From the NCBI RefSeq assembly GCF_002256775.1, contig NZ_NCII01000018.1:1-46604 (forward strand): 46,604 nucleotides of DNA. Direction: 5' to 3'. The position numbers and the translations under genes were made by a program. Source of the DNA: Novosphingobium sp. 17-62-19 (GTDB lineage: Bacteria > Pseudomonadota > Alphaproteobacteria > Sphingomonadales > Sphingomonadaceae). Positions 1 through 46,604 of the stretch are shown here, one piece after another. Position 1 is the first letter of the stretch; each line of letters begins with the position of its first letter. Under the pieces are notes generated by a model. The model saw only the letters and a list, made by a program, of their open reading frames with translations. It was not told the origin of the DNA and did no database searches.

Positions 1-504
1 CATGACGACGTCGGCTGCAACCATGCGATTGAGGCTGAATTGCCGAGCCGGGCCGGTAAGAAAATCCATGAACGACACGGAATCCAGCCACTCGCTGTTG
101 TGATGCTGAGCGTGCGGACCGACAATGCGGTCGATGCAACGAACGATACCGATGCGATTGGCTTCGATCGCTTCGGCAGTAAGAACGGGCCGGGCACCGT
201 TCTTGTCCGAAGGGTCTCCGACCTTGGTGGTTGCATCGCCAACGACGACGTTGACGATGCTGGAAGCCGCAGCCTGCGAAATGCCGGCTGCGATGGCTGC
301 TGCACGGATGTGGCGAAGGACCATGAGCTGGATCAGCGAGCCCACGTGTAACGAGCTCGCTGTCAGGTCAAAGCCGATGTATGCCGGAAGCGGCCTTTCG
401 ACCATTACCTGGTCAAGGCCTGCAAGATCGGTCGCATCCTTAATGAAACCGCGCTCGGCGAGGGTGCGCAGCAACGGCGTGCGCAGGTTGTCATTCTGAA
501 ACAT
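1..504 (-). CDS. tyrS: Tyrosyl-tRNA synthetase, N-terminal part (runs off the left edge)
   Basis: The frame is open from an ATG at 504 to base 1, giving the first 168 residues. The enzyme charges tRNA-Tyr with tyrosine using ATP in the cytoplasm. Residues 42-57 read YIGFDLTASSLHVGSL, the class-I nucleotide-binding region. HVGS in place of the textbook HIGH is usual in alphaproteobacterial TyrS, as is the block TTKVGDPS at 92-99. A GGGGG Shine-Dalgarno lies 5 bases before the ATG. A terminator-like hairpin sits about 60 bases upstream in the leader. A tRNA synthetase gene among accessory genes is unusual; it could be a second copy or a replacement. The KMSKS loop and tRNA-binding C-terminus lie outside the window, so completeness cannot be judged. 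Confidence 0.93.
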   Translation of the reverse strand, partial: MFQNDNLRTPLLRTLAERGFIKDATDLAGLDQVMVERPLPAYIGFDLTASSLHVGSLIQLMVLRHIRAAAIAAGISQAAASSIVNVVVGDATTKVGDPSDKNGARPVLTAEAIEANRIGIVRCIDRIVGPHAQHHNSEWLDSVSFMDFLTGPARQFSLNRMVAADVVM

Positions 505-559
505 GATTTCCCCCGAGAAGAGATGGCCATTTCGACCCAAACGCTTTGCGCAGCAACAG

Positions 560-600
560 AAAAACGCACGTTGCTCAAGCCTGTCGGCGAGCAACGTGCG
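560..600 (-). terminator. Hairpin plus U-tract in the tyrS leader (possible attenuator)
   Basis: Bases 565-576 and 589-600 form a perfect 12-bp inverted repeat (CGCACGTTGCTC / GAGCAACGTGCG) with a 12-base loop. Read on the minus strand it is followed directly by five Ts (564-560), the layout of an intrinsic terminator. It points towards tyrS, whose ATG is 56 bases further on. No minus-strand gene lies immediately upstream to be terminated, so attenuation of tyrS is the simplest reading. Confidence 0.6.
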
Positions 601-781
601 GCGGTGGGCGGAGGTTACGTCCGCTCTGCGACTATGCCATCAACGGCGGCAGCTGTCCTGTCTTTCGCCGAACGTGCTGACGACAGCGTCAACGATGCGC
701 TTGCGCCAGTCCGAGCATTGGGCGCAAGCTGGTGTACGGCCTCATCTCTTCCGGGAAGCGAGCACTGAAGATCTCAAGTCC

Positions 782-1729
782 ATGGCAGCCGGACGGATGT
801 ATGAGCTGGCTGGCGAGACTGGCAGCCTTGTCGAGGCCTCGGTGACTGCTGCCATGGCCCCCGGATCACCCCATCTTGAGCACAGCCTGGTCAGCGCATC
901 GGCCTACCGGGCGCAGGGGACTGATCTGCCAAAGGGGCGTGAGCAAGTCGAGCTTGTCGATGCCAGCCGGTTCGGGCCGAAGCCCGCAGGACCGGATCAT
1001 GAGGTAATGGGCGGCATCGCCGATCGCATGGTGCTCGCACAGAAAGCTGCAGCCGTCGGTCACCGCGATGCTCGCGGATTGTTTGATCCGACGCCGGGCC
1101 GCAATCCATTCGAAGTTGGCCAGATGCACGTCGAGCGGGCCAACCGTGCAACCTATGGCCTGGAGAGCTCGGAGTTCAGCCGCCGGGTTCAGCTCGCATC
1201 GCGCACCATGATTGCGATGGATGGACTTGCTGCCGATCCGAACAGGGCGAACAGGCTGAAGATGGCCGCGGCGCGGCTACTGGCGTCTGGAATGAACAGC
1301 CAGGGCGATGCCAAGGCCGATGTGCGCACGTTGATGGCAGATGTCTACCTGCAGCGCACAGCCGAGGATCTGCTTGCCGGGAAGGACAGCGGGGCGAAGG
1401 ATCGTCTTGAGGCCCTGGTGTCCGGCACGCCGTCCGGCCGCGATGCCGTAAGGCTGACCACGCTTCCGTCTGAGCGGTCTGAAACGCAGGCGATCGCTGA
1501 AGGGCGATTCCACGACGTATCGGATGCTCGCGGGCTGGCATCAGGGCTTCGTCATTCGACCTGGCGGGCTGAGATGGTGGGATCCTCGATGATCGATCGG
1601 GCGATCCGTCAGGAAATGCTGGTCATGGCCAAGCCCATTCAGGCCGTCTCGGTTGCCAAGGGACCTGTCGGGGCCGGCTTGTCCTCGGCGCATCTGGCGA
1701 TGGCAGGCCGCAGCGGTCACGGCCGCTAA
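782..1729 (+). CDS. Hypothetical protein, divergent from tyrS
   Basis: No family is recognised. The 315-residue product is helical in character and rich in Ala, Arg and Gly, with no signal peptide, membrane segment or zinc motif. The start is uncertain. Coding character extends upstream of the ATG at 782 (the frame reads ASTEDLKSM), and another in-frame ATG lies at 695; neither has a good Shine-Dalgarno. A neighbouring frame is open from 523 to 768, so a frameshift joining the two cannot be excluded. The 3' end is firm: the stop at 1727-1729 is followed 40 bases later by the CAP gene on the same strand. Confidence 0.6.
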   Translation: MAAGRMYELAGETGSLVEASVTAAMAPGSPHLEHSLVSASAYRAQGTDLPKGREQVELVDASRFGPKPAGPDHEVMGGIADRMVLAQKAAAVGHRDARGLFDPTPGRNPFEVGQMHVERANRATYGLESSEFSRRVQLASRTMIAMDGLAADPNRANRLKMAAARLLASGMNSQGDAKADVRTLMADVYLQRTAEDLLAGKDSGAKDRLEALVSGTPSGRDAVRLTTLPSERSETQAIAEGRFHDVSDARGLASGLRHSTWRAEMVGSSMIDRAIRQEMLVMAKPIQAVSVAKGPVGAGLSSAHLAMAGRSGHGR

Positions 1730-1769
1730 GACCTGCCTGCAGAATTCGATTTTTCGGGGAATCAATGTC

Positions 1770-2273
1770 GTGTTGAAGCTGGCCGTGTTGGCGCCGTTCG
1801 TAATTGCCGTGAGCGCTGGAAGTGCAGCTGCCAATTCAGCTTCATGGCAGGCAGAAATCCTGGCTGCGCATAACGAGGAGCGTGCGCTTGTCGGATCGCC
1901 GCCGTTGGTCTGGAGCGAGAAGCTTGCGGCAGATGCTGCAGCATATGCGCAGGAGCTCGCTGATTCTGGAGCGTTCGACCACGATCCGGGCAATGAATCC
2001 CAGGGCGAAAATTTATGGATGGGAACGCGCAGGGCCTATTCAGCCCGAGAGATGGTTGGAAGCTGGGCGGAAGAAAAGGCAGCTGCCATGCGCGATCGCA
2101 GGTGGTGGGCAGCGCTTGATGAAACGGGCCACTTTACACAGCTCGTATGGAGCACGACGCGTACGGTAGGTTGCGCGCTTGTCTCGAACAGATCTGATGA
2201 CGTGTTGGTGTGCCGGTATTATCCGGCCGGCAATGTCATCGGGCAGAGCCCGTATTCTGGTCGCTCGCGCTGA
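1770..2273 (+). CDS. Secreted CAP (SCP/PR-1) domain protein
   Basis: The start is a GTG at 1770, with GGGGA (1756-1760) nine bases upstream; it gives a textbook signal peptide (MLKLAVLAPFVIAVSAGSAAA, residues 1-21). The mature protein is a single CAP domain of about 145 residues. Visible hallmarks are the AAHNEER helix (His34), GENLWMG (79-85) and the CAP signature HFTQLVW (His121). Cys144-type and Cys-Arg-Tyr residues near the C-terminus fit the fold. Bacterial CAP proteins act outside the cytoplasm; proposed roles include lipid or wall binding and proteolysis, so no specific activity is claimed. It converges directly on the SGNH-like gene, with adjacent stop codons at 2273/2274. Confidence 0.9.
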   Translation: MLKLAVLAPFVIAVSAGSAAANSASWQAEILAAHNEERALVGSPPLVWSEKLAADAAAYAQELADSGAFDHDPGNESQGENLWMGTRRAYSAREMVGSWAEEKAAAMRDRRWWAALDETGHFTQLVWSTTRTVGCALVSNRSDDVLVCRYYPAGNVIGQSPYSGRSR

Positions 2274-2762
2274 CTATTTGACGATCATCGCTGCCAGCGA
2301 ACTGAAATCCATCGGATGGAGGCCATCGGCTGTTGGCCAGAAGGCAAGGTCAACAACCAGGCCGCCCGTTTCGCCGGCGTTGCGGCTTACTGCAGCGGCG
2401 GCGGTGCGGTCGTAGGGCAGTACCCAAACGACCTTCCCGGACCTGATCTGGGAGCGCAGGACGCGAAGTTCATCCTCGAGGTAGGGATATTTGGGTTGGG
2501 TCGATCCTGCGGCCACAAATGCCACTGCATAGCGCTGCAAGGGGACCATGCGGATCAGCTGCGATGCCGTAGCCTTCCTGGTCACGACGACATCGCAGCG
2601 TTTGCCCTGTTGTGCCAGTGCGGTTGCCAGACCGGACGCCACGCTGTCTCCGATCACGAGGCAGTCAGGCTTTGCCGGAGCGCTGGTGCCGGGCAGGTTG
2701 ACCTGGGCATGGGCAGCTATTGGAGCCAAGGCTGCGACAGCGAGGAGCAGGCGGAAAATCAC
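2274..2762 (-). CDS. Periplasmic SGNH/GDSL-like protein
   Basis: This 162-residue protein starts at a GTG (2762) whose GTGA overlaps the stop of the preceding gene, which fixes the start by translational coupling. Residues 1-19 are a signal peptide ending AHA. The mature part opens with CLVIGDSVASG: Ser40 sits in a GDS motif typical of SGNH hydrolases. Near the end, DGLHP (Asp146, His149) matches the DxxH catalytic pair. These residues suggest an extracytoplasmic esterase or a related cell-envelope carbohydrate enzyme. The Gly and Asn blocks of the family are not obvious, so the substrate is unknown. It forms an operon with the small membrane protein upstream. Confidence 0.65.
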   Translation of the reverse strand: MIFRLLLAVAALAPIAAHAQVNLPGTSAPAKPDCLVIGDSVASGLATALAQQGKRCDVVVTRKATASQLIRMVPLQRYAVAFVAAGSTQPKYPYLEDELRVLRSQIRSGKVVWVLPYDRTAAAAVSRNAGETGGLVVDLAFWPTADGLHPMDFSSLAAMIVK

Positions 2763-3046
2763 GGTTGGCCGACCTTGGATTCGTTGTCGATCACTACTCC
2801 GCCATTGCTGAAGTAGATCGTCTTGCCGTCGCGTTTTATGGCCCACACCCGGGCACCGTCGTCAGCGTGAGCGATCTCGACGACTTCACCGTGTCCAAGC
2901 GCGGTTTCGATACGATGTTCGCGCTTTGCAGCTCCTTCAGGCCAGTTCATGCACAAGATAGCGGCCAGGATGCTGGTGGCAGTTGCAGCCACGATCACGG
3001 GCTTGGTCGTGGCGAACTGCTCGAAGGCGCCAATTTGCTTAGTCAT
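2759..3046 (-). CDS. Small membrane-anchored protein
   Basis: A 95-residue protein starting at the ATG at 3046 with GGA eight bases upstream. Residues about 16-34 form one hydrophobic segment (PVIVAATATSILAAILCMNW); the rest is a charged soluble tail of about 60 residues containing RVWAIKRDGKTIYFSNGG, a beta-rich stretch. It looks like a membrane-tethered periplasmic domain. Its TGA overlaps the GTG start of the SGNH-like gene, so the two are probably made together. A 7-12-7 inverted repeat lies 61 bases upstream of the start and may be an operator. No family was recognised. Confidence 0.7.
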   Translation of the reverse strand: MTKQIGAFEQFATTKPVIVAATATSILAAILCMNWPEGAAKREHRIETALGHGEVVEIAHADDGARVWAIKRDGKTIYFSNGGVVIDNESKVGQP

Positions 3047-3106
3047 TTCCAATGTCCATAGCCGTCTCGACTTAGAGCGGCTTTCAGGCTGACCAGATGG
3101 TCGCAA

Positions 3107-3132
3107 CGGACATTTTAGCCAGAGTATGTCCG
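3107..3132. repeat. Perfect inverted repeat CGGACAT-N12-ATGTCCG
   Basis: Two 7-bp arms (3107-3113 and 3126-3132) are perfectly complementary with a 12-base spacer, centred about 75 bases upstream of the small membrane-protein start. The spacing suits a dimeric repressor operator better than a terminator. The 255 bases between 3047 and 3302 contain nothing else recognisable. Confidence 0.5.
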
Positions 3133-3302
3133 AGCGTCGAGTGCGTATGTGCGAATTGGTGACAAGCGCCAGTCGTTCGGCGATACACCAGATCAAAGGG
3201 GTTGGGGGTGCTACCCATTTCCGCCCATAAAGCATGAAAGACGTCAAAGCGGCTTCAAACGACTGCTGAAGGCACGTTCTTGGATCTGGCGAGCCTGGCT
3301 TA

Positions 3303-4787
3303 TCAGGACTTGAGCGTCGGGAGATGGTCCGGAAGATAGCCCACGACGATCTTCTGGGTTCGACGATCAAAGGTGTAGTAGATGCGCAGCAGCCGAGGGT
3401 CGCCAAAGCCACTGGATTGCGAGGCCAGGTGACGATCCAGAAGGAGTCTGCGCCCATCATAATTGATGACGTAAGCATCGCCTGTGCGTCCAGCCAAGCG
3501 TTCGGCATTTGTGAACGTGTCGCGCAGATGGAGTTCAAACAGGCTTTGCTCAAAAGCGGCGTGGGTGACGTTTCGATCCTTGCCCGAGTAGCAGGCGAGC
3601 TTTTGCTCAGCCAACAGGCGAAGTGATGCCGCAATGCGCTCGGGATTGGGGTGATTGGACTTGTTCAATGCCCGTTCGGCACGAGGCATGACGAAGATGC
3701 TCGAGGCATAATGGGCTTCGATCCACGGAACGATATCCTCGCAGTGCGCAGGCAATTCATGCTTTGCCGGCACAGGCCGCAGCTTTATTGCGGGTAATTC
3801 TGGCGCCGGTACAAGCAGGCTTTCTTGCTGGGCAGAGCTGTTGCCACAAACGTCCGCATTGGCTTGGGGTGCCAATTCGGGATCAGTCTGTCGCTTGGCA
3901 GAGCCGTTGAAGATTCTGTCCGCGTGTTCCAGCCAGAGGAGGTGATACTCCTGTGCCTCTTCGGCAAGGTTTTCGTGTTTGGCCTCTATTGGCATCGAAC
4001 TGCGCCAGATATCCAGTACGCGCTTGGATACCGGCGCTAAGGTGACCTCGTCCTCATCGAAACGATATGGCTTGTTCGCGTGGAAAAATTCCTGGATGTC
4101 GTTTTCAAACGTGAATTCGTCAGACAGAAGAAAGGGGGTGGCGTTACCCCAAGCGTCAATTGCGATTAGTTCGTCACGCCTGATCGGCCCATCCTTAAGT
4201 TCGTTGAAGAGGTATGAATCTGCAATCATCGGGCCGAACAGCTCGAGAAATTTCTGACGAAGCTTTACAATACCGGCATTCTTGGGGCTGATCCCTGATC
4301 CTCTTCGAATGAAGACGGGGCAGGACCGGTCTTGATCCTGAATGTAATGCCGGATGATCTCGGTCTTCGGCATATCGGTTGCGCAAATCTCTTCGAGAAT
4401 GTCACTGTCGCGGAAGCGAAGCGGAACGTAATCGAAGGCAAGAGCTCGCAGCGTCATAAGTGCCAGCAGGCTGGTCGTTGACACGTTGTAGAGGTCAAGG
4501 GTCAGCAAGTATGCTGCATCAGGGCCATTCTTGACGGTGCTCATGCCAAACATGGCACCTATGCTGCCCCTGTCATCAAGCACCAGCACATGGGAGTCTG
4601 ACGGCAGCACCGTGCTCTCAATGGTGGTGCTGGCTGCAAAGAATATTTCGGAGGTATCCGGGCGCTTTTGCACCAGAACCCACTCCTGAAAAACGGCCTT
4701 TCGGTGCAGGCATTCGATGACGGTATTGGTGACAGCATCATCCAGATTGAAGTCATCAGCCAGACCGAGGGATTTGAAGCCGTACAT
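3303..4787 (-). CDS. Hypothetical protein, 494 residues
   Basis: A long frame with good coding character from the ATG at 4787 to the TGA at 3303. No family is recognised. Residues about 1-260 look like one globular domain with several hydrophobic strands (for example SHVLVLDDRGSIGAMFGM). A low-complexity Ala/Pro/Gln linker follows at about 310-345. A C-terminal domain of about 140 residues ends YYTFDRRTQKIVVGYLPDHLP. There is no signal peptide or membrane helix, so it is probably cytoplasmic. The start is supported only by an A-rich leader. It stands alone between an upstream stem-loop (4901-4930) and a 255-base gap. Confidence 0.8.
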   Translation of the reverse strand: MYGFKSLGLADDFNLDDAVTNTVIECLHRKAVFQEWVLVQKRPDTSEIFFAASTTIESTVLPSDSHVLVLDDRGSIGAMFGMSTVKNGPDAAYLLTLDLYNVSTTSLLALMTLRALAFDYVPLRFRDSDILEEICATDMPKTEIIRHYIQDQDRSCPVFIRRGSGISPKNAGIVKLRQKFLELFGPMIADSYLFNELKDGPIRRDELIAIDAWGNATPFLLSDEFTFENDIQEFFHANKPYRFDEDEVTLAPVSKRVLDIWRSSMPIEAKHENLAEEAQEYHLLWLEHADRIFNGSAKRQTDPELAPQANADVCGNSSAQQESLLVPAPELPAIKLRPVPAKHELPAHCEDIVPWIEAHYASSIFVMPRAERALNKSNHPNPERIAASLRLLAEQKLACYSGKDRNVTHAAFEQSLFELHLRDTFTNAERLAGRTGDAYVINYDGRRLLLDRHLASQSSGFGDPRLLRIYYTFDRRTQKIVVGYLPDHLPTLKS

Positions 4788-4900
4788 CTTTTTTGTTTCG
4801 CCTTAACTGGGCAGCATACCGGGCGAGATCACGACGCATGGGACGTGCTCGTCGGGTATGCTGTCAGATAACATTGATGATCGATTGAAGGTAGCAAGTT

Positions 4901-4930
4901 GATGGAGGCCAGCCGGAACGGGCCTCCATC
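4901..4930 (-). terminator. Stem-loop after the C5 methyltransferase gene
   Basis: GATGGAGGCC (4901-4910) and GGCCTCCATC (4921-4930) form a perfect 10-bp stem with a 10-base loop, beginning 3 bases after the methyltransferase stop. No clear T-run follows, so it may be a weak terminator or an mRNA-stabilising stem. Confidence 0.55.
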
Positions 4931-4933
4931 ACG

Positions 4934-6387
4934 TCATGCTGCTGCGAAGAGGGGAAGATCCTCGACGGGCAGGATCGCCGGCAACCGTGCAACGCCGCGA
5001 GGGGCTTCCCGTCCGTCGTGCCATGCTCGCAGGGCACCGCCCATGCGCTCGCCTAAAGCCACGAATGGCGCGTAGAGGACCGACTGGCCGAGCATTTCGT
5101 GGGCCCTGGTCACGGACAGGCCTGCCACGAGCTTTTCGGGGATACCTTTGACGCGCGCGTGCTCTACCGGAGTGAGCTGGCGCAGCAGACCGGCCTGGGT
5201 AGGGTGCTGAACCTTCGGATCGGTCGACCTGACTTTGGCATAAGCGCGCGTCACCGTTGCGATCGAGGTCGCGTCCGGACCAAAGGTCTGCATCCTGAAG
5301 CCCTTGCCAGCGGCGATGTCACGCTCTTCCTTTGCCCTGAGACCAGCCATCGTCGACCAGCGCGCATCGTCGGTAGCGATGTCTTCGAGAATGTCGCCCA
5401 GGACAGGTTCCGGCGGCGCGAGCGGTGCCAAGGTGTCAAGGTGGACGTCAACGCCGGGTGTAGTGGCCACCAGGGCCATACGCGGCGATGTTCAAGGCAC
5501 CCATAATCCTCGCCCGACAGAACCGTCGAGCGCACGTCGTAGCCCCACTCGGTCAATTGATTGCTCAAAATCGCGAAAGATGCTGATTGCATGTATTGGA
5601 CGACGTTCTCGACGACGACCACGGCTGGGTTGCAGGCGGCGACGATCGCCAGGAAGCCTGCAACGAGGTGGCCGGCAACCGGATCATGTTCCGGCATCGC
5701 GAGGCCTTTCTTGGCCCTTCCTGCGACCGAATGTGCGGTACAGGGGATGCCTGCCTCGATGATGTCGATCTGAGGGAGGCTGGCAAGCAGCTGGGGATCG
5801 AAGGCGACTTCCTGCATTGGGGCGGCGATGGCGACGGTATCAGCTGCCCAGACCGGGTTGGCTTGCTGTGAATGGTCCTGGTAGCCTTGATCAATCTCAA
5901 CAGAGAATGCGAGTGTGCTTTCCAGCCCGGCATTCTGCAGGCCCTCGTGCATGGCGAGCGCCAGGACACCAAGGCCTGTGGAGACAGATCCGACGCGCAG
6001 AGGATCGCCTTTTGCAAGGCGGTGGCGGAGCCGCATGGAGCGCTCAAGCTTGCGGCGATCAGATGCGGCTGGTGAAATGCGGATGAAGCCGCACTCGAAG
6101 CGAATGGCCAGCTGCTCGAGACCGTCGAACACGGATAGCGCCTTGACGCTGGCGATTTCGACCACCGGCGAGACAGCCTCGCCCTTGGCGCGCCGGCTGA
6201 CGATGCGCTCACCTTGCGGATCCAGCCGCAACAGGATGCTCTGGTCCGCTTCGTCGATTTCCAGCCGATAGCGGGTGCTTGGCTGAAACCCTGCGCGATC
6301 GAGGCGAGACCCTTCAATCCATACGCGCGGACTGCCATTGGTGCGCGTACCGATGGTGGTCATCGTTACGCCTAGTGGTTCGTTCAA
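4934..6387 (-). pseudogene. DNA (cytosine-5) methyltransferase split by a frameshift
   Basis: The start is a TTG at 6387, seven bases after AGGAG. The first frame carries an N-terminal beta-rich domain (about residues 1-110), a motif-I-like block (VGSVSTGLG, 132-140), the catalytic motif IV IPCTAHS (Cys216) and motif VI ENV (260-262), and reaches motif VIII (GCLEHRR). At about 5479 the reading frame changes. The next frame continues MALVATTPGV and supplies motif IX (LTPVEHARVKGIP) and motif X (LGQSVLYAPF), ending at 4934. A single missing base at CGCCGCGTATGG restores one 484-residue enzyme. It could be an inactivating mutation, a sequence error or, less likely, recoding. The enzyme would methylate C5 of cytosine in DNA. 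Confidence 0.85.
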
Positions 6388-6518
6388 TTTTCGTCTCCTG
6401 CGCAGCTCTGCTGGCTGGCACCTCCATTGCTATCTCCATCTGTTTCTATTTCTGGACACCAAATGCCAGTTGACGTCCGTACGATAAGCACACCACAATG
6501 CTTATTGGGGGGAATGCT

Positions 6519-7436
6519 ATGATGCGTGATTTTGAAATTGTGGCTGCATCTGCGGAGGGTCTTCGAGCTGACGCTTTGAAAAGCTGTCGAAAGATCACGA
6601 GCGCACGTGAAATTCCGACATTTGGACGAGAGTATCCGATTGGCCTTGTCAATGCAGGCAACGCTAATCTTGCTGAGTTGCAGTCATATGGGGTTTTCCG
6701 CACGCGGTATGGCTTGAAGGTCGCTGCGAAGGACCCTTTTGCATTTGCCCCTCTCGAAGCATATTTGCCGGTCATTGCGAAGCAGTACGTGAAGCCATTT
6801 ATTGTGGATGTGCCGATCACTGTGTCACCAGCATCCAGGCTCGACAGCATCCTGACAGCGGAAAGCTGGCGAGCGATCAATGAAATGAAGATTCGAACCT
6901 CTGGCGCCTGTAATTGGTGCGGATCGTCTTTCGATCTTCAGGCAAGGGAATGCTGGGATTATCAATATGCTGAAAATTACAACAGAGTCGGGCAGGAGAT
7001 TGAAGATATTCAACTCATCACTGGACTTTTGACACTTTGCAAGGCCTGCTACGCGGCAAGCAACGTGGATATATCTAGTTCATATCGAGATTCTGCACCT
7101 CGGCATCTTGACCGTCTTTATCAGATCTTCCGCGTCAGGACTGATGAGGAGCGCTTGCTGTACCAGAAGATTGTTCTCTTCCTCCGCTCCTATCGGACAT
7201 TCATTGATGGTCGTGGAGGGAATAATGGGCTTTATCGCACCTGGGCGATTGATCTCTCACGATTAGCATCATTCTGTGAGGACCGTCGCTTGCCGCTTAC
7301 GCTCAAGCGCACTCTCAAACGTGAGGAGGGGGCAACATTTCATGGCAGGATCGGGAAAGGCACCTCGAGAGTGACTATCCTTGGAGTATCGATCCTGCCC
7401 ACCTCAAGTGGATTTGAACTGCGGCGGTTAAGCTAG
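6519..7436 (+). CDS. AT-rich orphan protein with an HNH-like zinc centre
   Basis: A 305-residue product. GGGGGGA (6507-6513) sits before two adjacent ATGs (6519 and 6522); 6519 is used here. Residues 131-134 (CNWC) and 174-177 (CKAC) form two Cys pairs, and between them lies WDY followed by QLITGLLTLC. This resembles the region of HNH nucleases that reads WEY...Q.L.GL..LC..CH, but the HNH histidines are not in place (ECWDY and CKACY), so it may be a degenerate or non-catalytic zinc domain. Codon use is much more AT-rich than in its neighbours, a sign of recent transfer. Its stop overlaps that of the convergent N6-methylase gene in the sequence CTAG (7433-7436). Confidence 0.75.
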   Translation: MMRDFEIVAASAEGLRADALKSCRKITSAREIPTFGREYPIGLVNAGNANLAELQSYGVFRTRYGLKVAAKDPFAFAPLEAYLPVIAKQYVKPFIVDVPITVSPASRLDSILTAESWRAINEMKIRTSGACNWCGSSFDLQARECWDYQYAENYNRVGQEIEDIQLITGLLTLCKACYAASNVDISSSYRDSAPRHLDRLYQIFRVRTDEERLLYQKIVLFLRSYRTFIDGRGGNNGLYRTWAIDLSRLASFCEDRRLPLTLKRTLKREEGATFHGRIGKGTSRVTILGVSILPTSSGFELRRLS

Positions 7437-8047
7437 GCTGCTTTGTTGCCAGGCAGCAGGGCGACGGTGCCCTTGGCGGCATGCTTGGCCACCTGCATGG
7501 CGTAGTGCACGTTCATGATGCCGTAGTCCCATTTGTTGCTGCTTCCTGGGTGCAAGGCATCGGCCTCGCCCATCGCTACAACCATGCCACCAGCACCGCA
7601 GCTCGGCTCATGGGCCGAGACGTAGCCTTTTTCGGCGATGGCATTGTCGATCACGTCCCGGCTGAACGTCATCCGGGCCATCATGATCGAAACATTGTAT
7701 GGTGTGAAGAACTGACCACGCCACTTATTGTTGGCAAAGAGGGCATGGTAGAGTTGACCAATGTGATCACCGGGGCTCTCCTGCGATGCCATCGTGATCA
7801 GCCCGAGGCATTCGGTGAAGACTTCGATGCCGTCGCGTCCATAGCGCTCGACAAGGGCCATGTATTCGGCTTCGCGTCTATCCCAGGCTTCTCCACGAGG
7901 CTCGAAGCTATTGCGCAGAGCCAGCACCCACGTGTGGAACATGTCCTTGACCGCAGTGGTGGCATCGTGGCGATACGCGACGTGCGCGGCGAAATCCTTG
8001 GTCGCCTTTGCCACTAGCTTGTCATTAGGGGTAAATGCGCGTCCCAT
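7433..8047 (-). CDS. Short N6-adenine methyltransferase-like protein (probably truncated)
   Basis: A 204-residue protein starting at the ATG at 8047, with a purine-rich GAGGAAAAGG just upstream. GQFFTPYNVSIMMARM and EPSCGAGGMV match the N-terminal boundary motif and the SAM-binding motif I of the type I M-subunit-like N6_Mtase family. The catalytic (N/D)PP(Y/F) motif, expected 60-80 residues further on, is absent: the protein ends LLPGNKAA right where the AT-rich gene begins. It is therefore probably catalytically dead or truncated, perhaps by insertion of that gene. It is divergent from the LexA-like gene. Confidence 0.75.
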   Translation of the reverse strand: MGRAFTPNDKLVAKATKDFAAHVAYRHDATTAVKDMFHTWVLALRNSFEPRGEAWDRREAEYMALVERYGRDGIEVFTECLGLITMASQESPGDHIGQLYHALFANNKWRGQFFTPYNVSIMMARMTFSRDVIDNAIAEKGYVSAHEPSCGAGGMVVAMGEADALHPGSSNKWDYGIMNVHYAMQVAKHAAKGTVALLPGNKAA

Positions 8048-8229
8048 GCCTTTTCCTCTTCCTCGCGAGAAATCGGCACGGCTTTCGCGCTACATTTTCC
8101 AACGTCCGGTCGTTTGTCGCTGAGAAGGCACATATGGCGGATAAGTGTTGGCGATCTCCCAAACTGCGCATAGAAGGCCCAAGACAGGCGCGACCGCAGC
8201 GACCTTCCCCAATTTTGGATCCATTGAGC

Positions 8230-8871
8230 ATGCTCACTTTGAAGCAGCGTGATTTGCTGCATTTTATCGACGATACCCTGTCCACCACTGGCATTGCCCC
8301 TTCATTCGATGAAATGCGCGATGCCATGGGCCTGGCCTCGAAGTCTGGCGTCAACAGACTGCTGACTGGCCTCACCGAGCGCGGCTTTGTCCGGCGTATT
8401 GCCAATCGCTCACGCGCGCTCGAGGTGGTTCGTCGCTCATTCGACCAGGAGCCAATGCCGCTGCCTCGTCAGCCAGTTAATCTGGCCTCAACGGCAAGTG
8501 TCCCGCTGCTCAGGTCAGGTGTCGATGCTGTCGATTACGCTGCCGGAGGCGATATAGGCACTGTAGACATACCGTCGGCGTTGATCGGCGGCGGTGAGCA
8601 CTTTGTCGCAATCATGCCAGATCGATCGATGCTGCCCCGCGGCATTCTGGCCGGTGACAAGGTGCTGTTCCGCCGTGTCGGCATGCTCGATGAAGACGAT
8701 ATCGGCCTGCTTGCATTGCGCAATGGCCAGTTATGCATCCGTTCGGTGACGCAAGAGGGGGCACTCGTGCGATTGCAGGCCGCTGATGCGGACGTACGCA
8801 CACGCTGGGTCGAAAAGGACCAGGTGATCCTTGCAGGGGTGATTGCAGGTATCGTCCGTATCTACGGATAA
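8230..8871 (+). CDS. LexA-like repressor with altered catalytic dyad
   Basis: A 213-residue protein. The start at 8230 is chosen because MLTLKQRDLLHFI aligns with the first residues of LexA. Residues 1-68 form the winged HTH, very close to alphaproteobacterial LexA (SFDEMRDAMGLASKSGVNRL). The C-terminal half is a peptidase S24-like domain: an Ala105-Gly106 bond in AAGG matches the self-cleavage site, and Ser133 in DRSM replaces the usual GDSM. The catalytic lysine position appears to be Arg171 (CIRSV). In E. coli LexA the lysine acts as general base, so self-cleavage here is doubtful. It may be a variant SOS repressor or a cleavage-resistant competitor. Frames upstream of 8230 look non-coding. 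Confidence 0.85.
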   Translation: MLTLKQRDLLHFIDDTLSTTGIAPSFDEMRDAMGLASKSGVNRLLTGLTERGFVRRIANRSRALEVVRRSFDQEPMPLPRQPVNLASTASVPLLRSGVDAVDYAAGGDIGTVDIPSALIGGGEHFVAIMPDRSMLPRGILAGDKVLFRRVGMLDEDDIGLLALRNGQLCIRSVTQEGALVRLQAADADVRTRWVEKDQVILAGVIAGIVRIYG

Positions 8872-8881
8872 GGCTGGCAGC

Positions 8882-8912
8882 AAAAAAGGGAGGCCAGCAA
8901 TGGACCTCCCTT
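8882..8912 (-). terminator. Intrinsic terminator of the SOS-boxed gene 8936-9361
   Basis: AAGGGAGG (8886-8893) pairs with CCTCCCTT (8905-8912). On the minus strand the stem runs into TTTTTT (8887-8882). It ends transcription of the minus-strand gene and lies just after the LexA-like stop, so it may act on both sides. Confidence 0.75.
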
Positions 8913-8935
8913 CAGAGCTGAGTGAGGATCAGACT

Positions 8936-9361
8936 TCAGCAGGCGCGTGCAAGCGGGAGATCGACTGCATCGTCGTGCTCGTAGGTAAGCACCGGCGCTA
9001 CGCGGCGGACGTTCGACTTGCGCTTCTTGGGCGCAGGTGCGTTGTCCACGACTACCGCAAGGCGGCATTCATTGGCAGCGATGATATTGGCCATTTCCAT
9101 GGCACACAGATCGTAGAGCGTGACCGGTCCCGGCTTGTCACACCGAGGAATCGAGTGACGGCTGTTGAGGGTGATCGCTTCGCAGATGTTGAGCACGTAC
9201 GCGGGCGAATACTCTTCCTCAATCGTGAGGAATTCGATGTGACCAGGCATCACTGATCGCACTGTCCCCAAGGGGGCTTTGTCGACCGAAAGATCAGCTG
9301 TCCAAGCGCCATGCTGGGCCGGGCCGTCGAACTCGAGATTGAGAAGGGAAATCTGGGTCAC
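8936..9361 (-). CDS. Hypothetical protein under a putative SOS box
   Basis: A 141-residue protein from the ATG at 9361. No family is recognised. The N-terminal half is beta-rich (GTVRSVMPGHIEFLTIEEEY). A helix containing LYDLCAMEMANIIAANECRLAVVVD follows, then a basic PKKRKSNVRR segment, and an acidic tail. There is no signal peptide. A GTTC-N7-GTTC box lies 76 bases upstream in the same orientation as at recA, and a strong terminator follows the gene. The setting beside a LexA-like repressor suggests a DNA-damage-inducible function, but the sequence does not show which. Confidence 0.75.
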   Translation of the reverse strand: MTQISLLNLEFDGPAQHGAWTADLSVDKAPLGTVRSVMPGHIEFLTIEEEYSPAYVLNICEAITLNSRHSIPRCDKPGPVTLYDLCAMEMANIIAANECRLAVVVDNAPAPKKRKSNVRRVAPVLTYEHDDAVDLPLARAC

Positions 9362-9436
9362 AAATCCTCACTTTAGCCGGAAAGCGGCCAAATAATTCAG
9401 CGAGCTATGCAAAAGCTACTACTGATTTTTGCGTAC

Positions 9437-9451
9437 GAACACAAAGCGAAC
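9437..9451 (-). promoter_or_regulatory. Putative SOS (LexA) box, GTTC-N7-GTTC
   Basis: On the plus strand GAAC (9437-9440), seven bases, then GAAC (9448-9451): on the minus strand this is GTTC-N7-GTTC, the alphaproteobacterial LexA operator. It precedes the 141-residue unknown. A TTGCAA hexamer (9462-9457) just upstream could be the -35, which would put the box between -35 and -10. Confidence 0.65.
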
Positions 9452-10058
9452 TCATGTTGCAAGATGGTCACATTCGATACCTTATCGAGTATGTCTTGGA
9501 TCACGCCCCCGCTTCCATGCATAAAAGTGTGGAAGCAATTTTTCGGCCTGTAAAGCGGGGAATTTGTCGCAGACCTGAACGGGTCATCGCTTTGTGGGTG
9601 GACTGCGAGCCGGTTTTGCTATCCGCATATCTCCACAGCTCACCGTTATGGACCCGGTGGCGAAACTGAAGGCGGGGAAGGCTGTTTTTATGCTCGCGGG
9701 TGTTCGCTCATGACACGCATGAGCGAGATCGGGCTGTCGCTCAGTGGATCGAGCGCGTGCACCCCGGCATTGGCGCCAAATTGTTATGGCACCTTGCATT
9801 GCCGACCGGAAATATGGTCGGCATGTTCAATGAAAGCTCTATGTCGCACCCTCTCGTCATGAGCAGACGGAGAGCGCTATTTTTCCCAGGCATGTAGGGA
9901 CTTAGCATCTTGTCGCATTCCCGAAACGTTATGTCGCTGCTCTGCGCTAATGGCCTTAACGAGCGGTTAACGAAAGGGAAATGTTCGATCAGTTCATCGC
10001 ATTATATCAAAAGTGAGTTTGGAAATCGGACATTGCCGTTCTGTAAAGCCAGAAAATA

Positions 10059-10088
10059 TGTGATCTTCGTCACATAATTGGATATACT
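10059..10088 (+). promoter_or_regulatory. CRP/FNR-type palindrome with a -10 element
   Basis: TGTGA-TCTTCG-TCACA (10059-10074) matches the CRP consensus TGTGA-N6-TCACA exactly and is flanked by AT on both sides. TATACT (10083-10088) is a good -10 hexamer. The site would sit near -28 of that promoter, a position that suggests repression unless another -10 is used. Confidence 0.55.
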
Positions 10089-10116
10089 ATGTGAACCAGG
10101 AAGGCTCACACCATTA

Positions 10117-10190
10117 CTTCCAGATTGGAAGCAGTGGCGTCCTTGCAACATGTCCAAATGAAACGGAGATGGCTCCTTGCCGTTTCATTT
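10117..10190 (+). repeat. Two stem-loops downstream of the CRP-type promoter (small-RNA candidate)
   Basis: CTTCCA/TGGAAG (10117-10122 with 10126-10131) forms a tight hairpin. AAATGAAACGG/CCGTTTCATTT (10156-10166 with 10180-10190) forms a perfect 11-bp stem with a 13-base loop. Both lie 30-100 bases after a -10 element and in no good reading frame, so they may belong to a structured RNA. Confidence 0.4.
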
Positions 10191-10201
10191 AATCATGGGA
10201 C

Positions 10202-10221
10202 TTGTCTGACTGGCCAGACAA
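10202..10221. repeat. Inverted repeat TTGTCTG-N6-CAGACAA
   Basis: Perfect 7-bp arms with a 6-base spacer. A related CCAGACATTGG lies at 10272-10282, so this may be one of several binding sites for the same protein. Confidence 0.4.
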
Positions 10222-10244
10222 TGTGTTTTGCGAATCACGGCGAG

Positions 10245-10363
10245 ATGTCGGGACATTCCCTTTCTGTTCCGCCAGACATTGGCAGGGTCAGGTTTGACCC
10301 CACGTCTTGAGAGCTCTCCACCTGTGACGCCCGTCTTGATCGAGGCAATGTCGGGAATGTCCC
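10245..10363. repeat. Repeated ATGTCGGGA motif with GGGACATTCCC / GGGAATGTCCC
   Basis: ATGTCGGGA occurs at 10245-10253 and 10348-10356. GGGACATTCCC (10250-10260) is the exact reverse complement of GGGAATGTCCC (10353-10363). The two sites, about 100 bases apart and 150-260 bases upstream of the gene at 10511, look like paired operators. Confidence 0.45.
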
Positions 10364-10510
10364 AAGATTAAAAACAGTCAAAAACACGTTCATTTTTCTT
10401 AATGGACGTTGGTGTGGGGCACAAGCTGCTCTCTGGGTCAAGGATCACGTGCCGGTGATTGTTCGGCCACCTCGAAAGACGGAATATGTCGTCAGTAGGG
10501 GAGTGGGGCC

Positions 10511-11248
10511 ATGTCCGACAAAGTTGAACTCTATTCGACTATCAAAGGCAACGACGTAACCAAGCCGACTGATCAGATGAAACAGGACGCATGGCGTGTC
10601 GTGGAGGAATTGGGCATTGCCAAGAAGGGGCAGCCAGGTGTTGGTGAAGGTGAGGCGGTTGCGACGCTCGCCTATGTTCCGAAGCTGCCGGCGTTCGTGA
10701 TGTCGTTTGAAGGCGCCAGTGTCGATGCTGTGGCATCGTTCCGAGAGGCGATGGCTTACCATCGCACTGACGCTGCCCAGGAAGCGATGGTGGGCGAGTT
10801 GCGCGCACTGCAGGCACAGCGTCAGCCCGTCCTGGGCTCTGGCGAGCGCGAAGGGCCAACTGGAGCGCCGAAGTCCGAAAGGGTGAGCGTTGCTCTCTAT
10901 CCAATCCCGGTTGAGGGGGTGCTGTTGGAAGATCCAACTGCGCGGCGCAAGGCTGAAACATCGGCGATGCTAAGTGCTTCCGATCGCGCCATTGCACAGC
11001 TTGGCCTCAAGGGTGAAGCCAAGAACAGCTACGACCTGAAGGCAGGGAACTGGGTTGTAGGAGGCCGTGGACTGTCGCAAAGCGCTGTAGATGGCCTCAA
11101 AGCCAGGCTTTCGGACTATCGCACCCCGGAAGCTGAACAGGCGTGGCGCCGCAATGCACCGCAGCAGGGGCAGTCAGAGTGCAAGGGGCAGGAAGATATG
11201 GCATCTCTGGCCGTTATGGCTGCAAAGGCCTCAGGCGCAGAGCGTTGA
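10511..11248 (+). CDS. Hypothetical protein, 245 residues
   Basis: The ATG at 10511 follows a purine-rich AGGGGAGTGGGG. No family is recognised. The protein is soluble and rich in Ala, Gly and Glu, with a likely disordered stretch at about 105-125 (GSGEREGPTGAPKSER). The C-terminal third carries LKAGNWVVGGRGLSQSAVDGLKARL. There is no signal peptide, membrane segment or metal motif. It is one of the few plus-strand genes and stands alone, downstream of the palindrome-rich region that probably controls it and convergent with recA. Confidence 0.75.
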   Translation: MSDKVELYSTIKGNDVTKPTDQMKQDAWRVVEELGIAKKGQPGVGEGEAVATLAYVPKLPAFVMSFEGASVDAVASFREAMAYHRTDAAQEAMVGELRALQAQRQPVLGSGEREGPTGAPKSERVSVALYPIPVEGVLLEDPTARRKAETSAMLSASDRAIAQLGLKGEAKNSYDLKAGNWVVGGRGLSQSAVDGLKARLSDYRTPEAEQAWRRNAPQQGQSECKGQEDMASLAVMAAKASGAER

Positions 11249-11251
11249 CGC

Positions 11252-11286
11252 AAAAAAGGGGAGAGCCTGTGAAGGCCCTCCCCTTT
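11252..11286 (-). terminator. Intrinsic terminator of recA
   Basis: AAAGGGGAG (11255-11263) pairs with CTCCCCTTT (11278-11286), with inner GCC/GGC pairs. On the minus strand the stem ends in TTTTTT. It lies 18 bases after the recA stop and also directly after the convergent gene. Confidence 0.8.
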
Positions 11287-11304
11287 CAACTTGCTGGCGT
11301 TGGT

Positions 11305-12387
11305 TCAGGCGTCTTCGCCGTCTTCCTCGCCGCCGGTGAGCAGGGCTTCGCCCAGCTGTTCGACATTGCCGCGGATGCGAGCTTCGATCTCAGCAGCAAC
11401 CTCGGGATTCTCCTCAAGGTAACGCTTTGAATTCTCGGCGCCCTGTCCGAGACGGACAGAATTATATGAGAACCATGCGCCAGACTTCTCGACAATACCG
11501 GCCTTGACGCCCAAGTTGAGAATCTCGGAAGTACGGCTGATGCCGCAACCATACATGATATCGAATTCGACCGTTTTGAATGGTGCGGACACCTTGTTCT
11601 TGACGATCTTCACACGTGTAAGGTTCCCGGTTACGTCATCCTTGTCCTTGATTGCCGTGCTCTTGCGGATATCAAGTCGAACCGAAGCATAGAACTTCAG
11701 AGCATTACCGCCAGTCGTCGTTTCCGGGTTGCCATACATGACGCCGATCTTCATGCGCAACTGATTGATAAAAATTACAATGCACTTTGACTTCGCAATC
11801 GACGCCGTCAACTTGCGAAGTGACTGGCTCATCAGGCGAGCCTGAAGACCGACGTGGCTGTCGCCCATCTCGCCTTCGATCTCGGCACGCGGCACGAGCG
11901 CAGCCACCGAGTCCACGACCAGGATGTCGATGGCGTTCGAGCGTACGAGCGTGTCGACGATCTCCAGCGCCTGTTCACCGGTGTCGGGCTGCGACACGAT
12001 GAGGTTGTCGACGTCTACACCGAGCCTGCGGGCATAGGCCGGGTCCAGAGCGTGTTCGGCGTCCACGAATGCGGCCGTGCCACCCAGCTTCTGGGCTTCG
12101 GCGATCGCATGCAGGGTCAGCGTGGTCTTGCCCGAGCTCTCGGGGCCATAGATTTCGATGATACGGCCCTTGGGCAGGCCGCCGATGCCGAGTGCGATGT
12201 CGAGGCTGATCGAGCCGGTCGAGATCGCCTCGATGTCGACGTGTTCCTTGTCGCCGAGGCGCATGGCCGAACCCTTGCCGAAGGCGCGGTCGATCTGGCT
12301 GAGTGCTGCTGCGAGCGCCTTGGCCTTGCTGTCATCGCCGGATGCGGTGTTGGCGCCGTTGGGTACGGCGCGGAGGCTACCTGCCAT
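11305..12387 (-). CDS. recA: RecA recombinase
   Basis: A full-length 360-residue RecA, which forms ATP-dependent filaments on single-stranded DNA, promotes strand exchange and triggers LexA self-cleavage. The Walker A GPESSGKT is at 81-88. The [21 protein letters not shown] block, the L1 region and the L2 stretch [21 protein letters not shown] are intact. The N-terminus ([13 protein letters not shown]) and acidic C-terminus are clade-variable, and the whole fits sphingomonad-type RecA with some divergence. The ATG at 12387 has AGGAG 11 bases upstream. A matched promoter and SOS box lie upstream. On an accessory replicon this would be a second recA or a sign that the replicon is chromid-like. 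Confidence 0.97.
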
Positions 12388-12431
12388 TTTCTGAGATCTC
12401 CTGGGATCGTGGTGGTTCCAACCGTGCGGCG

Positions 12432-12473
12432 GAACAATACAAGAACATTAGACGGATTGCCCGACATCGACAA
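12432..12473 (-). promoter_or_regulatory. recA promoter with SOS box
   Basis: On the minus strand, TTGTCG (-35, 12473-12468), a 17-base spacer, TAATGT (-10, 12450-12445), then GTTC-N7-GTTC (12446-12432) overlapping the end of the -10. The box starts 45 bases upstream of the ATG. This is the canonical alphaproteobacterial LexA-repressed arrangement. Confidence 0.85.
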
Positions 12474-12610
12474 GAGAAAACAACGGAAAATCCCCATTTC
12501 CTCGAAGCGTCAGTCGGCGCTTTCTACTCTCTTACCCGCCGACGCGAGAGCGTACGGCCTAACGGATCGACATCGATCTGCAGACCAGAAAGCCCGACCA
12601 AGTCTCGACT

Positions 12611-12811
12611 TCAACCCCTCGCTGAAGCGCTGTGGACCCAGCACGATAGACGGCGGCGGGTCAGCAGGCAGTCGATGACCCGCGCGCGTGCCCAGATACT
12701 GTCGTATTGCGCTGGGGTTATGCGCCGACCGTTGGCGTAGCAGCGCTGCCCGCCGCGATCATCGCGCACGCGGACCAGATTGTAGCTGGCTTTGACCAAA
12801 GACGACGTCAT
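12611..12811 (-). CDS. Small hypothetical protein, 66 residues
   Basis: The ATG at 12811 has AAGGAG six bases upstream, which decides the start over longer in-frame options. The basic product contains NLVRVRDDRGGQRCYANGRR followed by ITPAQYDSIWARAR, a strand-strand-helix pattern. No family is recognised. The strong ribosome-binding site and the protein-like composition argue that it is real. It lies upstream of recA on the same strand, 220 bases from its start. Confidence 0.6.
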   Translation of the reverse strand: MTSSLVKASYNLVRVRDDRGGQRCYANGRRITPAQYDSIWARARVIDCLLTRRRLSCWVHSASARG

Positions 12812-12926
12812 CGTGTACTCCTTGCTTTCCTCCACCACATTTGGAGGCAACGACGGCTGCTTAGACCTCCTTAAGATGTCTGGGGCTAATGGCCCTATGA
12901 CGTTGGCAGAGAGGAATGATCAGGCT

Positions 12927-13400
12927 GTGACGGTTAAACGTTATGTGGTTTGTCTAGTGCTTGGCGTTGCGTGCCTGACCCAGACGGCTACCGCACAAGT
13001 GCAGAAGCCAGCCGTCCATCTGCTGGTAGAGAGCCTGGATGATAGTGCCGCCAGCTGCGGTCTGACCAAGGAATCCATCACCGGCGCAGCCAATTCGGCG
13101 CTCCGCTACAATCGCATACGCCTTGGCGGAAGTAGCCTCGACAACCTCACGTTCTACGTGAACGTGAACGTGGATTATTCGGCCGGGATGTGCAGCACCA
13201 ACATCGATGTGTCGCTTGCCAAATACCAGGAGGTAGATGTCAAGTTTGTTGGCGAGATGTTTGCGCGCGTTGAATTTTGTAACAAGGGCGCGATGGGTGT
13301 GGTCAAACCCGGTAGTCCCATGACGTTGCAGACGATCAAGGATCTCACAGATGCGTGCATCGCAGACACGTCAGTTGCTGTCCTGAACTCAGTGAGCTGA
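12927..13400 (+). CDS. Secreted hypothetical protein
   Basis: A 157-residue product if the GTG at 12927 is used; an in-frame ATG at 12897 adds ten residues before the hydrophobic core. KRYVVCLVLGVACLTQTATAQ is a good signal peptide ending in AxA, so the protein is probably periplasmic. The mature part has Cys residues in SCGLT, MCSTN, FCNKG and ACIAD that could form two disulfides, and alternates strands (LTFYVNVNVDYS). No family is recognised. It converges on the Rap1a-like gene, with stops one base apart. Confidence 0.7.
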   Translation: MTVKRYVVCLVLGVACLTQTATAQVQKPAVHLLVESLDDSAASCGLTKESITGAANSALRYNRIRLGGSSLDNLTFYVNVNVDYSAGMCSTNIDVSLAKYQEVDVKFVGEMFARVEFCNKGAMGVVKPGSPMTLQTIKDLTDACIADTSVAVLNSVS

Positions 13401-13401
13401 C

Positions 13402-14019
13402 TTACTGGCCTTGGCAGGGATATCGCTTGGACAGGACTAGGAACACGACGCTGCGCGCTGACTTCTGCAGCGCCGCGGTGTTTTCCTCGAGGTAGGCTGA
13501 AACATCCGACACGATGGCCTCGTTCGATAGCCCGGCTTCTGGCAGGCAGATTGGATAGTCCTTGCTGATGCCAGCGCTGATCCTGACTGCGCCGATAAAT
13601 CCGGCCATGTAGCCAACGCAGCTCGCATTGGTGATCGCGCCTGAAATGCTTCCCTCAAAACACTGCCGCATGAGGTCGAGGGAAGAGGGACCGCCCGCCG
13701 GCGCTTGCGATGCGTCCGGCTCAAGATAGGTGGGTCGCTGAAGCGGTCCACCAACGCCTGCACTACCGCGCACCACGGGAACGGGTGCGGCGGCCTGAGC
13801 TGCAGGTGCTGCGATAGCCGGCTCACTGGGCTGCACAGCAGACGCAAGGGGAGCCGTGCTTGCCACGCGCGGGGGCAACTGTGCGCTCGGCGTTTCAATG
13901 CGCGGCTGCTTGAGCCTGGGATCGACCTGCTTGAAGCCTTCTACGCGCATCTGTGCCTGCGCACACGGCGCAACCATGAGCATCGCACTGGCGGCGAGAA
14001 TGATCGAGAATGTCTTCAT
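13402..14019 (-). CDS. Secreted protein with a Rap1a/Tai-like domain
   Basis: A 205-residue protein with a signal peptide (residues 1-22, ending AQA), then an Ala/Pro-rich linker of about 90 residues, then a C-terminal domain of about 90. That domain has the pattern CVGYMAGFIGA, ICLPEAGLS and a terminal RYPC, as in the Rap1a/Tai family: small periplasmic immunity proteins and relatives with conserved Cys pairs. In Serratia, Rap proteins neutralise type VI amidase effectors. No effector gene is visible next to it, and many Rap1a-domain proteins are not linked to T6SS, so an immunity role is only possible. Confidence 0.7.
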   Translation of the reverse strand: MKTFSIILAASAMLMVAPCAQAQMRVEGFKQVDPRLKQPRIETPSAQLPPRVASTAPLASAVQPSEPAIAAPAAQAAAPVPVVRGSAGVGGPLQRPTYLEPDASQAPAGGPSSLDLMRQCFEGSISGAITNASCVGYMAGFIGAVRISAGISKDYPICLPEAGLSNEAIVSDVSAYLEENTAALQKSARSVVFLVLSKRYPCQGQ

Positions 14020-14068
14020 GGATCCCTACGTTGGTTATGCCAGCTCGTCGGCCAGGTCCTTGTGGACC

Positions 14069-15250
14069 TTAGCGCGTTGATACGTCCGTTTCGAGCGATT
14101 GTTGTGGGACGTTGGGAAACAGACTCGCAATCATCGCGCGTCCCTTGTCGCATGAGGATTGGTCCTGCGCGTATTCAAGCCATTCGGAGAGAATTTCTGC
14201 TGCGCTTAGCCCGTGTCTGTCGAGGTCTGCTCGGGTCGCCGGCCGGAAGTCTGCTTCCCATTCAGCGCCGTCGTCACCTGCGTCATACCAGACAATGCCC
14301 GAGCCCAGCCATATGCCTGGCTCAAGATCTGTTCCGTAGAGATCGTCGCTGGGGCAATCGACCTCGTGAAGCTTGATCCCTGTCTTGGACAAGACTTGCA
14401 GGTGCACGTCGTCCTTGGCAGTCGGAACTGAAATGACGATGATCTCGTCGGGTTGCAAACGGGCGTGAGCACGGTCCAGTTCAAAGTCGAGGTCATTGCG
14501 CGTTGCGATGCCAAGCGAGATGCCGAGGACACCCTGTCGGCGCACCGTGGATGGCATCCATTCCCCAATACGTTCGGCGCTCATGCCGGAGGCAATCTTG
14601 AGCAGGTGGGCCGATGTAATGACAGGCGGCAAGGCTGCTCCAGTAGTGAGATCCATCGCAATGAAGAAATCGCCGGGAACGGGGTGGTATGGCTGAGGGA
14701 CGTTTTCCCAGCCTTCCCATGGCAAGTCGGCGCCGGCAGCTACCGTGATGATCTCGTCGAGGACAAATACCGTGCCGTGCTGCTGTGCTGCATAAGCCGT
14801 GGGCTCCATGGTGAACCATGCGTCGCTGGCAAGCCCCACTTCTTCGGGGTGGATCATACGGCACATCGCCGCACCGTCAGCGCCGAGGGTATCGCACAGC
14901 AGCAGATAGGGCCGGTTACGCCAACCATTGTGAAGCATTGCATCGGCAAGCACGCGGATTTCGTCAAAAGGACCGCTGGGCAGGGGATCTGCCCACATGA
15001 TCTCGGTTGACATCATTCGCTCATCGAGGCCTAGCGATGGGCTCATGCCAGGGCGCAGAAGTCCGGTGTGCTCTTTATTGTTCTGATCGCGAGTGATGAA
15101 GATGTCGCCATCGCGCGAAATCACCGTGTGCAAGAGGGCGGCGCGCCTGGTGCTGGATCCCCAGGTCTTGAACAGGGGGGAGGACCATTCCCCCGTGACA
15201 AATCTGAAACCCGGGATGAAGTCGTCGCGATGTGGAATGGTTCCGATCAT
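14069..15250 (-). CDS. Hypothetical protein of the methyltransferase-linked operon, 393 residues
   Basis: The ATG at 15250 overlaps the preceding stop (ATGA, 15247-15250). No family is recognised. The sequence is acidic and mixed alpha/beta, with PYLLLCDTLGADGAAM, VFVLDEIITVAAGADLP and DEIIVISVPTAKDDVHL as the clearest core strands. It has no signal peptide or membrane helix and no obvious P-loop, nuclease or methylase motif. It is the last gene of a four-gene transcription unit headed by a complete C5 methyltransferase, so it may act with DNA modification or on the same DNA. Confidence 0.8.
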   Translation of the reverse strand: MIGTIPHRDDFIPGFRFVTGEWSSPLFKTWGSSTRRAALLHTVISRDGDIFITRDQNNKEHTGLLRPGMSPSLGLDERMMSTEIMWADPLPSGPFDEIRVLADAMLHNGWRNRPYLLLCDTLGADGAAMCRMIHPEEVGLASDAWFTMEPTAYAAQQHGTVFVLDEIITVAAGADLPWEGWENVPQPYHPVPGDFFIAMDLTTGAALPPVITSAHLLKIASGMSAERIGEWMPSTVRRQGVLGISLGIATRNDLDFELDRAHARLQPDEIIVISVPTAKDDVHLQVLSKTGIKLHEVDCPSDDLYGTDLEPGIWLGSGIVWYDAGDDGAEWEADFRPATRADLDRHGLSAAEILSEWLEYAQDQSSCDKGRAMIASLFPNVPQQSLETDVSTR

Positions 15251-16401
15251 GCCGAGGCCTCGTCAGCGGTCGGCAGTCCTGAAACGTGCTCGAGCATCAT
15301 GATCACTGTGAGCCCATCCTGGCGCAGGGGGTGACGTGACGGCAAGAACTGATCGATACTGCCCGTGCCGCTGAAATTGACCCTGTAAATGCCGGGCATG
15401 GTGGGCAGGCGTATCGTTTCGTCGGTCATCGCTTCCTGGAGGCTGGATGCAGCCAGGACCGGATCGCCATGGATAGTCGTGAAGATGGCTTCCAGCGCCT
15501 TGCGATCGGCGATCGTGACTTGGCGCAAGTCGTAATCCAGCCTGCCGAGTGATTCAAAGCCGATCACGCTGTCAGCGATGTCGTCATCGCGAGCCACGAC
15601 TGCAAGAATGCTGCCGTTGGAGACAACTTCGATCGAAGTCCGCGCAGTCCGGACCGAGGTGAAGCCAAAGTCCTTGGCGTAGCGAAAGGACTCCTGCTCG
15701 CTTTGGCGTTCGCTGGCGCCCCTGTAGGGATCGCCATGATCAACGAGGTCGGTGAAGCCGGCTGCGCGCACCCAGTCGGTGATGATGAAGTCGCCGCTCT
15801 CGAGCTTGATTTCGAGACTGCGCATGGCGCTGGGCTCGAGATCCTGTGCAAGGCTGCCCCGGTGTAAGCGGCCTGACCTCGCATCTTCAAGGCTTGGAAC
15901 ACTCTTGTCGTAGATCACTGGCATCCAGTTGTCGAAGTGAAGGGCCAGATCTTCGCCGGAGACGTGATCGTGCACTTCTATCTGTGCCATGTGCAGTCTG
16001 GATGTGCCGCTATCGATCTGTTGCTTGGCAAGTTCGATTGCCTGGTCACGAGGCGTGCCGCTCTTGATGAAGCTCGCCGCCAGCATGAGGTGGATGTAGA
16101 CCAGACTTGGAAGCATGCGGTGCGCGATGAATTCGGTGGCGACCTCACGGGGTTCGATCGGCGACGTTTCAATGCCGCACATGATATTCCAGGACGAGAT
16201 TTCGTTGATGTAGCGATTGGGAAGGGCCGTGTGCGCACCGATGATGCCGCGCTGATGAAGATCGAGGAGGTGCTCGCCAAGGATTGCTGCAAGTTCTTGG
16301 TCGATCTCGCGGCTCTCGCCAAGAGCATCAAGCTGCGTGTCGATCACGCGATCGATGCGCTCATCACCGATGCGAGCGCTGAGGAGTGGCATGTCAGCCA
16401 T
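15247..16401 (-). CDS. Hypothetical protein of the methyltransferase-linked operon, 384 residues
   Basis: The ATG at 16401 shares a base with the preceding stop (TGATG). No family is recognised. The N-terminal third is helical and includes a segment around HRMLPSLVYIHLMLAASFIKSG that is hydrophobic but broken by charges. The C-terminal half is strand-rich (LEIKLESGDFIITDWVRAAG and SIEVVSNGSILAVVARDDD). There is no signal peptide. Overlaps on both sides imply that it is co-translated with the 81-residue and 393-residue proteins, possibly as a complex. Confidence 0.8.
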   Translation of the reverse strand: MADMPLLSARIGDERIDRVIDTQLDALGESREIDQELAAILGEHLLDLHQRGIIGAHTALPNRYINEISSWNIMCGIETSPIEPREVATEFIAHRMLPSLVYIHLMLAASFIKSGTPRDQAIELAKQQIDSGTSRLHMAQIEVHDHVSGEDLALHFDNWMPVIYDKSVPSLEDARSGRLHRGSLAQDLEPSAMRSLEIKLESGDFIITDWVRAAGFTDLVDHGDPYRGASERQSEQESFRYAKDFGFTSVRTARTSIEVVSNGSILAVVARDDDIADSVIGFESLGRLDYDLRQVTIADRKALEAIFTTIHGDPVLAASSLQEAMTDETIRLPTMPGIYRVNFSGTGSIDQFLPSRHPLRQDGLTVIMMLEHVSGLPTADEASA

Positions 16402-16646
16402 CAGCCCTCATCCTCGGCAACGTCGACTTCGCTCTCGCCATCAACGGCAAAACCGCCGGTGCGAACGATACGGCAGGGATCATTGCACTCATCCCGGCGG
16501 ACCTGGTTCCAACCGTCAATCTCGCATGGTGATGGCGCCAGGCTGGTCTCGACATAGTTGTCGGCGGCGGCGCGAGCGGAAGCTTCGTCTTCAGCCTCGA
16601 CGGTAATCGAGATGAAGGCTTTGACGTCGACGCAGTAAAGGGGCAT
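16401..16646 (-). CDS. Small acidic protein of the methyltransferase-linked operon
   Basis: An 81-residue protein. The ATG at 16646 is chosen over a longer frame because GAGGAA sits six bases upstream and the N-terminal extension would overlap the methyltransferase gene. MPLYCVDVKAFISITVEAED followed by EASARAAADNYVE resembles the strand-helix arrangement of small proteins that sense or scaffold, and the C-terminus is strongly acidic (ESEVDVAEDEG). An acidic tail could mimic DNA, but that is inference. It is tightly linked to genes on both sides. Confidence 0.7.
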   Translation of the reverse strand: MPLYCVDVKAFISITVEAEDEASARAAADNYVETSLAPSPCEIDGWNQVRRDECNDPCRIVRTGGFAVDGESEVDVAEDEG

Positions 16647-16669
16647 GTCCGGTTCCTCGGTGTAGCGCC

Positions 16670-17875
16670 TCAGGCGCGTAAGACTTTTGCGATGGAATCG
16701 CCCATTGCCTGGGCTAGGGCGCAAGGCACGGCGTTCCCCAACTGTTTCAGGCTCGAAGACCAAGCGCAGGTTTTTCCGCGTTTGCCCTCGGGCTGCGGGA
16801 AGGTGTAATCGTCAGGGAAATCCTGAATCCGGGCCGCTTCGCGGACCGTGAAATGGCGATAGCGACTGGTGCCCGCTAACGGCCCCAGATCAATCATGTT
16901 CTCGCCCCCAGAGACACCGTGGTCGCCCGCACGAAGCGTTTTGGACGGATCATCTATTGGCGACCCGGTATGGCCTTTGTAGGCCTTGGCCTCGCGTGGC
17001 GCAGCCTGATGATCCAGAATTCCGGGGGTCCCTTCTGCAGTGGGCTCTGGCAAGCCAACAAGAGCATCGCGGGTCGTACGGTGTGCGCGCAGGGGTTGGG
17101 AAAAGAGATCTTCCATGCCGCGCTGGTTGTGCTTGCGCATGTAGGCAAGGCCTGCCTTGTCCATGACCGGTCGCTCCAGGCCATGGCGATCCCAGTATTC
17201 ACCGGTGGCCCACTTTTCGTGCATCAGCCGATCATGGCTATGCGTCATGTCAGGCGCTTGCCATTCCTGGGTGAGGTCGTCCCTTATGCCCACGATGAAG
17301 ACACGACTGCGGTTTTGCGCTGTGCCGTAATCAGTGGCAGTCAGCTTTTTCACTGCGACGCGGTATGTCGGGACTGAACGCACCTTCTGCTCGACACAGC
17401 GGCGCAGGAAGCTGGCCTGTTCTCGCCAGTCTTCAGCCGGCGGGCAGGCGATGTCGGGCAAGGTCAGTGCAAGGGTGATGTAGTCGAGGTAATCGCCATG
17501 GCTCTGCATGAGCCCGGGCACATTTTCGAACACGAAAGCGCGCGGACGTAGGGCGCGGACGTAGGCGAAGGTCGTCGGCCACAGGTTGCGATCGCTGGCG
17601 GCGCCGACATGCTTCCCGCCAATCGAAAACGCCTGGCAAGGCGGACCCCCGGAGAGAAGGTCCGGCTCAGGGGCAATACCGCCCAGATCGACATCGTTGA
17701 CGTCGGCTTCGAGCACTTTCCAGCCCTGCAACAGCTCGTGGCCGAGCTTCTGGTTGTGCAGGATCGTGCGACATGCGTCGTGATCCTTTTCTACCACGAT
17801 CTCATGCTTGAAGCCGGCCCGGGCCAGGCCAAGGCCCAGCCCTGCTGCACCGGCGAATATCTCGATCGAACGCAT
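16670..17875 (-). CDS. DNA (cytosine-5) methyltransferase, complete
   Basis: A 401-residue enzyme that transfers a methyl group from SAM to C5 of cytosine in DNA. The motifs appear in order: I FAGAAGLGLGL (7-17), IV GGPPCQAFS (catalytic Cys80), VI FENVP (116-120), VIII QNRSRVF, the target-recognition region (about 200-310), IX REAARIQDFPDDY and X LGNAVPCALA. It is therefore probably active, unlike the split enzyme at 4934-6387. No restriction endonuclease is recognisable beside it, so it is either an orphan modifier (anti-restriction or epigenetic) or a partner of the three unknown proteins downstream. Confidence 0.95.
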   Translation of the reverse strand: MRSIEIFAGAAGLGLGLARAGFKHEIVVEKDHDACRTILHNQKLGHELLQGWKVLEADVNDVDLGGIAPEPDLLSGGPPCQAFSIGGKHVGAASDRNLWPTTFAYVRALRPRAFVFENVPGLMQSHGDYLDYITLALTLPDIACPPAEDWREQASFLRRCVEQKVRSVPTYRVAVKKLTATDYGTAQNRSRVFIVGIRDDLTQEWQAPDMTHSHDRLMHEKWATGEYWDRHGLERPVMDKAGLAYMRKHNQRGMEDLFSQPLRAHRTTRDALVGLPEPTAEGTPGILDHQAAPREAKAYKGHTGSPIDDPSKTLRAGDHGVSGGENMIDLGPLAGTSRYRHFTVREAARIQDFPDDYTFPQPEGKRGKTCAWSSSLKQLGNAVPCALAQAMGDSIAKVLRA

Positions 17876-17943
17876 GTCTTTTCCCTTTCGCCCGTCACCG
17901 GCAGGGTTTGCCTTTCCGGCTTTGCCCTTGCGCAGATCACCTT

Positions 17944-19008
17944 TCAGTTGAGGGCAGCAGCGTCGCTCGCTTCACGCTCCTCGTAGCGGCGGCGCCATTC
18001 GTCACGACACTCCTCGCGCGTATGCGAGGCGTAGTAGTCATCGTCTTCCATCGACTTGGTGACCGCGGCGTAGCGATCCTTGGCCTTCGGGTCGAATTTC
18101 GGGTTGAACGGCGCTGGCGGGTTCTTCCAGGCCTGCTCGAAGAAGCCGACGCCGTCGTACTTGTTTGCCATCATTTGCCTTTCATCACACGGGAGGTCAC
18201 TTGCCCCCTTGCTGCGACGGAAAGAGGTCGGATGGTGAAATCCGTGCTTCTCGGCCTTCACTCTATCGTCGGTAATCTCGACGATGTTGGGGTTCTCCGC
18301 GCCGAGCACACCTCCGATCCACATCGAGATCTCCTGGAATGCCGAATGCGGATCGAGTGCCTTGGCAAAGCCCATCGCGGAGAGCTCACAGCCATTGACC
18401 GACCAGGTCGAGTCACGTCCCCAACCGCCCGGAATTCGCGCGAGTATGGTAATGCGTTCGGCGATCATCCGTCCCAGCCTGTCGCGTGCAATGGGGAGGG
18501 GTGTGAAGAAGTCGTCCAGGCTTTCGAGATGGACATTGACTTGTTGATGCAGGCCACGTCCATCGAGACGCTGATCCTTGACCACGCTCGAGGCAGTATC
18601 ATTGACGGAAAGGCCATGAGATTTGCAAAACTGTCTGAAGGCTTCAGCCTTCCAGAACCTGTGCTCTTCCTGGTGATGAGGCCAAGACTTGATGATCGTG
18701 ACGACAATCCCCGAATAGAGGACACCGCAGAAGAGGACATGCTGGGGCGCGCACGTGATGCGCGTGTGCCCGAGGTTGATTTCCTGCGTGGTGCGGCGAA
18801 GCAGGGGGAAGAGACGATGCCCCAGGTTGCGAGGCTTGGACTCTGCATCGTGGACTTCGAAGCCCGGTTGCCGGCGTGGAATGCCGTACTCATCGTGAGC
18901 TTCGTGTGCGGTAAGAATGCGTCCGCTGTTACGCTCAAAGACGATAGATTCGTCGCGTCCAAATGCGATCGCCGTGTCGTAGAAATCTCGGCCACCAATT
19001 ATTCGCAA
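17944..19008 (-). CDS. Hypothetical protein of phage/plasmid type (MRIIGGRDFYD)
   Basis: A 354-residue product starting with TTG at 19008; AGGAG eight bases upstream supports this rare start. The opening IIGGRDFYDTAIAFGRDE resembles the first residues of unannotated proteins I associate with large phages and plasmids; this is recognition, not a search result. A later segment, IGGVLG..NPNIVEI, leads into KHGFHHPTSFRRSKG, and the C-terminal 60 residues are highly charged. No catalytic motif is identified and there is no membrane segment. Function unknown. Confidence 0.75.
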   Translation of the reverse strand: MRIIGGRDFYDTAIAFGRDESIVFERNSGRILTAHEAHDEYGIPRRQPGFEVHDAESKPRNLGHRLFPLLRRTTQEINLGHTRITCAPQHVLFCGVLYSGIVVTIIKSWPHHQEEHRFWKAEAFRQFCKSHGLSVNDTASSVVKDQRLDGRGLHQQVNVHLESLDDFFTPLPIARDRLGRMIAERITILARIPGGWGRDSTWSVNGCELSAMGFAKALDPHSAFQEISMWIGGVLGAENPNIVEITDDRVKAEKHGFHHPTSFRRSKGASDLPCDERQMMANKYDGVGFFEQAWKNPPAPFNPKFDPKAKDRYAAVTKSMEDDDYYASHTREECRDEWRRRYEEREASDAAALN

Positions 19009-19053
19009 TTGTGATACTCCTGATTGGTCTTGTTGCAGGAAGACTGACTGCTC

Positions 19054-19320
19054 TCAGTTGTCGTCACGTCCGACCTGGACCTCGAGGGTCCATCCTGCTG
19101 CAGCAAATTCGGAAAACATCGCTTCGAGCGAATTGCGGAAAGCATTGTTGTCGCTGAGATCGAGCGTCTTGGGCGGAGCGAGCGCTATGCTGATCGCCTG
19201 ACCGTTGTCGAGAGATGTAAGCGTTGCGTTCATGAACGAGGCTTCCTGGCTGGAGGCCGCGATGCCAAACTTAACCTTCAATGGGTTTGCGTGTCGACGT
19301 TGGCTTGGGTTGTTGCTCAT
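19054..19320 (-). CDS. Small hypothetical protein next to the dGTPase
   Basis: An 88-residue protein. The ATG at 19320 has GAAGGA eight bases upstream. The product begins with a basic stretch (SQRRHANPLKVKFG) and contains a strand ISIALAPPKTLDL and a helix FRNSLEAMFSEFAAAGWTL. No family is recognised. Its start lies 17 bases after the dGTPase stop, so the two are probably co-transcribed. Confidence 0.65.
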   Translation of the reverse strand: MSNNPSQRRHANPLKVKFGIAASSQEASFMNATLTSLDNGQAISIALAPPKTLDLSDNNAFRNSLEAMFSEFAAAGWTLEVQVGRDDN

Positions 19321-19336
19321 GTGGTATGTCCTTCTA

Positions 19337-20674
19337 TCAGCGCAGGCGGTCAAAGACTGAGCCGTAGGTAGGGTCGAACATGCGACGCCAGTTGCGTTCA
19401 AGGCCAGCGTCAGTCATGCCGGCGATGTAATCGCAGATCACGCGCATGCGGGCGCTCTCGTCATCTGCCTTCTCGTAGTGACACCACACCTGCCGCGGGA
19501 GCAGGTGCTTGGGGTCGTGCTGGTAGTAGGCAAACAGATCGACGATCATCTGCTGGCCCTTGAAGCGCAGCTGCTGCACGGCTGGCGCGCAAATCACCCG
19601 TCGCATGACAAACCGCTTGAGGGCATTGAGCAATGCCTCCGCCTGCGGGCGCAGGGCGACCTTGTGCCGGTACATCTCGTTGTCGAAGGTGTCGCGACGC
19701 TGCACCATCGTGTTCGAAATGAGGTAGTGGACGATCTTGCCAATCTCGCTCTTGGTGGCGTGATCGAAGAGGCGTTCGACGAACGGACCGTATCGACCGC
19801 CATCCAGTGTGCCGAGATCTTTCGAAGTTGCGAGATACTCGTCCCAAAGTGCGGGATCGATACGATCAGGACCGGAAACAAAGTCTTCTTTATTCAGCAT
19901 GCCAAGGACAATACCATCCTCAAGGTCATGAACCTCGTAACTTACGTCGTCTGCACTATCCATTATTGTGCAAAGAAAGGCTTTGGCCCGAGTTTCGATG
20001 ATCTGCTGGCAATCACGTTGGCTGAATGGCTCGAATAGCCAATTTACCACATCCTGTTCAGTGTCAAGGTAGCATTTTGGAGGCTCGTGCCATGCATGGA
20101 CAAGCATCGTCTTGCCGTTGATTGGCGAGATCCTGTCTTGCATGACTTCGGGCTTGGCTACCATGGAGTAGGGCACGGGGTACTTCAGTGCTCCCAGCAG
20201 CGTCGCGCGGGTCAGGTTGGCACCGCGACGTGTCGACGACCCTTCGACAAGCTTGGACATCAGGCGGATGGTCTGGCCGTTACCCTCAAAACCTCCGTGC
20301 TCGCGCATGCAAAGATTGAGCGCCGATTCCCCTCCATGGCCAAATGGTGGGTGGCCTATGTCGTGTATAGCACTGATGGTTTCCATCAAGCGGTCGGACG
20401 GAAGGATGTCCAATACTTCCGGAATGGCCGTCGCACGCAGGTTCTCCACGATCCCCATGGCGACCTGGCCTACTTCGATCGTATGGGTCAGGCGATTGCG
20501 CTGAAAGGCGCTGTCGTTGAGCCCGAGGATCTGGACAACGCCCGAAAGACGGCGGAAAGCCTCGCTATGAACGACCCTGGCGTAATCGAGAGCGAACGGG
20601 GACCGATGATCGCCATCCTTCTGGACGTGCTCATGAAAGCGAGCAGTCCACACGTCTTGCGAAAGCATGTTCAT
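19337..20674 (-). CDS. dgt: dGTP triphosphohydrolase (HD domain)
   Basis: A 445-residue HD-superfamily enzyme that splits dGTP (and in some homologues other dNTPs) into the nucleoside and triphosphate. The metal-binding residues are His64 in RLTHTIEVGQVA and His104-Asp105 in AIHDIGHPPFGHGGE, with a further Asp in MDSADDVSYEVHDLED. RSPFALDYARVVHSEAFRRL is the usual N-terminal block. The start at 20674 follows AAGGA by nine bases. Such enzymes adjust dNTP pools, and some act against phage by depleting dGTP. On a mobile replicon either role, or support of replication, is possible. Confidence 0.93.
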   Translation of the reverse strand: MNMLSQDVWTARFHEHVQKDGDHRSPFALDYARVVHSEAFRRLSGVVQILGLNDSAFQRNRLTHTIEVGQVAMGIVENLRATAIPEVLDILPSDRLMETISAIHDIGHPPFGHGGESALNLCMREHGGFEGNGQTIRLMSKLVEGSSTRRGANLTRATLLGALKYPVPYSMVAKPEVMQDRISPINGKTMLVHAWHEPPKCYLDTEQDVVNWLFEPFSQRDCQQIIETRAKAFLCTIMDSADDVSYEVHDLEDGIVLGMLNKEDFVSGPDRIDPALWDEYLATSKDLGTLDGGRYGPFVERLFDHATKSEIGKIVHYLISNTMVQRRDTFDNEMYRHKVALRPQAEALLNALKRFVMRRVICAPAVQQLRFKGQQMIVDLFAYYQHDPKHLLPRQVWCHYEKADDESARMRVICDYIAGMTDAGLERNWRRMFDPTYGSVFDRLR

Positions 20675-20766
20675 GCTTCATTTTCCTTGATCGATAGGTG
20701 TGCTTCCACCAAGCCGTACCCAAAACTTAGCAGAATAGCTGCTTTGCTAGCATAGCGACACGGACG

Positions 20767-21261
20767 TCAGGTGAGTTCGTTAGGTCCGAGCATTGGACGT
20801 TGCAAGGCCTTTAGCTCTTCCGCCCATGACGTAGCCCGCTGGTTCTTCAAGTCAGCAACCCACGCCTTAACGCGGGCATTGCAACTTGCCAGCGACATTT
20901 TGAAGTCGCGGCTGGCAATGAACCTGCGGTCGTGCCGGTAGGGGTCAATCCCACTCAGCTTGAGCAGACGGACGTCCATGGCATCTGAATTGAGATCGAC
21001 GATCGAGCCGCTGTCGAGCCGGACGTGGACATGTTGCCAATTGCCCCGGATCGTTCCGCCGGCGAGCGCTTGTACAAACAGGGCGGTAAACTTGCACGAA
21101 TTTGCCAGGCATTCAGGGACTGGCTCACAACGCTCCCGCGCGCGCTCTTGCCATAGCGCCAGGGCAAAAGCGTGGAGGAGTGGAAGGTCACCAGCACAGA
21201 TCAGCCGCCCGCCGTTAGACCGGTGAGCGGCTGGAGTGGTCTTTCGTTCAGTTTCCGGCAT
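20767..21261 (-). CDS. Small protein with a conserved-looking Cys-His-Asp set
   Basis: A 164-residue protein. The centre reads ANSCKFTALFVQAL (Cys at an N-terminal helix start), then WQHVHVRL and VDLNSDAMD, an arrangement resembling the Cys-His-Asp order of transglutaminase/papain-like folds. The C-terminal half carries RHDRRFIASRDFKMSLASC. The likeness is by eye only and the activity is unknown. There is no signal peptide. It is separated from the dGTPase by about 90 bases on the same strand. Confidence 0.65.
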   Translation of the reverse strand: MPETERKTTPAAHRSNGGRLICAGDLPLLHAFALALWQERARERCEPVPECLANSCKFTALFVQALAGGTIRGNWQHVHVRLDSGSIVDLNSDAMDVRLLKLSGIDPYRHDRRFIASRDFKMSLASCNARVKAWVADLKNQRATSWAEELKALQRPMLGPNELT

Positions 21262-21300
21262 ATGCCCGAGACTTGTTCAAACCTCAGCAGCCCAGAGACC

Positions 21301-23214
21301 CTACAACAAGTACTGACAGGATTTTGTTGCGCCGACAGCGGGATCGCCGAAGACGTTCTTGTCGCAAGGAATGTTTGATCGCGTCACGATGTAGTTCCAG
21401 TTGGAACCTGCCCCAAAGCGGACGGTGTAGGTGCGTGCGTTGGTGGCGGCATCAGAGGGCAGGTTGCACTGCCCGCCGTCTGCGCTGCAGCTGGTCCAGG
21501 TGACTGGACCTGACTCAACGCAGTTCAGTGGCCCGTTGTGATGGTAGATCTTGCCACGCAGCTCCGCCCGTTCGGTATTGCGAGCCCTCATGCTGGCATT
21601 AAGGCGGACCAGCGTTGCGTTGGGGGTACCCGTCATATTCGCCCAGATTTCATCCGGGCTGACGTTGGCATTGTCCCCGGCAATCCCTGCAGCGCTCAGG
21701 CGAAACACCGATGAGGAGTCATCACGCGTCCAGCACCTTTGTGAACTGTAGATGTTGCCACTGGCAGTCAGCTTTGCAGTGTTGTGGCCTGCCAAGGTGT
21801 ACATCGGTGGACGAGATCCGCGCATCATGACGTTGACGAGCGAAACCTCCGCGCCCAGCCAAGGCTGGATACCCACCCAGCTATAGGCATTGAACAGGAA
21901 CGTCGTGGTGTTGGTAGCGAGCTTGCCGTAGACACGCCAAGTCCATCCACTCGGCCCGTTGTGAATGAAGGTGGATTCCATCGCTGTCAGCAGCCCATTG
22001 GGGCGGATCTGGACCATGGAATCAATCTGCGTGGCTGCAGCAGTGCTATCGCCCGGCTGCATGGTGACAGCAGCGCTGGCGAAGCTCGCACGACTTCCCC
22101 CATCGACTATGATTGATGCCTGGGTTCCGGCGTAGGAGATGGTCATGGTTCCTGAAACGGTGCCACTGCTGCCGTTGAGGAATTGCAGTGCGCCGCTGTA
22201 GACTGTCGAGCCCTTAATGCCGATGCCGCCTTGTGCGACCAGCTGCGACCCACCGTTGACGACGACAGCGCCAACGCTGGCGCGCTCCATGGTGAGGACC
22301 GTGCCATTGTCGACAGTAATGTTGGAACCCGGCATGGTCACATCGCGCAGCAGGAGATTGCCGGGGACGTTCACCGAGCCGATGTTGAGATTTACGCCTT
22401 GCTGGCCAATCATGATAAGACTGGATTCAGCCTTCTTTGGCGAAATGGCAGTAAGACCCTGGTCAAGCGGATTGCCTTCGACGGTATAATCGCCAGGTGC
22501 CAGGCGAATGCGGAAGGAGCTTCCCTGGCTCGACCTGTAAGCCGCCAAGGCCGTGGAAAGCGGCGCCGGAGAGCTCCAGGTCAGACCGTCGCCGGTGCCA
22601 CGTGCGCTGACGTACCAGTTGGTGCCGTTGGCTGTAATCCCGGCATCCTGCTCGGCAGCAGTCGTTCGCCGGACAACGCGGACAATGCCATTGGGGGCAG
22701 TGAAGCTGGTGCCGGATTGCGTGATCTGGCCACATCCCGGCTTTGCCACAGTCGGGTTCTGTTGGGCAATGATGAAGGCAATGATGTTCGGATCACTTGC
22801 AGCAGCGATGGCGGGGCGGCCTTCGATGACAAAGCTCTTGCCGCCTGCGCTGGCGGTGCGAATACCATAGGAACCGCCGGGATAGGTCACGGTGTCGGTT
22901 GCCGCAGCTGTCAGCGGAGCGCCCATCGGGCAGTACTGCAAGCGGCTGCCGGAGGTGGTGATGCCTGCAGGCTGAAGATCTTCAGGCAGCAGGTATTCGC
23001 CATTCCCCGCGACACCGGCTGGAGCATAGATCACATTGTCGACGAGCACGTTGGACGATCGCTCGAGGATAGCCTCGGCGATGTTATCGGAACGACGAAC
23101 GGTGTCAGCGCGAGCAGCAATGGTGCCGGTCGTGTCGACCGTCTGGACGCCAGAGACCGCAATGTAGGCGAAAAAGGCGATCGTGCTGATCGCGATGAGG
23201 AACCAGGCAACCAT
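21301..23214 (-). CDS. Membrane-anchored beta-helix-like surface protein, paralogue 2
   Basis: A 637-residue protein. Residues 1-24 (MVAWFLIAISTIAFFAYIAV) form a single hydrophobic anchor at the extreme N-terminus without a cleavage site. From about residue 230 it shows repeated short strands with Asn/Gly turns (VPGNLLLRDVTMPGSNITVDNG, with related rungs), typical of a right-handed parallel beta-helix. Cys residues (YCPMGA, PGCGQI, RCWTRD and others) recur at matching places in the upstream paralogue. It starts seven bases after that gene's stop. The beta-helix suggests carbohydrate or cell-surface binding; no pectin-lyase catalytic residues can be assigned. The prepilin motif is absent. Confidence 0.8.
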   Translation of the reverse strand: MVAWFLIAISTIAFFAYIAVSGVQTVDTTGTIAARADTVRRSDNIAEAILERSSNVLVDNVIYAPAGVAGNGEYLLPEDLQPAGITTSGSRLQYCPMGAPLTAAATDTVTYPGGSYGIRTASAGGKSFVIEGRPAIAAASDPNIIAFIIAQQNPTVAKPGCGQITQSGTSFTAPNGIVRVVRRTTAAEQDAGITANGTNWYVSARGTGDGLTWSSPAPLSTALAAYRSSQGSSFRIRLAPGDYTVEGNPLDQGLTAISPKKAESSLIMIGQQGVNLNIGSVNVPGNLLLRDVTMPGSNITVDNGTVLTMERASVGAVVVNGGSQLVAQGGIGIKGSTVYSGALQFLNGSSGTVSGTMTISYAGTQASIIVDGGSRASFASAAVTMQPGDSTAAATQIDSMVQIRPNGLLTAMESTFIHNGPSGWTWRVYGKLATNTTTFLFNAYSWVGIQPWLGAEVSLVNVMMRGSRPPMYTLAGHNTAKLTASGNIYSSQRCWTRDDSSSVFRLSAAGIAGDNANVSPDEIWANMTGTPNATLVRLNASMRARNTERAELRGKIYHHNGPLNCVESGPVTWTSCSADGGQCNLPSDAATNARTYTVRFGAGSNWNYIVTRSNIPCDKNVFGDPAVGATKSCQYLL

Positions 23215-23221
23215 GGCGATC

Positions 23222-24952
23222 TCATCCCTTCAAGCAGGTGAAAGTGGAGGTGTTGGTGCTGCGAATCTGCTGGCGCATCGTGTTGCGGGCATTGGCATCC
23301 GCGTTTGCCTGAACTTCTGCGGCGGTCGGGCTTGCGCTCATTGCCGGCAATGCTTCGTTGGCTGTTACCGCCGACGAGGCGCCATTCTGAGCGCCATCCC
23401 CACTCAGAATGAATTGAACGCCCGTTGCATACCCTGCATTGGTCCAGCAATTCGAGACGGCCCTGAGCGTGGCGTTACCGGTTACACCGCTGGAGCCGAC
23501 GTCCACCAGCCCCCAGATAGGCGCAACGCCAAGGCCAACGGTCAGGTCGTTAAGGCCAACCTTGCCGGTACGCTGCACCTCAATCCCGCGCTGCATGGCT
23601 GTCGTCATGGTGATGTTGGTGTTGTACATGGTCAGGTGACCGTGGACGAGGATCGGGTAATTGTATTCCTTCGCCACGGTATAGCTGCCTGCGCGCCACA
23701 CCATGTCGGCGCCCTCTTCGATGTAGACAGCAATGTTGCCGGTGGTGTTGCTGGCTCGCGCAGTTACGGCTGCACTTTCGAAAGCCGCCTGCGAGCCTGA
23801 TTGAGCCAGCAAAGCATGACCTGCGAGGGTGGTATCGATGGTCAAGGTACCTCGGAAGGTCGCCTTTGCACCGGCATTGAGAACGATAGCCCACGTATTC
23901 TGACCGTCGACGACGTAAACATTCTCGGTGAGCAGGGTCGCGCCATTCTGGGCAAGAATGTTGCCCGAGTTGACGTTTTTCATCGTCAGCTTGCGACCGG
24001 CATCAGCGTAAATGTGCACAGCGGTCGAGACTGACAGGTTTCGAAGCTCGAGGTTGCCCGGCACGAGAATAAAGTTCCGCGTGCCGCTTGGATCGTTTTC
24101 GAACGAGATGTTGGTGCTGCCCGCGCCGTCGAGCACGAGGGTGCCGGAATTGCCCTTGTCGCCAAAGATGCTGCCGGTCCGATAATTCATGTACTGCGCG
24201 GGCAGAACGTAGTTGCCTGCAGCAAGCACGATGCGCATCGCCTGCGGGCTATTGGCGCGATAGTAGGTCATCGCGTTGTAGAGCGTCGTGGCATCGTTGG
24301 GGGCAAGGCCACGGCCTGTGCCGCTAGGCGATACGAAGAACACGACTTCACGCCCCGCCTGCTGACGCTGATCTTCGGTGGAGCTGGCACGGATGATTGC
24401 ACGCACGTAAGCGTCCGGCGCCTCGAAACGGCGGGTCCCCGCGTTGAAACGTACCGAGGAACAGGTCGGTGTCGGCGAAGTCTTGGTGCGCGGCGCGATG
24501 AGATAGCCCATCAGGTTGCCGTTCTCGGCAACCTGGGCAAGCGCAGGCCGGCCGTCGGTCACATAGAGGCGTCCTGCGGGATCTGCCTGGGTGCGGATGG
24601 GGTAGGATGCACCGGCGCCCAGCGGGACAGCGCCTGCAGCGGTACCGCTTTCGCCGTCACCAAATGGGCAATAGACGATGCGCTGACCAAACGGAGTGGT
24701 TGCGAACATCGCGAGCTCAGCCGGAAGGCCATAGACACCGTCGACAGTCTGACCAGCAAGGAGGACCATGCGCCCCGAGCCTGAGGGCGAGCCGGCACGT
24801 GCGATCAGTGCTGCCACAGCTGCATCGAGCCGACGTGCAGTTTCGACACGTCCGACGCCATCGGTCGTGGCAGCGACAGTCTGGACGCCGTTGACGGCGA
24901 TAAACGCGAAAACGCCGAGCGTTGCGATCGCGATGATGAACCAGGCAACCAT
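23222..24952 (-). CDS. Membrane-anchored beta-helix-like surface protein, paralogue 1
   Basis: A 576-residue protein. The ATG at 24952 is chosen because it gives the same N-terminus (MVAWFIIAIATLGVFAFIAV) as the downstream paralogue; a longer frame upstream adds unrelated sequence. Residues 1-24 form the membrane anchor and about 25-210 a mixed domain with YCPFGD and CSSVRF. From about 230 come beta-helix-like rungs (LVLDGAGSTNISF, LTMKNVNSGNILAQNG, AVYIEEGADMVWRAG). It ends in a domain with NCWTNAG and a C-terminal Cys. The two genes look like a tandem duplication and may form one envelope structure. Receptor binding or adhesion is an inference. Confidence 0.8.
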   Translation of the reverse strand: MVAWFIIAIATLGVFAFIAVNGVQTVAATTDGVGRVETARRLDAAVAALIARAGSPSGSGRMVLLAGQTVDGVYGLPAELAMFATTPFGQRIVYCPFGDGESGTAAGAVPLGAGASYPIRTQADPAGRLYVTDGRPALAQVAENGNLMGYLIAPRTKTSPTPTCSSVRFNAGTRRFEAPDAYVRAIIRASSTEDQRQQAGREVVFFVSPSGTGRGLAPNDATTLYNAMTYYRANSPQAMRIVLAAGNYVLPAQYMNYRTGSIFGDKGNSGTLVLDGAGSTNISFENDPSGTRNFILVPGNLELRNLSVSTAVHIYADAGRKLTMKNVNSGNILAQNGATLLTENVYVVDGQNTWAIVLNAGAKATFRGTLTIDTTLAGHALLAQSGSQAAFESAAVTARASNTTGNIAVYIEEGADMVWRAGSYTVAKEYNYPILVHGHLTMYNTNITMTTAMQRGIEVQRTGKVGLNDLTVGLGVAPIWGLVDVGSSGVTGNATLRAVSNCWTNAGYATGVQFILSGDGAQNGASSAVTANEALPAMSASPTAAEVQANADANARNTMRQQIRSTNTSTFTCLKG

Positions 24953-25040
24953 GTCTGAAGAACCCCCTGCTGCGCCCAAGGCGCGCCCCGGATGACGATA
25001 GGAGATTCCGCAAGGCCCGTAAAGCGGAGACTGGGACATG

Positions 25041-25072
25041 AAAAGAGCCGCTGCGGAGGTCGCAGCGGCTCT
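25041..25072 (-). terminator. Intrinsic terminator
   Basis: AGAGCCGCTGCG (25044-25055) and CGCAGCGGCTCT (25061-25072) form a perfect 12-bp stem with a 5-base loop, followed on the minus strand by TTTT. It ends the operon of the 25108-25560 gene and insulates the beta-helix genes. Confidence 0.85.
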
Positions 25073-25107
25073 GAATTGGTCATGTTGAAGACGATCGGAC
25101 GTTCCGG

Positions 25108-25560
25108 CTATTTGCCGCACATTGACCAGCGAGGTGCGATGGCAAGGAATGCTGAATGTTCATCGTCCACATGCCCCCAGCCTTCGCAATAGGCACGCCA
25201 TCCCTTGACGTTGTCACCATCATGATCAGGCTCGTCTGGGTACTCGACCTCGCCAAGCCAGCGACTTGCAAAGTCGGCTGTGCCCGACGCGTCCAGTTTG
25301 AAGGGCAGTGCCACCCGGTCCTTTACGGTGTCGAACTCGCTCCAGTAGAAGACCATTCGCGCGGGCTTGGGCTTGCGATACCATTCCAGCAGGTTCGCGT
25401 TGCGAGGGTCCTGAAGATACGAGGCTGGCCAGCGTTCGCCTGGTTGAGCATCTCGAACCGCGTAGGCGACAGCCTTTCGGTGCGAGCCAAACACAATGCC
25501 GAGCAGAGTCTTGAGCTGTTCAGGCGTGTCGCCTGACATGTCAAAATGCGCGAGATCCAT
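25108..25560 (-). CDS. Hypothetical protein of phage/plasmid type, 150 residues
   Basis: The ATG at 25560 has AGGA eight bases upstream. The C-terminal two thirds carry VALPFKLDASGTADFASRWLGE, an acidic EPDHDGDNVKGWRAY and GWGHVDDEHSAFLAIAPRWSMCGK, a pattern I associate with unannotated proteins of large phages and plasmids; that is recognition, not proof. No catalytic motif is visible. It begins 19 bases after the DUF7007-like gene's stop, so the two are one operon ended by a strong terminator. Confidence 0.75.
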   Translation of the reverse strand: MDLAHFDMSGDTPEQLKTLLGIVFGSHRKAVAYAVRDAQPGERWPASYLQDPRNANLLEWYRKPKPARMVFYWSEFDTVKDRVALPFKLDASGTADFASRWLGEVEYPDEPDHDGDNVKGWRAYCEGWGHVDDEHSAFLAIAPRWSMCGK

Positions 25561-25579
25561 TGTCGAGTCCTTTGCTTGC

Positions 25580-26521
25580 TCAGGCAGCGACGCTCAGGGG
25601 GTGGCCGCTCGCGTCTACCTGACGATCGCTTCTCTCATCGATGACGGCATGGCCTACTCCGCTGTCACGCTGACGCTGGATGTATTCGGTGGATGGCAGG
25701 AGGAAGTGCCGGGCTGTGCCGTGGGTTCGGCCACGACGATCGCGTCCATTGCGATATGCGGTCACGAAAGTGAAGCCGGGCTCGTCCTTGGAATGGATCG
25801 CACTGGTGACAATCCAGCGGCCCTTGTTGGTTGCATGGAATGCCCTGAGGCGGAGCACGGAAGAGAGTTCGACCGGTACGGCTTCTCCGAAGATTGCCTC
25901 CCATTCGTCGGGATAGGCGTCCATCAGCGTGCGACGCGCGCAAGCCTTCTCGTAATCGGTAAAGAGCTCAGGGAATGATACGGCAACGATCGCCCATTGC
26001 TGGTCTTCTTCGTAAAAGGCCACGTTTTGAAGATCGGCAGGGCGCGAACGCCATTCAGGATCGAGAATGTCCTCGATGGGACCGGCATAGCCATCGGCCT
26101 TGGTGCGCCACCTTGCGTCGATGAGCTCGTTCTGGTGATGCATGACGATAAAGCCGCCGTGTCCAGGCGTGCTGACGCTTGCGATACCGATCGCATACTT
26201 GCTGCCGTGATCGGGCCGACCCCAAGGCGAGGTCCACATGCGAAGATCGGATTGGGAGAGCGTCTGTCGGCCAAGCGCGCGCTGTTGCTGTAGATGCAGG
26301 GCATAGCCCTCAACGTCAGCGAGGAAGTCGTTCTCGTTCGCGGCATTGAGGCCACTTGCGAAAAAGTCCGAGCGCTTCAGCTCAGATGGATCCTTGGGGC
26401 TATAAGCGCTCTGGGTACGCAGACTGCCGTCTCGCATGGGCATCAGGGCGAAGACGAGATGCTCGACGCGCGCGGCAAGGTCGCCATCGGCGGTGCGGAC
26501 AAGGTTGATCGCAGCGGCCAT
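25580..26521 (-). CDS. DUF7007-like protein
   Basis: A 313-residue product. The ATG at 26521 follows GGAG by seven bases; a GTG two codons upstream is the alternative. The segments WTSPWGRPDHGSKYAIGIASV and STPGHGGFIVMHHQN, then NVAFYEEDQQWAIVAVSFPELF and TLMDAYPDEWEAIFGE, match the domain named DUF7007, found in phage- and plasmid-rich contexts and of unknown function. The C-terminal 90 residues are Arg-rich. The TnpB element is inserted just upstream and now supplies part of its ribosome-binding region (GGAG from the inverted repeat end). Confidence 0.75.
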   Translation of the reverse strand: MAAAINLVRTADGDLAARVEHLVFALMPMRDGSLRTQSAYSPKDPSELKRSDFFASGLNAANENDFLADVEGYALHLQQQRALGRQTLSQSDLRMWTSPWGRPDHGSKYAIGIASVSTPGHGGFIVMHHQNELIDARWRTKADGYAGPIEDILDPEWRSRPADLQNVAFYEEDQQWAIVAVSFPELFTDYEKACARRTLMDAYPDEWEAIFGEAVPVELSSVLRLRAFHATNKGRWIVTSAIHSKDEPGFTFVTAYRNGRDRRGRTHGTARHFLLPSTEYIQRQRDSGVGHAVIDERSDRQVDASGHPLSVAA

Positions 26522-26532
26522 TTTCACACTCC

Positions 26533-26557
26533 GGTTCTAGGGAATAACGGGTTGATG
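26533..26557. repeat. Inverted end repeat, low-coordinate copy
   Basis: The reverse complement of these 25 bases differs from 27963-27987 at three positions only (two adjacent, plus one). Its inner part overlaps a hairpin GGTTGA-tgct-TCAACC (26550-26565), which would be the 3' stem of a TnpB guide RNA. Confidence 0.8.
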
Positions 26558-26693
26558 CTTCAACCGCGCAAACCCATTTGGTTACGCTTGGGCAGTGACT
26601 TGCCGCAGCGCGATTTCGAGACAACGCTCATCCTCAGCCTTGCGGCTGTGCAGCTCGGCCCCGAAGGGCCGTCTGCCGGATCACGTTAGCGTC
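26558..26693 (-). ncRNA. Candidate omega (reRNA) scaffold downstream of tnpB
   Basis: TnpB proteins use an RNA made from the 3' end of tnpB and the element's right end, with the guide read from the flank. The 136 bases between the tnpB stop and the end repeat hold G/C-rich stems (for example CGGCCC-ttcg-GGGCCG near 26659-26674, and the terminal GGTTGA/TCAACC hairpin). The guide would begin just beyond 26533. This is inferred from position and structure only. Confidence 0.4.
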
Positions 26694-27932
26694 TCAAGGG
26701 CCCTGAACGGCCCTTGCCAGGATGTTCCTGGCCGCATTGTGGTCACGGTGCAGGTTTGCCCCGCACGAGCAGTTATGCTGCCGTGCGGTGAGCTTCTTGG
26801 GCACCTTGGTGCCACAGAAGCTGCAATCCTGGCTCGTGTTGCACGGGTCAACCATGCGGAGCTCGCCACCGGCTCTTTCAGCCTTGTAGCGTAGCATGGA
26901 GACCAAGCGTCCCGGCGCTGCATCGAGCAGCGACCGGTTGAGGCCGCTTTTGGCGGCCACGTTCGTGCCCGGTTCTGCCAAGGTTCCCTTGGCGGACCGG
27001 CTGAGGTTCTTCAGCTGGAGGTCCTCGACAGCGATGACCTCAAAGCGCCGGACGATGTTGGCGCTCACCTGGTGCAGGTGTGTGGTGCGAGCATTTCCGA
27101 TCCGCTGATGAATCCGAGCGAGCTTACGCCGCACCTGCTGGCGGCGGTGTGAGGTTCGCTTGCAGCGCGCCAAAGCACGCTGAGCAATGCGAAGCTGACG
27201 TTCGCGCTGCGATCTCGGCCGGGCATTGGCGAAGACTTCGCCGTTGCTCAGCGTGGCGAGGTTTTCGACGCCGACGTCAATACCAATCGAAGATCCCGTG
27301 TTGGGGTGCCACTCGGTCACCGGAGTATCAATGACCAGCGTGACGTACCACGCACGATCGTAGCGCGTGAATTGCGCAGACTTGATCTTCGCACCGTCCG
27401 GGATCGGTCGGTGGAGGTTTATGCGAAGTGCGCCGTCGATGCCTTTGAAGCGAAGTTTGTCCGCTTTCAGTGTGATTCCGGAGAATTCGGCAAAACCAAA
27501 CGAGCGCCAGCGAGACTTGGCACGGTAGCGGGGGAATCCAGCCGCCTTGCCCGCCTTCATACGCTGAAACAGACCACTGAAGGCAGCGTCGACGCCCTTC
27601 AGTGTCCAACGTCCCATGTTAGGGGGCACGTCTCCAACATCAGGAATATCGGCATGGCGGATCTCCGTCAGCGATTTGCACTGATCCATATAGCTGATCG
27701 GCGCGCCGCGGAGCGTTGTGAAATCCCCAGGGATGAGTTTGCCGTTCTCCATACGAGAGGCGATCGGCTTGTCGCGCCCCTTAAGTGAGGCATTTCTCTT
27801 AGCGACTTTGTAACTTTCAATGCGCTCCTGCAGAGCGGCATTGTAAAGTTGCCTTTGACCCTCGCACAGCTTTGCCAGGCGGGCGTATTGGGCCCGCGTC
27901 GGCTTCAGCTTGTAGCGATAGGTAACCAACAC
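26694..27932 (-). CDS. tnpB: TnpB RNA-guided nuclease (IS605 OrfB family)
   Basis: A 412-residue TnpB. The N-terminal helix-turn-helix/wedge region starts MLVTYRYKLKPTRAQ. The RuvC acidic residues are Asp219 in SIGIDVGVENLA, Glu303 in VIAVEDLQLKNL and Asp397 in NLHRDHNAARNIL. The zinc ribbon has Cys370/373 (CSFC) and Cys388/390 (CSC). All catalytic parts are present, so it is probably active. TnpB cleaves DNA next to a short TAM under an RNA guide and helps its element persist. It has no TnpA partner here. Unrelated genes flank it, and it interrupts the spacing between the Ter locus and the DUF7007 operon. Confidence 0.95.
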   Translation of the reverse strand: MLVTYRYKLKPTRAQYARLAKLCEGQRQLYNAALQERIESYKVAKRNASLKGRDKPIASRMENGKLIPGDFTTLRGAPISYMDQCKSLTEIRHADIPDVGDVPPNMGRWTLKGVDAAFSGLFQRMKAGKAAGFPRYRAKSRWRSFGFAEFSGITLKADKLRFKGIDGALRINLHRPIPDGAKIKSAQFTRYDRAWYVTLVIDTPVTEWHPNTGSSIGIDVGVENLATLSNGEVFANARPRSQRERQLRIAQRALARCKRTSHRRQQVRRKLARIHQRIGNARTTHLHQVSANIVRRFEVIAVEDLQLKNLSRSAKGTLAEPGTNVAAKSGLNRSLLDAAPGRLVSMLRYKAERAGGELRMVDPCNTSQDCSFCGTKVPKKLTARQHNCSCGANLHRDHNAARNILARAVQGP

Positions 27933-27962
27933 GGTTTCTTACTTTCGATGAGTCCCAAGGAC

Positions 27963-27987
27963 CATCAACCTCTTATTCCCGAGAACC
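27963..27987. repeat. Inverted end repeat, high-coordinate copy
   Basis: Mirror copy of 26533-26557 (22/25 identical as reverse complement), outer end AGAACC, followed at once by the CACACTC direct repeat. It lies 31 bases upstream of the tnpB start. Confidence 0.8.
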
Positions 27988-28042
27988 CACACTCTTCAGG
28001 GGTAACCGCAATCACGGCATTCCCCCAAGAAACGTTCAGCTA

Positions 28043-28525
28043 TCAGTCGAAAGGGTTCTGGTCGGCGTAGCGCTCGTCCACGAACTTGATGTTGTTCGTG
28101 AAGGCATCGATGTCCTTCTGCGCGAGGTTGCGCAGGATGGTGTCGATCTTGGCCTGCATTTGTTCAAGGCTGTCGTTGAGAATGAAGCTTGCCGACTTGC
28201 CGGTCTTGCGAAAGATCTCAGACCGGTGCGCCTCCGGAATATCGATGTAGCTCTTCACCAGCTTGGGCAGATGCTGATCGCGCATCTGATCGATGTCGAT
28301 CCGCGAGAAGCCTGGCATATCTTCGCGCGCAAGAGCAGCCTCGACCTCATGGAGGCACGCCTGGATCCGGCGAATCCTGTCCTTGGCACTCGCCGGGATG
28401 CGGCTGTCCTCGTAGTCAACTTGGACAGGCGGGATGGCTGGTGCCGCCGGCACAGGTGGCAGGACTTGCGGTGTCTCGCCGCGCAAGGCCTTGCCAATGC
28501 GGGCGATGAAGCTGTTGCTGCTCAT
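28043..28525 (-). CDS. XpaC-like protein, last gene of the Ter locus
   Basis: A 160-residue soluble protein. The start at 28525 is preferred because the preceding frame appears to belong to another small gene whose TGA overlaps this ATG; the same frame is open to 28693. After a Pro-rich stretch (40-57) the protein is helical, with SARIRR-type charged helices, LPKLVKSYIDIPEAHRSEIF and FILNDSLEQMQAKIDTILRN. Position next to telA and the helical pattern match XpaC (5-bromo-4-chloroindolyl phosphate hydrolysis family), which pairs with TelA in Bacillus (xpaC-yaaN). The similarity is modest. It is probably a cytoplasmic partner of TelA at the membrane. Confidence 0.6.
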   Translation of the reverse strand: MSSNSFIARIGKALRGETPQVLPPVPAAPAIPPVQVDYEDSRIPASAKDRIRRIQACLHEVEAALAREDMPGFSRIDIDQMRDQHLPKLVKSYIDIPEAHRSEIFRKTGKSASFILNDSLEQMQAKIDTILRNLAQKDIDAFTNNIKFVDERYADQNPFD

Positions 28526-28693
28526 TTCGCTTCTGCCCCCATTTCTTCGTCCATCATCAGACCGGTTTCGGCCTCGTATTACCTGATCTGGCGCCAGAAC
28601 AAAATCGGCGCGTGGCGGTCCGCGGAAGCGACGAATCCAGACCACCCGCACTGCCGAAAGAACGAGCAGGATGCACAGGATGGTCCAGAACAT
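28522..28693 (-). pseudogene. Small membrane-protein frame, probably frameshifted
   Basis: It begins at the ATG at 28693, three bases after the telA stop, and encodes one membrane helix (MFWTILCILLVLSAVRVVWI) and a basic tail. At about codon 38 the frame becomes low-complexity Arg/Gly. The neighbouring frame there reads YEAETGLMMDEEMGAEAK and stops at a TGA overlapping the next ATG. A small indel would join the two halves into a protein of about 57 residues. The alternative is that the 28693 frame simply continues into the XpaC-like protein as a 216-residue membrane-anchored fusion. Confidence 0.45.
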
Positions 28694-28696
28694 CGC

Positions 28697-29863
28697 TCAG
28701 TTCGCCGTCAGGAGGAAATCGCCGCCGGTCGACTGGCTGCTGCCTTGCGCCCGCGCGATGTATCCTTGTGCCTTCTCGGTTTCGGCCGAGAGGGTGTTGA
28801 TGGTGGTCTTCATCGAATCCAGGGCCTTCAGCTTAAAGGTGTCGACTGCGTCCATGGTCGCGTAGATGTTCTGGAAGGCACGCTGCAGCACCTCGACCTG
28901 GATCGTGGCCGATGAGGCCTGTTCATGGATCGCAGCCGTCTGGGTACGGAGCAGATTGCCGGTGGATTCGATCATGTTGGCGGTCGTCGTATTGAGGGCC
29001 GTGATCTGGTTCAACACCAGCCGCTGATTGTTGAGAGCCTGAGCCACGGTGACCGCAGTCCGCAGGGCGGCAATGGTCGTGGTGGTGGCGCGGTCCACAC
29101 CCTTGATCAGCTCGACGTTGTTCTTCTTGATCAGGTCGAGCGCAAGGTAGCCCTGTACTGAGACGGCCATCTGGGTGAGCAGATCGGTCTGACGCTGACG
29201 AACATAGAACAGCGCGTTCTCGCGCAGGGCACGGGCCTTGGCCGGGTCGTAGCTGTCGAGCTCTGCCGTCTTCTCTTCAAGCTTGGCATCGAGCGTCTTG
29301 GTGATCACGATCATTTGCTCGAGCTTGCCCATCAGCTCCCAGATCTTCCCGCGCTCAGTCTCGATCGCGATGTTGTCCTGGAGCAGCTCGTCCTTGCCCC
29401 TCACGAGGCTGGTGATGATGGCCTGGATATGGGTCTGGGCCGAGGCGTAGCGGTCGAAGTACGCCCTGATCTTGCTGCCGAAAGGAATGAAGCCCAGGAG
29501 CTTGCGGGGCTTCAGGAGATCTCCCTGGCGGCCGGGGTCCAGTCCATCGATGACGGTGCGCAGGTCGAGCAAGGCTTTGCCCACGCCGCCTTCATCACCC
29601 ATGGCCTTGGTCGGCTTGTCGAGGAAACGGTTCGATGCGCTCGACAGCGCCACGATTTCCTTCTGGCCGATGCTGGAGATCTGGCCAGATACCTTGCCAA
29701 ATTCCGGGCTCTGGGTGTCGTGCTTGAGGAGGTCGGCAACGTAGGCGTCAACCTTGCCATGGAGCTGCGAGCGGACTTCATTGGAAACGGGAACGAGACC
29801 GGCCGCCTGCTCGGCTGGAATGGCGGCGACGGGATCGGGAGCGGTCAGGGTTAGCTCAGACAT
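28697..29863 (-). CDS. telA: TelA-family toxic-anion-resistance protein
   Basis: A 388-residue, mostly helical protein of the TelA/KlaA family (named from plasmid tellurite resistance). Typical features are the N-terminal acidic region, GEGGVGKALLDLRTVIDGLDP-like spacing, SKIRAYFDRYASAQTHIQAII, long coiled-coil stretches at about 150-260 and the closing helix FQNIYATMDAVDTFKLKALDSM. There are no membrane segments; the proteins are thought to act at the membrane with Ter proteins or XpaC. The ATG at 29863 follows AAAGG by seven bases. It is 81 bases downstream of the lyase gene. Confidence 0.92.
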   Translation of the reverse strand: MSELTLTAPDPVAAIPAEQAAGLVPVSNEVRSQLHGKVDAYVADLLKHDTQSPEFGKVSGQISSIGQKEIVALSSASNRFLDKPTKAMGDEGGVGKALLDLRTVIDGLDPGRQGDLLKPRKLLGFIPFGSKIRAYFDRYASAQTHIQAIITSLVRGKDELLQDNIAIETERGKIWELMGKLEQMIVITKTLDAKLEEKTAELDSYDPAKARALRENALFYVRQRQTDLLTQMAVSVQGYLALDLIKKNNVELIKGVDRATTTTIAALRTAVTVAQALNNQRLVLNQITALNTTTANMIESTGNLLRTQTAAIHEQASSATIQVEVLQRAFQNIYATMDAVDTFKLKALDSMKTTINTLSAETEKAQGYIARAQGSSQSTGGDFLLTAN

Positions 29864-29944
29864 AGCAAGCCTTTGGCAGAATGGGGGAAGGTAAGACGCG
29901 GGCGCACTGCATGCAATCTGTCACTGGCACCGCGCTCGAGATTG

Positions 29945-30847
29945 TCAGGCGACCCGGATCGCCGAGACGACATCACTTTCATCGACACCGAAAGTCTGTG
30001 CCCGGGCAATCACGTTGCCAGCCCACCGGCGATGCGTTGCAGGCTCGCACATGCTACCCTGCGATCCGAACACGGCGCGGGCGTCAGCCTCAAGTATCGC
30101 CTGGGCTTCATGCAACTCGCAGGCGGTAGGCTGATAGCAGCCATGGATCACGCTGATCTGGCATGGATGGATGGCGGTCTTGGTCAGCAGACCATGCTCG
30201 ATATCCTGCTCGACTTCCTCGCGCAGCAGGTCGAGCGAGGCGTAGTGCTCGAAGACCGGCGCCGCGACGGCAAAGCCGGCTGGGATAAAGGTTGCAGCCA
30301 TGTCGCGGATCACCGCGCCCAACGGGCCATCATAGGCAGTGCGGTGCTTGGAGCGCCGCACGCCAAGGATGTTTAGGATGTCGTTTCCGCCGATGCGGAT
30401 CGCGGTAACCCGCTCCCGGAAGGGCAGGAGCTGCTTGCACAGTTGTTCGAGCGCTGCACGATCGAAGGCTTCAGCGCCCTCGATCGTTGGCATGAAGGCA
30501 TGGTTGGTACCGACCATGATCGACAACCAGTGCGCGATGTTGCTCGATTCCACCTTGGGCAGGACGAATCCGTCAACAGCCTCGATGCCGGGCAAGCCCA
30601 TCATCCAGGCAAGCATGCTCACATCGCGCGGCCGTACGTAGATCGCAAGGGCGGGCGAAATGGTATTGAGGGTCAGCAGGAACGAGGCAAAGCGTGCTTG
30701 CGCCGCTTCAACCTCGTCGTCCCGGATCGAGTCTTCGAGGCAGACCACGATCGAGCGCAACTCGGGATTGCTCCCGAGGCAGATCTCGATGAGGTTGGGG
30801 CGCAGCACCGGAATGTACAGGGTGGCGCCAAGAGCAATTGCGTTCAT
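29945..30847 (-). CDS. CitE/HpcH-like C-C lyase of the Ter metabolite module
   Basis: A 300-residue TIM-barrel protein of the HpcH/HpaI aldolase-citrate lyase beta-subunit superfamily. VVCLEDSI (residues about 34-41) matches the VLDLEDSV-type metal/substrate block. LPKVESS supplies the second conserved strand, and IRIGGNDILN the third. Enzymes of this fold make or break C-C bonds of keto-acid or CoA substrates using Mg2+. In Ter loci a lyase of this type is proposed to join ATP-grasp, PRTases and HAD in making a nucleoside-like metabolite. Its ATG overlaps the StiP gene stop (ATGA, 30844-30847). Confidence 0.82.
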   Translation of the reverse strand: MNAIALGATLYIPVLRPNLIEICLGSNPELRSIVVCLEDSIRDDEVEAAQARFASFLLTLNTISPALAIYVRPRDVSMLAWMMGLPGIEAVDGFVLPKVESSNIAHWLSIMVGTNHAFMPTIEGAEAFDRAALEQLCKQLLPFRERVTAIRIGGNDILNILGVRRSKHRTAYDGPLGAVIRDMAATFIPAGFAVAAPVFEHYASLDLLREEVEQDIEHGLLTKTAIHPCQISVIHGCYQPTACELHEAQAILEADARAVFGSQGSMCEPATHRRWAGNVIARAQTFGVDESDVVSAIRVA

Positions 30848-31941
30848 TCCTGTGCGCCTCCGAGCTTCTTGATGATGGCGACGGCGCGATAGGTCGACAG
30901 GTCGCGTTGAACGATGGGTACGCCGGCGGCGCGGGCGAGGAAGATCATGTGCTGCACCTCGGGATCATCGAGGTCGGCGAGGTAAAGCTTGTCGGGCACG
31001 CGGCGCAGGATGGCGCGGGTGGCTTCGGCAACGCCTGGCTTGATCCGGTTGACGTCGTCTATGCCATCGTCGGCCATGATCGATGCGAGCAGAGCCTGGC
31101 AGTTCTGCCGAGCTGCTGTGACATGCTGCTGGTGAAGCCCAGCCGGACGGTTTGGATTCACCGGCGCTGCCTCGATGTCCGCGATGAAAGCGGCGCTCAT
31201 GTCATGCGCACGGTGCTCTTCCATGAAGTTGCAGGCATGAAAGTCATCCGGGCCGACCAGCTCGTCATTGAGCACCGAACGGCTGATGAGACCGGACACG
31301 ATGCCGTTGAGGAGGCCGCTCGGGATGACATAGTCCTCGGTGGTGGCGGCAAGATCGGCACAGCCAGCGGGATCAGCGACGACGGCAAGGAAAGGCTTGA
31401 AGCCGAGGTCGTTGTCTTCGAGCGAGGCGACAAGCTGTCTGGTGATCGCACCCTTGCCAGTCCAGCCGTCGACGAAGATCGAGGTCTCGACGCCATGGCG
31501 GGCCTTGATGAAGCGTAAGGCATTCTCGTCGATGCCGCGGTCGCGGATGATCGAGATCGAGTAGTGATGGGCGATAACGCCGATCCGCTCGAGCGCACGC
31601 TTGAGCAACACGCCGATCGGCGTGCCAGCACGAGCAAGCGAGATGACGACACATTCGCGCGACGTTTCAGGACGGGCTGCAATGGCGCTGGCCAGCTGCT
31701 CGATATCGGTCCGCAGGTTGGAAGCGTTGCGTTCCAGCGCTTCGCGATAGAGCTTCAGGTAGCGCGCATCGGGCACCTTTTCGGCGCTGAGCATTTCGGA
31801 GTAGTGACGCTTGCCCGACTGGATGAGCGCTTCCTTCTGATCGACAGAAATCGGCGCGATTGCTGCAGGCTTGAGCAGGATCTGGACATCGCCCGGATCG
31901 TAGCTCCCGGAGAAGGGCGCAGCGTGAATATCGTTGGACAT
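30844..31941 (-). CDS. StiP/PRTase_1 family phosphoribosyltransferase-like protein
   Basis: A 365-residue protein. The ATG at 31941 forms TGATG with the HAD gene stop, which decides the start over a longer frame. SGSYDPGDVQILLKPA and the block ECVVISLARAGTPIGVLLKRAL are typical of the family that databases label cysteine protease StiP and that comparative genomics assigns to the phosphoribosyltransferase fold. FVDGWTGKGAITRQL resembles a PRPP-binding loop. A C-terminal segment (about 300-365, DKLYLADLDDPEVQHMIFLA) may be the associated RNA-binding-like (Pelota) domain. It probably transfers or handles a ribose-phosphate group in the Ter module. Confidence 0.8.
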   Translation of the reverse strand: MSNDIHAAPFSGSYDPGDVQILLKPAAIAPISVDQKEALIQSGKRHYSEMLSAEKVPDARYLKLYREALERNASNLRTDIEQLASAIAARPETSRECVVISLARAGTPIGVLLKRALERIGVIAHHYSISIIRDRGIDENALRFIKARHGVETSIFVDGWTGKGAITRQLVASLEDNDLGFKPFLAVVADPAGCADLAATTEDYVIPSGLLNGIVSGLISRSVLNDELVGPDDFHACNFMEEHRAHDMSAAFIADIEAAPVNPNRPAGLHQQHVTAARQNCQALLASIMADDGIDDVNRIKPGVAEATRAILRRVPDKLYLADLDDPEVQHMIFLARAAGVPIVQRDLSTYRAVAIIKKLGGAQE

Positions 31942-32672
31942 CAGCACCAGACGTTCTCCAGCTTCATCTTGGTCCACAGCTGCGAAGTGGTCGGGGTCAT
32001 GGCGTAATCGCAAAGGTCCATGAAACCGACATCGGAATGGCTGTCGCCGATGCCGATCACGAGGAGATCGTCGTCGCTCGCGCGGGCGTTTTCGATCAGG
32101 TACTGGGCAGCATCGCGCTTGTTCAGCCAGGGTGGCAGGAACGCAAGGTTGTTGCCGTTGCGATGCGTTCGCCAGCCTTCAGGCAGCATCGCATTGAGGG
32201 TGGGTTCGACGTCCACGAGGATGTCGCCTTCATCGATGTTGCTCTTGACCACCAGATAGAGGTCGAGATCGCCTTCCTGGACAAGCCAGTGGCGATACTC
32301 ATCCCCTGACACGACAGGACTGATATGGGCATAGACATCGGCAGGCGCGACACCGCGGCGCGAGTGCTCATGCAGGAGCGCATGCCAGTCGGCATCGACA
32401 TCACCGTGGGCAGCAACGATGCAGCCGCCGTTCGAGCAGATGGCAGGGCTCTGTCCGATATTGACGCGGGCAAGGACATCACGGCTGCGGGCGGTCACGG
32501 GAACGACCTTGCCCTGCTCAAGCCAGTCAAGCAGGCGTTGTTGGCGGCGCGTGGCAAAGCCACTTTCCTTGCCATCGGCAAGGTAGCTCATGGTCTCGAG
32601 CCCCTTGGCCTGCGGCGGACACTTACGCGCCGTCTGGAAGAGGGTGTCGTCAAGGTCTGTCAGGATCAGCAT
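31941..32672 (-). CDS. HAD-superfamily phosphatase of the Ter module
   Basis: A 243-residue HAD hydrolase with motif I DLDDTL (Asp6, Asp8), motif II Thr60 in VVPVTARS, motif III Lys185 in LNKRDA and motif IV GDSHSD (Asp210). The order and the cap insertion between motifs II and III resemble sugar-phosphate or nucleotide phosphatases. In the Ter biosynthetic module it should remove a phosphate from the intermediate made by the PRTases. It is translationally coupled to the StiP gene downstream (TGATG at 31939-31943). Confidence 0.88.
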   Translation of the reverse strand: MLILTDLDDTLFQTARKCPPQAKGLETMSYLADGKESGFATRRQQRLLDWLEQGKVVPVTARSRDVLARVNIGQSPAICSNGGCIVAAHGDVDADWHALLHEHSRRGVAPADVYAHISPVVSGDEYRHWLVQEGDLDLYLVVKSNIDEGDILVDVEPTLNAMLPEGWRTHRNGNNLAFLPPWLNKRDAAQYLIENARASDDDLLVIGIGDSHSDVGFMDLCDYAMTPTTSQLWTKMKLENVWC

Positions 32673-32763
32673 TGCGTTGTCAGGCCTTCATTTCTTTTGA
32701 TCACGGAAACACGAAGAGGTTCACCAATCCTGTCTCCGATTGCCGATCGAACATGTGTGTCGA

Positions 32764-33045
32764 TCACTTTGCACACTGGCGCAGTACGTCGTTCTGCGAC
32801 CAGCAGCCTGGTGCATGTTCCCGCCAATACTCCCGGATCGCCAGCTGCTCGTCGCTGGAGATGTAACGGGAATAGCGTGGCCAGCCAAAGGCATCGCGAT
32901 CCTGCTCGGCAAGGGTCACGATCTCTCTGGCGCGCTGGCGGCTCAGAGGGCGATGCTTCTCGTTGATCGACGAGATGCGTCGTCCCTGAAAGCGCTGTGC
33001 CGGAGAGCGCTCGTAGCTGTCGTTTGCAGCTGTCATGACGGACAC
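32764..33045 (-). CDS. Small hypothetical protein inside the Ter module
   Basis: A 93-residue basic protein starting with GTG at 33045, one base after the PRTase-TRSP stop (an ATG three codons later is the alternative). It contains SRQRAREIVTLAEQDRDAFGWPRYSRYISSDEQLAIREYWREH, an all-helical pattern, and ends WSQNDVLRQCAK. No family is recognised. Its place between the two halves of the metabolite module and its tight coupling suggest an accessory or RNA/protein-binding partner. Confidence 0.65.
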   Translation of the reverse strand: MSVMTAANDSYERSPAQRFQGRRISSINEKHRPLSRQRAREIVTLAEQDRDAFGWPRYSRYISSDEQLAIREYWREHAPGCWSQNDVLRQCAK

Positions 33046-33046
33046 T

Positions 33047-34204
33047 TCAGGCAGCGCGAGAATAGCGGCAGAGCGTCAGCTCAACCTGCAACGATGCACC
33101 AAGCTTGGCGAGGGCGGCGTGTGCGTCATGAACCTGTCCCGCTTCGATCTCGGCTGCAATGATCACACGGTAGGGATCATGCTCGAGCATGTTGTAGAGG
33201 AAGGTAGGGGCTGTCGAGCCGTACGCGTCCTTGAACTCCGAACGGGTGCGCATGGCGTGCCCGACAATGGCCGGGGTCCGCGTGATGCTCTGCACCGCAG
33301 CGATGCCGCCCTGGGCCTCCACTTCTTCCGCAATGCGCAGAGCTTCGTAGGAATGCTCCCCGTCGCCGAGCACGAGGACGCGATAGCCCGGCTGGCATTC
33401 GACAGGAGGGCGAATGGCCGCCTCAGGCTGCCACAGGCCGCAGCGGCTGCGCATGCCGGTTTCGGGGGCATTGCCAGCGCCATTCGAGCCTGCAGCCAGC
33501 TGCGGGGCGACAGCATCAGGGTTGGGCTCCCAGGTCATGCTACCTGACAGGACCGAGTGGGCGTGTGCCGGCCGAGGCATCCCGGCGAGATACTTGCCGC
33601 CGCTCCAGTCGGTGATGCAGCAGGTATCGACTTGCTCGATGTTGGGCATAAGCCCAAGCATGCCCTCGGCGGCAGAAATGAAGGTATTGCCGGTGCTACA
33701 TTCGTCGTCGACAACGATGAGCGTGCGTGCCTTGGCGATGAAATCGAGCATGGCTGGATCTTCGACCTGCACAAGATGCGAGGTCGCGTGGCTATGGCCT
33801 TCCTCGAAGGTCGCGATTGGCGTCAGGCCAGCAACCTTCTGCCGGGATGTCTGCAGGTAGAGACAGGCAACATCCGGGTTACGAGCCTGATAAGCCGCAA
33901 AGACGCCTTGGCCCAGGGCTGTGGCTGTCTCGGCCATACCGAGGAATACGACCGGCTGCGGCACTTCGGCGCTGATCGAAGCGGCCAGCGCATCCATAGC
34001 CGCGCGCATGGCCGCTGGCCGCGCCGGGATGTGCCGGCCCAGCACCTTGGAAACGATCAGAAAGCCGCGCTTGGGATTGGCGCGCGCGGCAAAGGCGCAG
34101 AGCTCGTCGATATCCGGACCATGTTCGATGGTCAGATTGAGGGTGCCGGTTGGCAGCACAACTTGCTTGTGCCGGGGCTTGGTGCTGATCGTTGCGTCAA
34201 TCAC
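33047..34204 (-). CDS. Phosphoribosyltransferase with TRSP domain (PRTase_2)
   Basis: A 385-residue two-domain protein. Residues about 20-230 form a PRTase fold with a clear PRPP loop VVDDECSTGNT (164-174), preceded by YLQTSRQ and GHSHATSHL. Residues about 250-385 match the TRSP-type C-terminal domain found only with these PRTases (VLVLGDGEHSYEALRIAEEVE, FLYNMLEHDPYRVI). It is expected to make an N- or C-ribosyl compound from PRPP in the Ter-linked pathway. The start at 34204 is taken from the longest frame. The small 93-residue gene follows at once. Confidence 0.88.
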   Translation of the reverse strand: MIDATISTKPRHKQVVLPTGTLNLTIEHGPDIDELCAFAARANPKRGFLIVSKVLGRHIPARPAAMRAAMDALAASISAEVPQPVVFLGMAETATALGQGVFAAYQARNPDVACLYLQTSRQKVAGLTPIATFEEGHSHATSHLVQVEDPAMLDFIAKARTLIVVDDECSTGNTFISAAEGMLGLMPNIEQVDTCCITDWSGGKYLAGMPRPAHAHSVLSGSMTWEPNPDAVAPQLAAGSNGAGNAPETGMRSRCGLWQPEAAIRPPVECQPGYRVLVLGDGEHSYEALRIAEEVEAQGGIAAVQSITRTPAIVGHAMRTRSEFKDAYGSTAPTFLYNMLEHDPYRVIIAAEIEAGQVHDAHAALAKLGASLQVELTLCRYSRAA

Positions 34205-34290
34205 TGAATTTCATCTTTCCATGCCATGGGTTCACCCACGGCGACTGCAGCTTCATATGTTCCGGCGTCACGTCCGCTGCAGGCAGAGCC

Positions 34291-35361
34291 TCAGGTGAGA
34301 GGCTTCTGCACGAGCAACATTCCCCGCGCGTTGGTGTCGATGTTGGCACCAAGGTGGCGCAACAGGTTATGCGGATCTATCGCATGGATTTGCGATACGT
34401 CCACCGTCCCCCAGGCATCGCGCGTCACCGAGACAGTGGCAACATACTCGTCCGAAAGACGTCCTGTTGAACCAGTTCTCTGGGTGTATGCTGACAGCGC
34501 AACCGTATGGACCGCGCTGGAAGCTGCGAAGCTATGTCCGATAAGACGGGCAATAGCAGAGCAGACGTGGTCAAGATAGAGGCAAGCCAAGTCCTTCTGG
34601 CTCATGGGCTTTTCGACGAGTTCCATCTTGGAGATCAACGCGCTCCAGCGCGTTGCCGGCATCTCCTCGATCTCGGGAAGATCGACATCGAGAAGCAGAC
34701 GTCCATTGGCCACGTCGAGCGCAATATTCGTCTCGGCCGGCCAGTCCAAGGCACCCAGAGCTTGCAGGACCGCATCGGCGATGGCTGCATCGTCAGGGCC
34801 TGAATTGGCTTGGTCAGCCCGCCACTTCATCAGCGCTTCCATGTATTCGCTGTGCGATGGGAAGTGGTGGGACTGTGGCTTACCGGCATTGCTTGCCTGT
34901 GCAGGTGCAACCGAGCGAGGGATGTCGTGATGGAGCCGGCGCAAGGCATCGAGCGCGTCATTGCGAGCTGTGGCATTGTCTTCGAGGAGACCGCGAATAA
35001 GGTCCTTCATCTGCGACTTCACGTTTGCGAGATGCGCCGGATGGATGGGATCGCCGCCGCCATCGACAAGCTCGATACCATTGCCAACCAGCCTTGCCTG
35101 TGCCGACGCTGGCATGGGCGGCAAGCTGGGGGCTTGCTCACGGTATTCGTCGTTGCGCGATCGCGAAAGCCCGCTGGGCTTGTCGAGGCGCTCACGCCAG
35201 CTGAGGCCACTGCCGGGGATGCCGACATTGCCATAGATGCCATTCTTGCCGACGGTCACCGAGGCACCGCGCGGACCCGCGCTCATCGAGACACCCGACT
35301 TGGACAGGTTTAAGCGCAGGCCGGGGAAGAGGGTGATGCGCTTCTGGAATCGGAAACCCAT
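34291..35361 (-). CDS. DUF4236 protein of the Ter locus
   Basis: A 356-residue protein. The ATG at 35361 follows AGGA by six bases. Residues 1-55 are a DUF4236 domain: MGFRFQKRITLFPGLRLNLS, SGVSMSAGPRGASVTVG and YGNVGIPGSGLSWR are its characteristic beta blocks. The remainder (about 60-356) is helical and unassigned, ending with VTRDAWGTVDVSQIHAIDPHNL. DUF4236 is of unknown function and often occurs at the N-terminus of variable proteins. Here it lies between the TerD-like/trypsin fusion and the PRTase. Confidence 0.82.
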   Translation of the reverse strand: MGFRFQKRITLFPGLRLNLSKSGVSMSAGPRGASVTVGKNGIYGNVGIPGSGLSWRERLDKPSGLSRSRNDEYREQAPSLPPMPASAQARLVGNGIELVDGGGDPIHPAHLANVKSQMKDLIRGLLEDNATARNDALDALRRLHHDIPRSVAPAQASNAGKPQSHHFPSHSEYMEALMKWRADQANSGPDDAAIADAVLQALGALDWPAETNIALDVANGRLLLDVDLPEIEEMPATRWSALISKMELVEKPMSQKDLACLYLDHVCSAIARLIGHSFAASSAVHTVALSAYTQRTGSTGRLSDEYVATVSVTRDAWGTVDVSQIHAIDPHNLLRHLGANIDTNARGMLLVQKPLT

Positions 35362-35373
35362 GATCGGTCCTGC

Positions 35374-36498
35374 CTATGAAAGTACGGTGATGCTGACGAC
35401 GGAATCGCGCAGCCGGTTGACGACTTCACGGCGATTGGTGTCATGCAATGGCGGGTGGTTGGGCAGGTGCATGCCGGCAGCAGCGACCAGCTCGTAAACG
35501 AGGCTGGCCTTGATCCCGAAGTTGACGTTCTCCGAGATGCTGCCACGCTCGCGCAAGTTGCGATGGGCAAGCGATGCCGAAGTGATGCCAACAACATTGC
35601 CGGCATCGTCAACGATTGCACCGCCTGAAGAGCCCGAGCCGATCGGCGCGGTGAACTGGAAGCGCGAGACATCGCCCATGCCGCCGGTGAGACCCGAAAC
35701 GTTGCCGGTCGTAACCTTGAGATCACCGCCCAGGAGATCCATCAGCGGGAAGCCTGAAGCCATGACGCTCTCGCCAAGCCAAAGCGGCGAGGTCAGACGA
35801 AGCGGGAGGGGCTGACCTTGAACGGGGCCTTGCAGGAGCGCGAGGTCGTGGAACTCATCTATGGCCAGCGCCGTGACATACTGCCGGGTCCGACTAAGCA
35901 GGAAGCTGCTGCCATCCTCGATGACGTGGGCATTGGTCACGATCAGGTTCGCCCCGATGATCACGCCGCTGCCCGTACCAAGAGTACTGCCCGATGGCCT
36001 GCTGTCGCGATGATCTGGCGCAGGTGGCGCGTCACGACCGGCGCTGCGGCGGCCGCGATGCGGAATGGCGATCGAAGAGAAGTTGCGCGCGCGGACATAG
36101 GCATCGATGCCGAAGGTGTAGCCTTCACTTGAAACCTTCATCCGCAATGTTCCATCGCGGGTGTAGATCTCCCCGATGATCACTGCAGCAAGTTGCTCGC
36201 CAGGCGTCGGAAGCACGTAGTGATCCGAGCCGATCTGCATGCTTGCCGGATAGGCGGAATTGGTGAAGCCGCCTTGGGTGTCGTCGGTGACGTAGGCAAT
36301 GAGGTCGGCTTGTCCCCCCAATCCATTGAGCGACTGAAGGACCCATTGTCCGTGACCAACCTGGTCGAAGGCGACGGTGTGCCCCTGTGGCGTGATCGCC
36401 GCCACAGCCAGCCGGTCAGCATCGCGACCATCGAAGCGGATCGTGATCGCCTGTCCTTGTGGCAGGGGGAAACGCTGACCTGGCTGGAGTTCGCTCAT
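35374..36498 (-). CDS. TerD-like domain fused to a trypsin-like serine protease
   Basis: A 374-residue protein with two domains. Residues about 1-145 resemble a TerD-type beta-sandwich (IIGEIYTRDGTLRMKVSSEGY corresponds to the [15 protein letters not shown] end of TerD). After a linker (148-172), a chymotrypsin-fold protease follows with GTGSGVIIGANLIVTNAHV (His191), EFHDLALLQ (Asp218) and GSGSSGGAIV (Ser291): a complete HtrA-like triad without a PDZ domain. There is no signal peptide, so it is likely cytosolic. The ATG at 36498 overlaps the ATP-grasp stop (ATGA). It may be a protease whose activity is gated by Ter proteins or the module's metabolite. Confidence 0.82.
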   Translation of the reverse strand: MSELQPGQRFPLPQGQAITIRFDGRDADRLAVAAITPQGHTVAFDQVGHGQWVLQSLNGLGGQADLIAYVTDDTQGGFTNSAYPASMQIGSDHYVLPTPGEQLAAVIIGEIYTRDGTLRMKVSSEGYTFGIDAYVRARNFSSIAIPHRGRRSAGRDAPPAPDHRDSRPSGSTLGTGSGVIIGANLIVTNAHVIEDGSSFLLSRTRQYVTALAIDEFHDLALLQGPVQGQPLPLRLTSPLWLGESVMASGFPLMDLLGGDLKVTTGNVSGLTGGMGDVSRFQFTAPIGSGSSGGAIVDDAGNVVGITSASLAHRNLRERGSISENVNFGIKASLVYELVAAAGMHLPNHPPLHDTNRREVVNRLRDSVVSITVLS

Positions 36499-37502
36499 GG
36501 CGTGGGCATCTCCGACATCTTCGTGATGGAGGAAGTGGTCTTGATCTTGAAGTCGAGGTCCGGCCGCGAGATTGTGTCTGGCGTCAGGCGGCCGCTCAGC
36601 AGGCCGCCCCAGTCCGCGAGCAGGCCGGTGCCGAATTCCTCGCCGTAAACCGAGCCACCCGCCGGACGCGCATTGATCTCAAGCGCCTTCCAGCTGCCAT
36701 CCTTGGCCTTGCGGAACTGGACATTGATCACGCCATGCAGGCCGAAGCGTGCGACCAGATTGCGGGCCTGAGCTTCGAGAGGGTGATAGGTCTGCAAGCG
36801 TTGGTATGCGGCCTCCTTGGTTCGGGCGACATACTTCAGGATTATGCCATGGTCGCACAATACGTCGAACGACACCTCGGGTCCCGGCAAGTACTCCATG
36901 AGCACGAACGGGGCGAGTGGACGGACGGCTTCCTCGGCTCGCAGCGCGGCAAGGAACAGGTCCTGGTGCATCGCACGCGCATCTGGATTGATGACGTGCG
37001 AGAGGGGCGACTTGTTCGTCAGGCGCCAGAAGCCGTGGCCGTTGACGCCGTTGCGCGGCTTTACGCAAGGCGATGCATCGTCGAGCAGCGTAGCAAATAG
37101 CGGCAGGGTTGCTTCGAGATCGGCTGCACTGCCGATATTGACCGTCTTGAGGTGGAAGTCCTCGCCAGCAATGGCGTTGGCGAAGGCAAACTTGTCCTCG
37201 AGGAGTTCGAGGGTGTCGATGTCGGCCGGAAAGTGGACCGCGCAGGGCAACTCGGCGCTGGCGAGGAGTTTGCGCCGCCGCGTCGGGATGAGCAGATCGA
37301 TCTCGTTCTCCTCGATCTGCTTACGCACCCATGCGACGTAGGCCTCGTCATCGAGTGTGGGCTCGGCCCAGGTCTCCTGCGCGCCTGCATAGACGGGCAT
37401 GTTCTCGCCCACGCTGATAACGACCTCCAGTGTGGGGTCGGCCGCCATCATGGCCTTGGCGATAGGAGCAAGGGAAAAGCCGCGATTGAACCAGATGCGC
37501 AT
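36495..37502 (-). CDS. ATP-grasp ligase of the Ter metabolite module
   Basis: A 335-residue protein. The ATG at 37502 has AGGA six bases upstream; the longer upstream frame is antisense to the next gene and rejected. The pre-ATP-grasp strand region (MRIWFNRGFSLAPIA) and the ATP-grasp core are present: PCVKPRNGVNGHGFWRL (nucleotide-binding loop), FVLMEYLPGPEVSFDVLCD, and the metal-binding end VINVQFRKAKDGSWKALEINARPAGG. ATP-grasp enzymes join a carboxylate to an amine or thiol with ATP. In Ter loci this one is proposed to ligate an amino acid-like group in metabolite synthesis. Confidence 0.88.
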   Translation of the reverse strand: MRIWFNRGFSLAPIAKAMMAADPTLEVVISVGENMPVYAGAQETWAEPTLDDEAYVAWVRKQIEENEIDLLIPTRRRKLLASAELPCAVHFPADIDTLELLEDKFAFANAIAGEDFHLKTVNIGSAADLEATLPLFATLLDDASPCVKPRNGVNGHGFWRLTNKSPLSHVINPDARAMHQDLFLAALRAEEAVRPLAPFVLMEYLPGPEVSFDVLCDHGIILKYVARTKEAAYQRLQTYHPLEAQARNLVARFGLHGVINVQFRKAKDGSWKALEINARPAGGSVYGEEFGTGLLADWGGLLSGRLTPDTISRPDLDFKIKTTSSITKMSEMPTP

Positions 37503-37536
37503 TGGGTATCCTGAACGAGAATGAGAAAGGCTGCGC

Positions 37537-38808
37537 TCAGCGTGCCGGGAGGATGCCCTTGGCGCGCGCGGCTTTGAGCCAGGCCGGGAATTCGGAGAGA
37601 AGGCGGTCGTAGAGTTCCTCGTCGCTGATCTTGGCAAGATCGGTGACAGCGAAAAAGCCCGCGTTATCGACGACGCGGCCGGGCAGCGTATCGAGGTTGC
37701 GCAGCATGCCGAAGTTGTTGTTGCCGATGCCGACGAACTGCCAGAAGATCGGACGGTGCGCGGCATTGGTGATGATGCGGGCGATATCCTTGCTCGGCGC
37801 AAAGCCACCGTCGGTCAGGAAAATGACCAGGAGCGGCGTGGTGCGCTTTGCCGGCTCATCGTCGAGGAGCGCGTTGAGAATGACGATCTCGTTGTTCACG
37901 CCGCCGATGGTGACCTCACCGCGGCGGTCGATCGATGCACAGGAGTGCTTCTGCACGCCGCTGACGGCCTTCATCGGCCCCGGAAGAGTCCGGGGAATGT
38001 AGCCCTCGTAGTTCTTCGCAGTGAGGTCTTCGGTACGCGCACAGCCCGAGGCATAGAACCAGGTCGGCATGATGCCGTCGTCGTCGAGGCGCAGGCTGAC
38101 CGGCACAATGCGCTCCACGGTCTCCTGCACGGTTCCGCTGCTGTAGAGCCGGCTCATCGAGCCAGTCGCGTCAATCACGAAGAGGACCTCGGCCTTTTCG
38201 TGCTCGATGCCGAGCTTCTTGAGGGAGACTCCGACCTTCTGCTTGCGCAAGTCGACCTTGCTCAACGAGACAGGCGGCGGCGCAGCGGCGGACGGAGCTG
38301 CTGCAGGGGCTTCTGCGACCTCGCCACCCAGGTGACGGATCAGATTGGCGAGGCCACCTGTGAAGCCCTGAACGACCACGCCCAAGCGCCATGCGCCGTT
38401 GTGACGATAGAGGTCGAGCAGCATCACGGCCTTCTCATCGCTCAAGGTGGCGAGAGGCGTGATCGTGGCAACGCCTGCAAAATCGACGCTAAGTTCGCGC
38501 GCTTGCTTGAGTGCCATGGTGTCATGGCTGGCAACGAGCGAGATGCGATCGACCGAAGCTGGCACGCGGTCGAGGTCGACCGAGATGACGGTTGCGCCGG
38601 CGGCGCGCCGGTAGGAGATTGCGCCTTCGGGGCTGCGCTCGTTGCTGAAAAGGATGGTGTAGCGATCATCGGCGATCTTGCGTTCGGTATTGAGGCCAAA
38701 GGCAACGATATCGATGTCGTCAGGAGCATGGCGAACGGTGACGTCGATCTGACGGCTGGAGGTGAGATCTGCGACGGCACGCTTTTCGCCGGGTGACATT
38801 GTGGACAC
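37537..38808 (-). CDS. terF: TerF-like protein: TerD domain plus vWA domain
   Basis: A 423-residue protein. Residues 1-165 are a TerD-family domain without the usual DLDAS metal motif (IVAFGLNTERKIADDRYTIL takes its place). A Pro/Ala linker and a SLKKLG segment lead to a vWA domain (about 205-415) with MIDAS residues in VIDATGSMS (Asp213, Thr215, Ser217) and FLTDGG. E. coli TerF has the same architecture. The vWA part probably binds a partner through a metal ion and organises the Ter complex. It follows the TerD gene after an intrinsic terminator, so expression may be graded. Confidence 0.9.
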   Translation of the reverse strand: MSTMSPGEKRAVADLTSSRQIDVTVRHAPDDIDIVAFGLNTERKIADDRYTILFSNERSPEGAISYRRAAGATVISVDLDRVPASVDRISLVASHDTMALKQARELSVDFAGVATITPLATLSDEKAVMLLDLYRHNGAWRLGVVVQGFTGGLANLIRHLGGEVAEAPAAAPSAAAPPPVSLSKVDLRKQKVGVSLKKLGIEHEKAEVLFVIDATGSMSRLYSSGTVQETVERIVPVSLRLDDDGIMPTWFYASGCARTEDLTAKNYEGYIPRTLPGPMKAVSGVQKHSCASIDRRGEVTIGGVNNEIVILNALLDDEPAKRTTPLLVIFLTDGGFAPSKDIARIITNAAHRPIFWQFVGIGNNNFGMLRNLDTLPGRVVDNAGFFAVTDLAKISDEELYDRLLSEFPAWLKAARAKGILPAR

Positions 38809-38825
38809 TGGGATGCTCCTGAGAA

Positions 38826-38868
38826 CAAAAAAACATGGGCCGGCGACCGCTGCTGCGGTGCCGACCCA
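38826..38868 (-). terminator. Terminator between terD and terF
   Basis: TGGGCCGGC..ACCGC-TGCT-GCGGT..GCCGACCCA (38836-38868) forms a hairpin with small bulges. On the minus strand it is followed by seven Ts within TGTTTTTTTG (38834-38826). It should reduce read-through from the TerD genes into the terF-biosynthesis part. Confidence 0.8.
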
Positions 38869-38884
38869 CTAGGCAAAAAGCGGT

Positions 38885-39460
38885 TTAGACGTTGACGCCC
38901 ATGGCGCCGGCAAGGCCTGCGAGGCCAGATGCCCAACCCTCGCCAATCGCCTTGACCTTTACGTCGCCGTTCGCGCGGTAGAGCTCGACGAAGACCATGG
39001 CAGCATTGGTGCTGCTGTCTTCGCTGAGGTCGAAGCGGGCAAGTTCCTTGCCATCGGCATCGTTGATCACGCGCGCGTATGCGTTCGAGACCATGCCGAA
39101 GTTCTGGCCGCGGACCTGGCCGTCGTGGATCGTCACGGCGATCACGACCTTCTTCACGGTGTCGGGCAGTTTGGCGAAATCAATTTTAATGGTTTCGTCA
39201 TCACCGTCGCCAACACCAGTGAGGTTGTCGCCACCATGAGATACGGCACCTTCTGGCGAAGCCTTGTTGTTGTAGAACACGAAGTGCGTGTCCGACAGGG
39301 CCTTCTCGTCCTGGCCGAGAACAAAGGCAGAGGCATCGAGGTCGAAGGCCTGCCCATCGGTCTTGCGGGCGTCCCAGCCCAGGCCGACGGTGACCGAGGA
39401 AATGCCGGGCGCTTCCTTGCTGAGATTGACGTTACCGCCTTTGACAAGCGAGACTGCCAT
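38885..39460 (-). CDS. terD: TerD-family protein
   Basis: A 191-residue single TerD domain. VGLGWD (25-30), [11 protein letters not shown] (39-49) and [10 protein letters not shown] supply the acidic residues that bind Ca2+ in this family, and [20 protein letters not shown] is the typical C-terminal hairpin. TerD-type proteins are cytosolic metal-binding proteins proposed to associate with the membrane partner TerC. The gene lies between two stem-loops, and its closest relative in the window is the upstream TerD/E gene. Confidence 0.95.
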
Positions 39461-39522
39461 TGATCAGGTATCCTTATGTGTGGCGTGGGGCCAATGCAGG
39501 CCTCCGCAGGTTTACAAGCTAG

Positions 39523-39562
39523 TGCCCCGCATGGCTGTCCCATCGACAACCTATGCGGGGCA
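39523..39562 (-). repeat. Stem-loop between the two terD/E genes
   Basis: TGCCCCGCAT (39523-39532) and ATGCGGGGCA (39553-39562) are perfect 10-bp arms with a 20-base loop. There is no T-run, so it is more likely an mRNA-processing or stability element than a terminator. Confidence 0.55.
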
Positions 39563-39588
39563 TCATCGCCAACTTATGGGGTCAAAAA

Positions 39589-40167
39589 TCAGCCGATATT
39601 GACACCGTAATTGATCGCAAGGGGGCCAAGACCGCCCTTGTAGCCCTGACCGACAGCGCGGAACTTGAATTCCGAACCATGGCGATAGACTTCACCGAGG
39701 ATCATCGCGGTTTCGACCGACGCGTCTTCGGAAAGGTCGTAGCGGACGATCTCCTTGCCGGTCTTCTCGTTGACCAGACGGATGTAGGCATTCTGGACCT
39801 GGCCAAACGACTGGCGGCGCTGCTCGCCTTCGTGGATGGTCACGACGATCGCGACCTTGTCGATATCGGTCGGCAGCTTCGACAGGGTAATTCTGATCTG
39901 CTCGTCATCACCGTCACCGGCACCAGTGCGATTGTCGCCCTGATGGGCGACGGCGCCGCCGGCAACGCTCAGCTCACCATAGAAGCAGAAATCCTTGTCA
40001 TTGCGAACCTTGCCGCCAGCGTTCAGCAGGAAGGCCGATGCGTCGAGGTCGAAGTCCTGGCCGTCGGTCGAGCGAGCGTCCCAGCCGAGACCGACCATGA
40101 TCTCGTCGAGGCCCGGATCTTCCTTGGACAGCGAGACGTTGCCGCCCTTCGAGAGTGAGATTGCCAT
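39589..40167 (-). CDS. TerD/TerE-family protein
   Basis: A 192-residue TerD domain. The ATG at 40167 has AAGGA eight bases upstream, preferred over an upstream in-frame [20 protein letters not shown] and [10 protein letters not shown] hold the acidic Ca2+ ligands, and [19 protein letters not shown] closes the domain. It is similar to the following terD product and probably a paralogue able to form mixed assemblies. It is downstream of terC. Confidence 0.95.
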
Positions 40168-40257
40168 GGGATTTATCCTTTCCATGTTTGGCAGTGGCGG
40201 TTGATGGTTGCCGCCGGCGCTCCCGCCGAGAACGCCTGCGAATTCAGATGATGGGAT

Positions 40258-40281
40258 GGCGGCAGAACAGGCTCTGCCGCC
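40258..40281 (-). repeat. Stem-loop between terC and terE-like gene
   Basis: GGCGGCAGA (40258-40266) pairs with TCTGCCGCC (40273-40281) around a 6-base loop, 9 bases after the terC stop. No T-run follows on the minus strand. Confidence 0.5.
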
Positions 40282-40289
40282 GCTCCGCT

Positions 40290-41390
40290 TCAGGTGGTGC
40301 GAACGCCCGGAACGACCTCGCCGGTCGGCAGGATGGCGTCAGCTTCGCCCTCTTCCTCGTATTCGTGCGGGAAGAGCTTCTTGTGACGGATCGAGGCCCA
40401 CAGCGAGAGGCCGATGATCAGCGCGCCCACAAGGCCGGTGACGACTTCGGGCGTATGGACGCGAATGCTGATCAGCATGATCACGGCCAGCGCGACGATG
40501 GCGTAGAATGCGCCCGGCTCAAGGAAGCGGAACTCGCTGAGGTGGCCACCCTTCACCAGCGCGACGGTCATCGAGCGGACGAACATGGCGCCGATGCCGA
40601 GGCCAAGAGCGATGAGCAGGATGTCGTTGGTGATGGCAAAGGCACCGATCACGCCGTCGAACGAGAACGAGGCATCGAGGAATTCGAGGTAGACGAAGGA
40701 CGCAGCGCCCGAGCGAACGACCTTGCCGGTGGTCGCGTCTTCCTCGCCGCCCATGAAGTCGCCGAACTTCTGCACGAGGAAGTAGACAGCAACACCCGAG
40801 AAGCCCGCGATCAGGAAGGTGCGCTGTTCGGCTGCGTCGAGCATGAACGAGAGCCCACCGATGATGGCTGCGGTCGCAAGGTAGGGAGCGAACGGAATCT
40901 TGGCGAATGCAGCCAGCGGCTTCTCGATGAAGCCGATCCAATGGTGCTCTCGATCTTCATCGAAGAAGAAGCTGAGGCCCACGAGCATCAGGAAGGCGCC
41001 GCCGAAGCCCGAGATGCCGATGTGGGCACCGGTGACGATCTCTTCGTAGAGCTTGTGATCTGTAATCGCGATGCGCGTTGCTTCCCACGGAGTGACCATG
41101 GCAGCGAACGAGACGATCAGGATCGGGAAGACGATGCGCATGCCGAAGACGGCGATGAGAATGCCCCAGGTGAGGAAGCGGCGCTGCCACTTCTCGTCCA
41201 TGTCCTTGAGGATCGAGGCGTTGACGACGGCATTGTCGAGGCTGAGCGAGGTCTCCATCACGCCGAGCACGCCGGCGAGGAAGACCATCGAGAGGGCTGG
41301 GCCCAAAAGGCCGGTCTCGGTGTATCCGAGAACGCCTGCGAGGATGAGGCAAACGATCGTGAAGACGATCGAGCCGCGGAAGGCTTGCAT
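40290..41390 (-). CDS. terC: TerC/DUF475 integral membrane protein
   Basis: A 366-residue polytopic inner-membrane protein with about nine hydrophobic helices. Two acidic membrane motifs typical of TerC/DUF475 are present: [14 protein letters not shown] (about 45-58) and [19 protein letters not shown] (about 225-245). TerC proteins are proposed metal-ion exporters or membrane anchors for TerD proteins; the family also includes the Mn2+ exporters of the Alx type. The C-terminal 30 residues are cytosolic and acidic. The long plus-strand frame across it is antisense shadow. Confidence 0.93.
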
Positions 41391-41441
41391 GAGGCTATTT
41401 CCTATTTTCAGAAGCGTACCGGAACACGGACGATTCCCCCG

Positions 41442-42656
41442 TTAATCCTTGGTCGCCGAGCGCCAGTTGAAATAATATCCGAGGGATTCAGCGAACGGCT
41501 GCTGACTGTCGAAATACTGCATGTACCGCTCCATCTTGAGTTCACCATTTCGGTTCTCGATGGTGGCGATGCCGCAGAGACGCTTGTCGTTGCGCCCTTC
41601 ATTCATACGCACTTCGATTTCCGGTTGGCCGGGAATGTTCATGCGGACGACGCCGTCGGTCTGCGTCCAGTTGGGCACGCCGTCATAGATCAGCGCGAAG
41701 ACAGCAAGGCGCTCGAACTCGTCGAAATACTTGCCGTTGATCCGAATCGTCTCGCCAGCGGCGACTGCACCGGTGCGATCGTCACCTGAAAGCTCGATCC
41801 ATGGATAGTTGTGGAAGGAACCAAAGGTGTTGCCCAGTGCCTGGACAATACCCCCGCTGCCGTCCTTCATCTCGAAGATCACACCAAGATCGAGGTCGAT
41901 CTTCTTGGGGCCGCCACCGAAGAAACCTCGCTTGCCGGTATCCTGGTTCCAGTTGAGATTGAGGACAATCTCACCGAAGGTCGAGCCCTGCTTCTTGAGG
42001 CTGACGGTGGAGTTCGACTTCTCGAGCGAGATCTTGCGCAGCGAAACCGGCGGCGCGCTTGGCGGCGGCGGAGGAGGCGGTGGTGCAGGAGTAGGCCGCG
42101 GGGGAGCCGGTGGTGCCGGAATGACGGGAGGAGCAACAGGTGCAGGGGGAGGGTTGGTGTCGCCAACCTCGCCACCAAAGTGCGTCACAAGCGCAGCCAG
42201 GCCACCGTTGAAGCCGGCGCCGACGGTGCCGAGGCGCCAGCCGCTCGAATGGCGGTAGAATTCGACGAGCATGACGGCCTTCTCGCCCGAGAGGTACTGG
42301 GCGACGTCGAAGACGGCCTTGCCGCCGTCGATGCTGACGATCAGCGGGCGCGAGTTCGCTACCGGCTGGCTGTCATGCGTGGCAGTTAGCACGATGCGAT
42401 CAATGCTTGCCGGTAGACGATCTAGCTCGAGGTTGAAGGTCGCGCTGTCTGAGTAGGCATTGAGCCTGATGGCCCCTTCCGGACTGTTCAGATTGCTGAA
42501 CAACACGACGTAGCGATCATCGCCGATCTTCTTGTCGGCGTTGAGACCAAAGGCCGCGATGTCGATGCCATCGAGGCCGAAGTCGATCTTGACCGCGCAC
42601 GCTGTGCCGATGCCAAGATCAGACAGCCCGCGTTTTTCGCCGCGTTGTAGCTGCAT
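41442..42656 (-). CDS. terA: TerA-like protein: two TerD domains
   Basis: A 404-residue protein. The ATG at 42656 follows AGGGGAA. The N-terminal TerD-like domain (1-160, DIAAFGLNADKKIGDDRYVV) lacks DLDAS. A Pro/Ala linker (about 170-200) encoded by a GGC/GGA-rich tract follows, then a second TerD-like domain (about 205-400) with KIDLDLGVIFEMKDG and ELSGDDRTGAVAAGETI. The ending PEIEVRMNEGRNDKRLCGIA matches TerA. It probably forms part of the cytosolic metal-binding Ter assembly. The gene is 51 bases upstream of terC. Confidence 0.9.
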   Translation of the reverse strand: MQLQRGEKRGLSDLGIGTACAVKIDFGLDGIDIAAFGLNADKKIGDDRYVVLFSNLNSPEGAIRLNAYSDSATFNLELDRLPASIDRIVLTATHDSQPVANSRPLIVSIDGGKAVFDVAQYLSGEKAVMLVEFYRHSSGWRLGTVGAGFNGGLAALVTHFGGEVGDTNPPPAPVAPPVIPAPPAPPRPTPAPPPPPPPPSAPPVSLRKISLEKSNSTVSLKKQGSTFGEIVLNLNWNQDTGKRGFFGGGPKKIDLDLGVIFEMKDGSGGIVQALGNTFGSFHNYPWIELSGDDRTGAVAAGETIRINGKYFDEFERLAVFALIYDGVPNWTQTDGVVRMNIPGQPEIEVRMNEGRNDKRLCGIATIENRNGELKMERYMQYFDSQQPFAESLGYYFNWRSATKD

Positions 42657-42680
42657 GGAGTTCCCCTGTTTCACATTGAA

Positions 42681-42710
42681 GAAGCCGGACCTTCGGAAAG
42701 GTCCGGCTTC
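42681..42710 (-). terminator. Strong stem-loop between terZ-like and terA
   Basis: GAAGCCGGACCTT (42681-42693) and AAGGTCCGGCTTC (42698-42710) form a perfect 13-bp stem with a 4-base loop, 12 bases after the terZ-like stop. The T-run is weak (TTCAATG), so partial termination or RNA processing is likely. Confidence 0.75.
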
Positions 42711-42722
42711 AAGATACGCCGA

Positions 42723-43304
42723 TCAGATGACGCGCTGGGCGTCGCCTACGAGGTTCTTCACGGTCTTGCCGTTGGTGCGATGGCCGATGGCCTTGAACGA
42801 CCAGTCGCCACCGTTGCGGCTGAGGCAAGCGAGGATAAGGCCGGTGTGCGGCCCGCTGTCCGAGATCGGGAAGCGGGCCAGCTCGCGGCCGCCGTTGTCG
42901 ACGACGCGGCCATAGGCATTCTCGACCTTGTCGAAGGTCTGACCACGGAAGCTGTTCACGGTGAGCACGACGTGCTCGACCTGGCGCGGCAGGCGGTCGA
43001 GATTGACGGCGATCGATTCATCATCGCCATCGCCTTCACCGGTCAGGTTGTCGCCGCTGTGGCGCACCGAGCCATCGTGGCTCTGCAGCTGGCCGAACCA
43101 GATCGTGTCGATCTCGTTCTTGCCAGCATCGAGGAGAAGTGCCGAGGCGTCCAGATCGATGCTGTCGCTGCCGCCGAAGACCTTGCCGAGGAAGCCCTTG
43201 GGCTTGGCGACATCCCAGCCCACGCCAAGGGTGATGCTGGAAAGGCCATTGGGCGCCTGCTTGGCGAGGCTGACGCTCTGGTTCTTGGTCAGTGAGATGG
43301 ACAT
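42723..43304 (-). CDS. terZ: TerZ-like TerD-family protein, first gene of the Ter locus
   Basis: A 193-residue protein. The ATG at 43304 has AAGGA five bases upstream; an ATG two codons earlier overlaps that Shine-Dalgarno. LGVGWDVAKPKGFLGKVFGG, then IDLDASALLLD and GEGDGDDESI, mark a TerZ/TerX-type TerD domain with the GFLG insertion of that subgroup. The Ca2+-binding acidic residues are present. Being first after the 470-base regulatory region, it is likely the most strongly expressed gene of the locus. Confidence 0.9.
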   Translation of the reverse strand: MSISLTKNQSVSLAKQAPNGLSSITLGVGWDVAKPKGFLGKVFGGSDSIDLDASALLLDAGKNEIDTIWFGQLQSHDGSVRHSGDNLTGEGDGDDESIAVNLDRLPRQVEHVVLTVNSFRGQTFDKVENAYGRVVDNGGRELARFPISDSGPHTGLILACLSRNGGDWSFKAIGHRTNGKTVKNLVGDAQRVI

Positions 43305-43772
43305 AGTCATCCTTTTTGGTCGAAAAATCGAAGATCAGTGAAAAGCGATAGCCGAGAATCTCGTCGAAGCCTGCGATGAATAGAGATGCAGATCTAAACG
43401 ATTTCCTTCTTTCTCCTCACCTTGCGAAGTTCTTCACAAAGAATTTTTCGAGGGGTCGCCTCAAAAATTAAACGTTAAATCAACAATCTGGTGGGTGGGT
43501 ATGCCATTCTAGGCAGAACAGCGGACAGGGCAGCCCTTCCATTGCAATGGTTTGCACTTATGGACATGCGGTAATGTCTGATCGGCCGGACCCCTCACCT
43601 GTTATTCTGCGGCCAAAGTCTCAGAATTGTGACAGACTTTCAAGCCCATGGCCGCAGCAAACTCTTTGACAGAGTTGCATGGATCCAAGGTCGAGGAATG
43701 TGATGCAGCGCACATTGCGGATGTGCGCTAGCAACCGAAACGGACATAAAATGGAAACGTGCGTTTTCCCGA
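43305..43772. promoter_or_regulatory. Upstream region of the Ter locus with three stem structures
   Basis: There is no gene. The 43380-43490 part is AT-rich and likely holds the locus promoter. AAAGTCT-N12-AGACTTT (43615-43640) is a perfect 7-12-7 inverted repeat, nested in GCGGCC/GGCCGC (43609-43614 and 43650-43655). AACTCT-TTGAC-AGAGTT (43660-43676) is a second hairpin. These are candidate operators or ends of a transcript from the 43773-44992 genes. No sigma-factor site could be assigned with confidence. Confidence 0.55.
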
Positions 43773-44135
43773 TCACGCCTTGTTCAAGCGCGAGGCAACC
43801 AGGGTCGAGATCACGTTGGGTATGAAGTCCTCCGTGAAGAGGTCTTCGCGTTCCTGTTCACGACGGTTCCGGCCCTTGCCGATAGCAAGGCCGGAGAGCA
43901 TCGCTATCACGGCATCGAATGCGCTGGGGAGTGCCTCGACGGCTTCTGCCGGCCGAGGCTCGCTCGTTGCCGCCTTCTCAGCTTGTGCTTCGGATGATTG
44001 CCTGGTCAGCCCATAGTGACCACCCAGCGCGAACACGACGTGCCTACGAGCCAGAGATCGCAACACTGCACGGATATGCGAACGGGACTCGTGATGGTCG
44101 GCAAAGCCACCCTCTGCATCGGTGAGGGAGAGCAC
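43773..44135 (-). CDS. Hypothetical protein; start codon uncertain
   Basis: At least 120 residues from a GTG at 44135. Protein-like sequence continues upstream in the same frame (KEIESLLQAWKASAQFRDR) to the stop of the preceding gene, with no ATG, GTG or TTG in it. A rare start such as ATT at 44185-44183 after AAGGAA, or CTG, is possible. SRSHIRAVLRSLARRHVVFALGGHYGL looks like a small winged-helix-type helix-strand unit, but no family is recognised. Two short helices follow, with a basic KGRNRREQERED stretch. Confidence 0.65.
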   Translation of the reverse strand: MLSLTDAEGGFADHHESRSHIRAVLRSLARRHVVFALGGHYGLTRQSSEAQAEKAATSEPRPAEAVEALPSAFDAVIAMLSGLAIGKGRNRREQEREDLFTEDFIPNVISTLVASRLNKA

Positions 44136-44210
44136 TTCAAAACGATCGCGGAATTGGGCGCTGGCCTTCCATGCTTGCAGAAGGCTCTCAATTTCCTTGA
44201 GGCTTAAGGT

Positions 44211-44579
44211 TTACCTTTCCGTGTTGTCACGAAGAAACTTCAGCATCTCCACCGCAACTTCCTGCCGCCTGGTTAAAGCTGCTGCATCGGTGGAAGGATT
44301 TGCTGATGCTTCAACGGCTTGCGCAACTGAAGCTGGAGTGTCAGCCGCAGCTTCGGCTTCGCCACCCGGATTGGGATGCTTCCGTGCCTCAGATGCTTGG
44401 GCGCGGGCATCAATCGCGCCCGCAACGCGGTCGAGATAGGCTTTGGCCAGAACCGCGCCTGCGTCTCCAAACTGGCGGGTAAAGTGAGCCTTGACGATCT
44501 CGTGAACCGAAGGTTGTGGAGCAACCGTCGGATCGAGGCTGATGGCAACAGGGCAGCAAAGGATTTCGGATGCAAACAT
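44211..44579 (-). CDS. Hypothetical protein, 122 residues
   Basis: The ATG at 44579 has AAGG eight bases upstream, giving MFASEILCCPVAISLD. The middle (VHEIVKAHFTRQFGDAGAVLAKAYLDRVAGAIDARA) is helical, followed by an Ala/Glu-rich disordered region and a final helix VAVEMLKFLRDN. No family is recognised. It is upstream of, and in the same reading frame as, the 43773 gene, separated by a single TAA. Confidence 0.65.
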   Translation of the reverse strand: MFASEILCCPVAISLDPTVAPQPSVHEIVKAHFTRQFGDAGAVLAKAYLDRVAGAIDARAQASEARKHPNPGGEAEAAADTPASVAQAVEASANPSTDAAALTRRQEVAVEMLKFLRDNTER

Positions 44580-44614
44580 GAGTTTAGCCTTGAAGAGAGG
44601 GGAGGGCTGGTGCG

Positions 44615-44992
44615 TCAGGCCTTGCTGTCGATGGACCATGCGCCCGGGCCATTCGCTGCCAGGGTCAGGAAGGCAAAGCAGAACAGCAGCGCAGTTTCGC
44701 CACCGTTTGCTATCGGCCAGAAACCATGGACGGCGTGCGCCATGAAATAGGCAAACGCCATCTCGCCGGCGAGGATGAGCGCTACAGGGCGGGCAAGAAG
44801 ACCGACCAGCAACATCAGCCCGCCAACAACCTCGATAGCCCCGGCAATGCCCAGCAGGCTGCTGACTTCTATTTTCCCAGCCGCGTGGCGGACCGGCCAG
44901 GCAAAGAGCTTGGACGTTCCGTGGCAGATGAAGAGTGCGGCGGACATGATGCGCAGAGCCCCAAGGGACTCTTTGATATAGCGTTCGGTCAT
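44615..44992 (-). CDS. DoxX-family membrane protein
   Basis: A 125-residue protein with four hydrophobic helices. RIMSAALFICHGTSKLFAWP, GAIEVVGGLMLLVGLLARPVALILAGEMAFAYFMAHA and the C-terminal GETALLFCFAFLTLAANGPGAWSID are the usual DoxX pattern. DoxX-like proteins lie in the inner membrane and have been linked to quinone oxidation or thiosulfate metabolism and redox stress; no specific reaction is claimed. It is the first gene of the short minus-strand set upstream of the Ter locus, which would suit a shared stress response. Confidence 0.9.
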   Translation of the reverse strand: MTERYIKESLGALRIMSAALFICHGTSKLFAWPVRHAAGKIEVSSLLGIAGAIEVVGGLMLLVGLLARPVALILAGEMAFAYFMAHAVHGFWPIANGGETALLFCFAFLTLAANGPGAWSIDSKA

Positions 44993-45042
44993 ACGGACAT
45001 ACTAGGCTGTTGCAGCGAACATGTCATGCGCTCATCGCAGGT

Positions 45043-45528
45043 TCAATCGTTGGGAACGAGGTCGAACCGTCGCAGCAGGACCGAAAGCTTTTCCTTGTCA
45101 CCCAGCACCCAGGCAGCAGTGGCTTCCCGCCGGAAGGTCACGTAGCCGCCTGCGACCCGCTTGGCCTCCATCGTAAAGCGCGAAGGATCGAGCAGGCCAA
45201 ACGTCTCCTCATCCACAAGATGAGGGTATGTCGGGTCATATACGATCCCGGAATGCTGCCCCAATTCTGCGGCTGCAGCGACAACTGCGTGCAGCGTTGC
45301 CAGCGGCATCTGGTCGTTTCCGCCGATGGCTGCACAGACACCGAAGCCGGCGCCGCTCGCGTGCCATTCCATCACATGCTGTGGGACTGTCTCGCCGCGC
45401 AGGAGTGGCTCTACCGCAAGCGTCCAGGTGAGGTGGCTTCCTGCATGATGAGCATGAGCCAAGGCCTTGCCACGGCCAAGGCTGGGCATGTCCGTGCGCA
45501 TCATCAGGTAGCAGTATGTTTCGGCCAT
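45043..45528 (-). CDS. PTH2-like peptidyl-tRNA hydrolase-related protein
   Basis: A 161-residue product from the ATG at 45528 (MAETYCYLMMRTD); a longer frame lacks a ribosome-binding site. LMMRTDMPSLGRGKALAHAHHAG resembles the opening of PTH2 enzymes (RxDL..GK.AAQ.aHA). FGVCAAIGGND, a helix with LHAVVAAAAELG, and IVYDPTYPHL follow in the expected order, with a C-terminal strand region GGYVTFRRE. PTH2 hydrolyses peptidyl-tRNA. Divergent relatives occur in large phages. The match is partial, so the activity is uncertain. Confidence 0.6.
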   Translation of the reverse strand: MAETYCYLMMRTDMPSLGRGKALAHAHHAGSHLTWTLAVEPLLRGETVPQHVMEWHASGAGFGVCAAIGGNDQMPLATLHAVVAAAAELGQHSGIVYDPTYPHLVDEETFGLLDPSRFTMEAKRVAGGYVTFRREATAAWVLGDKEKLSVLLRRFDLVPND

Positions 45529-45583
45529 TTTCGTCTCGCCATGTAGTGATTTGCAATATTGTGCCAAATCCCCACACCAAGCT

Positions 45584-46348
45584 TCACTGGAATGGGCGAT
45601 GCTCATCGATACGATCGAGCCAGGCATCGACATCGAGTACCGTCAGGTATCCCCCGGGATAACAGGCTGCAGTATCGAACCAGGTCCGATTGTTGTGAGC
45701 AAACGGCCGCGTTACTGTCGAATGACCGTGGAATACGTGATCTATCCCGCTAACCTGGCAGGTGTAGGCTACAGGCTTGCCCTTTGCCTTGTGGGCTGCT
45801 TCCAGAAGATCCGTGATCGTGTTGCGCGACCAAAGGTTGAGACGCTTCGCCTCAATGTGCAGTGCAGCTGTGGGATCCTTGAGCGCAGCAATGTGTTTGC
45901 GCCAGTCGCGCCAGCAATCTGCATGCGCAAATCCGACATTGCGCCCTGCCGGCGTCGTGACAGTCAGCGCCAAGGGACCGCGCGAGAGCTGGCGGGCAAG
46001 CTCAGTTTGGCGTTCAGGCGCAAGTGTCAGAAACCAGCCGCCGCCATGTTCCGCGATAAGATCTGCTGATAAGTCTCCATCGAGGTAGCATTGCGCCAGT
46101 ATGTCGTGATTGCCGACGCAGCGGTAGATACCGGGTCGTTCCAGCCATTGCACAACAGCTTCACTGGCTGGCCCGCGGTCGACAAGATCGCCGTTGATGA
46201 TGAGTGCATCAAGGCGCTCTTCAAAGCCGATCCCCTCGAGGGCCTCGACGAGCTTCTCGTGCTCGCCATGAACGTCGGTCACGGCGAGCACGCGGCGATG
46301 CGCGCTAAGGTCGAGTTTCAGATGTGGAGTGAACATCTGAAAGCTCAC
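45584..46348 (-). CDS. Calcineurin-like metallophosphoesterase (lambda PP type)
   Basis: A 254-residue enzyme. The GTG at 46348 overlaps the preceding stop in GTGA, which fixes the start. Metal-ligand motifs are AVTDVHGE (Asp25, His27), NGDLVDRGP (Asp54, Arg58), VGNHD (Asn80, His81) and the C-terminal HGHST, with a further His in GFAHADCW. The arrangement is that of PPP-family Ser/Thr or diadenosine-tetraphosphate phosphatases such as phage lambda phosphatase. It acts in the cytoplasm on protein phosphate or dinucleotides; the substrate is unknown. Confidence 0.9.
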   Translation of the reverse strand: MSFQMFTPHLKLDLSAHRRVLAVTDVHGEHEKLVEALEGIGFEERLDALIINGDLVDRGPASEAVVQWLERPGIYRCVGNHDILAQCYLDGDLSADLIAEHGGGWFLTLAPERQTELARQLSRGPLALTVTTPAGRNVGFAHADCWRDWRKHIAALKDPTAALHIEAKRLNLWSRNTITDLLEAAHKAKGKPVAYTCQVSGIDHVFHGHSTVTRPFAHNNRTWFDTAACYPGGYLTVLDVDAWLDRIDEHRPFQ

Positions 46349-46604
46349 GCGGCAGGCGGCTGCGGCGCCGACATATCGATGCCCAACTCACTCGACAGTT
46401 CCTTCAGGACATCGTTCGCGTTGTAATAGGCGACGACAATCCATCTGTCGCCGCGCTGCTGACAGTTGGCAATTTGCCCGCTGGGCCCATGCCGCCCGAA
46501 TAGCCGTACAGACCTTCCCGTCGGACATTTGTCGCGAGGTGTGGTTAGGCAGACTGTCGGGAATTCACCATGGAACCGCCCGTCCTTGAATGCAGCGATG
46601 CTGT
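46345..46604 (-). CDS. Hypothetical protein, C-terminal part (runs off the right edge)
   Basis: The minus-strand frame is open from base 46604 to a TGA at 46345-46347, about 85 residues. It reads AFKDGRFHGEFPTVCLTT, then GRHGPSGQIANCQQRGDRWI and YYNANDVLKELSSELGIDM. Protein-like composition and the GTGA overlap with the metallophosphatase support it. No family is recognised. Confidence 0.65.
   Translation of the reverse strand, partial: SIAAFKDGRFHGEFPTVCLTTPRDKCPTGRSVRLFGRHGPSGQIANCQQRGDRWIVVAYYNANDVLKELSSELGIDMSAPQPPAA

Follow-up and report, generated by a model that had tools for sequence, protein, structure and literature searches.

A Novosphingobium Ter stress-response locus joining sensing proteins, an enzyme pathway and a TerD-trypsin fusion

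In 2012, Anantharaman, Iyer and Aravind reportedly described a Ter locus with an enzyme module, whose predicted nucleoside-like product would be sensed by TerD proteins. In Klebsiella, the sensing/resistance genes and the enzyme genes lie in divergent operons, and terZ-F by itself confers tellurite resistance (PMC8115787, section 6 of the text available), so that the enzymes are not needed for this resistance. The nucleoside-like metabolite is given as a prediction in the portions available of PMC8115787, PMC7824862 and PMC5512222, in keeping with an earlier note on the present DNA, which had called the product a proposal. A phage-borne relative is presented as a “relatively complete” Ter system in the accessible part of PMC7824862; it is much diverged, its PRTase_2 sharing 28% identity with the one studied here. 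Finally, a protein with TerD placed N-terminal to a trypsin-type protease was already in print in 2008, as Pseudomonas syringae YP_273108.1, which the available text of PMC2605481 reports as a single protein, not functionally characterised.

The window, which is the whole stretch of 46,604 nucleotides from Novosphingobium sp. 17-62-19 that was analysed, contains between positions 28043 and 43310 a succession of 16 open frames on the minus strand, one of them doubtful. They are listed here from the first gene of the run.

42723–43310, minus strand: TerZ-like TerD-domain protein, 195 aa (Pfam TerD, 159.9 bits)
41442–42656, minus strand: TerA-like protein (Pfam TerD, 92.8 bits)
40290–41390, minus strand: DUF475/TerC-family membrane protein, 366 aa (DUF475, 377 bits; TerC, 71 bits)
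39589–40185, minus strand: TerD protein, 198 aa (Pfam TerD, 276.9 bits; DLDAS present)
38885–39460, minus strand: TerE-like TerD protein, 191 aa (Pfam TerD, 253 bits; DLDAS present)
37537–38808, minus strand: TerF-like protein, TerD domain plus vWA, 423 aa (vWA-TerF-like, 240.8 bits; TerD, 68 bits)
36495–37502, minus strand: ATP-grasp enzyme, 335 aa (ATPgrasp_Ter, 80 bits)
35374–36498, minus strand: TerD-like plus HtrA-like trypsin fusion (Trypsin_2, 73.5 bits)
34291–35361, minus strand: DUF4236 protein, 356 aa (DUF4236, 83.8 bits)
33047–34204, minus strand: PRTase_2 plus TRSP phosphoribosyltransferase, 385 aa (PRTase_2, 185 bits; TRSP, 35.9 bits)
32764–33045, minus strand: 93-residue frame (p93), doubtful gene (no Pfam match)
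31941–32672, minus strand: HAD-IIB phosphatase-like protein, 243 aa (Hydrolase_3, weak match)
30844–31941, minus strand: StiP plus PELOTA_1 protein, 365 aa (StiP, 312 bits; PELOTA_1, 86.6 bits; both computed on a longer frame reaching 32013)
29945–30847, minus strand: CitE-like C-C bond lyase, 300 aa (C-C_Bond_Lyase, 280 bits)
28697–29863, minus strand: TelA, 388 aa (Pfam TelA, 296.8 bits)
28043–28693, minus strand: 216-aa protein of an unnamed family, adjoining TelA (no Pfam match)

Spacing between neighbours ranged from −4 to +128 bases. Three overlaps had been claimed, two of which were found as described, of four bases each, between the ATP-grasp and fusion genes (36495–36498) and between the StiP and lyase genes (30844–30847). 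The third, placed at 31939–31943, shrank to base 31941, shared by the HAD and StiP frames (TGATG) provided that StiP begins at its ATG; this is the start retained in the corrected frame, 30844–31941. The ATP-grasp gene starts at the ATG at 37502, the listed GTG at 37808 falling within terF, and its homologues in loci L034 and L035 have equivalent starts; TerA probably starts at the ATG at 42656. We infer a single transcript for the run. A promoter and terminator scan gave scores no higher than shuffles, and a scan for RNA families and tRNAs found none.

A Pfam family was assigned to 14 of the 16 frames, nearly all to Ter-linked families and most far over the cut-off; p93 and the last gene were the exceptions. 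Several TerD-domain proteins are present with a DUF475/TerC-family membrane protein, and the five TerD-family matches of the entire draft genome all lie within the locus. The DLDAS segment is kept in the TerZ-like protein (DLDA at residue 52), while the TerA-like protein has an N-terminal TerD domain without DLDA, followed by a proline-rich linker. The ATP-grasp, PRTase_2-TRSP, HAD, StiP-PELOTA and C-C lyase genes are also there, HAD to the superfamily level only (Hydrolase_3 weak at 23.6 bits for a cut-off of 20.9, with the Cof and HAD-IIB models under theirs). Gene order was conserved among relatives of the locus. Relative to the closest relative, pN/pS was 0.10–0.34 for 14 genes, including 0.18–0.34 for the five enzyme genes; TerF gave no valid value, the vWA TerF being missing from the genome compared. 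The run is therefore almost certainly a Ter stress-response locus. It is of a known kind, in which sensing proteins are joined with an enzyme pathway, and its form is the one that Sphingomonadales usually have. The earlier note had correctly read the run as a Ter locus that includes sensing as well as enzyme genes. The label of known phage-defence system was dropped: PADLOC models, run on 10 of the 16 proteins, gave a single match, of the protease part to an RT-protease model.

Comparison with a Klebsiella IncHI2A plasmid (L028) and a Cronobacter plasmid (L029) showed that TerZ/A/D/E/F are common to the three, as is DUF4236, and that ATP-grasp, PRTase_2, HAD, StiP and the CitE-like lyase follow in matching order. 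On both plasmids these five genes and DUF4236 are consecutive and adjoin the ter genes. DUF4236 was thus wrongly thought to be an addition of the Novosphingobium copy: it precedes PRTase_2 in the window and follows the lyase gene in both plasmids, with 29–31% identity over about 330 residues. The enterobacterial form consists of two divergent operons, whereas the window reads in one direction. It also has TerB, TerW, TerY-type vWA, PP2C and kinase genes; TerB, TerW, TerY and PP2C had no tblastn match at 1e-3 within the window, an accessory difference that we do not take as defining. TerB was likewise unmatched in 16 genus and family PRTase_2 loci. The window, for its part, has a DUF475-type TerC (the enterobacterial TerC found no tblastn match there at 1e-3), TelA with its 216-aa partner, and TerD-trypsin.

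Two Pseudomonas megaplasmids, pRBL16 (L114) and pHNGDW697-1 (L123), carry ATP-grasp, TerD-trypsin, PRTase_2, HAD, StiP and lyase genes ordered as in the window, but with the Ter genes after the enzymes, TerB present and an additional HAD gene; on pRBL16, DUF4236 is located further downstream. The locus of Novosphingobium sp. 28-62-57 (L035/L048) has the window's order and 70–89% identity per gene, except for p93, a frame only 45% identical over 65 residues, and it is without the TerF vWA gene.

Such loci are scattered. PRTase_2 relatives were found on 2,554 of 72,556 plasmid records, and 22 of 197 genomes matched at E≤0.001, of which 8 passed the cut-off; seven hits were taken further, leaving out genome G149 (29.4 bits, a partial match) and the sub-threshold rows. 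Among same-genus genomes (G000–G118), strong matches numbered seven, the window's own included. This scatter would suit a view in which the sensing/resistance genes and the enzyme genes are independent modules that travel together on mobile DNA, the enzyme product being unrelated to TerD sensing. So would the divergent Klebsiella operons with their self-sufficient terZ-F (PMC8115787, as far as available), and a locus (L031) in which, of the window's gene set, PRTase_2, HAD and StiP alone lay within the 20 kb read. We consider it unlikely, since here all the genes run in the same direction and a TerD-type protein is encoded amid the enzyme genes, and TerD-type proteins accompany PRTase_2 in all loci found through TerD-trypsin and in most of those sampled through PRTase_2.

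In the former set, 37 loci located via TerD-trypsin, the fusion gene directly preceded PRTase_2 (27) or DUF4236 (10) in every case, adjacency being judged on the set of genes that the search covered; it also precedes PRTase_2 on a Burkholderia plasmid and on two Pseudomonas plasmids. Contrary to what had been suggested, the fusion is thus no peculiarity of this copy, the more so as the architecture dates from 2008 in the accessible part of PMC2605481. Twelve of the 37 loci yielded no ATP-grasp gene, so the pathway may be shorter. Sampling through PRTase_2 gave another picture of the fusion gene, intact in 13 of 16 Sphingomonadaceae loci and in 1 of 14 from wider samples. Among 20 PRTase_2 loci (genus, family and class), it was not found in five and was gutted in one. 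The phylum sample added 10 loci, none of which was found to have it, although one (L137) had only 0.8 kb available before PRTase_2. The enzyme pathway therefore does not need TerD-trypsin.

Inspection of the fusion protein revealed a TerD-like match at about residues 47–142 and a protease at about 170–340, with the triad H191, D218 and S291; no signal sequence was seen by eye. Using hhalign, its N-terminal part scored 95.7–97.6% against the TerA, TerE and TerD profiles and 71% against TerZ, versus at most 1.9% against seven unrelated families. The match spans residues 47–142 (TerA) or 92–141 (TerD), leaving the first 45 residues outside, and this part lacks the DLDA segment found in TerZ, TerD and TerE. 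As a single sequence, the copy in the window scored 13.4 bits with Pfam TerD, below the cut-off of 25.3, as did that of L035 (14.6 bits), and the L034 protein gave no Pfam TerD row in a single-sequence scan. In contrast, the fusion protein of pRBL16 passed the cut-off, together with those of L030 and L033. The triad columns were invariant in 36 of 36 aligned TerD-trypsin proteins, and pN/pS was 0.20, inside the range of the enzyme genes. Judged from these alignments, the fusion is a real TerD-like plus trypsin architecture, as the earlier note had read it, with an intact triad and putative protease activity.

A structure model of the protein (pTM 0.54) was compared with known folds by Foldseek. 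The protease part matched DegS and HhoA there, and DegQ is a further match of this part; the top 50 fold matches listed were protease matches, and the TerD half is predicted from sequence profiles. On a possible single origin of the fusion, a tree of the protease domain, with 20 rows (11 fused and 9 HtrA-type) and long branches that meet, required two changes, and 9% of the bootstrap replicates united the fused proteins in a single clade. Five fused proteins that did not fit the motif filters (L114, L123, L091, L122 and L103) were left out of it; in a separate alignment including them, the His, Asp and Ser positions were kept in 7 of 7 rows.

HtrA-like proteases are often quality-control enzymes. 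The fusion could accordingly serve in housekeeping of the Ter complex, trimming or clearing Ter proteins with no stress-gated output, a role that the likeness to DegS, DegQ and HhoA and the existence of relatives without the gene would allow. It seems a doubtful one, as the TerD half and the constant place before PRTase_2 speak more for a part in the pathway than for clearance in general.

The explanation that we rate best, and hold to be somewhat probable, is a Ter sensing and enzyme locus with TerD-trypsin as its cytoplasmic output arm. That the enzymes yield a small-molecule product is, on balance, likely. From what is known of the families, PRTase_2 would build a phosphoribosyl compound, HAD would remove its phosphate, and the CitE-like lyase (solved structures of citrate-lyase-like relatives exist) and ATP-grasp would reshape and extend it. 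The TerD-type domains may bind the product, and would be located at the membrane alongside TerC and TelA. The TerD-like half of the fusion could then dock it to the Ter complex or bind the same ligand, and stress, once sensed, might switch on HtrA-type proteolysis through it. Gating of the protease by a ligand or by the complex is tentatively proposed, with less than even chances. Its strongest form, an effector that reads a phosphoribose-derived signal directly or via the Ter complex and whose cytoplasmic HtrA-type half cuts proteins of the cell or of an invader, is quite improbable as it stands. If true, it would make Ter, or at least this branch, a signal-and-effector circuit of immunity or stress with proteolysis as its output. 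Ter is common on plasmids, and in this copy as in its relatives a protease with an intact triad is tied to the enzyme genes through a TerD-type domain. TerD-trypsin also offers a biochemical handle: protease assays with and without extracts or metabolites could reveal what the enzymes make.

Two phosphoribosyltransferases had been counted in the locus. The first is PRTase_2, whose VDDECSTGNT segment we take to resemble a PRPP loop. The second, StiP, is a candidate only: comparison of its profile with that of PRTase_2 gave a probability of 0.3%. Pfam names the family a cysteine protease, as does plasmid annotation, and among 35 near-full sequences Cys237 is the one invariant cysteine, accompanied by invariant His46, His126 and His235. 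StiP might thus be a protease, and the locus a two-protease signalling set with one phosphoribosyltransferase. We find this rather less than probable, for the Ter system has two phosphoribosyltransferases according to the available part of PMC5512222, and an invariant FxDGWTGKGAI segment of StiP looks, by eye, like a PRPP loop. A search for PDB sequence relatives of the StiP domain itself found none.

The 216-aa protein adjoins TelA in 32 of the 37 relative loci, the other five having neither gene. Its model is helical (pTM 0.54) and had no fold match at E≤0.001; its family alignment holds 28 sequences. XpaC-type proteins (PF10112) are, we presume, partners of TelA, and this pairing was considered. 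It was rejected: PF10112 was unmatched in the six members scanned, and in a search of the genome itself matched elsewhere only (E 0.66). The p93 frame, which had been taken for an added gene, is doubtful. It was found in 1 of the 37 loci, and may not be a gene because its pN/pS was 0.58 over 65 codons and a clear start is absent from the closest relative in a three-frame print. Replacement of TerF by TerD-trypsin is no general rule, as the two occur together in the window and are both missing from several loci. The vWA part of TerF was present in just 3 of the 37 TerD-trypsin loci.

The stretch corresponds to bases 1-46604 of contig C26 (G000:C26:1-46604) in the 3.8-Mb draft genome of 149 contigs. 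The sixteen consecutive minus-strand Ter genes of the earlier note were confirmed, as frames running from 43310 to 28043. Pfam assigned a family to 14 of the 16, the scan giving no match for p93, a 93-residue frame, or p216, the last gene:

42723-43310, minus, TerD
41442-42656, minus, TerA-like, TerD with a proline-rich linker C-terminal to it
40290-41390, minus, DUF475/TerC
39589-40185, minus, TerD
38885-39460, minus, TerD
37537-38808, minus, TerD and vWA-TerF
36495-37502, minus, ATPgrasp_Ter
35374-36498, minus, Trypsin_2 (Pfam) with a TerD-like front (TerD-trypsin)
34291-35361, minus, DUF4236
33047-34204, minus, PRTase_2 and TRSP
32764-33045, minus, p93
31941-32672, minus, HAD phosphatase, weak match
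30844-31941, minus, StiP and PELOTA_1 (StiP carries conflicting names, protease and PRTase)
29945-30847, minus, C-C_Bond_Lyase
28697-29863, minus, TelA
28043-28693, minus, p216, 216 aa

Gaps between neighbouring genes ranged from -4 to +128 bases. A TnpB RNA-guided nuclease gene (26694-27932, minus strand) lies 110 bases past the end of the run. Gene order was compared with a sphingomonad relative, as had been proposed, and in the closest one found, Novosphingobium sp. 28-62-57 (L035), it was kept in full except for TerF. Between these two loci, pN/pS was 0.10-0.34 for 14 genes of the run and 0.58 across 65 codons for p93, whose start is not obvious in L035; p93 is, on these sequences, doubtful as a gene. 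The TerF value (0.54) is invalid because L035 has no vWA TerF match. The earlier note's interpretation of the locus was supported in part.

The run is a regular member of an already-known type of locus. Among 72,556 plasmid records, 2,554 carried a PRTase_2 relative, and most of these were enterobacterial; on two enterobacterial plasmids examined the genes for ATP-grasp, PRTase_2, HAD, StiP, lyase, DUF4236 and TerW were divergent from the terZA...-type genes. According to the text available of the Klebsiella study, ter is laid out there as two operons, terZ-F is enough for tellurite resistance, and the enzyme cluster is predicted either to synthesize a nucleoside-like metabolite or to act in DNA processing (PMC8115787). 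In the portions available of other papers, the metabolite prediction comes with an anti-phage role (PMC7824862, PMC5512222), a terC mutant gave larger plaques and zinc induced the ter operon (PMC12054061); the same portions of these four papers do not identify the product of the enzyme cluster. In contrast to enterobacterial ter, the present form has no match within the window for TerB, TerW, TerY or PP2C, and it features a DUF475-type TerC and a TelA with a conserved 216-aa partner.

A named genome collection was scanned with five TerD-trypsin proteins, which gave 37 loci, by title from Sphingomonadales and Asticcacaulis, one being titled just as proteobacterium 'SPHING1'. Among the genes searched, TerD-trypsin stood inside the Ter locus and immediately before PRTase_2 (27) or DUF4236 (10) in all 37. 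Its TerD match scored 13.4 bits in the window and 14.6 in L035, under the Pfam cut-off of 25.3, and L034 gave no TerD row in the Pfam scan, whereas two diverged relatives (30.8 and 32.2 bits) and a Pseudomonas plasmid homologue (33.2 bits) passed it. Profile-profile comparison of residues 1-145 of a 36-protein alignment gave 97.6% for TerA, 95.8% for TerE, 95.7% for TerD and 71% for TerZ, versus at most 1.9% for seven unrelated families of these loci. The match spans residues 47-142 (against TerA) or 92-141 (against TerD), leaving the first 45 residues outside; TerZ, TerD and TerE carry a DLDA segment that TerD-trypsin, TerA and TerF lack. The protease half is HtrA-like, and its triad H191, D218 and S291 was invariant in the 36 aligned sequences, an alignment omitting three of the 37 loci (L056, L083 and L084) because their starts are uncertain; these three also have the His and Ser motifs.

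The most constant enzymes seen were PRTase_2 (37/37), HAD and StiP (35/37 each) and, less strictly, the lyase (33/37), some loci being cut short. The ATP-grasp was not found with the window query in 12 of the 37 loci (L057, L059, L060, L062, L064-L069, L071 and L075), all of which kept PRTase_2 and eleven of which belong to the Erythrobacter/Porphyrobacter group. Several of the 12 end at a contig end, and elsewhere the gene sits upstream of TerZ, so that part of these negatives may be false; L111, whose sequence extends upstream of TerZ, was negative for three ATP-grasp queries. TelA and p216 occurred together in the same 32 of these 37 loci, picked by TerD-trypsin, and L103 has a p216 relative with no TelA recognised. 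Aligned with its relatives (A4), p216 forms an unnamed family with the conserved core HLPxL..SY..IP..HR.EIFR.

Since the 37 loci had been picked through TerD-trypsin, a second sampling was made by PRTase_2 alone, its counts excluding the window's own locus. Within the genus, TerD-trypsin was intact in four of six loci, reduced to its two ends in one (L032) and absent from one. It was present in 9 of 10 loci of the family sample (397 genomes) and 1 of 4 of the class sample (385 genomes), where it adjoins PRTase_2 on the opposite strand (L091). It was not found in the 10 further loci of the phylum sample (398 genomes), of which L137 shows just 0.8 kb before PRTase_2. Within the family this comes to 13 of 16 loci, and across all samples to 14 of 30, intact for the 14 meaning a stop-free matched stretch with His and Ser motifs kept; the family sample and the named collection share some organisms, so these tallies overlap the named-collection counts. 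In L032 (about 10397-10716, minus strand), query residues 1-50 and 340-396 remain, the protease core is gone and the other Ter genes are kept. In L031, the 20 kb around PRTase_2 held HAD, StiP and a PP2C-like gene nearby, with no match to further genes of the query sets.

Outside the Sphingomonadales/Asticcacaulis set, 133 plasmid records matched at E<=1e-15, with Pseudomonas accounting for 126. Five were examined by neighbourhood: the fusion sits between ATP-grasp and PRTase_2 in P. citronellolis pRBL16 and P. juntendi, and before PRTase_2 on a Burkholderia stagnalis plasmid; one Rhizobium record had no Ter gene among the annotated neighbours of the match, and in the other the match was confined to the protease part. 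The main text of the pRBL16 tellurite paper, as available, has zero occurrences of trypsin, peptidase or phosphoribosyl (PMC8779313). The architecture appeared in a 2008 paper for a single P. syringae protein, in the available text without functional characterisation (PMC2605481).

From family knowledge and printed predictions, the enzyme run would make a phosphoribosyl-derived small molecule, which TerD-type proteins would sense beside TerC and TelA. To this we add, for the present branch, that a protease encoded inside the enzyme run would be attached to a TerD-type domain. The pN/pS of TerD-trypsin was 0.20, versus 0.18-0.34 for the enzyme genes, from which we infer that selection on its sequence is about as strong as on the enzymes. 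The position of a TerD-linked protease in the enzyme run and its maintenance by selection suggest that proteolysis may be one output of the Ter system in this branch, although TerD-trypsin is absent from many loci, which counts against this reading. The interest of the locus lies in the protease, which may offer a handle on what the Ter enzymes make.

Elsewhere on the contig, a second recA (11305-12387, minus strand, 360 aa) is 79% identical over 326 residues to the recA on contig C7; together with a LexA-like gene (8035-8871), it points to a plasmid or island that brings SOS components of its own. Of three methylase-like frames (5251-6387, 7433-8047 and 16670-17875), two resemble C5-cytosine methylases and one, weakly, an N6-methylase. 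These frames, a Rap1a immunity-protein domain (13402-14019) and an HD/HD_assoc protein (19337-20674), presumably dGTPase-like, are also on the minus strand.
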